Shown here in pieces: positions 1 through 64,000 of a stretch of DNA of 64,000 bases (positions are counted from its first letter, which is position 1; the number at the start of each line of letters is the position of its first letter). Source of the stretch: Amphiura filiformis (taxonomy: Eukaryota; Echinodermata; Ophiuroidea; Amphilepidida; Amphiuridae); contig NC_092642.1 of assembly GCF_039555335.1 (NCBI RefSeq), positions 20,340,382 to 20,404,381 of the forward strand, in the 5' to 3' direction. The translations under genes and the position numbers were made by a program. The notes beneath the pieces are model-generated. The model saw nothing but the letters and a program-made list of their open reading frames with translations. It was not told where the DNA came from and made no database searches.

Positions 1-944
1 AAGCGGATCCAACCAACAACATTAAGTTTACGCACGAGGAAGAAGCAGAAGGAAAAATACCTTTCCTCGATACGCTGATCAATCGGAAAGAAGACGGTTC
101 GGTAAAGACAACAGTGTACAGAAAGAAAACGCACACCGACCAGTATTTAAACTTTGCTTCGCAACATCCCTTACACCAAAAATTGGGTGTTGTCAGAACA
201 TTGCTTGATCGGAAAGACGCGATTGTAACGGAAGAGGAGGATAAACAACAGGAGGAGGAACACATCAAGCATGCGCTAAATCAATGTGGATATCCTAACT
301 GGACGATTGAAAAAGTGAAACAACAGATCAGTGAGAAGACCAAAGCGAAAAAGAAAGCAAAGGACAAGAACACAGAAAGAAGTAAGGGCATGGTATAAAG
401 CGTGTCCGAAAGACTGCAACGTGTGTTTAAAAAGCATAACATCCAGACAGCGATGAGACCACACAATACGCTGAAACAAAACCTTGTACACCCCAAAGAC
501 AAAATAGAAGCCACCAAAACTTGCGATTGTGTTTATGAAATACCATGCAAAAGTTGCAAGAAGTCGTACATTGGGGAAACCGGCAGACCTTTCGGGGTTA
601 GACTGAAAGAACATTTAAAAGAATCTGAAAAGTTAACAGAGAGGAAATTCACACGCGCTGTTCGAAAGGAGTCGGTCGATGAAATTAACAAGTCCGCCAT
701 CACAGACCATGTTTCGCAACAAAACCATGTTATTGATTGGGACGGAGCCAAAGTAATCGACAAAGACTCATGTAAGCAAACCAGATGGATTAGAGAAGCA
801 ATGTGGATCAGAAAACGGGCGGCCAACGTTATCAACCGCGATGAAGGGACATACTCACTCAATCATGTATATGACCAGCTATTACAAAGAACTACACCCT
901 CTGGAGATGAGAGTAGGAGTGTTGCTGGTTCATCACATTACTGA
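1..944 (+). pseudogene. Penelope-like retroelement, 3' part: end of reverse transcriptase plus GIY-YIG endonuclease
   Basis: Read in one frame from the left edge (frame of base 3). The first part has the usual Penelope-like region after the RT core, with [20 protein letters not shown] and [13 protein letters not shown]. The second part carries a Cys-rich GIY-YIG nuclease: CDCVYEIPCKSCKKSYIGET followed by an R..EH motif. An in-frame TAA at 396-398 separates the halves, at a place where related elements usually have a short hydrophobic linker before the GVSERLQ-like motif; a small in-frame deletion would explain the stop (inference). The ORF ends with TGA at 942-944. Such elements copy themselves by target-primed reverse transcription in the nucleus. 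This copy is cut by the window edge and is probably dead. Confidence 0.88.
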
Positions 945-995
945 TGAAGTCTTCCGTAGGAAGATGAAACGTCTAAAAACGTGAGTAATCAAGTG
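934..995 (+). ncRNA. Hammerhead-ribozyme-like fold at the 3' end of the Penelope-like element
   Basis: The ORF stop codon lies inside a CTGATGA box (941-947). It is followed by a stem (TCTTCC/GGAAGA, loop GTA), then GAAA, then a short ACG..CGT stem. The flanks pair as stem I: ATTA (937-940) with TAAT (986-989), and CAC (934-936) with GTG (993-995). This is the layout of a type I hammerhead. Penelope-like elements are known to carry such motifs. Deviations: one extra A between CTGATGA and stem II, and a G-rich cleavage-site region (GTGAG) where a hammerhead needs UH. I therefore read it as a relic or a weak ribozyme. Confidence 0.5.
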
Positions 996-2842
996 GATTT
1001 GTAAAGCATAATTTACCAATAAAAAATATACTTATTTGTGTTGTGCATTTTCTTATTTACTATTGTTTACTGTTATTTTTTATGTATTTAGGTTAATTCA
1101 TATCATGATATGACAGCTTACTGTTACTTCTTCATTGAAATGACAATCTGCTGCCATGCCAAATGATGAATTAACCAATCAAGGGATCACAGACTTTCAG
1201 GCCTCTTCTTGGCCTTTCCTGTGATTCCTTCACTCTCACTTGTATTATGATTTTGTATGTATTCTAGTTTATTTGCTATTTGATGAGTGACAAAATAAAA
1301 TGAATGAATGAATGAGGTGGGAAAATCTTTCTTTTGCCGACTTTCCGGCTCATTCGTGGTGTCGCTCACAAACGGTTTATATGAATTCCTGTAAAGTGTT
1401 ACATTATCCAATATAAACAATTGAACAGCAGCGCCCTCTATTTTCACCGAAATGTGGGATAGACCGTTTTTATAAGAAGCTACTCAATTAACATCATGAT
1501 GACGTCACGTCCACTAATAAAACTAATTGCATCAAATGTTAATTATACATACACGTCGATCCAAGTAAACAAAAAAACCCACTTTCTATATTATTGTTTT
1601 CTACAGGTTACTCTTTTGATGTGGGAATTGGTTGGTATTTATCATTGTCACTCATATCAGTGGCTGGAACTTTTACATATGCTGTGTCGTTGTTTATTGA
1701 CTACTGCTGCACAGCGACGACACCTGGGAAATAATTATTTTGTACAGGCAAGGAAACTAAATAACCAAGTGTAACTGTTATGCACGATTTGATATTCAGA
1801 CGATAAATCGTTGGGTACCGGATCTCCCGTAATTTTTTGTTTCTAAAGAAGGCAATTTTAAGGCTTGCACTTGAATATATGTGTTGAAAGAATATGATAG
1901 TCGTTAGCTTGCGTATTGACAAAGAACCGTGCGTTTTGAACTCAAAAACTGACAAAAATTTTGATTTCATATGTGCAGAACAAAAAAATTACAGCTGCCT
2001 TCATTCACACTCGGGTCACGGAAGATACACGGTACTATAGTGCAGCGTAGGCCACTGGTGGAGGCAGTCTAAAAGCAGATGACGTACCATGCTCACTGAC
2101 ATCTACAGAGGTCAGTCACCAGGTTATTGTTAATAGCCTTAGTCGGATGTCCCTCGGCCTATTATGCGTCTCAAAACTATTAAACAGGTCGGAACAAATC
2201 GGAACCATGCGTGGCTGTGGATTCGATCTACCATCATTGCGATTTCTGTCATGAAGATGTCGGGGCAATGATACTGTGTGCTGGCGGATTTGTTAAGGAA
2301 AGTAGTAAACGTTTGCTGCATTAAAATTTGGACTCCTTCAAAACATATATTTCTTCCACAAAATGACTCTGGAGGCAGATGTACACAGAACACAGAGGAG
2401 AGCAAACTGATCAAGCTCCCAGAAAGTTGTTTTTGATGGTAAGGCAACTTGTTATAAAGACTTGATGACAAAAAGTAACGTAGCCGTTAATATAAATACG
2501 TCTATAGCTTCAGAACTATTTAAAATTAAAATGTTTTAATTTAGAAAGAAGGATGATTTATTTTTGATACCCTATTCGTCCAATGTCGTCCAATATTAAC
2601 AATTAACAAGTATTGTGACATGTCAAACCTGCCATTATCAAATTCAAATCAATACAAATAAATGCAACGTTTAAATTCAGGTATTTTTTTCTTTTAAATC
2701 ACAACTGTGTTGTTAGTATTGAACGATGCGTGTAATTAAACTATTCTTGTTTTACGAGGGTCATTCAATAAGTTCTACCCCCTCTTTAGTTCCTCCTCTT
2801 AAAACTTAAAATCTGTTAATGGCAGCTTCTGGTTTATTCGCT
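996..2842. other. No gene recognised; downstream region of TREX-like gene A
   Basis: AT-rich DNA with a short GAAT/AATG run near 1300. The short open frames on both strands show no family motif, splice context or codon pattern that I can support. I see no recognised repeat longer than about 50 bases. Confidence 0.5.
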
Positions 2843-3382
2843 CTAGTGACAGTCTTCAGTGTATCTCTCATACAACCGATCAGGTGTAGGTGTAGATTTC
2901 CTACACCTATTAGAAGCGGGGTCGTCTTTAGCATCTTGATATTCACAAAGACTTTTTACAGCATTACTATCCATCCAAGACCACATCCTGGATCCTGCTT
3001 TGACCACAACTTTCATCAGCGCAATTGTGTCATTTTCTAACGTTCTCTTGTCATCAAGCTTCGCACCGAAAGCTTCTTGGTATAAACTACATAAAATATA
3101 GGCATCGTCGCCAGACTTCCTTGGTTGCAGATCTTGAAATGCTTGAAAACTGTTACCACATCTTAGTGTTAAATCTGGCGACAGTGAAACGCCGACTGCA
3201 GTTATGCTGTTTGCCAGGATTGAGAAGGTCACTTCTGGTTCATTGTGAGATATGAGGCAGATTGGCTGGTACTGGCGCTCTAAGAAGTGTTTGACTAATA
3301 CTCCACAGGTTTCGTCAAAATCGGAGCAAGGGTGATTCCCGGATCCTTTAGACATGTATCGTGTCGATGGCGACGTAACAAT
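2843..3382 (-). CDS. TREX-like exonuclease gene A, exon 2 (catalytic residues lost)
   Basis: This exon encodes the second half of a DnaQ-like (DEDDh) three-prime repair exonuclease fold: FLERQYQPICLISHN, then a SFQAFQDL segment, then SLYQEAFG and ENDTIALM. It follows a TTTCAG acceptor at 3383 and joins exon 1 (5062-5262) in phase 0, giving about 246 residues; TREX2-type proteins are of similar size. Functional family members remove nucleotides from DNA 3' ends. Here the motif II Asp (HNG..xDF in active members) is Thr (HNEPEVTF) and the motif III His is Arg (RTLEND); only the last Asp remains. Exon 1 has also lost its Glu. The frame is open throughout with good splice sites. I read it as a pseudo-enzyme or a recently inactivated copy. 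Confidence 0.8.
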   Translation of the reverse strand: MVTSPSTRYMSKGSGNHPCSDFDETCGVLVKHFLERQYQPICLISHNEPEVTFSILANSITAVGVSLSPDLTLRCGNSFQAFQDLQPRKSGDDAYILCSLYQEAFGAKLDDKRTLENDTIALMKVVVKAGSRMWSWMDSNAVKSLCEYQDAKDDPASNRCRKSTPTPDRLYERYTEDCH

Positions 3383-3640
3383 CTGAAATCATGAAAGAGT
3401 AGTGGTAATCATTTTACATATCAACTTAATGATTTGCCTTTGGGCCAGGTCAGTGTTAAAGAAATCGTTCGTTTTGTTGGAGTCCGCTTTCTTACTATTT
3501 CTTAGCACTGTAGCACATCTACTGATTACTTGGTGGTCTTGGTATGGCGGCGCCCATGGGTCATGTGGGCATTAAATTTAGTGCCTTTTATTAAATGGCC
3601 TATGGTGACTGCTATTGTTTAAGTTGGCAAGATGGATATA

Positions 3641-4223
3641 TCAATATGATTGGTACCCAAGTGTTCCATCGATTTTTAATAAGTCTGCCATAGCAGTATA
3701 CGACATAAGATTCACATAGTTAAAACTATAAATTGTGACAATTTCAAGAGTCCAATGCTGGGGGGGGCAGCACATCAAAAATTTGGTGGGTATGTTCCCC
3801 GGAATTTTGAGGTGGTGGGTCTTTGGGAGTTGACGGCGTATCGGTAAAAAGGGGGCTTTTGGAGCTGCAAACCGGGCTGCTAACAAGTAAAATGGGGTCT
3901 TTTGGAGCTGCGAACAGTCAAAATCAAGGGTCTTTCTTGGCTTTTTGGTTGAAAATCGCCTGAAAAAACAGAAATATGAGGAATGAGAAATTTGTGGGTC
4001 TTTTAGAGCTGAAATTATCAAAATCAAGGGTCTTTCGGAGCTCTATTTTGGTCAAATATAGGGGGTCTTTCGGAGCTGCGAAATCCAAAAAGGGGGGGGG
4101 GTCTTTCCGGGGAACATACCCGTATGGTCATTTGTGTTGAGTGCCCCCCGGAGGTCCAATGTATTATTGAGAGAAGCAGGCTTTTCAATAAACATTGAAA
4201 TTGATGGGTACCAATCATTTTGA
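3641..4223. repeat. Foldback repeat inside the intron of TREX-like gene A
   Basis: The outer arms TGATTGGTACCCA (3648-3660) and TGGGTACCAATCA (4205-4217) are inverted. The inner arms GGGTATGTTCCCCGGA (3788-3803) and its complement (4106-4121) are also inverted. Between them are about five degenerate direct repeats of GGGTCTTTnGGAGCTG. A TACAGCCTGT word just right of it (4224) resembles the ends of the TA-type foldbacks elsewhere in the window. Confidence 0.6.
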
Positions 4224-5061
4224 TACAGCCTGTATAAGGATATGATGAATGACTTCCTAAAGTTTCCTATACACATATGAATTTGTAAGCGTTCTTTAGC
4301 AAGTCATAGATCATTGAATTTACAACCTTTTGACAAAACAGGCGAAAAAAGGAATCTTTTGCACACGATTTGCAATTTAATGAGAACTGGCCATTGCTCA
4401 TTATGAACAATATAAGTATGCTCTTTCATTTAATGACATGAAATTGAAAAAAGTAAGGAACACTTGAGGTTTTGACTTTTAAAACCTACATTTTTGGTCA
4501 AAAATTGTTTTGAATAGATTTACCACATTGGCCTTGCTATAAACATTGAATTGCGTTACCTGTTGACCTAATGAAAAAGCTGTTTTTAGGGGAAGAGTTA
4601 GCTTTCGTTCGATAAGAAAAAATTCTGATTGGATGAAGGGACCACTTGAGGTTTTGACAAAAACCAATCACAGAGCTTATTTTCCAGCTAGAAGCTCACA
4701 CAGCTCTTATGATGTTATGTACTCAACTGTGTAGTGTAATCAAAGACAGTGTAGAGACAATTCACCATGTTCACTGCTTGCTTGGAAGCTCTTGGACGAA
4801 ATTGTGTGCTCAGGTGTATCGAGGTGGAAACTGTGCATAGACGGTTTATAAGAGAATCGTGTTTGTAGCCAAACCTTTGCCAACCAAATTATCTTTACTT
4901 TCTTGAACAATATAACTATTTCAACTTACAGACAGGGGAAAGAAGAATTACGCATCGCATACTAGCATATTTAAACATGAATTTACAAATGGAAACATAA
5001 CATGCATAGGCAGATATACCAGAGAAAAAACTCCGGACATACTTCCTCTATTTCAACTTAC

Positions 5062-5262
5062 CTTATCTTCATCTCCCATTGACAAAACTAGTTTGTCCAG
5101 TACTTGATCATCAGAATCAGCCGTACTTAGCACCTCAGCGTCTTGTATATTATGCGCAGATACTAGCACTAATTCCGTGATTTTACGCGTACCTTCACAA
5201 CCACAGCATATTTTGACATGTTTGATGTCAAGAAAAACGAATGTTTTGAAAAAAGAACTCAT
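5062..5262 (-). CDS. TREX-like exonuclease gene A, exon 1 (motif I altered)
   Basis: The exon starts at an ATG (5260-5262) and reads into KTFVFLDI, the motif I strand of TREX proteins, then ITELVLVSAH and VLDKLVLS. It ends AAG at 5062 with a strong GTAAGT donor. Active relatives have FLDLET, with Asp and Glu binding metal; here the Glu is Lys (FLDIKH). The ITEL..VSAH and DKLVL segments match gene B (ITELALISVH, DKLVLCIDP), which fixes the family. 67 codons, phase 0. The altered motif shows that the protein, if made, should not cleave DNA by the usual two-metal chemistry. Confidence 0.78.
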
Positions 5263-5891
5263 AGTGTTCTATCACGTATTTGTATGACTGTAATATTGAT
5301 TCAATTTGTGATTGTGAGAGACAAATTTAGTTTAAAAGCTGATTTCGTAGTTTTTAAAGCCTTTATTTAGTAACTTGGGTATTTGGACCGGTGTTATTAT
5401 TACAAGCAAGGGAAATCCCGTATTTAACTCTGCCATGTTGACGCAACATTATTGCTCACGAGTACATATTGCAAAGTTCAAGGACTCGTGTCGATAATTG
5501 TGTCTGTGATCACGCAATGTTTGGAATTCATTTAGTAGAGGATATATATAATTTAGAACAGAGCGCATTGTGGTAATATTGACGTTGTATAAATAAATCG
5601 CTGCTTTGTTTGTTTCAATATTGCGTTATTATCTAATATAAACAAGCAAATATTGCGTGAACTTGTAATAGTTTGTAACTGACAAGTAAAATCATGGAAA
5701 TTAGTGTATGAGCCTGACCCCATCAGATGGCGTGTTTGGTACGATCCGGAGTAGCATTTGGCGGGAAAAGGTCATCGAACTTTACAAAGGGTCAAACTCA
5801 AAACTTGCTCAAATTGGGTTCTATTCACTCTATTCTGAATTTTATATTGCGATAGCTCAGGGACCGTTCAATATTTAATAATAATAATAAT

Positions 5892-5937
<46 letters not shown>

Positions 5938-6720
5938 GCAACTAACAACAACAACATAACAATATTAATAATAAGAATAATTCAAAAGTGCATGACACAG
6001 TAAGTAATTTCGTACTTACAGGCTCAAGAAAAGAACTACGGACGTACTACCTTTTCTACAGGATATCCTTTGACATTTACAATGGTTACTTTGTCAGAAA
6101 TTCTGCAGAACAATTTGATAAACTTTTGACGATTACGAATACTAAGTTGCTCATTTGATTCACTTTTTTGAAGACTTTGGTAATTATGTCATATTCGTAT
6201 TTATTTTTAAATTTGACCTAGATTTGTGTCCTATCTCAAATTATGCAAGGAAGTTGATAATTTCAAACTAATTTCTTCCGATTGAATGATTGGTACTTGG
6301 TCCACTAAACGTAAATCTGATGGTTTGCGGTATGCTAGTCTGTCCGAAGCAAGCGCCCCAATCTCACCAAAGATTGGTAGCATAAGTTGAGACAGAACAA
6401 CACGAACAATCTGCAAGTCAGAAGTTCACGAATTTGATTCAATATCAATTGTGGAAACAGTTCGCATCACTAGGGTGTCTGTGAAGACGGGCTTGATTGA
6501 CAAAGGTATTTCTCTTAAAGAAGCAGCGCTATTACTGTCTTCAATTGGTAGCTATTGGTAGAGTAGTAGCAATTGCTGGAAGACTTATACCTGATCCAAA
6601 TAATTATAGACAAAGGATACATCAGTACAATTGTTTTGACCACGCCAGCAAACAGTTTAAGCTTACTTAGTAGGTCGGTGGTCATATGATTTTTGGTCAT
6701 TATCACTTGCTGCTGTATAA
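5263..6720. other. No gene recognised apart from a trinucleotide repeat; upstream of TREX-like gene A
   Basis: AT-rich. It holds the AAC repeat listed separately. A minus-strand open frame at 6231-6416 has protein-like composition but no motif I recognise, so no gene is claimed. The promoter of gene A should lie just above 5262, but I see no defined element. Confidence 0.4.
5876..5957. repeat. (TAA)n/(AAC)n microsatellite
   Basis: About five TAA units run into about twenty AAC units, then continue as degenerate AAC/AAT up to about 5985. Confidence 0.95.
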
Positions 6721-6725
6721 ATGGC

Positions 6726-6912
6726 TTTTATTTTGGACCTGAGCCTGTGCTTGCATGCCTTTCCTATCTGCACCCCAATCGATTGCAAAATTTAAGAAAT
6801 CCCATAGGAAAATTGCCAAAAGAAGGCTTGTGCTCCACCAATCAGACCCGGTGCCCCCAATCATGGTCGGTGCCCCTCCCCCATCGGATGACCCACGCTA
6901 CGCCACTGTTGT
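6726..6912. mobile_element. Partial copy of the CAGTGGCGTAGCG-ended MITE
   Basis: The text matches the element at 24890-25055: the CACCCCAATCGAT-like start, AAATCCCATAGGAAAATTG, then CGGTGCCCCCAATCATG, and the right end GACCCACGCTACGCCACTG. The left terminal repeat is missing, so this copy is truncated. Confidence 0.7.
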
Positions 6913-7556
6913 GAAAACACTTAACTAAAGATGGATTTAGTCTTACATTCGTGCCATCTGCTATAGGAGACATATTTGGATACATTTGAATTGGTAAGGC
7001 GGTATTTTAATAACAGAAACCTTTGTATACCATCATTGGATTAACTGATTCCCAGTGATAGTCTGTACAAACACCAAACGATCAATAGAAGCTTTTAACA
7101 AATTTCATAGTAATATCGCATTGTGTATTTCATTATTACGTGGTGTACAAATAACTCTATTAGCTCTGTAAGTTGTGTAAATTGCTATCACATGAGTCGT
7201 CTGCTAGCGTACGTAAGTTAACCATAGTTGCCGAATTCGACAGCCTCACTAACGCGTTCAGCCGTACTATTATCCTACCTTCATTTTGATGGCAGGTGTT
7301 GTTTTTATCAGATTCTTTTCATGTTTACCATTCGTTCGGTTCATTAACATAATTATATGCTTGTTCCAAAAATGCACAAATCTTAATTTTGATGAATTTA
7401 AGGGTGGTAGGCTTGTTCGGAAAATCACTAATAATCCGTTCAGGTGTACGCTATGAACCTGAACACGGGAGATAAAATAAGCCAGACCAACCAACATTTC
7501 GCTCTTTTTCAGCTTAGCGGATTTGATTCAAACGGATTAAGGTATACAATACAATT
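6913..7556. other. No feature recognised
   Basis: Unique-looking AT-rich sequence. The short open frames on the minus strand (for example 7270-7497) lack any family motif. Confidence 0.4.
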
Positions 7557-8270
7557 CGATAAGATAAGATAAGATACAACCAAACATTTATATAGCGACC
7601 TCCAAGAACCTCAGCGCCTTTCAAAACGAACACATATAACAATAATAATAAAATATACAATGGCATTCTACATCGAGGGTTTAGAACCAAAAAGCCTCAA
7701 CTCACAATCATCTGCTCCCACAAAATGAGCATAAAGTCGCCAGAAGATAAAGTCCACACATCATGACAAAATTCAATAGAAAACAAAAGACATTTAGGAG
7801 GAAATTGATTTTTGAAGACCAAAGCAAGGAGCCAACTTTATGCTCATTTTGAGAGAGCTGGTCATAGTGAGTTAAGGCCTTCTGCTTCTGAACCCTCGAT
7901 ATTAAACAAAACAATTTCCAGGTAGGCCTATGCAACAAAAAATGGTTTTGAAAATGTCCAATGTTTTGGCCTGCCTGATGTTGGTTGGAAGTGAATTCCA
8001 CAGACGAGAACCAGCGGTTTGAACGAACGCTCTATCACCGGTGAGAGTTCTGGTTTGGGGAATAAAGAGAAGTGTTGTGTCAAGTGATAAACGAGTGTCG
8101 TACTTTGGTTTGGGTGGTTCCGCCATTATGCACTATGTGTGGGAACAGCCTCTATCTAGCAGTATACATGAAAGGAAGAATTACGTAACCTTACACAGAA
8201 TGTTATATCAGTTCGGGGGCACTGCTAATTCAAAGACGTCTCTGAAATCAAAGACTCTTCAGTGCCGAGT
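7557..8270 (-). pseudogene. CR1/L2-like LINE, 3' fragment (C-terminal RT region and 3' tail)
   Basis: The minus frame at 7902-8126 reads LTGDRAFVQTAGSRLWNSLP and then TNIRQAKTLDIFKTIF. This matches the last 50 residues of the intact LINE ORF at 15022-17817 (GDRTFTLCASQEWNKLP, then IRESSSIASFKKSIKTYL). The 3' end has the TTTATATAGCG word common to this LINE type and a (TTATC)n tail at 7557-7577. Upstream, 8080-8260 matches the LINE piece at 10858-11000. It is 5'-truncated and dead. Confidence 0.8.
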
Positions 8271-10376
8271 CACCTGACAGTATCATAATTCAAACACGTC
8301 TCATAAATCACATACTCCCTAGTCTCAAAACCCAGCCGCAAACGATATTGTGAACGTGAACTGGCGCAACGGGAATATTTTTGCGAGTAGGCCTAATCAG
8401 CATGATCAGGGATGTAGCTAGCCCAAGTGCCTGCTAATTTTACTATTCAATTTATGAATTAAATCGCGGGCTCGGGATACACTCTTTCTAGTGAACGTGA
8501 GAAATCGGAGAATGCTAAAAAAAATGTTGCTCTTTTTCATGCTGCAGAATAACTTTGCTCCCTCGATGACATTTTGCAGACTTTCAATTCTCCGGACACA
8601 TCAAAACTGTTTATTGGTTATTTTCGGAGCATATATTTTTTTACAGATTTCCAACTGAGCCGCGAATGTTAGTTTTAGGCCTATATGAACACTCGTGCTC
8701 AATAATTCCTCCAATTCAGCCTAAGTTTAAGCTTTTCTGTTTTGCTTGAGGGGGATGTGCTATAATAGGCCTATAGTCATTATATCTATGAAAGATATGC
8801 CTATAATTCCTAACAAATTTCCTGCGGACCTGACTTCTGCATGGGTATGAACCTGCTCAATTAGGCCTATATGGATAAATGCAAGTTAGCCTTTTCTTTT
8901 TTGACGGAGAAGGGTGCCTGAGGGGATGTGCTCCTCAGAAGTTGGAGAATTATTTTCAAAAAGTTATGAAAGGCACAATAAAGTCATTTGGTGTAAAAGT
9001 TTACACTTATTATTCGTATTATTTTGGGCATAACAGATTTCAACGGACCCGACTTGTGAGGGGGATATTATCCCAATTGGTGCATCATTTTGCATTAGGC
9101 CCCTATTATTAACTTATTTTTCCGACCATCATGATTAAGCATAGCCTATAGGCCATATAACCATGTCATGCATAATATGTATTTTAGAATGGATTTCCAG
9201 TGGATGCGACTTCCGTGTCACAAATTTCAAGCATGAACATAATTATGATGCGCAATGACTCAGAACGTACTCTTCCTCGTTTCTTCTTGTTTTCTTTCCA
9301 CTTTTCCCCCTTTCGTTTGCCTAAATATCCCCGGATATTGAAATGAGCCTGGGTGGCTGTGGCAAAACAAAATTTTCAACCCAGTTTTGCTAATATTTTG
9401 TCCTGATTTTTGTAACATTTTCGTCCCGGTATTGGCAATTATTTTATATATGTTTTCAGTTGTCGGGATATTTCTTTCAATTTTTTTGTTTTCTTACCGA
9501 AAAAGTAGACCTTTTCCTTTTCCCTCCCTTTTCCGCCCTTCAATTTTTTAGGGGGCACTATACTGCCCCACTGGCTATGTCCAGGCCCGTACGCAGAGTG
9601 TATGTTTTTTATGCTTTTTAGTCAAAAAAAGGTCCAAAGTTTGTGAAGAAGGTCCACTTTTTACAAAATCGCCCCCTGGAAAAAAAGAACCACTTTTTCA
9701 AAATCAGCACCCCCTAAAAAAAACGGGCCTGGCTATGCCACTGCTCTGTCACTCCCCTTCCTCTCCTCCCTCTCCCTTCTCTCTTTCTGTCTCTGTCTCC
9801 CTCATTTTTTTAAGACCCGGGGCTGCAGGCCCAAAGCCCCACTCCATGGGCAGTGGGCACGCGCCTGGTTTACCGTAATTTGTTGATCTATTTTGAGCCA
9901 CCTAATCATAACATAACCCTACCCCTATAAAATACAAGTGTCCATATTTCTCCGAATTCGTCCCATGCACGTGTGCAAGAGTCAGGCCACGAGGTTAGGC
10001 CTGAACGTTTCCGTAGGGGCCTACCATTTTTCAAGTCATTTTTGAATATATTTTTGAAAAGTTGCCGCAACAATGCGTGCCAAAATCGCTCCCTCCCCCC
10101 TCGTTGACTGGCCAAAATTCATTGTTCCCTCCTTTTTTGCCTTGCCAAAATATTCACTCCCCCATGACTTGGGATTTTTGTTACTTCAAAACGTTGGATA
10201 TGGCTCGATTTTGCCAATCTAAGTGTTTTCTGGGACCATTTGTCAGAATTTGCACAGATAGATATGATGTTTGCACAGGCAGATATTTGCTAAACATAGG
10301 AAAGCATATTCCGATACAGTCACCTTCTTTCCGATGTGCTGCATTTAGTGCCAAACTGTAAAAAAAGCACGACGTA
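8271..10376. other. No gene; scattered repeat fragments
   Basis: Contains: 8900-9115, a diverged copy of the repeat unit tandemly arranged at 18.3-18.96 kb (GGTGCCTGAGGGGATGTGC); 9575-9740, a repeat piece containing GGCCCGTACGCAG and TGGCTATGCCACTG; CT-rich runs near 9750-9810; and 10050-10180, a C-rich repeat similar to 25640-25760. No coding signal. Confidence 0.5.
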
Positions 10377-10838
10377 CAGCCTGTCTCAAAAAAAATTGTG
10401 CAAGTGAAAAGCGCCCTCTCTGGCAATTAGAAAATACCGTTGTGACATAATGCTTACATCAACGTCACGGGCGTAGTCTTAGCTCTCAAATGCCGTTTAT
10501 TCTGTTCAATTTGCTTGCTTTAATTTCGAGATATGTTTAGTTAAAGACAAAAAGGTAAAAGCACAATTGTGCCACTTTTACTAGGGACGAGGGCTTTGCA
10601 TGTAACAGTGATAGCATCAAGTTTATCAAGAGTTCCTTCGTGAAATCAAAATTGTGATTTTACCCTTTCGTTGTTAAATAAACCTCGGAAATTGGAACAA
10701 GCACATTGAACAGAACAAACGGCATATGAGAGCTAAGACTGCGCCCGTGACGTTGATGTAAGCATTATGTCACAACGGTATTCTCTAATTGCCATAGAGG
10801 GCGCTTTTCACTTGCACAATTTTTTTTGAGACAGGCTG
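10377..10838. mobile_element. TA-type (mariner-like) foldback MITE, copy 1
   Basis: Ends are TA|CAGCCTGTCTCAAAA on the left and its complement followed by TA on the right (10375-10376 and 10839-10840). The arms are long, about 200 bases each, and contain AAGTGAAAAGCGCCCTCT, ATACCGTTGTGACATAATGC and GTGCCACTTTTACTAGG. There is no ORF. A second, longer copy is at 36615-37487. The TA duplication and CAG ends suggest mobilisation by a Tc1/mariner-type transposase (inference). Confidence 0.85.
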
Positions 10839-10857
10839 TATGTGATATCACAGACCC

Positions 10858-11210
10858 CCGTATGTGAAATCACTGACCCGTCTTTGATATCAGAGACGTC
10901 TTTGAATTAGCAGTGCCCCCGAACTGATATGACTGGTTCAATTTTCATTCATGTATGCTGCCAGTTCGAGGCTTTTCCCGCATATAGTGCATAATGGTGG
11001 AACTATATGCAAGTAGCGAATTCCGGACCAACTTAACAAACTTCTACGTGATGACCAAAAGCTTGAGTTCGGTACGCTTAAGGATCGCCAATGAAGATTT
11101 CGTAACAGAGGGGCATTAGTAGATGTATCACGGTCTACCATCATTTTAAATCTCGCGGCTCTATTTTGTAGGCGCCGCGTTGTAAGGTCATATTCAGTGG
11201 CTCCAAACAA
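10858..11210 (-). pseudogene. LINE reverse-transcriptase fragment
   Basis: The minus frame at 10938-11210 reads RRLQNRAARFKMMVDRD and LLRNLHWRSLSV, which is the region downstream of the RT core in CR1/L2-like elements (compare LQRLQNWAARLVF and LLSALHWLPVQ in the intact LINE). The left part (10870-11000) matches 8100-8260 in the same orientation as read on the minus strand, so both are pieces of one subfamily. It is frameshifted and truncated. Confidence 0.75.
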
Positions 11211-11222
11211 TAAGGCATTACC

Positions 11223-11589
11223 ATTCGCCGTAGAAATGATGTAATAATCGGATTAACTATCATAGCAATAGGTTCAAACAATTTATATATATATATATCT
11301 CGCTGCACTACATGCAGGTTACACTCATTACCTGTGCATGTCTGCACTCATAGATTGAATCACATCCTGTGATTGAATACAATACCGCTCTTTTCAGCGA
11401 TACTAATCTTACATGTGCGAGTGATCAGCATGATATGAATTACGTCCCAGGTCTTTATCCCTGCTCTTTGAAATCTATTGCTCAATGCAGAGGTACCGCA
11501 ACGCCATATTCGAAACTTATTTGAACCTTTTTGCCATGATTACTACGGTAGTTAATCCGATTTTTACATCATTTCTACGTACGGCGAAT
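11223..11589. mobile_element. MITE with ATTCGCCGTAGAAATGATG ends (family also at 49593)
   Basis: The left arm ATTCGCCGTAGAAATGATG plus TAATCGGATTAACT is inverted at 11545-11589. The interior shares TGCAGGTT.CACTCAT.ACCTG, TAGATTGAAT and ACTAATCTTAC.TGTG with the element at 49593-49834. There is no ORF. Confidence 0.8.
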
Positions 11590-12308
11590 AGTTTTAAGTT
11601 TATGCGGGAAAATACAAGAGCTTGATTAGCCAGTTTGCATGTGTCCAGATCTAAAACGACGAATCTTGGGAAGAATAAATATTCTAAATATCCTGGTAAC
11701 CTATGTTTTGAGAGGTGAGATTAATGGACACTGTATTTAGATAGGTAGATTATGCTAACGTGTCGATTATATTTCTTACTTAAAAACACATAAACAACTT
11801 TAAAACTTAATCTTAAAATATATAATTAAGTCATAAAACGTTGAAAACGGCAAGATCAATTACATGTAGACATGATCAGGGATCTGGATCCAATATGATA
11901 GCAGATATTGCCATTGTAATTCAGTATAATGTTATAATGGTTCTTAGAGTCAGGTGAGATGTATAAAATGATTTTAGTCCATATAACAGAACCACAAGTC
12001 CTATCCCGCGCTACAAATTCACTATTTGAATCTCTGACTGAGCTAAAACTATCTATAAAAACAAACACGTGCGTTTCTAATTCTAAAACGCCCAAAATGG
12101 CGACCTAATGAAAACACAGAGAATAAATTCAGTTACTGAGGTCAAAAGGAATAAAACAGTAAATCGTTGTCATTTAAAGCAAAAAAACAAAACAAAAAAC
12201 ATTAGTACGTAACTTCAGAGCCATGCGGCAATTTTCCTCGACTATTTATAAACAAATTATGTTGGCCTGTGTGCAAACAATTAGGCCTTAGGTTTACACA
12301 ATGGAGAT
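11590..12308. other. No feature recognised
   Basis: AT-rich sequence downstream of TREX-like gene B. No coding or repeat signal that I can support. Confidence 0.4.
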
Positions 12309-12860
12309 AGTTGTCAATAAACAATAATATCATCATCATCCACAAAAAATTGTCCGAGGTTATGACTCAGAATCTCCAAACATTGGGACGTCGACTAAAA
12401 ATGACATGGATGTGCACCAGCACTAGGAGACATGAACAGAGCTTGTTCATCCACAATATCGTCGGAACGTTTGCGTTTCAGCGCACTGTTTGACTGTTTG
12501 AAGACCGCGACACGGTGTGATAATCCTGAAGACGTTTGGTGGAGTTCTGTTCAAACCAAACACGTATTTTTGCCCAAGAAAAGTTGTCAATAAACAATAA
12601 TATTGACATCAGCATCCACAAAAAGTAGTCCGAGGTTACTCTGACTCAAAATCTCCAAACATTGGGACGTCGACTAAAAATGACATGGATGTGCACCAGC
12701 ACTAGGCGACATGAACAGAGCTTGTTCATCCGCATTATCGTCGGAACGTTTGCGTTTCAGCGCACCGCTTGAAGACCGCGACACGGTGTGATAATCCTGA
12801 AGACGTTTGGTGGAATTCTGTTCAAACCAAACACGTATTTTTTCCCAAGAATTAATACTA
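12309..12860. repeat. Tandem duplication of the 3' end of TREX-like gene B (two units of about 276 bases)
   Basis: Unit 1 (about 12309-12584) and unit 2 (about 12585-12860) both begin GTCAATAAACAATAATAT and run through CCAAACATTGGGACGTCGAC, the last codons of gene B, and up to the TGGGCAAAAATACG/TGGGAAAAAATACG stretch. The gene uses unit 2; unit 1 is a downstream extra copy of the last 60 or so codons plus 3' sequence, with a few changes (for example an extra TGACTGTT). Confidence 0.9.
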
Positions 12861-13228
12861 AGTTTCATCAAACCAATAGCATCATCTTCAGCAGTATGCT
12901 CATTGTAGGTATTTCCAAAGGTACTAAGAAGTAGACTTGTTAACTTATATGATCCTTTCTTGGGATAGACGGCTCGGAAAGCTGACAGACTATCGGCACA
13001 CATCAAATCTAGATTCCCCACACCAGAATCATTTAATTCAAACAATGAGCGCGCTAATATAGGAAAATCATATTGGTCGCCGTTGTGAGCTATCAGACAT
13101 ATCGGTTCCTCCTGTCTTTTAAAGAAACCTTCCAGTTGTTGGCAAATCTGTACATTAAATGTTGACTTCCCATTGTGACGGAGTAATGACCGCGACAAGC
13201 CGGTTATTTTCTCAGCATCCGGTTCGAC
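12674..13228 (-). CDS. TREX-like 3'-5' exonuclease gene B, exon 2 (active-site residues intact)
   Basis: Second half of a DEDDh exonuclease of the TREX1/TREX2 family, which trims 3' ends of DNA. It begins after a CACAG acceptor at 13229 with VEPDAEKITGLS, the expected continuation of the exon 1 end (CIDPEIE). Joined to exon 1 (26654-26896) it gives about 264 residues. Motif II is HNGDQYDF (Asp135) and motif III is HTAEDDAIGL (His192, Asp197; five apart as in TREX1/2), with FFKRQEEPICLIAHNG before. The C-terminus has a basic KRKRS stretch that could be a nuclear signal (inference) and no membrane segment, unlike mammalian TREX1. The link to exon 1 across 13.4 kb rests on matching phase, sequence continuity and the lack of another exon 1 between. 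Confidence 0.88.
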   Translation of the reverse strand, partial: VEPDAEKITGLSRSLLRHNGKSTFNVQICQQLEGFFKRQEEPICLIAHNGDQYDFPILARSLFELNDSGVGNLDLMCADSLSAFRAVYPKKGSYKLTSLLLSTFGNTYNEHTAEDDAIGLMKLSINSWEKIRVWFEQNSTKRLQDYHTVSRSSSGALKRKRSDDNADEQALFMSPSAGAHPCHF

Positions 13229-14269
13229 CTGTGGTTAAAAGAACAAAAGGTTTAGTTTTACTATTTTTTTGTTCAATGCAATTATGCTCACTGTATTACA
13301 TCACCCATAGTGGGTAGGAGAACATGAAAACTAATATGAGATACTGTATTAGGATCACATATTAAGTATCATGTGAGAGTATACTCTTGTACTCCAGAAG
13401 ACAGGATCACATATTAAATATTTGACACCATAGAATATAAAAACTAGTAATTTGATAAGTTAAAATAAGATTTTTAACGGAATAAATCTAAATAATATGA
13501 TTATGCAGTTTATTCCGTTAAATATTTACCCCATAATTTCCCTCATTCTTCAGGCCCTGCCCTCTATCGGGTGCTAATTTAAAGTTTAAGCTTGATTGCT
13601 ATTGTTTCTTTGTAAGCCTGCGGCGCAACCTTGAACAATATTGTCCTTGAGATACCCATATCCTGCTTTTTATATTCCATAGTGTCGCACATTTAATATG
13701 TGATCCTGTCTTCTGGAGTACAAGAGTATACTCTCACATGATACTTAATATGTGATCCTAATACAGTATCTCATATTAGTAGAGAAAAGATGGCGCCCCA
13801 ATGGATGGCAGCAGTTACATCTTGCTCTACATATTTTTAGCTGAAAACTATGCTTTTTGCTGTATTTAGTTCTTCAAAGTTATATTGATGGATTACTTGT
13901 AACTTCTAGACTGCACCTATGTATATATTTTCTACTTTGGAATTGAAACCTGGATGTTTTTAATGGATTTATATTTGTGATTTACATGAATTTTCTGTGA
14001 ATTTTTTTATGTTGACATCAATTCAGTCACCACAACCAACATTAGCCTATGGATCAACCAATCAGAGACCTGCTCATCACAGTTGGTCATTGAGGGAGAA
14101 CCAATCACCAATCAGCCTGAATTGACCATGCACTATGTACATAATGGAAACTTTTATTGACCTAATTTGCATATTGACTCATCTTCCTGTTCAAGTACCT
14201 ACAAACTACTTGAGATAACTTTCTTTTATGCAATAGGAATGTAGTCTTCAAGCTATTGATTTTTACACA

Positions 14270-15070
14270 ATGGATATCCTGCTTTTGAACTTGTTTATTC
14301 TTCTACTCTCCACTGGATCTATTTGTTTGTCTGATAAACTGTCTGAGAACTTTGTACAGACACCCAATATTCAACACGAAATTTGTTACCAAAATGCAGC
14401 ACCCAAACATCACAAATATCTTGCAGGAAGGATTTCCTATAATGTGAATAGAACTGCAACATTTCAAATTGAATTGTTAAAAGCTATGGACATAAATCCC
14501 CATCCTGGACCTACTATAGAAACCAATGAATTTGACAATATACCACATTCCTCATCTACACCCTCACTTGTTTATGATGCTCATCAACTTAGATCACTCA
14601 ATCCCTATACAAACCAATCACCACCACGTCTCATGAATGAAACATGGAATATCATCAGAACTCTGCAAATCAACAGGTTACCTATCAGACGTCGAAGAAA
14701 GAGAGGCGGTCGTCGTAAACCATGGAACCCCCTGCCTACGAATAAAGCAACTGATAACCCCATAGAAGTTCTGACTACGCTTCCAACTAAATATAGAAAC
14801 AATGATCACGATAAACCTAATGGTGCTAATCTATGTAATCTCAAACCCATACCAATGCATAATCCCAAAATAATTTCTGACACTAAAGTTTGTCTTTGGA
14901 ATGCACGCTCTATCCGGAATAAGAACATTGAACTTACTGACTATATTGATGAACATGATGTAGATATTATGATAATAGTTGAAAGTTGGCTCTTGAATAA
15001 TGATGATGTTGTAATTGGCGAGTGTACACCTCCGGGGTACACCTTTATAAATGTCCTCGTATGTCTTTAA
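14270..15070 (+). CDS. LINE ORF, 5' part: signal-like N-terminus, 2A-like motif, start of endonuclease
   Basis: 266 residues. The first 20 residues (MDILLLNLFILLLSTGSICL) are hydrophobic and look like a signal peptide. Residues around 80 read AMDINPHPGPT, close to the 2A peptide pattern D(V/I)ExNPGP, with E to N and N to H changes. Some CR1-like elements of sea urchins and amphioxus are known to have 2A-like peptides here. A basic RRRRKRGGRRK patch follows, then the endonuclease start VCLWNARSIRNK, IMIIVESWL and PPGYTFINV. The frame then shifts: the next expected residues (PRMSLTYGGG) continue in the frame of 15022-17817. One base is missing near 15055. Confidence 0.85.
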   Translation: MDILLLNLFILLLSTGSICLSDKLSENFVQTPNIQHEICYQNAAPKHHKYLAGRISYNVNRTATFQIELLKAMDINPHPGPTIETNEFDNIPHSSSTPSLVYDAHQLRSLNPYTNQSPPRLMNETWNIIRTLQINRLPIRRRRKRGGRRKPWNPLPTNKATDNPIEVLTTLPTKYRNNDHDKPNGANLCNLKPIPMHNPKIISDTKVCLWNARSIRNKNIELTDYIDEHDVDIMIIVESWLLNNDDVVIGECTPPGYTFINVLVCL

Positions 15071-17817
15071 CCTATGGTGGTGGGATTGCTATGATTTATA
15101 AATCTTCTATGAAAATGCAACTTAAGAGTAATAGTAATGATGATGGTAGTTTTAAGTGTACAACATTTGAATATGCTCATATTTGTAACCAATCTTGTAC
15201 TGTAAATTTTCTTATTGTATATAGACCTCCGCCTTCAACTACCAATGGTTTTAAGTACACTACCTTTATTGATGAATTTGATGATTTTGTTAACGAGATG
15301 ACTTCTCTTTCAGGACATGTAATATTATTAGGTGATTTTAATGTACACTGGGATAAACCAGACAAATCTGATGTTAGTCAATTTATCACCATGACAGACT
15401 CTGCTGATTTTATTCAACATGTTCATGGACCCACTCACAAGTCTGGTCATACTATTGATTTAGTCTTCACTCAATCTAATGATCCAATTATTAAGAATTG
15501 TACTACTGATGACACTTTATTGTCTGATCATTATTTGGATCCAATTATTGATGATTGTATTTCTACTCAATACTCCAAACTGTCTGATCATCGTGGAATT
15601 AATCTGATAATTGATACACCTAAGCCACCTCCTATTTATATCAAATCTTCTACCAGAAACTACAAAAATATTGATAGAACTCTATTTGATGATGATTTAA
15701 CTGAATTTCTTAGTTGTCCTGATTCAAAGAATCATGATGCAAATGATCTTCTGGAATTTTATAATAATGGAACAATGTCTCTTCTTGACAAGCACGCACC
15801 ATCTGTCACCAAAACTCGCCGTGTCAAACACAGAATGCCATATTATAATCAGGATATACACAATGCTCGTCAAGTAAAACGCCAAGCTGAAAGAAAATGG
15901 AGAAAATCTCAACTATCTGCTGATCGACAAGAATATACTAAGGCTAAAAACTATGTCAAACACTTAACTGATATTGCTAAGCAGAAATACTTCAAGGACA
16001 AATTAAATATGTGTACAACCAAGGATGCTTTTCGCACAATCAATACACTTTTGAACAAAACTTCACATGTACTACCTATTCATGATTCACCAAGTCTTCT
16101 AAGCAATCAATTTTCAAATTTCTTTGTCTCCAAAATTGTGAAAATCCGCTCAAATCTGGATAGCAATGTTACTACTACTACGAGTACTACAATTAATCAT
16201 GTGACATTCGCTGATAATCATGCCGATCTTCACACACTTTCAATGCTCACACCTGCCACCGAAGAGGAAGTTAGAAAGTTTATTGGCAAATCTCCTAGCA
16301 AAACTAGCAGACTTGACCCAATTCCAACGTGGTTTCTAAAAGAACTGTTGAGCAACGGACATCTTCTTACTCTGATCACTAACATTATAAACTCGTCACT
16401 TTCAACTGGTACTTTTCCAAATGCAGCAAGACATGCTATAATCAAACCACTGTTGAAAAAGCCATCACTCAACAGGAATGTCCTTAAGAACTACCGACCT
16501 GTTGCCAATTTGACATTCATTGGCAAAATCATTGAAAAAATTGCATGTTCCAGACTAACCGATCATATGAACTTGTATAACCTTGCTGATCCCTTCCAAT
16601 CAGCCTACAGATCACATTCTTGCACAGAATCTGCTTTAATTAAGGTAAAAAATGACATTATGTTTGCGTTGGATTCAAACCAAGTTGTGTTATTGGTGCT
16701 TCTAGATCTTTCTGCCGCCTTTGACACCATCGATCATGGAATATTGCTTTCACGCCTTTCAAATCGCCTTGGTGTCAAAGGTGTTGCTCTCAAATGGTTT
16801 GAGTCCTACCTCACTGGATGGTCCATTCGCGTTGATGTAGCAGGAGAACTTTCACAACCAGTAACTGCAACATTTGGATTACCACAAGGTTCAATTGTTG
16901 GGCCTATTGGCTACACAATATACACACTACCTGTCGGTGATATTGCCCGTAAACACAAAGTGTCCTACCATGTCTACGCTGATGACACCCAACTCTACGT
17001 CTCCTGTAATCCTAAGATACCTGGTGAATTAGATAATGCTATTGCAAAACTTCAAAACTGTATATATGAAATCAAAACTTGGATGATCCAAAACAAATTA
17101 CAACTCAACAATGATAAAACTGAATTTTTCATTGCATCGTCTCCTCATAACACACGCTTTATCAACAATGTTTCGCTCAAAATGGGAGATTCAACCATCT
17201 TGCCATCAGAGTCGGTTCGTAATCTTGGTTCATTTTTTGATACAAATATGTCTATGACAACGCACATCACTAATTTATGCAAAACAACTACATTTCATCT
17301 ACGTAATTTAACTAGAATACGGAAATATATTGATAAAGATACTTGTAATCATGCTGCTCGCTCACTTGTTTTGTCCCGTTTGGATTACTGTAATGGTCTC
17401 TTGTCTTCAATTCCACATAAACATGTCCTTCGTCTTCAACGTCTTCAAAACTGGGCAGCTCGACTTGTTTTTAATGTACCTCGCAAGCACGATTCGCAAC
17501 CATTGTTGTCTGCTCTTCATTGGCTTCCTGTCCAACAGCGTATTATCTACAAACTGCTCCTCTACGTCTACAAGACTCTAAACCACTTAGCACCAGATTA
17601 TCTGAATACTTGTCTTCATATTTATCATCCAACCCGTAATCTCAGATCCATCAATGATTTCCTTCGTTTGGATTACCCCAAGGCTCACCTTAGAGCAGGC
17701 GACAGGACATTTACTTTATGTGCTTCACAGGAATGGAATAAACTTCCTATCACAATAAGAGAATCCTCTTCCATCGCGAGTTTTAAAAAGTCAATTAAGA
17801 CCTATCTTTTTCCATGA
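15022..17817 (+). CDS. LINE ORF, main part: endonuclease and reverse transcriptase
   Basis: 931 residues, opened by a GTG with no real start, because it continues the upstream frame after a one-base loss. Endonuclease motifs: YGGGIAMIYK, LLGDFNVHWD, GHTIDLVFT and SDHRGINL. RT motifs in order: YRPVANLTFIGKIIEK, VLLVLLDLSAAFDTIDH, GLPQGSIVGPI and HVYADDTQLYV (catalytic YADD). The C-terminal part has LQRLQNWAARLVF and LHWLPVQQRIIYKLL, and ends IASFKKSIKTYLFP. This enzyme nicks target DNA and copies the element RNA there. All RT motifs are intact; only the frameshift would block full-length protein. Confidence 0.95.
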   Translation: MYTSGVHLYKCPRMSLTYGGGIAMIYKSSMKMQLKSNSNDDGSFKCTTFEYAHICNQSCTVNFLIVYRPPPSTTNGFKYTTFIDEFDDFVNEMTSLSGHVILLGDFNVHWDKPDKSDVSQFITMTDSADFIQHVHGPTHKSGHTIDLVFTQSNDPIIKNCTTDDTLLSDHYLDPIIDDCISTQYSKLSDHRGINLIIDTPKPPPIYIKSSTRNYKNIDRTLFDDDLTEFLSCPDSKNHDANDLLEFYNNGTMSLLDKHAPSVTKTRRVKHRMPYYNQDIHNARQVKRQAERKWRKSQLSADRQEYTKAKNYVKHLTDIAKQKYFKDKLNMCTTKDAFRTINTLLNKTSHVLPIHDSPSLLSNQFSNFFVSKIVKIRSNLDSNVTTTTSTTINHVTFADNHADLHTLSMLTPATEEEVRKFIGKSPSKTSRLDPIPTWFLKELLSNGHLLTLITNIINSSLSTGTFPNAARHAIIKPLLKKPSLNRNVLKNYRPVANLTFIGKIIEKIACSRLTDHMNLYNLADPFQSAYRSHSCTESALIKVKNDIMFALDSNQVVLLVLLDLSAAFDTIDHGILLSRLSNRLGVKGVALKWFESYLTGWSIRVDVAGELSQPVTATFGLPQGSIVGPIGYTIYTLPVGDIARKHKVSYHVYADDTQLYVSCNPKIPGELDNAIAKLQNCIYEIKTWMIQNKLQLNNDKTEFFIASSPHNTRFINNVSLKMGDSTILPSESVRNLGSFFDTNMSMTTHITNLCKTTTFHLRNLTRIRKYIDKDTCNHAARSLVLSRLDYCNGLLSSIPHKHVLRLQRLQNWAARLVFNVPRKHDSQPLLSALHWLPVQQRIIYKLLLYVYKTLNHLAPDYLNTCLHIYHPTRNLRSINDFLRLDYPKAHLRAGDRTFTLCASQEWNKLPITIRESSSIASFKKSIKTYLFP

Positions 17818-18119
17818 TGTGTTTTACTTTGTTGATCTTTATATTTTATGACTTGTATTATGTAAATTTAAGGATTGTACTCTATAATGTTATTTATTTA
17901 AGGTTTTGCTTTGTGTACCTTAAGATGTTTTTATTTTTACTTTGTAAGCGCTACGAGCTTGTCATAAGGAACAGCGCACCAAAAGTTTTATGTTATGTTA
18001 TGTTATGTTATGTTATTAGTTTTCATGTTCTCCTACCCACTATGGGTGATTACATAACGAATGTAAAGTTATGGCACGCCCAGCACTCCCAATTGAGTTT
18101 ACATTACCCTGGCACTTGC

Positions 18120-18309
18120 TTTAGAAGATTTTCAACATTTGGGGGGAGGGGGGCTGAAACTGAAAAATACTTTGATGGGTCACCCTGGGGGTGCCCGAGG
18201 GGAGGGGGCATTACCCCCTCAGAGTCAGAAAATGTTGCAAAATATAGGTCACAAACACCCATTTTCCCTCTATTTTATCACAATTTTTTTAAACTTTCCC
18301 TAGGATTAT
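18120..18309. other. G-rich flank of the LINE/MITE
   Basis: Runs of GGGGG and GTGCCCGAGGGG, apparently a diverged start of the repeat that becomes tandem from 18310 on. Confidence 0.4.
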
Positions 18310-18960
18310 GGGGGGGCTGAATGGGGTGTCTGAGGGGATGTGCCCCTCAGAAGTGAGAAACTTTTGCAAAATGAAGACCTAATTGATGCCATTTGGTGGA
18401 CCATTTTGACATTATTATTGTGTGAAATTTGAGTTTTAAAGAGCGGAAAATATGTGGAATGACCATGCCGGCTCATTTCCTATTCGTGGACAAGTTTTCA
18501 ATATTATAATTGTATAAATTTAATTGCTTGCGCGACGCAGGGGGTGTCTGAGGGGGATGTGCACCCTCAGAAGTTAGAAACTTTTGCAAAATGAAGACCT
18601 AATTGAAGCCATTTGGTGGACCATTTTGACATTATTATTGTGTGAAATTTGAGTTTTAAAGAGCGGAAAATTTGTGAAATGACCATGCCGGCTCATTTCC
18701 CATTTGTGGACAAGTTTTCAATATTATTGTATAAATTCAATTGCTTTAAACATAAAGTTCCGGGTATCCAAAGCATAAAGAAAAGGACAACTTCTTTATA
18801 CATACGCAGGGGGTGTCTAAGTTGGAAAATTGTGCAAAAAGAAGGTCCAGTTGAAGCCATTTGGTGGACGATTTTGACACTATTAAAGTATTATTGTGTA
18901 CAATTTTAGTTAGATAAAGTTCGGAAATGAAGGCCCAATCGAAGCCATTCGTGGAACATT
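18310..18960. repeat. Tandem repeat of about 220 bases, two full units and a partial third
   Basis: Unit 1 (about 18320-18538) and unit 2 (about 18539-18760) start GGGGTGTCTGAGGGG and share AAAATGAAGACCTAATTGA, CCATTTGGTGGACCATTTTG and ACCATGCCGGCTCATTTCC. A partial third starts near 18807 and lacks the later part; another fragment is at 19085-19120. The start of each unit can form a small hairpin (GAGGGG..CCCCTC). Confidence 0.85.
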
Positions 18961-19137
18961 ATCATTATTCACTATTACGGTAGGCCTTATCATTATTATT
19001 TAGTTATTACTTAAAACAATATAGGCCTAAATTGTATGGGTGTCCGAACAAAAGCAAAAACGGCCAGTTGTTTACGCATACGTAGGTGTGTCTGAGGGGG
19101 AAAATTTTGCAAAATGAAGGACTCAATTACGCGCAAT

Positions 19138-19285
19138 TTAACCTTTCTCTTCTCTTTTCTCGCCTTTCTCTTCTCTTTTCTCCTTTTCTCTTTCTCTCCT
19201 TTCCCTTTTCTCGTTTTTACGGGGGGCGCGCGCCCCATCTTTCCTACTTTTGCTATTTTTACGGGGGCACGCGCCCCTCCGCTCC
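19138..19285. repeat. CT-rich low-complexity tract
   Basis: Runs of TTTCTCTTCTC and CCTTTCTC units followed by GGGGGCGCGCGCCCC. The long frames here on both strands are low-complexity artefacts. Confidence 0.8.
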
Positions 19286-19340
19286 CCTGGATCCGCACCT
19301 GAACCCCATACCCAATCTAGTATCCGTATCCACGATTTAG

Positions 19341-19523
19341 AGAATAAACGATAGGAATTTTTATTTTGCCTATCCTCTACCGTGTGATAGACGACAGGCA
19401 GGTCCAATATTTTGAGTAGTGGATGCCGGCGCAGCCGGTATCCACTACGATAAAATATTGGACCTGCCTATCGTCTATCATAGGTAGTGGATAGGCAAAA
19501 TAAAAATTCCTATCGTTTATTCT
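19341..19523. repeat. Near-perfect 183-base palindrome
   Basis: The left arm starts AGAATAAACGATAGGAATTT at 19341 and is repeated inverted, ending at 19523. The arms run to a GTAGTGGATGCCGGC/GCCGGTATCCACTAC tip around 19425-19455 with a loop of three bases. About 85-90 bases per arm with few mismatches. It could be a foldback element; I see no target duplication. Confidence 0.9.
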
Positions 19524-19783
19524 CATTCTTAGTCAGTTAAATATTATTTTAATAACTGTAAACAATTTTTTTAAAGCAAAAACTAAGTTACCGTCATAAA
19601 AACTTCCCTCATTATAAAATGAACGAAACTTGTTTACAACTTTACGTTATTCTGTTGCGCGTACTGCTAGCGCGTTCGCGTATTCCGCACTAGTCTACGC
19701 ATCCAGCGCGATACATACTCGCACCTCTAACGCGTGTTACGGATTATCAAGACGCATGATGACGTGGGGTCGTCTACGTAGTA

Positions 19784-20150
19784 GATAAAGGGTGAGAAAC
19801 AGACCATTACCATAGATAATCGGTGTCTTGTTGAGGTATGGTGAGCATGTTAGTCGCTCGGAAGGCGAGACCCCGAAATCTATGGTAATGGTCTGTTTTG
19901 AACCGTTTATCTTACATATACGGTGAGCCAAAATGAACGAATTTGTTGTTATGGTTTATTCATTTTCCAAAAGACAAAAAGAAAAGCTGATATGATTATC
20001 TTGTGTAAGTTTAGGGTTTTTCCAAAATAAAAACACACTGGGACAGTCATGTGTCCTGCGTTCAAGTCTATGAGTCTTATTGTAAGTGATTTAATCAAAT
20101 CAATACAGCATTGATTTCAATCTATTTAACGCGTTAAACGGGAGATTCTA
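19784..20150. repeat. Repeat family shared with 55.83-57.46 kb
   Basis: AGATAAAGGGTGAGAAACAG is followed by CCATTACCATAGAT; the complement returns at 19875-19916 (ATCTATGGTAATGGTCTGTT..AACCGTTTATCT), forming a hairpin. Then come CGGTGAGCCAAAAT, ATGGTTTATT and TAAGTGATTTAATCAAATC. The same order is found at 55830-56000 and 57400-57445. Confidence 0.75.
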
Positions 20151-21029
20151 TTCAATTCACTCGATAGCCTTATTAATTCTTTATACATATATTCGTAATA
20201 TTAATAATGAATATGTAAATAGTTCAAAGGTCAAATTAAAAAGTGGGTGTGTTTTACCTAGATATGGCGGTAACTCATTTAACACCATAGAATATATATT
20301 TATCTTTAATATACTTATACAACAAATGTCCTGAACAAAATCAACGCATATTCCTGGGTACCCTCCTCGACCTATTTTGGTTGGGGTTAGGCCATGGATT
20401 GTTGTAGTTACTAGTTTTTCTACATCTAGTCTTGTGGCCTGTAATGTACTGCATTTTAGGTGCAAAATATCCTTGGTTGAACTTAATTTGTAAGACCTCA
20501 TGGCTATGTTTTGTTACCTACTTGGTGTCATTCAATACACACAAGTATTGTTTACCATCTTCATTTAAATCTAATATGCATAAACTTGCATAATAATTTA
20601 ATAATAATAATAATAATAATAAAAGAGATTTATATAGCGCATCATACAGAAGTCTCGATGCGCTTTACAGAGCACACATACATAAAAGTAAAAACTAAAT
20701 AAATGTACAAAAATCCTTAAATAATACACCTTAAAATACAAACTACAATAACAAGATTAATTAGGCTACACCAAGCATCCCTCACAAGGAAAGGAGAAAA
20801 TAAGAACGAGCAAAGGGTCCCAACCAAGTGAAAGACGCATGGTAGCACAGCATATACATACAGAGTAAGCAATAAAACAATGACCATATTATATTTACAG
20901 GCCATTATACTCATTATAGCAAAAACCAAGTTCAACATGATCAATATAAAAACATAATAATTATTAAATGGCGAATAAGATCAAATCAGACAGAAGCGAG
21001 AAATATTTCAGCTTGGAAAAACAGCAATA

Positions 21030-21452
21030 TGATGGTGGCACAGCACCCTGCTGAGGGGAGAGGTTGCCAGCACGTCACCCTCAGCTAGAAACATAATAAA
21101 TAAAACGCGAGATATGGGGTGGCACAACACCCTGCTGAGGGGAGAGGTTACCAGCACGTCACCCTCAGCGAGAACAAACATGATAATACAATTAAAATTA
21201 AGGCGTAGGCGAGACCAGCGGCGAGAACAACATTATGCCGATTATTAAAACGCAATATGGGGTGACACAGCACCCTGCTGAGGGGAGAGGTTACCAGCAC
21301 GTCACCCTCAGCAAGAACAACACAGAAGTATTTTTACAAGATATATTTGACGAAAAACAGCGATAACTATCTGGCGATAAATAAAACACGAAATGGGGTG
21401 GCACAACACCCTGCTGAGGGGAGAGGTTTCTAGCACATCACCCTCAGCAAAT
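21030..21452 (-). repeat. Four spaced copies of a 50-base hairpin in the LINE 3' region
   Basis: Copies begin near 21033, 21118, 21261 and 21396. Each reads (plus strand) CACCCTGCTGAGGGGAGAGG, then TTACCAGCACGTCACCCTCAGC, so GCTGAGGG pairs with CCCTCAGC. The spacers between copies are unlike in length (about 35-90 bases). Changes between copies sit mostly in the loop. Confidence 0.9.
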
Positions 21453-21764
21453 TGAAACATAATAAATTATATAACAACAAAATCACAGATGAATCAAACA
21501 ATGAAAAGATGCGTCTTCAGAAGTCGCTTGAAAGAGTGCAGCGAGTCAGCAGAACGAATGTTATGTGGCAGGTTGTTCCACAGAAAAGGTGCAGCGAACG
21601 CGAATGATCTTTCCCCATAATACTTGGTAGATGGACGACATGTGACTGAGAGAAGTGATTTAGAAGACGAACGAAGTTTGCGACTAGGATTGTAGTGCGA
21701 GATGAACTGTGAGATGTACAGAGGAGAAAGTTGATTTTGAGCCTTGAAGGTCATGAGAAGAATC

Positions 21765-23399
21765 GGCTTTTGTCTAACACACGCGTCACGTCACGTCACG
21801 TCACGTCACGTCACGTCACGTCACGTCACGTTGAAATGTTATCAAAAGTTCATAATAAATTGAAATGTTATCAAAAGTTCATAATAAATTATTAACTCCA
21901 CAATTACCCTTATCTCCCTACGTGATAAATAGTCCGTGAAATAGTCCATGGAATTCCAGCTTTTCATCAATGCCGCAAAGCACAGCAAAGCTTCAATGAA
22001 TAAAATAATCGGGAAATGTTTCATGTATGGAAAGAGGAAAATGATTTTGAAACTAACAAATGTTTTGGTAAAAGTAACAGACATTTTGGAAGTTCACATT
22101 TACTTCGTTCTCCATGTTTTATGTGTAAACCGATTTTCATTGTGAAGATCGTCAGCGTGCCCCCTGCGCTGGCTGCCAAATTAAGAGTAAATCAGGATGT
22201 GGTTGTGATTGTGTTTCAAAGTTTTGATATATTTTTTTTCCATTTCAAATTATGAGTACAAGATGCGATTTTGTGCTAAACTCTCGCAAAAAGTTCGGGT
22301 GTTTTCATGTCATAAATTTTGTACAAGTTTTCTTTTTAAAAATGCATTCAAAAATAGCGGGTGCTCTGTATTTTTGCATGGACCATAAAATGGCATTTTT
22401 CAAAACATTTGCTCCAGACATGTTGACTGCATGTACATGTTTGAACATGTTTGCTCAATGCTCACCCTCGGTACATGTACGCCTTTTATCTTGTGCCGCT
22501 TCCGCAGTAGGCCCTACCTGCGTGTCGTCGCGTTACACAAAGACTTTTGATACATGCATGTTTACAGTCAGCGCGTCTCAAGTATGGTACAGCCACCACT
22601 TCAGCGTACACATCAGCTTGTTTATAAATTTCTGATTGGACGAAACAAATCCCTCGTGTTGTCGTGGTAAAGTAATTGTTTTTATTATAGCGAACATTTG
22701 CAGTAAAGCTAGCTTTGAGATGGTGTATTTTATCATGATCGCCGATTTATTTAACCATGCGACACATGTGCATAATACAAGCGTGGCGCACGCGAGTGTT
22801 TGTTTAGAAAGCAAAGTACATGTTGATTTTTGTGATGAATATTTTTTTGTGTATTTCAAAAATTTTCAAAGTTGACATTACATGCTTTAGAAAATGTTCC
22901 ATTTCACAACTGGGTATCTTGCTTGCCTTCACTGGTTGACAAGAATCCTTTTGCTCATTCATTGTTGCTAGTGTAGACTGTGTAGTAGATTTAATGACCT
23001 AAATTCAAAAATATTGTTTCCCCTTTCAAAACCAAACCATTTTTGGGGTGGCGCATGCATGTTTAGGCATTCTTCTGGTAAATTTTTTTCCATGCATGGC
23101 TCTCATGTTTAAGCAGTATATGTTTGAGTACCGTACTTCATGTTTTCCTCGGACTGATCACCCAAGGAACACGTGTTCACCCTCTCAGGTTCCATGGACT
23201 ATTTCACGGACTATTTATCACGTAGGGAGATAAGGGTAATTGTGGAGTTAATAATTTATTATGAACTTTTGATAACATTTCAACGTGACGCGACGTGACG
23301 CGACGTGACGTGACGTGACGTGACGTGACGTGACGTGACGCGTGTGTTAGACAAGTGACGTGACGTGACGTGACGTGACGCGTGTGTTAGACAAAAGCC
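21765..23399. mobile_element. Non-autonomous DNA transposon with CGTCA-repeat ends and 8-base target duplication
   Basis: The flanks are GAAGAATC at 21757-21764 and 23400-23407. The ends are GGCTTTTGTCTAACACACGC on the left and the complement on the right, followed inwards by runs of CGTCA (TGACG on the right), then a second inverted block (GAAATGTTATCAAAAGTTCA to AATAGTCCATGGAA). The right end has an extra internal copy of the GTGTGTTAGACAA terminus at 23341-23353. The inside (about 21960-23180) has no transposase motif. An 8-base duplication fits hAT- or Mutator-type elements, but the ends alone do not decide. Confidence 0.92.
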
Positions 23400-23785
23400 G
23401 AAGAATCTTATAGATTATCCGCTGTTGTACAGGGAGCCAGTGAAGTGCCTGAAGAATAGGAGTGATGTGTTGATACTTGGAGGTGCGAGTGACGAGCCGG
23501 GCTGCAGTGTTTTGAACTCGCTGCAACTTGGAGATATAGCTATCCGGTAGGCCGTATAACAAAGAGTTGCAGGAATCAATCCTTGAAGTAACAAATGCGT
23601 GAACTAATCTCGCTGTGTTATGCTGATCGTGTAAAATATGTAAAAGTCAAAATTAGAGCCCTCTCTTGTTTGATCACGTCATAATGTAATGTGATGCATT
23701 TTAAGTTTGTTGAAATGTCCAAAAAATCAAATAATGTGGCCAGTGTTTCTAAATATGAACATGTACGTCTCTTGTTCAAAATTTA

Positions 23786-23914
23786 TTGACCTTACCAAGA
23801 TTATCTTGACCTGACCAAGATTATCTTGACCTGACCAAGATTATCTTGACCTGACCAAGATTATCTTGACCTGACCAAGATTATCTTGACCTGACCAAGA
23901 TTATCTTGACCTGT
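23786..23914. repeat. 20-base minisatellite, about six to seven units
   Basis: Unit TTATCTTGACCTGACCAAGA, nearly identical across units; the first unit is degenerate (CTTACC) and the last runs into CTGTCC. Each unit carries TGACCT/AGGTCA, a nuclear-receptor half-site word, at regular 20-base spacing. This is only an observation of sequence. Confidence 0.95.
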
Positions 23915-24478
23915 CCACATTACTTGATATAATCAACAGTTGACCAGACTTTGAACAAAAGAAATACAATAGATAATGGAACAAAAGAAGAGGGCTAGAC
24001 GTATATGGCCTGATAGACGGCACCCAAAATCATGCGATTGTCCAATCAGAAAGGTGTCTACGAACTAGACCACTCCCACTGACTAAGAATGACCAATTCA
24101 CAATGGATTTCACCCTATAGAGGGCATACTAACTGATTTTCGACCAATGTAGCATGCGGTTGGGGTTCCCGTATCACGTAAATTTCGCAAGTCTCTCTAT
24201 ACTGATTTGGAACGCCTAATCTCAATGTTAATGAGAAAAATATTTTGATTGAGTAAAGTGGGGGATGGGTAGAGAGAGAGAGTTACTATCTAATAAGAAA
24301 TTAAAACGAAAACTTAATATCTCTGTGATTAGTATCTTTATTTATTTTTTAAATTCTCTTAAGACCAGTATTTGGTAAAAAAAAGCTTTCGCATGTAGTA
24401 ACATGCACTTTGCATTTTTGTTGTAGATTTATGGGCCAACAAGATCCCGACAATATTACTTCTTGTTTAGATTATTTA
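23915..24478. other. No feature recognised
   Basis: Mixed AT-rich sequence with a short GAGA run near 24270. Nothing I can support. Confidence 0.35.
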
Positions 24479-24660
24479 GATGTTCCCAAATAACTATCAA
24501 TTGAATAATTATTGGGATCATGTAAGCGCATGATTTTGAGAAAGGTCCAAGTTCAACTGGAGTCTTAAAGTTTATTTGGATGTTCCCAAACAATTTTCAC
24601 TTGAAAAATTATTGGGATCATGTTGTCACGTTTAATTTGAGAAAGGTCAATGTTCTTGAA
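24479..24660. repeat. Imperfect direct duplication, about 95 bases
   Basis: GATGTTCCCAAATAACTATC (24479) and GATGTTCCCAAACAATTTTC (24580) start two copies that share ATTATTGGGATCATGT and TTTGAGAAAGGTC. Confidence 0.8.
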
Positions 24661-24889
24661 AAGGCTGTTGCACGGCGCAAAATGCCCATTTTTAATAATT
24701 GTAAAATTGCTCAAAAACACTTTCAACGCACGTATGGAGCAATGTAAACATGGTAAATAAACAGGTAGATCCAGATTAGTTTGAGGGAAACATGTAAAAT
24801 ATGCACAAATGCTGACACTTGAACTTGAACTTTCCTCAACCACCATGATCAAACTAGCTCATAGCCACGTACATAAGCTCAGCCAGTGG

Positions 24890-25055
24890 TGTAGCGTCAT
24901 AGGGGCAGGGGGGCACGTTCCCCAATCGATCTGAAATTTTAAAAAATCCTATAGGAAAATTGTCGAAAAACGGCTTGTGCCCCCAATCAGATCCGGTGCC
25001 CCCAATCATGTTCGGTGCCCCCCCCCCATGTGATGACCCACGCTACGCCACTGGC
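24890..25055. mobile_element. Short MITE with CAGTGGTGTAGCG / CGCTACGCCACTG ends
   Basis: Inverted ends CCAGTGGTGTAGCG and CGCTACGCCACTGG bracket about 165 bases rich in GTGCCCCCAATCA. A truncated relative is at 6726-6912. A clear target duplication is not visible; CAG ends of this kind are common in hAT-type MITEs. Confidence 0.75.
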
Positions 25056-25262
25056 TGCTGAGCTGATGTCCACTACTACAGTCAGTCTACTCTGAAGTAA
25101 AAAGTACCGACGCGGACGCACACATTATGCCGACTTTGAAAGCACGCATACCTCAGCAGAGACGCAGCACTGCGCACTGTTTACGCACTGTACACGCGCG
25201 CGTTGTCACTTTGTACTTCAGAGTGGACAAACTGTAATATAGGCAGCAGTAAGCTGCATCTT

Positions 25263-25599
25263 AGGCTAAAAAAAAGTTATGTCTCAAAGCCCACGCGCGC
25301 GTTCGTTTTTCTTATCGCGTCCATGTCAGCTGAAATGGCAAATAAAAGTCAAGTTTTTATTTTTTCAAAAAAAAAATTTGTTTTAGTTTTTTGCCGTAAA
25401 ATCATGAAATTCTGAGACAAATTTCGAAGAAAAGTTACTCGCATTGATAAGGTATTTTGGGTATTTTGAACACTCGAAATGACATCTTAATTCATAATTT
25501 GTTTGAAAAATATCAACAAAAAAATCTTTAAAAAACCCCTCATTCCGCATTCGTTTTTGAAACTGCCATGGGCTTTGAGACATAACTTTTTTTTAGCCT
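25263..25599. mobile_element. MITE with AGGCTAAAAAAAAGTTATG ends
   Basis: The left end AGGCTAAAAAAAAGTTATGT plus CTCAAAGCCCA is inverted at 25568-25599. TTA flanks both sides (25260-25262 and 25599-25601 overlap the end). 337 bases, no ORF. Confidence 0.85.
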
Positions 25600-26653
25600 T
25601 ATAAAAAATTCATATTAGGGACTGTTCACAAATTATGAACCTAGTGGTTAAATTTCCAAATGGAGTGCCAAATTGCCCCCCCCCACCCGTTATGCGTGCC
25701 AAATATCGCCTGCCCCTCCTCTCGGCCTACCAAAAAACTCCCTTTTGCACACGATATTAAAGTTGCATATCAATGATGACATGGAGTAACTCCATTAATA
25801 CTCTTTCAGAGCAATGATTAACTTTTAGTTCAAACCTGTTGTATGTGATTTATTACAACTATGCTGTAAAAAGCTATTATGATTGACCTTATAACACACT
25901 TATGTACGTGTCCAAGCTCAAGTTGATTGTCCAAGCTTGATATGGGGCGCAAATAGACCTATTTTATAGTCGTCACATTCCACTATGGTATGTAAGAGCT
26001 ATTAATAGATAGGCAGACCCAGAGACACGAGGAGAGAACGAGTGAGGTATGGGTGAGGGGAGAGAGAGATGAGAGAGAGGGGAGACAGCGTGAGGGAGGC
26101 GGGAGGGAGGGAGAGAGATTACCTACAGATCGCTCCAAACATGCCAAACTAGTATTATATGTAGCCTATTTCCCAATGAAAGGTCCAAACATTTAGGCCT
26201 ATAGTTTATATGTAGGCCCTACACCGGGGCCCTACAATCCCCATTTTCTCAGCTCAGTGATGCGTGAACTGATTTTGATGATTTTTTCACCAGTTTTACA
26301 TTTTAACGAAGACTCTTCGTGTTCTTGAATCTTTAAGCATATTTTAAGTTAACCCCTCCCAATTCACAGGTCCTATTTTAATTGAGATACCTTACAGAGT
26401 ACTACTGATCATGTCTGATGTAGGTTTATTATAAAGGTGTATCAGTCAGTCGTGAAAAAGAGTTGGGCCGTATCTTCTTTACATGTGGTACGTGCGGAAG
26501 AGGTGAATATCTATTACACAAAAACTACTCCCTGGTAATTACAAAGTCGTTTTATAAAATAAATTCGTGTCAAAAATCAAAACTTTTCGATAACAGTAGC
26601 CCTGAAAGTGGCCTTTCTACCCGGGCCTTTCTATCAGTCCAAACTTGGCTTAC
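25600..26653. other. No gene; repeat fragments and a GA-rich tract
   Basis: 25640-25760 is a C-rich repeat similar to 10050-10180. 26025-26120 is a GAGA/GGAG-rich run. The rest is AT-rich, and the last part is the start of the TREX-like gene B intron. Confidence 0.5.
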
Positions 26654-26896
26654 CTCTATTTCTGGGTCAATACACAACACGAGTTTGTCAACAATTCGTG
26701 GCGTTAACTTCCACCTGGCTCTTGCATCGTCCATGGATTTACGATGAACTGAAATGAGAGCCAGTTCAGTGATTTGTATCGGTGAAATTAGACCTGTTGT
26801 CTCCAGATCAAGAAAAACAAAAGATTGGATCTTGTCTCTTTGGTCTCTTGACGTCGATGTTGACACACTTGAAGACGAAGTAGTTTTGTCCGCCAT
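26654..26896 (-). CDS. TREX-like 3'-5' exonuclease gene B, exon 1
   Basis: The start is the ATG at 26894-26896 (MADKTTSS), preceded by CAAA and followed by GCG, a good context; an upstream in-frame ATG at 26993-26995 would add 33 less TREX-like residues. After a Ser/Thr-rich lead comes motif I, QSFVFLDLETTGL (Asp30 and Glu32 bind metal), then ITELALISVHR and IVDKLVLCIDPEIE. The exon ends GAG at 26654 with a GTAAGC donor, phase 0, 81 codons. Exon 2 at 12674-13228 continues it exactly as in the family. This is the only one of the three copies that should be an active exonuclease. Confidence 0.88.
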
Positions 26897-26989
26897 TTTG
26901 CAGCAATCCGCGTCGTCGTGTAGAGCTGTGTGGGCCGAAGAATAGATATCAGGATATGATTGTGATAGGGTCTTGTCACCAAGTAGGAG

Positions 26990-27110
26990 AGACATTGCGA
27001 ATTGCGTGAGCCTGGGGTAAAGGTATTTTGCGAGTTGCGAGTTGGAGTTGTGTGATGCGTGTTGAAATATGCGAGTTGCGAGTTGAAATTTGCGGTTACC
27101 ATCGTGGACT
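26990..27110. repeat. Short GCGAGTTGCGAGTTG direct repeats upstream of TREX-like gene B
   Basis: Two clusters of GCGAGTTGCGAGTTG about 55 bases apart, with variants between. They lie just upstream of the gene B start, so they may be in its promoter; no function is inferred. Confidence 0.6.
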
Positions 27111-27129
27111 TAGTTGAACTTGAACCTTG

Positions 27130-27569
27130 ATACATAGAATAGTTCAGAAGCCCCTCCCCAAATTTTTCTTGCCCCCCCTTTTGAGGAAAACCCCATTACG
27201 TAAATTTCCACTTTTAGCGGCAATTTTGCGCAAAATTTGTCGATTTTCCACCTGAAATTCACTTTTCAACCGCAATCCCAAACCCCCGAAAAAATCCTGG
27301 TGCCGCCACTTTAATGTATTAAGGTGGTATTGGATGCATTTTCTAGAAATTAGAAAATGCTTTGAGCATGTTTTAAACAGATTAATTGAGTAGGGTAAAG
27401 TACACTGATCAATATGCCTTTTGTTTGGAGCAAATCGGACACCCATAATACATCAATTTATATTTTCTTTGTATCCTATTGTTTTTAAAATGCGTCAATT
27501 GAGCTGAAATTTAAATGCAATGATCCTTATGACATTCTAAACATGTTTAAAATAATTTAATATTCATTT
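27130..27569. other. No gene; repeat fragment
   Basis: 27140-27310 is a C-rich repeat piece with CCCCTCCCC and GGTGCCGCCACTTT. The rest is AT-rich, with no supported feature. Confidence 0.35.
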
Positions 27570-28300
27570 AAGGTCATTAAGACGCCCTCAATATTTTTCA
27601 AAATTCTATTTTTTAAACGATTATATTGTACTTTATTAATCCAACATACCCTGCACAAATCAAGACTCTAGGGGCTGTAGATTTTGAATAAAACACAGGA
27701 ACCGTCGTTGTATTACAATGGATATATGTGACGTGTCATGTCAAAAGGAGACACTTTTGGGCAGGTTATCAATTTTGAGGTTTTTACATAGCTTAAATAT
27801 AGAGATATTTTTGCTCCACAATGCCGTTTTCCCCAATGAAATCGGACATTCCTAAGCGAAGATATTGAGTTGGTAAGTTGTGGTATTATAAAATTGGAAA
27901 TTGAGATATCGGCCTTTAAAAATATTATTGACAATGTTGAGAGTAGGATTTACCTTGAAAAATGTCTCAAAAACTACAAGATGCCAGTGATATTCCGGTC
28001 TGAAACTATCAGACAATATTTTTAACATTAATAACACCACAAATTCGCAACAAACCCAAATTGTGAAAAAATACTCTCCGGGCAGATTTTTGGCTATTTC
28101 TCCATTTACGATCCTGCCCAAAAGTGTCTCCTTTTGACATGACACGTCACATATTAGTCAAACGCGTACAAGATGTGCATAACACAGTGCATACATGCGG
28201 CGTGCGGGCAATCGTGACATATCAAAAGAACAGACACAAGTCACGTTCGAATGAGTGGCTCGCATTGGCGACCTTTATGCGCTGGTATATTTCTTATGGA
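27570..28300 (+). repeat. Dispersed repeat (GACGCCCTCAATATTTT family), copy interrupted by a MITE
   Basis: Starts GACGCCCTCAATATTTT, then ATTATATTGTACTTTATTAA, ACCCTGCACAAATCAAGAC and GTATTACAATGG. The MITE 27722-28155 follows, after which the repeat resumes with CATAACACAGTGCATACATG. Other copies are at 32335-32780 (minus) and 62265-62700 (plus). Confidence 0.75.
27722..28155. mobile_element. MITE with ATATGTGACGTGTCATGTC ends
   Basis: The left end ATATGTGACGTGTCATGTC plus AAAAGGAGACACTTTTGGGC is inverted at 28110-28155. About 430 bases with no ORF, nested in the dispersed repeat. Confidence 0.85.
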
Positions 28301-28431
28301 AATAACGAAATGACATAATGGAGTAGTCTTTATACAATCATGCATAACTTGCAAACCTGAATACGTATTTGTCGTAGATACCTGAAAAATGTCATAAAAA
28401 GAAGATGCAAGACCCCAAAATACTCCTTTAA

Positions 28432-28768
28432 GGGTATACGATGTATTGTTGGTCGAAGCAGCAAAAAAAATGTAGTTCACAGCATCTTGCGAATGGTAGT
28501 GAGCTTTAGCAAAAATTGCATTGCTCAAATATCACAGACATACTTGTGTGGTTCATGAGTTATGTTGTAAAGAGGGCTGAAACAACAACTCTTTTGTAAA
28601 ACTTACATAACTCATTAACAACAATAAATTAAGCAAGTTTTCAAAGTAGATGATTTGTAGAAAGAACTTTTGCAAAACACAAAAGTGTTATTTTTCAATT
28701 ATATATTGATTCAGATAATGAAAATCGATTGTTTTTGGCTGCTTCGACCAACAATACCTCGTGTACTC
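28432..28768. mobile_element. TTAA-type MITE with GGGTATACGATGTATTG ends
   Basis: TTAA lies at both sides (28428-28431 and 28769-28772). The ends GGGTATACGATGTATTGTTG and CAACAATACCTCGTGTACTC are inverted, and GTCGAAGCAGC is shared. A 5'-truncated relative is at 57710-58000. Confidence 0.85.
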
Positions 28769-28890
28769 TTAAAAAGGCATTATTATTGAATGTTTTGGCA
28801 ACATGTTTATAAATTTGGTTTTGTATAGTAAAAATAATATTTCAATAAAGGTAAACTGAACTTGAATACACCCTTGCTTTAGATTTTAGA

Positions 28891-28891
28891 G

Positions 28892-28944
<53 letters not shown>
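28891..28944. repeat. (CAAT)n microsatellite overlapping the TREX-like gene C stop codon
   Basis: About thirteen CAAT units. On the minus strand it is (ATTG)n; the TGA that ends the gene C frame (28940-28942) falls inside it. Confidence 0.95.
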
Positions 28945-28945
<1 letters not shown>

Positions 28946-29403
28946 TTCGATCACTGGAAGTGGTGAGCATGGATATTCAGACAACTTCTTCACTGCATAT
29001 TTGTCGAACCACATTCTCATATTGGGACATGAATTGATAACAAGTTCCATCAATGCTATAGCATACATTTCAGCATTGTGATATTCCAGATGTTTTTGAA
29101 GGTTTCTTTGTAGAGGTTCGGCAAACTGAAAGGCTTATACCCAGGTTTTGGTCCAAGAACCTTATAAAAAGCCTCCAAACTATCTCCACATCTGATATCT
29201 GGTAGTAGATGTGCTCCAATTGATGCAAGCTTTTTTGAGAGAAGCACGAAGTCAAACTTTGATCCGTTATGTGCAATAAGGCAGACAGGTTGAGCTTGAC
29301 GATCTAGGAATTGAGAGATCAAGCTTCCAACATTCTCGTCAAATTCCCTCTTTCCTGCGTTCTGCAATTCATCCCGAGTCAGTCGATTTTCTTCAAATTG
29401 GAT
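28940..29403 (-). pseudogene. TREX-like exonuclease gene C, exon 2 (frameshifted)
   Basis: It follows a TTACAG acceptor and reads FLDRQAQPVCLIAHNG, SKFDFVLL (motif II Asp present), GDSLEAFYKVLG and SLPNLYKETFKN. At about 29093-29097, in a run of five A on the coding strand, one base is missing; the frame then continues HLEYHNAEMYAIALMELV to a TGA in the CAAT repeat. Motif III keeps His but the final Asp is Tyr (HNAEMY). 464 bases, one short of a multiple of three for this phase 0 exon. Together with the broken exon 1 this is a pseudogene. Confidence 0.85.
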
Positions 29404-29578
29404 CTGTAACAACGAATCATGTATTCGAACTGTTATTTTACCTTACCAAGATGATAATATCTTAATCGATAATTATTGAAATATTATTCATATTAATTCA
29501 GAGCATATGAATCAATAGTTTAAGATTTATAACAAATTATTTCATTGGTTTCTCCAAATACTCCTATTTAAACAACTT

Positions 29579-29985
29579 CCCAGCAAACACAAAAATGTTT
29601 TTTAAAACGTTTTAAACGTGTTATATTTTGGGGTTTGGTTTAGATAAAAATGTTTTAATAACATTAAATATCGGGTTATATAAAGGTCATGAAAACGTTT
29701 TAAAACGTTTTGTATGAAAACACGCTACAACAATATTTAAAAAATGTTAAAAAATGTTATTGTAAAATATTTTTGCAAACATTTTTGGCAAATGTTTCGT
29801 AAACACTTAAATAATATTATGTTAAAATATTTGCAGGAGGTTATCAATAAATGTTTTTGAATATTATCAAAACGTTTTATATCATTTATATGTCGAGTCC
29901 TTTATATAACCCGACATTTAAACGTTTTCTGGCAACCTTTTCTAACATTTTGTGAATGATGTCTAAAACATTTTGTTTTGCTGGG
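29579..29985. mobile_element. MITE with CCCAGCAAACA ends, inside the gene C intron
   Basis: CCCAGCAAACACAAAAATG at the left is inverted as CATTTTGTTTTGCTGGG at the right. The inside is rich in AAACGTTTT and AATGTTTT words arranged as short inverted pairs. Confidence 0.75.
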
Positions 29986-30182
29986 ATTTCTGGCACTGTA
30001 CTTATTATTTTCCAAATAATACATATAATAAGGTTTAATTCATGGACATTGGAACAGGCAATACTTTAGTAGAGGTATATTTCAATTACACGTACAACAC
30101 AAGTGTCGACCCCTTTCTCTTGGTCTCGTTCCTCTGCATGATACTGGATTTTAATGGAATACAATGCTACGCCATTAAAATG

Positions 30183-30215
30183 AATGATATGAACAAATAT
30201 TTTGTTCATATCATT
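30183..30215. repeat. Perfect 15-base inverted repeat
   Basis: AATGATATGAACAAA, loop TAT, then the exact complement. Confidence 0.95.
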
Positions 30216-30440
30216 TTCATCTGGAAGTAGCGAGATTAATAGTTCATTCGTAATCATATCAATAGCCATCATGTACCTATGAGCCTGTTTATAGTGGCTG
30301 TATACGGAAAGATATACTGCAATAACATTAATATTGATTTCGCAGTGCTTATACGCTAATATACGTTAAATAGCGGATAATCTGGCTTACTATAAACACG
30401 ATCAATGAGGAGTATAATTGTTCATACATGTCGCACCAAA

Positions 30441-30474
30441 ACACCAGAGTGCTGTTTTAACAGCACTCTGGTGT
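30441..30474. repeat. Perfect 16-base inverted repeat
   Basis: ACACCAGAGTGCTGTT, loop TT, then the exact complement. A strong hairpin in an otherwise plain intron of TREX-like gene C. Confidence 0.95.
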
Positions 30475-31675
30475 TAGGGGGAATAATACCCTGATTTTCA
30501 TCAGTACCCCTCTTCTTCTTTTTCTTGCAAATTTATGAAGTACATAAATATGTTCATCACCTCATGTCCTGAACTTATAAAACATCTCTACATATAAAGT
30601 GCTTTAAAACCATTTTAGTAAGTCATTTTAGCCCTATATATTTTTGTTTACTGTATCCTAGTAACTCAGATGTGTGTTTCATAACAAACCATAATTTATT
30701 CTATTCAACATGTTCAAGTAGAATCAAATCCTTTGTTATATTCTCTATAGAAAATCTAGTGGTGCGTGCAAAATAACAGTTAATATTAACACCGAATGAA
30801 TTAAATAAACACTTACACAATGGATGTATAGTCATTAGTCAATTTAATACTATAATGTGTTGTTAGGAGAAGAAAAGGCTATTAGGTCACCGTATGTCAG
30901 GTTATAGGTCAATTGGTTCAGGTCAAATTTAAGCATCCATTTTACACACATGTGAGAGTCTGTGATATCATAATGAGGCATAATTTTGATATTCTGTCTT
31001 TAACTGGATATATATCGAGAAGTGCAAGGTGGATATACTAATATACCTTGGGATGTAAATGGTGAGTACAATTTAGAATGCCTAGTTGAGATGGATTTCA
31101 CAAATAAATATAAAATAGTTACCAAAATCACAAAAGTTAAGCTAACGGAAAACTACCCAATATGGTGGTATAGGTGACAAGAAATACAATTCTTTTCAAC
31201 ATTGCTGTAGTATGGTTGTGGTAACCTGTTACCTATGGCTTAATTAAGTTTCAGTGAAATAATGTCGCAAGTTAAAATACAAAATATAGCTCAACATTGA
31301 AAATAGAAGCATTTTAACCAGTTCCTTTTTTGATAGGTGTGGAACACCAAGTTCATGAAGTCATAAAAGAAATCAGGAACCACTTATTCCCATTTTACAT
31401 ATCAACTTTATTTCCCTAATGTGTTAGCAACACATATCCAAAATTTTAACGAAACCCGTTGATAGTAAGCTTTCCAAAATGAAGTGAATTTAAAACACCA
31501 GTGATGTACCACCTTTTGGCTTCTACCTTTAAAACCATGTAAGCTACATTGATACCGATGCCACCAATAAAACGAAAAGATTTGCCCCTTCATTTTGCAT
31601 ACCACTTTGTCCAATTTTTGTTTGTAATTTCTTCACAAAATGCAAAAGAAATTCAATGGGTGTAGTACCCCTTAA
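30475..31675. other. No gene recognised (intron of TREX-like gene C)
   Basis: AT-rich. The minus frame at 31408-31614 reads like translated repeat sequence without motifs. No supported feature. Confidence 0.4.
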
Positions 31676-32333
31676 GGGATCTAAAATGAGCGTTTATTGC
31701 GTTTCGACAGTATTTTTGTGGGACATGAGAGCACCTCAGACCTATCGAATTGCATTCTGAATACGAAGCATGTCTTTCTGATATCAAATAATTTTCATTT
31801 TTGAAAATCACAATATAATACACATTTTATGACAAATTATAAAAATTTGATATTTTTCAAATTTTTGATATATATTTCAGTCCTCGAAGTAAATTATATA
31901 AATCTAATGATATATTCTTAAAGTGTATGTAGCAGGGAGGAAAAAGCCGACGGTCAATTGAAAATTTTGACCTTTCATATTGAAGATATAGATTTGTTTC
32001 CCAAAAAGACCTAATTTTTTTGGTGTTTTGGGAAAAAAATCCATATCTTCAATACGAAAGGTCAAAATTTTCAATTGATCGTCGACATTTCATCCCACCT
32101 ACATACGTTAAGTATAAATCATCAGATTTATAAAGTTTACTTCGAGTACTGTTAAATATCAAAAATATAAATTTTAATGATTTGCCATAAAATGTGTATT
32201 AAATTGCGAATTTCAAAAACCAAAATTATTTGATATCAGAATGACATTCTTCGTATTCAGAATGCAATTCGATATGTCTGATGTGCTCTAATGTCCCAAA
32301 ATAAATACTGTCCAAACGTTCATACCCCAGCCC
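31676..32333. mobile_element. TTAA-type long foldback element, copy 1
   Basis: TTAA at 31672-31675 and 32334-32337. The left end GGGATCTAAAATGAGCGTTT is matched inverted at the right. The arms are about 300 bases and share TCGAATTGCATTCTGAATAC, CACATTTTATG and AATTGAAAATTTTGACC. Nearly the whole element folds on itself. No ORF. Other copies: 43839-44475 (full) and 35815-36025 (right half). Confidence 0.9.
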
Positions 32334-32334
32334 T

Positions 32335-32780
32335 TAAAGCAATATTATAACATTATCATACAAAATAGATTAGCATTTCTTTGACATAAAATGTTAGTTT
32401 TTACTGTCAGATATATCCCCTTTTATTTTTGAGCCGAACAACTACGTCAAAGCAAAGAAAATTGGAATTTACTACCAGCGCGTATGTCGCCAATACGTAC
32501 CACTCCTTCGGTCATGTTATGGTACGACCTTTGTTGTGTAGATCACCGTCCCGCACTGTGTGTTATGAACATCGTGTATGCGTTCGACTAATAATTCCAT
32601 CGTAATAATAAGACGCCGGTTCCGGCGCTTTATTCAAAATATCGGATTTTGACAAAACTACAGCACCTAGAGTCTTGATTTTTGCACGGTATATTGGTTT
32701 AATAAAGTACAATATAATTGTGCAAAAAAATGGATTTTAAAAAATCAGTGAGGGCGTCCTCAACAGCAAATGTTATAATA
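32335..32780 (-). repeat. Dispersed repeat (GACGCCCTCAATATTTT family), minus copy
   Basis: Reads on the minus strand GGACGCCCTCACTG, TATTGTACTTTATTAAACC, CAAAAATCAAGACTCTAGG and TTTGTCAAAATCCG, then CATAACACACAGTGCGGGAC and AAATTCCAATTTTCTTTGCT, ending AATGTTATAATATTGC. It lines up with 62265-62700. Confidence 0.8.
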
Positions 32781-32918
32781 TGGCTTTAAGTGACTAAAAT
32801 ATATGTACTGGTTATTGTTCGGAGCGGCACGATATTGCTCGATCATGCAATGCCTGCCAATCGATCACAAGCAGACATTGCGTGAGCTTTATTGCGTGAG
32901 CATTGTAAATTTACTAAC

Positions 32919-33106
32919 CTCTTCACCAGGGTCGACGAACAACACGAGTTTATCATCACCCTTGGCAAGTGTCCCGCTGCAATAGTCCACTTACGCATGG
33001 AATCTTTATGTAAGGCGACAAATGCCATTTCGGCTATCTCGTTAGTTTCAGATCCAGTTGTTTTAAGGTCGAAGAAGACGAAGGTTTCGATTTTGACTGC
33101 AGGCAT
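32919..33106 (-). pseudogene. TREX-like exonuclease gene C, exon 1 (frameshifted)
   Basis: Starts ATG at 33104-33106 (MPAVKIETFVFFDLKTTGSE): motif I is DLK where active members have DLE. Then come EIAEMAFVALHK and a one-base shift near 32960, after which the family end DDKLVLFVDPGEE is read in the next frame. It ends GAG at 32919 with a GTTAGT donor. 188 bases, one short of phase 0. Loss of the motif I Glu is shared with gene A. Confidence 0.85.
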
Positions 33107-33466
33107 TTTGCTATGTAAATCAACTTGTGGAATACTTCTGGAGAATGAATGATTAAAAATTGAAAACTTGATGTATTAGCGTATAGTGTCTAATACCAAA
33201 CAGACTGAATGTACATGTACTTAAGGCACAAAGGGCAGAAAGGGCTTAGTATGTTGCCAGTTGGTTAAACATTATACCCTCCGAATCAAAACGTTAAAAT
33301 CCCACATAAGAAAAAAGCTTCCTTGCAGTTGTACATGTACTCGATCAATCGAATCTTCAAAATTAAGGCTTAATGATCTTTAAAGAAGTATGGGTAGATA
33401 ATTTTGTTTAGAATAACAGACATTCACGTCTACATTTATTCAGGGCCGTCGCTAGACCATTTCCTC
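33107..33466. other. No feature recognised upstream of TREX-like gene C
   Basis: AT-rich. No supported promoter element. Confidence 0.35.
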
Positions 33467-33483
33467 GGGGGGGGGGGGGGGGG
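33467..33483. repeat. Poly-G run of 17
   Basis: Seventeen G in a row, interrupted by one C, then GGG. Prone to length error in sequencing. Confidence 0.95.
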
Positions 33484-33764
33484 CGGGAAATAAACTTTAC
33501 TGAAAAGGACCCAAAATAGGACTATTGACCGATGAGGAAAATATTTTTATTATATTCTTTACTTTTTTTTCTTTCATTTGACACCACATGGGGGTCTTGT
33601 TGGCATTTCGAGATATGAAAAGGACCCAAAATATGAATATTGACCCAGGTCTTATGAGGAGTGTCACCCCGGTGGGGAAATGATTTTTATTATATTGTTT
33701 ACTTTTATCTCTTTCCTTTGACGCCACTCAGGGGGTCATACCTGCTGGATAAAGTTCAAAGTTC

Positions 33765-34410
33765 ACACAGAGGTCAAAATTCAAACTGCTCAAATGCTGT
33801 TGAAAAATTCTCCAAATTATTCCTCTTGTCATGGCGATCACGAAAAAGTATACTCTAACCCTTACTTTAACCTATCTGTGACATTCCCTTCTGGAGTCAT
33901 AAGCTGAAAGGTTAAAGGATACCATTTGACAGGGTTCCAAACTTGAAAAGTACTCCGATTTTTATGAAAATAGTCTAAAATTTTTTGTCTTCTATAAACA
34001 ATTAAAAAAAGAATAGTTTGCCATAGCAGGATGTTTTGTTAGTATAATAACATGCTGTCAAAGATTAATGTCGATTGAATCATGTCGATTCTGACCCTTT
34101 TTGATATGTTACCATGGTTATCCACGTAAGGAAACATCATATACAGTCCAAACTATTATTTTTCTGCATGGATTTTCTGTGATGAACAATCTGAGACTAT
34201 TTTGGTGAAGATCGGAACATTTTTTCATGTTTTGATCTCTGTGGAGGTCAAATCGCGACCTTTGACCTTTTTGCTTAAATCTCCAGAAAGGTATTTCACA
34301 GATAGGTAAAAGTATACTTTTCTGGATCGCCATGACAAGAGGAATAATTTGGAGAACTTCAACAGCATTTGAGCAGTTTGAATTTTGAGGTCCAGTAAAC
34401 TTATTTTTGA
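33765..34410. mobile_element. Foldback element with arms of about 145 bases
   Basis: Left arm: AAACTGCTCAAATGCTGTTG, CTCCAAATTATTCCTCTTGT, CATGGCGATC and AACCTATCTGTGA. The right arm (34255-34410) is the complement, with a few changes. The interior of about 350 bases shows no ORF with motifs. Confidence 0.85.
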
Positions 34411-35229
34411 AGTTGGCTGTCTTGAGAAGCAATATCTATCAAAACTATGGACACCAAAACAAGCTTCTGTGGCAAAATTTCGTTTGACAGCCGGACTATA
34501 TGTGAACATATTGAAACCAGATTAGATGAGTCATCCATCCTGTTTTCACTCTTACATAGACAGTGTTGTGAAGCGACACCTATATGGCATGTCCTGGGAA
34601 AGTCCCTTATACACACTAATTGTATGTCCATAGCAACATGTAATATGGATGACTACTATTACTAATACATAGTGATATACAACCTTTCTAGATAATAGGA
34701 TTGCGAGCAGAGAAGAAAGTAGCCCACCATCTTCTACTAGAAAACACACACGACAACAAGTTGGTAACAGATAATTAGATGACATGTAGACTATGAGAAG
34801 GAAATCTTGGACCAACAAACTTGCAAGAACTAGAACGATTGGCCATGTTCATAGATGATATGCGTATACACTTTTTTGAACGAGGAATACGTAGTGTGGA
34901 AGGGAAATAAGCCGAATCTAACAACGGGCGAAGAAGCCCAAGCAAAGAAAGTTGTAGCTGCTACTGAAGCAATGCAGTGGTACAACATACGGTGTGAATG
35001 AAAAACCCGAAAACGTTGCTATACTGTATGCAATTAAAAACAAAGGTGAAGGATTGACTTGGAAAGGATTCAAAGAATAGAACGAGATACAAACAGCAAA
35101 CGATTTGTGCAAAACAGAACCAGAAGCTTACATGGCAGCACCTCGAAACTTCTGGGAATGTACGAGGGAATGTAGTTTCATATTTATATTCAAATTCAAA
35201 TATTTGAACTGTTTAATTCAATTGCTAAA
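34411..35229. other. No gene recognised
   Basis: 34830-35160 has short broken frames with protein-like composition (for example EEYVVWKGNKPNL and NKGEGLTWKGFKE) that look like an eroded coding sequence, but I do not recognise it. No repeats stand out. Confidence 0.4.
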
Positions 35230-35674
35230 ATGTCGATAGAGAAAAAAAAGCAATATTATCAGTGAGGTTTACCCGCATGTTTTTATTGGGTCGTTCAACA
35301 CGGCGGAAGACAAAAAGGGATTACGGGAGAACAATATCACTCATATGTTGACATTGGAGATTGACGAACCAATTCAGTATACATACATAAAATATAAGTG
35401 CATCAAAATGCTCGATGACGACTATGAGGATTTCGGCAAGTATTTTGAAGAAGCCGCCAAGTTCATTGACGAAGGAATCAAAGGCAACGTGCTAGTTCAT
35501 TGCGCCTACGGAATTTCCCGTAGTTCAACAATAGTAATTGCCTATTTGATGGTACGGTTTAACATGCGCCTAAAAGACGCAGAGGCCCAAGTAAGAGGCA
35601 AAAGGGATATTATTAGACCCAACGACAGATTCATGAGCGATCTGATTAAGTTGGACGCCAAGCTCGCGGAATAG
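35230..35674 (+). CDS. Small dual-specificity phosphatase, intron-less, with a homopolymer frameshift near the start
   Basis: The signature VHCAYGISRSSTIVIAYLM (HCxxGxxRS; Cys is the nucleophile, Arg binds phosphate) and the general-acid region LDDDYEDF mark an atypical dual-specificity protein phosphatase. SEVYPHVFIGSF and ITHMLTL are the usual N-terminal segments; the C-terminus has DAEAQVRGKRDIIRPND. About 147 residues, a normal size for the small members, which remove phosphate from Ser/Thr and Tyr. The ATG at 35230 reads MSIEKK and then meets a run of eight A (35242-35249); with seven A the frame would run to the end. The open part begins at about 35240, with an internal ATG at 35345. 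No introns, so it may be a retrocopy. Either a real lesion or a sequencing slip. Confidence 0.85.
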
Positions 35675-35814
35675 CAAAAATGAAACAGAGTAAATGAAAC
35701 GCTTATGGAACTAACAAGTATCATAGAGCAAGAGAAAATTATTCTTGCATTGTTCAAGACCCAATGATATGTACTTACAAAGTGTATGGTGTAACTATGT
35801 AGCTTGGATGAAAT

Positions 35815-36025
35815 GCCGACGATCAATTGATCGTCGGGTTTTCATTCCTGTTAAATATCAGAAATATCAATTTTTAATCATTTGCCATAAAATGTGTATT
35901 ATATCGCGAATTTCAAAAAATCAAAACTATTTGATATCCGAATACATTTTTTGTATTCAGAATGCAATTCGATATGCCTGATGTGTCCCACAAAAAATAC
36001 TGTTCAAACGTTGCTCCCAGATCCC
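35815..36025. mobile_element. TTAA-type long foldback element, right half (copy 3)
   Basis: From CCGACGATCAATTGATCGTC onward it matches the right arm of the copy at 43839-44475 (GTTAAATATC, GCCATAAAATGTGTATTA, GAATGCAATTCGATATG) and ends CCCAGATCCC|TTAA at 36025. The left arm is lost. Confidence 0.85.
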
Positions 36026-36379
36026 TTAATATAATTAAATAAAACAGCGCTATTCTGTGGAATTGGATATCACTTAGGAATTAAGTATGCTAAAAGTCTG
36101 ATTTTTTTTTTCATTTTGAACTAAAAAATTCTGTTTTCACACTCAATGACTTCGAGGCACCACTGCACTTCAACGCCACAACACATGAACGCGAAAAGCC
36201 ATCAACATGGGCGAGCTCCAGAAGGACAAACGTGACTAAGTGGCGAGAGATAACATTCACAAGCCGCGACGGTGATGAGCGCACGCAAAGAATCGGTACG
36301 CTTGATGACGAAACAGAAGTTTGGATTCAAAAATGTTGCACAAAATTGAACGCAAAGAAGGGCCGTACATCTTTGTCAC

Positions 36380-37640
36380 AGGTACAGGAAGAGTGATGTA
36401 TGGATAACATTTATTAATGATGTAGTTAATTATGTTATGGTTATAATGGCAAGATCACCGAATGTTTGTGTGCCGGGCAGGAAGAGTGATGCATGGAAAA
36501 CATTTATTAATGATGTATAGTTATGTTATGGTTATAATGGCAAGATCACCGAATGTTTGTGTACCGGGCAGGAAGAGTGATGAATGGAATTGGAAAACAT
36601 TTATTAATGATGTACATCCTGTCTCAAAAAAAATTGTGCAAGGGAAAAGCGCCCTCTATGGCAATTAGAGAATACCGTTGTGACATAATGCTTACATCAA
36701 CGTAACGGGCGCAGTCTTAGCTCTCAAATGCCGTTTGTTCTATTCAATTTGCTTGTTCCAAATTCGAGATATGTTTATTTAACAACGAAAGGGTAAAATC
36801 ACAATTGTGCCACTTTTACTAGGGAAGAGAGCTGTACATGTAAATCAATGATAGCAGACGTTGATGCGCCTAATACACTCCTCCTTTCGGGACGCATGTA
36901 TTAGACGCATCAACATCATCACGCGTGTATTATTTTGTCTAATATCTCTCCATAATACGCGTTCATTAACCTATAACATGTATAAGTGCGCAATATTTTT
37001 TTGTCTTTTAACATTTCTTAAGTGACTACGAGAACAGCATTTACCATGATAAAATCATTGACATGCACATGTATTTAATTTGTACAGCAGAATGTGAAAT
37101 ATTTATTTATCTTTTAATCTCTTTTAAGTGGAAAAAGAGAATCATCATTCCTGCATCATGATAAAACAGTAAAAACAGTCAAAATATTTTGTATTGTGTA
37201 ACTGATGCATTCTTTTGATTTCACGAAGGAACTCTTGATAAACTTGATGCTATCACTGTTACATGTAAAGCATTCTTCCCTAGTAAAAGTGGCACAATTG
37301 TGATTTTACCCTTTCGTCCTTAACTAAATATATCTCAAGATTAAAACAAGCAAATTGAACAGAACAAACGGCATGTGAGAGCTAAGACTACGCCCTTGAC
37401 GTTGATGTAAGCATTACTTCACAACGGTATTTTCTAATTGCCAGAGAGGGCGCTTTTCACTTGCACAATTTTGTTTGAGACAGGCTGTAGATATGTTATG
37501 GTTATAATGGCAAGATCACCGAATGTTTGTGTACCGGACAAGAAGTTATGGTTTAATGGCAAGATCACCGAATGTTTGTGTACCGGGCAGGAAGAGTGAT
37601 GAATGGAATTGGAAAACATTTATTATTGATGTAGTGTGCG
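36380..37640. repeat. Minisatellite of about 85-90 bases, interrupted by a MITE
   Basis: Units contain GTTATGGTTATAATGGCAAG, ATCACCGAATGTTTGTG, GGGCAGGAAGAGTGATG and GGAAAACATTTATTAATGATG. About three units lie at 36380-36614 and two at 37488-37640. The TA-type MITE 36615-37487 sits within a unit. Confidence 0.85.
36615..37487. mobile_element. TA-type (mariner-like) foldback MITE, copy 2
   Basis: TA at 36613-36614 and 37488-37489. The ends CATCCTGTCTCAAAAAA and the complement of CAGCCTGTCTCAAACAA are inverted. The arms of about 230 bases match copy 1 (10377-10838). The middle (36850-37250) is extra and holds its own hairpin, GTTGATGCG.CTAATACA against TGTATTAGACGCATCAAC (36859-36914). Confidence 0.88.
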
Positions 37641-38773
37641 GTAATGTGCTGCGGGCTAAGGGTATTGTGAAAGATAACGTGGAAGAAGATTAGAAATAAA
37701 TGCAAAATACAATAAATATAACTCAGTTACTGTGGGGGGCTCTTTTTTTACGGCTGACATATAGGGTCGTGAAATAATCCCAAATGAGTCGGATGAAATG
37801 GGCGTTTCCCGTTTGAATATACGTCGTACTTGAGCCTGAACGAGAGGCGATGAACGAGCCCCGAGTGAGGATTCTAAAATCAGGCTCAAGTATAATAAAA
37901 CTTCTAATATAGAAAACACTTTTAAATTAAAATCACGGGTAATTCTTTTTCTGCCAATCATTCTTGTCACTTCGCCGATTGAGTGAATTCGATTGTACCT
38001 TATCAAACTGTCGCACAATATCGTTACAAGAAATCCAAACTTTTGTTGTTTGATATGGTACTATAAGATTGAATCTGGGACAAATATCCTTCCCAGATTG
38101 AATCAATAACCATTATAAACACTCATAATAAAAGTGAAATTAAGGATGGCAAGTATCCAAAAGGAAGAACCCGTCAATAGATTCAGATCGGATTTTGTAC
38201 AGTGACATGGATTGATTTCACATCAACCACTTTTCACTTCAGTTGAAAAGGTATTTTTGTCTTGGTTTTTAAAACCACTTATTCAGCCCTAATTTTTAAC
38301 GTTACAAACAGCAAATGCAATAAAATAATACAAGCTTATCGCTTAAGACAAAATCTCCATTTTGATAATGAACAAAATTGGAAATGTTGATATTAAGCTG
38401 TCAATCAAGTACGTGTATATGTATTTGTTTCCTGTTTTTATTTTTCTTACTTGAGCAGAGCAAGAACAAATTAATAATAATTATAGTGGAAAAATTTCTC
38501 TGGCAATCAGATGACCTTGACTACAATCAATTCTTGCATTCATCTAAATTTATCGGATGCAGAAATGTTAATATAATTCTTATTTCAGCACAAACAATGG
38601 TCTATCAAATTTGCGCCGATAATTGCTTTCATTTCTACATTCTTTCATTTCTACTTTATATAAATGTGACTGCAAAACCCCGCATTATTGCATTGTGGTC
38701 ACTGTAGCTGTAGATTTTTCTGTTTGTGACATTTAGAAGTTAAGCGAACAGAAGGCATACTTCTAAAAACGCC
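37641..38773. other. No gene recognised; upstream of the GPCR
   Basis: AT-rich. The plus frame at 38378-38707 has hydrophobic segments but no family motif and is out of frame with the GPCR. No promoter element I can support. Confidence 0.4.
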
Positions 38774-39813
38774 ATGGAAAACACATCAGGTATATTTGAT
38801 GGAGTATCCTCAGAGAATCATTATTTGAATTTGAATACTTTTGATATTCTTCATCTCATCATCGGCATTATCGGAGTTCTTTGCAATGCGTTATCAATCG
38901 TTGTAATACTCAAGTTCCTGTATCAAAATCAAGTCGCGTAAATCTTTTCATTCTCAATCAATCTATTGTGGATTTGGTATCATCCTTATTTCTTATACTA
39001 TTCGCTTTGACGCTGGAACCACCGAACTACAGTGGAGCGTTTCGTGGATTTCTTTGTCGATTTCTGTCACCCGGATCACAGAAATTTCTATTTGGTTCTT
39101 TTGCTATATCTACTTATAACTTAGCAGCAATGTCAATTGAACGATATACAGCTGTTATGCATCATTTACACTACAAGAAAATTTTCTCTAGAAGAAACAC
39201 TATTCTTATTATCATATCTGTATGGGTGTTTGGTCCATTGATTCAACTCGTTCCTGTTTTGAAATTAACAGTTATCAACGGACAATGTACAGTTAAGGCG
39301 AGTTGGTCATCGGTAAAGAATTCTATTGTTGGGACATCATTATTTATATGGGAATATTTGATCCCATGCTTTGCTATGACGTATGCTTACATGAAGATAA
39401 TTAACAAACTCCGCAACAGTTCTGTCCTACCTGCTACCATCCGCGTGGATCTCTCGAACAGGCCGCAGATAAATACCGAAGCGGCGACCGCTGCAAACAC
39501 CACAACTCTGAATATGCCAGACCAGATAAGACACAAGAATGTCACAATCACCGTTTTCATTTTATTTATTGTTTACATTATCTGCTGGAGTCCAAATCAA
39601 GTAACCTTCTTGCAATTTAACCTCGGCGGACCTCTTGATTTTAGAGGAGGATGGTATCATTTCACTGTGTTGTTAGCATTCTGTAATACGTTTTCGAATA
39701 CTTTCGTTTACGCTTTCAAGCAGAGGAATTTTCAACGTGTTCTGAAGAATTTTCTTACGTGTAATTACGGGGAGATATTGGAAGAGTCAGCTTCTACTGG
39801 CAGTGGATCCTAG
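38774..39813 (+). CDS. Rhodopsin-class G-protein-coupled receptor, frameshifted after TM1
   Basis: The start is ATG 38774 (MENTSG) in context GCCATGG. TM1 with the N of LCNALSIVVIL is read in that frame until TAA at 38939; the rest continues one frame over (38881-39813): VNLFILNQSIVDLVSSLFL (TM2, D conserved), AAMSIERYTAVMH (TM3 end, ERY in place of DRY), IICWSPN (TM6, CWxP) and NTFVYAFKQRNF (TM7, NxxxY-like, then helix 8). About 340 residues if joined, normal for the class. No GT..AG intron explains the shift, so it is an indel: pseudogene or sequence error. The motifs resemble peptide-type receptors, but I cannot name the ligand. Its 3' half is duplicated at 42010-42423. Confidence 0.82.
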
Positions 39814-40080
39814 AAAAAAATATTCGCACCTACTTTCTTCATTATAAATTTTCTCGTTTGTACAACAGTTCCCTGAAACAACAACAGCTATTGTAATGGC
39901 TGATTTAAAGGTCATTCTCTGTAAACATTGACACAGTAGGTGAAACAAATGCTTTGTATTCTTGTGAAATCAAGGACAATGATTAGCATAATGACACAGC
40001 AATGGCAATTATGATAAGAGTGATAACGGTGGTGATGATGATAACAACCGATGAATTTAAAGACATTGAAAATGTATAAA

Positions 40081-40166
40081 TAAGTAGATTCTTCGGTCTT
40101 GATGAAGTCAGAGACACATCTGACGAAAGCTCGACTACTTACACAGGGACCGGTTACACCGGTACT
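40081..40166 (+). ncRNA. Hammerhead-like RNA fold downstream of the GPCR, copy 1
   Basis: Outer stem TAAGTAG (40081-40087) with CTACTTA (40135-40141), seven pairs. Inside are TTGATGA (40099-40105; copy 2 has the canonical CTGATGA), stem GTCAGA/TCTGAC with loop GACACA, then GAAAG and CTCGACTA. After it comes a separate hairpin, CACAG..ACCGGT-TAC-ACCGGT..CTGTG. It resembles a type I hammerhead with an extra A before stem II and a short stem III. It may derive from a Penelope-like or other retroelement (inference). Confidence 0.45.
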
Positions 40167-40489
40167 GTGAAAATAACCGACGGCGTACTAAAATACTAAA
40201 ACTTACATGGATTTTTTTACTTTCCTCAATTGGCAATGACGGCTAATGTTGGAATCATTAAAATAATTCATTATTTACCGACAACATCAACTTTTTAGTT
40301 ATGTTAGGTTCCTAAAAATGAAAGTTTCCGACGACACAGTCCTTTCAGAGACACCCTGTAGTATTGGGACATCTTTTTGGGTCATATTTATCTGGGAATT
40401 TTAATCGTATTTTCTGTCACGACATACATGACATAGTATAAGTTCCCCCTAATACTTTTTAAACTAAGTCCTAAAAAGATATTTATAGC

Positions 40490-40803
40490 CCTATTTGTTT
40501 CACACATGTGGACCAATTTATAGCGTCACACGTCATTGCGTTCAGTCACAATGGTTAATTGTGTAAGAAAAGAGCCCTTTTCAAAAGTTGCACCTGAGTC
40601 CATAGCAGTCAGGTTTTCTTTAACAAACACATGAATAGATCTGGTCTACTGTATTGTTTGAGAGCTGACTCCTATGGACCGAGATGCAACTTTTAACACT
40701 GTTTAAAACGGTCTATTTTTTTACATAATGAACCATAATTTGTGACTGAACGCAATGACGTGTGACGCTATAATTTGGTCCATATGTGTAAAACAAACAA
40801 GGC
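40490..40803. mobile_element. Foldback MITE with GCCCTATTTGTTTCACACATG ends
   Basis: GTTTCACACATGTGGACCAA and ATAGCGTCACACGTCATTGC are inverted at the right (40745-40800). The arms are about 110 bases, with ATGCAACTTTTAA/TTCAAAAGTTGCAC also inverted. Confidence 0.85.
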
Positions 40804-42009
40804 TTCCCATACCCTTTTAGTAGGTATATCACCCCAAAAATAAGCGCAGCAGAAACATGTTATTTGACGCTTTTAATTGAATCATCGTTATGAATGCTTC
40901 AAAAAACAAAAAACAGAATTAAAATCGGATAATGCAAAGTGATGTAACGTCAACTTGAAGATACCCGGAAATCGGGTGAAAACCTGCCACAAATTGCTAT
41001 AAATGGCAAAATGGTAATTTTTGGGATTTGTAATGCTTATTCGGACACTTACTTGAAAAGGTAGCATTGATTTAAGTATCACAGATTAATTGCATATCTT
41101 TCCGGACTTCGTTAAAGAAAACAAGATTAAAAAATCTCTCCTCGAATAAATGTAATAAATCCACCAAATATACAATTTTAGCCATTTTGACCAATCTGCA
41201 GACAAATAAAAGCTAAAGTCCAGCTAATTAATATGCAAAAATAATGCCAACAGAGAACCGTACATGATATGAGGATGCGTTTTTTTTGCATACATAAGTA
41301 CCCAAAGTTCTTTCATTTGGTAACAAAAATACACAAAAATCATTAATTATGCAAATTAGCTAATTACATCTAATTATATATTTATGCCATTCTTATGTTA
41401 ATTAGGCATATGTAATTTTTACTTTTTCAATGTTTTATTTATGTTTTATTCATACAGCATGATTTTGTCAAATATGAACCTGCTGTGATGTTGAATAAAG
41501 AAACTGCAGTTAATTGCCTAAGTGCACCGAGTTTTCAATTGGTATAGGGAAGTGTTTCACTCATTGTCCAAGGAAAAAAATACATGATAACAAACACTGG
41601 TATTTCAGACCGGTGGTACTAGGTCCTCTATTTCGAGAGACCTATATTTATTGATTTATGGACGAACTAAAAAAATTCATAAAACAGGTCTTAACTCTTA
41701 AACTAGGCAGTGTTTAATTTCGGCGGAGTTGATAGTGATTTAGGAAATGTTTCACCTACCATATATTACAAAGACAAATTATTGTGATCAATGAAACATA
41801 ACGAGGAAATCGTTTTTGACATGTATGTTTTCAAAAATTGGCCAACTTTGATCCGCGCGCTTTTTGATTCACTGTTATGTATGCGTGCACAGTATGACAG
41901 AATTATTGTGCAGCCACTGTGACATACCTACTTTTAGATGTTTGCATTTCGTCGAATATTTTTCGATTTATTTTAAAAAGTATTTAGGGGGAACTTATAA
42001 GTTGTGGAC
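40804..42009. other. No gene recognised
   Basis: AT-rich sequence between the two GPCR copies. No supported feature. Confidence 0.4.
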
Positions 42010-42423
42010 CCTATACATGAAGATAAGTAACCAACTTCGCAACAGTTCTGTCCAATCTGCTACCATACCTGTAAATCTCTTGAACCCCGTCTCGAACACG
42101 CCGCGGATAAATACCGAAGCGGTGACGGCTGCGAACACCACAACTCTGAAAATGCCAGACCAAATAAGACACAAGAATTTCACAATCACTGTTTTCCTTT
42201 TATTCATTGTTTACATTATCTGCTGGAGTCCAAATCAAGTAACCTTCTTGCAATTTAACCTTGGCGGACCTCTTTTTTAGAGGAGGATGGTATCATTTCA
42301 CTGTGTTGTTAGCATTCTGTAATACGTTTTCGAATACTTTCGTTTACGCTTTCAAGCAGAGGAATTTTCAACGCGTTCTGAAGAATTTTCTTACGTGTCA
42401 TTATGGGGAGATGGAACCTAGAT
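42010..42423 (+). pseudogene. Duplicated 3' half of the GPCR
   Basis: From ATGAAGATAAGTAACCAACT on it matches the GPCR from 39393: KISNQLRNSSVQSATIPVNL, ITVFLLFIVYIICWSPNQVT. A two-base loss after GGPL makes a TAG; the remainder (RGGWYHFTVLLAFCN, NTFVYAFKQRNFQRVL) continues in another frame to 42423. TM1 to TM5 are absent. The duplication also carries the downstream DNA, including the hammerhead-like fold. Confidence 0.9.
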
Positions 42424-42526
42424 AATAATATTCGCACCTACTTTCTTCATTATAAATTTTGTACAACAGTTCCCTGAAAAAACAACAGCTATTGTAATGG
42501 CTGACTTAAAGGTCGTTCTCTGTAAA

Positions 42527-42702
42527 CATTGACACAGTAGGTGAAACAAATGCTTTGTATTCTTGTGAAATCAACGTCAAATTATGATTAGCATAATGAC
42601 ATAGCAATGGCAATATTGACACAGTAGGTGAAACAAATGCTTTGTATTCTTATGAAATCAACGTCAAATTATGATTAGCATAATGACATAGCAATGGCAA
42701 TA
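42527..42702. repeat. Tandem duplication of 88 bases
   Basis: TTGACACAGTAGGTGAAACA to CATAGCAATGGCAATA is present twice with only a base or two changed; the first GPCR copy region (39930-40015) has it once. Confidence 0.92.
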
Positions 42703-42771
42703 TGATAAGAGCGATAACGGTGGTGATGATGATAACAAGCGATGAATTTAAAGACATTGAAAATGTATAAA

Positions 42772-42860
42772 TAAGTAGATTCTTCAGTCCTGATGAAGTC
42801 GGAGACACATCTGACGAAAGCTCGACTACTCACACAGGGACCGGTTGCACCGGTACTGTG
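42772..42860 (+). ncRNA. Hammerhead-like RNA fold, copy 2
   Basis: TAAGTAG (42772-42778) with CTACTCA, core CTGATGA at 42790-42796, stem GTCGGA/TCTGAC (42798-42803 and 42810-42815; one G-U where copy 1 has A-U), then GAAAG and CTCGACTA, followed by the ACCGGT hairpin. Pairing in stem II is kept despite the base change. The core box is canonical here. Confidence 0.5.
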
Positions 42861-43119
42861 ATAAACGACGGCATATTTGTACAAAATACTTTATAATTTC
42901 CTCAATCTGCAATTCAAACTGAATTCATGTAATGTAATGTAAAAGGCATGGATGTACAGGTATCTCCATGAGTGTTGCTGAATGTCCACCACCAAAAATA
43001 AAGCTTCATTCATTTATTATTATTCATTTACTACATTGTTTATGCAATGCAAATACATTGGGTACATTAATCCTGCATGTTTTAAACATAATTTACTTTC
43101 GGCCAGAATTAGCCAATGT

Positions 43120-60897
<17,778 letters not shown>

Positions 60898-61129
60898 CTG
60901 TATTAAAGGAGATTCCACATAATTATAATAATCTTTGCTGTTTTTCAAAGCCTGGTTGAACAGCTAGGTGAAATCGGATCATAAACTGAAAAAAACTCAG
61001 ATTTTCCGTTTTGGGATTATTGTTACAAGCACTCCCGGGCCGGTGCATAACAGCACACATTTGTGACAGTAAATATTTGATATTTAAATGTATTATTTTA
61101 TGATAGCGATACTGTTTGGCCCTGTAGAT

Positions 61130-61350
61130 CCCCATATTTCGACCCGAGAGTGGTCCAATACCCTTGACAGAGGCAACGATCGTGCGCCTGATTGCCCTGG
61201 ACGTCAAAGGAGCATTTGACACGGTCTGGCATGATAATGGCCTTTGATCGAAACTCATAGCAAAAGGGGTATCCGGCAAGCTGCTGACCTGGCTTAGACG
61301 CTACCTAGCAGATCGCTCCATCAAAGTTGTGTTATCTGATCAGTCAAACT
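61130..61350 (+). pseudogene. LINE reverse-transcriptase fragment
   Basis: Broken frame with VRLIALDVKGAFDTVWHD, then SKLIAKGVSGKLLTWLRRYL and ADRSIKVV, the RT palm region of a non-LTR element of a different subfamily than the LINE at 13.8 kb. A TGA interrupts after HDNGL. Too short for the main ORF list but clear in translation. Confidence 0.8.
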
Positions 61351-61399
61351 GACCTTTATTTTAAAATTTAGCCCCTAGATGACCTTAGACCTCGGTATG

Positions 61400-61913
61400 A
61401 AACATTACGCTTGTTCCCTGTGTGGGAAATGTTCTCACGCAAGTACGATCTCAAGAGATACAAGCAACACGTACATCCTGAAGAAGAGGAAGAGGAGGAT
61501 TCCGATGATAAGGACTCAGAGGTTGAAGATTAGATGAGGTCTCCGACCTTGCGTCTTCTAGCGACGAACTGGAAGACAATGAGGGTTATAGTGAATGGTA
61601 CGAGGGAAGATGCTACGGAAGACATCACAAGTATGCAGAGGAGGGTATGGACTCGAAGATGGCTAGGAAAAAGGCCTACCTAAAAATCGTATGGGCTGTC
61701 AAACGCGACTTTTTCGATCAGTACCGTCCGTTTCCGCAAAGCCACGCACATCTCAAAGACGACGATGTTTATATGGAGATCACTGGCCGATTTCCGGTAC
61801 AAAATGGTGGAACTTCCGTATCAAAATGGCGGCACTTTCAGTTGACCATTGACCAGTCCCGGTCGACCTTTGTCCATTTCTGGTTGACTTATCTGGACAC
61901 CAGGATTGCGTAA
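61400..61913 (+). pseudogene. Frameshifted protein with a C2H2-like zinc finger, acidic run and basic tail
   Basis: KHYACSLCGK (Cys pair) continues one frame over as FSRKYDLKRYKQHVHP (two His), then an acidic EEEEEEDSDDKD run. After another shift comes SSSDELEDNEGYSEWYEG, then ARKKAYLKIVWAVKRDFFDQ (61647-61913). This resembles accessory ORFs of large transposons but I cannot name it. Confidence 0.55.
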
Positions 61914-62264
61914 CAAAATGCTTCAAACTGAGTCGATTGCGTAACAAATTACATATCGATTACGTAACGAGATGCGTAACGAAAAAATTTAGAAGATTAA
62001 AATTTGAAGGAAGTGACCCGTTTGACCTTTGACTTTGGTCAACCTTTGTTTTCGTGACCCGGATATGACCTCGGTTGACTTTTGGCATTAGTTGACCTTT
62101 GACCTCACGTCCAGGATGTGATGTATGTAAAGTCTACCCTACTACTATAACTCTGGAAGATTAAGCCCTAAATTGTTCATGGTGAATTCATGAAGATCGC
62201 GGGAAATTTTACTTTTATACACATGCTACATATAATTGACAATTTTTTCAATTTTATCGGTAGA
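61914..62264. other. No feature recognised
   Basis: Repeats of TGACCTTTGAC and GGTTGAC words at 61840-62110 give a low-complexity look. No gene. Confidence 0.4.
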
Positions 62265-62700
62265 AAGTGAGTTAAAGCCATATTGTAACATTTGCTGAGG
62301 AGGACGCCCTCAATATTTTGTTTTTTTAGGCGATTGTAATGTACTTTAGTAAACTATCATACCCTGCAAAAATCAAGACGTTAGTTGCTGTCGTTTTGTC
62401 AAAATCCGGGATCAGACAGTTTATTATTACAATGGAAATAAGCGATGTTCCGGGTGATATTCATAACACAGTAGATCTGTACATGGTATGCGGGCCGGTC
62501 ATATACACACGTCAAAGGACCGTGCCGTAGCACGACAGATGGAGTAACACGCATTGGTGTCATCGGCGCTGGTAATTTAGTAAATTCCAATTTACTTTGC
62601 TTTACCTCAGTGTTTGGCTCAAAATTAAAAGGGTACATATCTAACAGTAACATAACATTTTATGGAACAGACAACACTTTTTTATGAAATTGTTGCAATG
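62265..62700 (+). repeat. Dispersed repeat (GACGCCCTCAATATTTT family), plus copy
   Basis: Starts near AAAGCCATATTGTAACATTTGC, then GACGCCCTCAATATTTTG, CCTGCAAAAATCAAGACG, TTTTGTCAAAATCCGGGATC and AAATTCCAATTTACTTTGC. Same family as 32335-32780 and 27570-28300. Confidence 0.8.
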
Positions 62701-64000
62701 TGACTTTAAATGACAAAATTATTTTTAACGGTTTTTTTAAAATATAAATTAAATATACAAATTACCTTTATTTTAATTAAAATTGATCAAAAATACCACT
62801 GATTGCATGTACATCTATTGATAATGTTATATTATCTACTTCTTTACTCTAAACCAAGAAATAACGGTCTATTGAAGGATGCTCTATTTGAAATAGAGCA
62901 CTGCATTGTGGTACCATATTGCCTGAGCAGATAACATACAGCCCTGGTCAGGAAATACCACACTGATGCTCAGTGCAAACACTACAACCTTGGCGGAAAT
63001 TCGTTGCCACACCAGCCCGTGCTGGTGTTAAAATAAAGCAATCGCCAGAGGTAAATATGTCACAGTACCGCATTATCTTTGTATAATAGTTGCAAATATG
63101 CATGCACACTCAATTTAGACTCTCCCCTTCCCCACCCCCCATCTTTCAATGTTGGGAGACTGAAATGTAGACACGATGACGATTTTGTCCAAATCAACAT
63201 TGCAATAGGGGAGTGGGGAAGGATGTTGGCCAATTAACGCTCAGGTGTGGTTGTAGGTGTTACAGGCTTGAAAAAGTCATGATTCCTGTCATGTTTATTC
63301 ACTTTATTCGAAATATACTCAGTCGATGAAACCACAAACTTGGCATAATAATACAGAAGCATATCAAGAAACCATCTTGGAAGTTTGAATAAAACATTGT
63401 GTAATTTTCTACTTTATTAATTAAATATTAATTTAAAATCCAATATAGTCACCATATACCCAGCTGTCATCATATACCCTCGCCTTTCAGATGGCTTAGC
63501 AAATGGTCGACTGTGCATTTTCCATTAATTACTATATTTTAATATGTTTAATATTACATGATAAAACTTAGATGACCCTGCTACATTTGTTTTACAGAAC
63601 TGTTTCGTAAGGGCCGTAGCCCTCACTCCTCAGAAACTTTGTGCAGAATGAGGTTCAAATTAATATTACAATACCAACCAGGGAAATATGTACATGCATC
63701 AATGATTATATATAAAGAACAGAGTTATTAAGTTATAAAATGTCATTCAGTCATATCATTTCATTGTGAGTCCAGACGAGATAATAGATGGTGAGACTTA
63801 AGCTGATCCATATTGATCATTACATATTGATTGAAATTGCAAAAGCAATTCAAATTGTATAGAAGTCATAAAATGAAGAAATCAATTAACTGATCAAATG
63901 AGTTCATGGTTTTATATTACATAATAAATGTTTCTTTCTGTGTCGGCAGCTGTTAAGTAACTCATTCCTTTTGTTTAAAGAACATAAATCCGGTCTGTAG
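62701..64000. other. No gene recognised at the right edge
   Basis: AT-rich. The upstream exon(s) of the SLC3A1-like gene (cytosolic and membrane segments) would be expected on the minus strand here or beyond, but no matching frame is seen. Confidence 0.4.

Follow-up and report, generated by a model that had tools for sequence, protein, structure and literature searches.

Three TREX-like genes of Amphiura filiformis, which follow one another head to tail in the order C, B, A on the minus strand, probably represent an old tandem animal family of TREX 3'-to-5' exonucleases evolving by birth-and-death, in which B would be the working enzyme, C is a pseudogene, and A is a candidate pseudo-exonuclease. 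Coordinates are given as positions in the window, the whole 64,000-nt stretch of DNA analysed (GCF_039555335.1, NC_092642.1:20,340,382-20,404,381, forward strand; Table 1). All three genes have two exons and one GT-AG phase-0 intron at the same aligned position, with splice sites inferred from sequence. An earlier note had reported this head-to-tail trio in the range 2843..33106, its shared two-exon plan and phase-0 intron, its assignment to the TREX family, and B as the one copy with an intact DEDDh set, and each of these points was borne out. Its residue calls were also correct, exactly so for the numbering in B, with A lacking Glu, Asp, and His and C lacking Glu and the last Asp. The frame break in each exon of C and the tandem repeat of the 3' end of B exon 2 are additions to that description.

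Table 1. Positions of the TREX-like exons and associated features in the window.
Feature	Position	Strand	Characteristics
TREX-C exon 1	32919..33106	-	pseudogene; frame break between KDSM and DKLVL stretches; DLK replaces DLE; donor GTTAGT
TREX-C exon 2	28940..29403	-	acceptor ACAG; pseudogene, its frame broken after ETFKN; Tyr replaces last catalytic Asp; stop within 4-bp repeat array
TREX-B exon 1	26654..26896	-	from ATG; DLETTG motif; donor GTAAGC
TREX-B intron	13229..26653	-	about 13.4 kb; contains opposite-strand LINE at 14237-17817
TREX-B exon 2	12674..13228	-	includes stop; HTAEDD contains His and last Asp
Partial tandem copy of TREX-B exon 2 3' end and flank	12346..12580	-	source 12622-12851
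TREX-A exon 1	5062..5262	-	open; DIK replaces DLE; donor GTAAGT
TREX-A exon 2	2843..3382	-	open; catalytic D replaced by T, H by R

Homology to TREX extends across the nuclease domain of A, B, and C (C in pieces), with TREX ahead of other DnaQ-fold nucleases, and the resemblance greatly exceeds what chance would give. Mouse TREX2 is the best PDB match for both B (8.5e-33) and C read in pieces (7.4e-21, with 9l8a second), and the best match for A is 9l8a (1.2e-15), followed by TREX1 (1e-13). The 9l8a sequence was deposited as exodeoxyribonuclease III, yet it shares 44-49% identity with the TREX1 and TREX2 sequences of this analysis; like A it starts with MSS, but it has the complete DEDDh set that A does not. 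Joining the exons adds signal. For Pfam RNase_T, the joined exons of B score 31.4 bits, over the cut-off of 24, whereas the exon-1 frame alone reaches 14.1 bits, under the cut-off, and the exon-2 frame alone has no match. Scores for A likewise rise from exon 2 alone to the joined protein, from 39.0 to 61.0 bits with 9l8a and from 46.9 to 54.6 bits with 9l86; the joined A protein matches no Pfam family at E up to 1.

The frame of B is open for 265 codons, with a second in-frame ATG further upstream in the same open frame, and contains all five catalytic DEDDh residues of TREX named in an excerpt of PMC6294518 (in the numbering of B, D30, E32, D135, H192, and D197). B is therefore 5/5 in an intact frame, and would be a DEDDh exonuclease binding two metal ions, like TREX1 and TREX2; full retention of the motif suggests that it would trim DNA 3' ends as a dimer. 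Mammalian TREX2 (PDB 6a45, 1y97) matches B in the nuclease domain and shares the DEDDh set, but B differs in its Ser-rich N-terminus, its KRKR-containing tail, and a coding region split by the phase-0 intron. TREX2 is read from a single exon. According to PMC12206365, human TREX1b is likewise read from one exon and is 314 amino acids long; B (265 amino acids) and A (246 amino acids) are shorter and thus without its long C-terminal part. TREX1 (PDB 7tqp and others) shares the nuclease domain and the dimer-contact positions D65, R114, and Q115 with A, B, and C, although all three are shorter in the alignment at the proline-rich loop region. Mouse TREX2 Leu20 and Ile77 stack on the 3'-terminal base of DNA (PMC6294518, in excerpt); the aligned residues are Leu and Ile in B, Cys (beside a four-residue insertion) and Ser in A, and a gap and Leu in C, with gaps near the first position in both A and C.

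C is a pseudogene, since each exon has one frame break, two in all. Three of its five catalytic residues are kept, with Lys in place of Glu and Tyr in place of the last Asp. A keeps only the first and last Asp, its Glu, second Asp, and His having been replaced by K, T, and R, and yet its frame is unbroken for 246 codons; the coding frame has no stops, compared to 15 and 28 in the other two sense frames. In-frame stops occur just 5' of the ATG of A, and AATAAA begins five bases beyond its stop codon. The "graded decay" described in the earlier note applies to C in that C is broken, but fails as an order along the array: C retains more catalytic residues than A and is nevertheless frame-broken, so that catalytic loss and frame damage differ in order and two fates are mixed. 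The "dead relatives" are likewise half right, a description that fits C, whereas the unbroken frame of A is not accounted for by simple neutral decay in simulations.

In these neutral simulations B was the stand-in for the ancestor of A, with assumed values for kappa (2), G+C (0.37), and the indel ratio (0 or 0.1), and the 50 invariant residues were defined using just four sequences, B and three from the PDB. By the time 22 of the 50 invariants had gone, 0/400 runs with no indels and 0/400 with 0.1 indels per substitution still had an open frame. The three catalytic residues changed in A had all changed in 6/5307 and 0/2262 simulated frames that were still open under the two settings, and at least 22 invariants had been lost in 0/5307 and 0/2262. 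Because no neutral frame stayed open through loss like that of A, A probably lost catalysis under selection at the protein level. For the three pairs of A, B, and C, pS is saturated (0.83-0.85), while pN is 0.41-0.49 compared to approximately 0.73 for shuffled codons. If the frame was under selection during catalytic loss, A probably still encodes, or until very recently encoded, a nuclease-inactive protein. As a candidate, A resembles the general class of pseudoenzymes that have arisen from duplicated enzyme genes in its open frame, family similarity, and replaced catalytic residues. The idea that the losses in A centre on its active site was rejected: four of seven DNA-contact positions are kept and three lost, compared to 24 kept and 19 lost among the 43 other invariants (Fisher p = 1.0). 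DNA-contact positions thus show no excess of losses, and nothing indicates a change directed at the active site or selection for an inactive one.

The three copies share 30-38% identity with one another and are thus as diverged as B and mouse TREX2 are (38%, or 37.6% to one decimal). Local turnover, suggested in the earlier note, is supported. The grouping of A with C is not firmly supported (UFBoot 67 and SH-aLRT 76.2 with LG+G4; bootstrap 84 with WAG+G4), and neither of the two alternative groupings is rejected by the AU test (p 0.21 each). Lys replaces the catalytic Glu in both A and C, so catalytic loss may be older than the split between them. It is a considerably more speculative and quite improbable extension that a Glu-less inactive TREX lineage predating this split was long kept beside an active copy, and that A is now the dead partner of B, as a heterodimer or a holder of DNA ends, setting the rate at which stray DNA is removed.

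It is unlikely, though the most plausible of the alternatives, that A was an active TREX until lately and is now a neutral, very recently dead gene that has acquired no stop or frameshift so far. The branch of A is the longest under LG+G4 (A 1.50, B 0.85, C 0.86), A evolves faster than B when measured against two of the three outgroups (chi-square 8.3 and 7.4, compared to 0.47 for the remaining one), its losses are spread and unfocused, and its faster evolution and absent Pfam match are what a dying gene might show. Against this, an open frame was combined with all three catalytic losses in only the six simulated cases under one setting and none under the other, and with loss of 22 of 50 invariants in none; the Lys shared with C may also mean an older loss. 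It is also unlikely that A is a maintained dead subunit, pairing with B or holding DNA ends and tuning B in the manner of dominant inactive human TREX1 mutants. The well-characterised dominant mutants are inactive and competitively inhibit the wild type (PMC9323106, in part), and A retains D65, R114, and Q115, which are among the human TREX1 dimer contacts named, with R97, in part of PMC9314330. However, all six sequences of the alignment, including pseudogene C, share these three residues, which makes their retention in A weak evidence; at R97, the Lys or Arg of the other five sequences is Cys in A, and A also has Cys and Ser at the positions of the 3'-end-stacking Leu20 and Ile77.

For C, assembly or sequencing error in a gene intact save for two catalytic changes is very improbable: the breaks are small and one adjoins a run of five A, but there are two separate breaks in addition to the two catalytic replacements, and the stop sits in a 4-bp repeat of 13.5 copies. 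That the exons come from retrocopies or from unrelated exonucleases of the DnaQ type has next to no probability; no support for either was found. For B, 29 distinct PDB sequences match at <=1.4e-27 (28 named TREX1 or TREX2, plus 9l8a) and the next at 2.5e-09, and TREX chains lead for A and C also, so unrelated DnaQ genes are rejected; processed retrocopies are excluded because A, B, and C all keep the phase-0 intron at the same place.

A selected pseudo-exonuclease remains the preferred reading of A, and a regulatory role for it is possible. Mammalian TREX1 clears DNA from the cytosol that would otherwise set off DNA sensing, and disease caused by inactive TREX1 mutants is dominant because they inhibit the normal enzyme, as described in part of PMC9323106. 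If A is indeed a natural inactive paralogue with a kept frame beside an active one, it would allow one to ask whether animals make deliberate use of such inhibition; as it stands, the locus appears to be an ordinary tandem family with one broken copy and a candidate pseudoenzyme. Neither a clustered invertebrate TREX family nor an inactive TREX paralogue is found in the titles and abstract openings of the literature matches listed, which does not prove absence in print.

A tblastn search of the whole window with the six exons as queries found no further TREX exon; beyond these exons and the B tail repeat the lowest E-value was 0.22. Recent segmental duplication was rejected, as the gene bodies outside the exons share only short weak matches by blastn (best 21 bp, E 0.001). 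With B as query, an IMG/VR scan gave 15 stretches fitting a pattern and 0 relatives, and a PHROGs scan matched two families of phage DNA polymerase (best 4.2e-21), with no TREX-specific information. The B tail repeat, just downstream of B exon 2, is identical to its source at 217/238 alignment positions, with 11 gap positions, and its frame is broken by an 8-nt insertion. A partial copy of the neighbouring GPCR (38845-39813), its frame broken, lies at 41963-42413, indicating local turnover at this neighbour as well as in the TREX cluster.

By sequence, the window holds one TREX (TREX-B, with a full DEDDh set), a TREX pseudogene (TREX-C) and a TREX-derived candidate pseudo-exonuclease (TREX-A). 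With exons 1 and 2 translated together, B finds mouse TREX2 as its best PDB match (8.5e-33), with TREX1 chains between 2.5e-32 and 7.2e-30; its top 29 distinct sequences are 28 named TREX1 or TREX2 plus 9l8a, and the next follows at 2.5e-09. The deposited name of 9l8a is exodeoxyribonuclease III, and its identity to TREX1/TREX2 sequences is 44-49%. The best match of joined A is 9l8a (1.2e-15), and its TREX1 matches are no stronger than 1e-13; C, pieced with X at its frame breaks, matches TREX2 at 7.4e-21. The inferred splice of A and B is supported by the gain in score when exons are joined: separately, the B exon frames fall below the Pfam RNase_T cut-off (24 bits) and together reach 31.4 bits, and A rises from 39.0 bits (exon 2 only) to 61.0 against 9l8a and from 46.9 to 54.6 against 9l86. 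No Pfam match was found for joined A at E up to 1.

In character the window is eukaryotic (animal) DNA. Each gene has one phase 0 intron with GT...AG ends, a few residues past the conserved DKLxL strand, and the common two-exon plan described in the earlier note is thus confirmed. Using the six exons as tblastn queries, no further TREX exon was found in the whole window besides a copy of the B tail (217/238 alignment positions identical, 11 gap positions).

Features of the window (G+C 32-40% in 4-kb blocks)
Feature	Position	Strand	Remark
GIY-YIG domain fragment	399-944	plus	21.7 bits, just below cut-off 22.6; possibly from a Penelope-like element
TREX-A	5262-5062 + 3382-2843	minus	third in transcription direction
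Inverted-repeat elements (two, related)	10371-10843; 36609-37492
Tandem copy of 3' end of TREX-B exon 2	12346-12580	minus	just downstream of B; 8-nt insertion
TREX-B	26896-26654 + 13228-12674	minus	second in transcription direction
LINE, endonuclease + reverse transcriptase	14237-17817	plus	RVT_1 5.3e-30
86-nt unit with CACCCTGCTGAGGGGAGAGGTT	21002-21450		four spaced copies
TREX-C	33106-32919 + 29403-28940	minus	first of three in transcription direction
Dual-specificity phosphatase domain	35240-35674	plus	5.5e-29
Rhodopsin-type GPCR gene; partial downstream copy	38845-39813; 41963-42413	plus
Interstitial TAACCC array	50532-50641		the common animal telomere unit
Alpha-amylase-domain exons	59146-59526; 60569-60922	minus	3.4e-15; 8.2e-26; perhaps an SLC3A-type gene

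Catalytic positions were transferred by alignment from TREX2, whose catalytic residues are named in PMC6294518. The residues at the Asp/Glu/Asp/His/Asp positions are D, E, D, H, D in B; D, K, T, R, D in A (two of five kept); and D, K, D, H, Y in C (three of five), in agreement with the claim that B is complete, A lacks Glu, the second Asp and His, and C lacks Glu and the last Asp. The frames of B (265 codons) and A (246 codons) are open with a single terminal stop. C has a frame shift in exon 1, between the KDSM and DKLVL stretches, and another in exon 2, past ETFKN; its stop sits within a 13.5-copy 4-bp repeat. The broken copy, C, therefore keeps more catalytic residues than the clean-frame A; the three copies do not form a single-process gradient, contrary to the graded decay that the earlier note proposed. 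The companion description, one live copy with dead relatives, suits B and C, but the unbroken frame of A speaks against it.

Amino-acid identity is 30.4% for A-B (230 positions), 36.9% for A-C (203 positions) and 37.6% for B-C (205 positions), and B is 37.6% identical to mouse TREX2 (205 positions). Synonymous differences are saturated in all three pairs (pS 0.83-0.85), and outside exons all blastn matches between gene bodies were short and weak, the best of 21 bp with E 0.001; the duplications are thus old, or the genes fast-evolving. With pS saturated, pN of 0.41-0.49, versus about 0.73 for shuffled codons, suggests protein-level selection on each copy for much of its history.

Among 50 columns identical in B and three PDB TREX sequences, A keeps 28 and C 35. 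When the B coding sequence was released to neutral substitution (G+C 0.37, kappa 2), loss of 22/50 invariants needed about 0.27 substitutions per site, by which point frames were open in 0/400 runs without indels and 0/400 with indels at 0.1 per substitution. A second simulation (40,000 runs per setting, neutral time drawn up to 0.2) left 5307 open frames without indels and 2262 with; all three A-type catalytic losses occurred in 6/5307 and 0/2262 of these, and loss of 22 invariants in 0/5307 and 0/2262. The other two sense frames of A contain 15 and 28 stops, and 0/5000 base shuffles of A were open. Given these simulations and the open frame, catalysis in A was most likely lost at a time when selection still maintained the frame, with B standing in for an unknown ancestor, rates assumed, invariants drawn from four sequences and an inferred gene model. 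Two features of A speak against this reading: its branch is the longest (1.50 versus 0.85 and 0.86), and for two of three outgroups its rate of evolution exceeds that of B.

The tree, with modest support, separates A and C from B and the three PDB sequences (UFBoot 67, SH-aLRT 76.2, LG+G4; bootstrap 84 with WAG+G4), and the other two groupings are not rejected by the AU test (p 0.21 each). Lys replaces the catalytic Glu in both A and C, with codon AAA in each, which would fit one old loss or else two single transitions. That A serves as an inactive partner of B, as heterodimer or DNA-end holder, tuning the removal of stray DNA, is an improbable hypothesis. A retains the residues aligned with D65, R114 and Q115, given as dimer contacts of human TREX1 in PMC9314330; these are present in all six aligned sequences, pseudogene C included. 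A is the only one of the six with Cys at the R97 position, where the rest carry Lys or Arg. Losses in A are not concentrated at DNA-contact positions (four kept and three lost of seven, versus 24 kept and 19 lost of the remaining 43; p = 1.0, 50 invariants). Among the matches listed in a narrow literature search, none showed an active TREX with an inactive paralogue next to it.

Within the window, the TREX genes are not alone in showing tandem copying and subsequent decay, since the neighboring GPCR gene has a partial copy (71% over 104 aa, 90% over 50 aa) with a frame change near 42264. The arms of the inverted-repeat elements are 89-95% alike within and between copies, and the elements are perhaps non-autonomous DNA transposons. 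The LINE lies antisense to TREX-B within the intron of that gene, and the open frame of the LINE has one switch, in the endonuclease part near 15007-15070.
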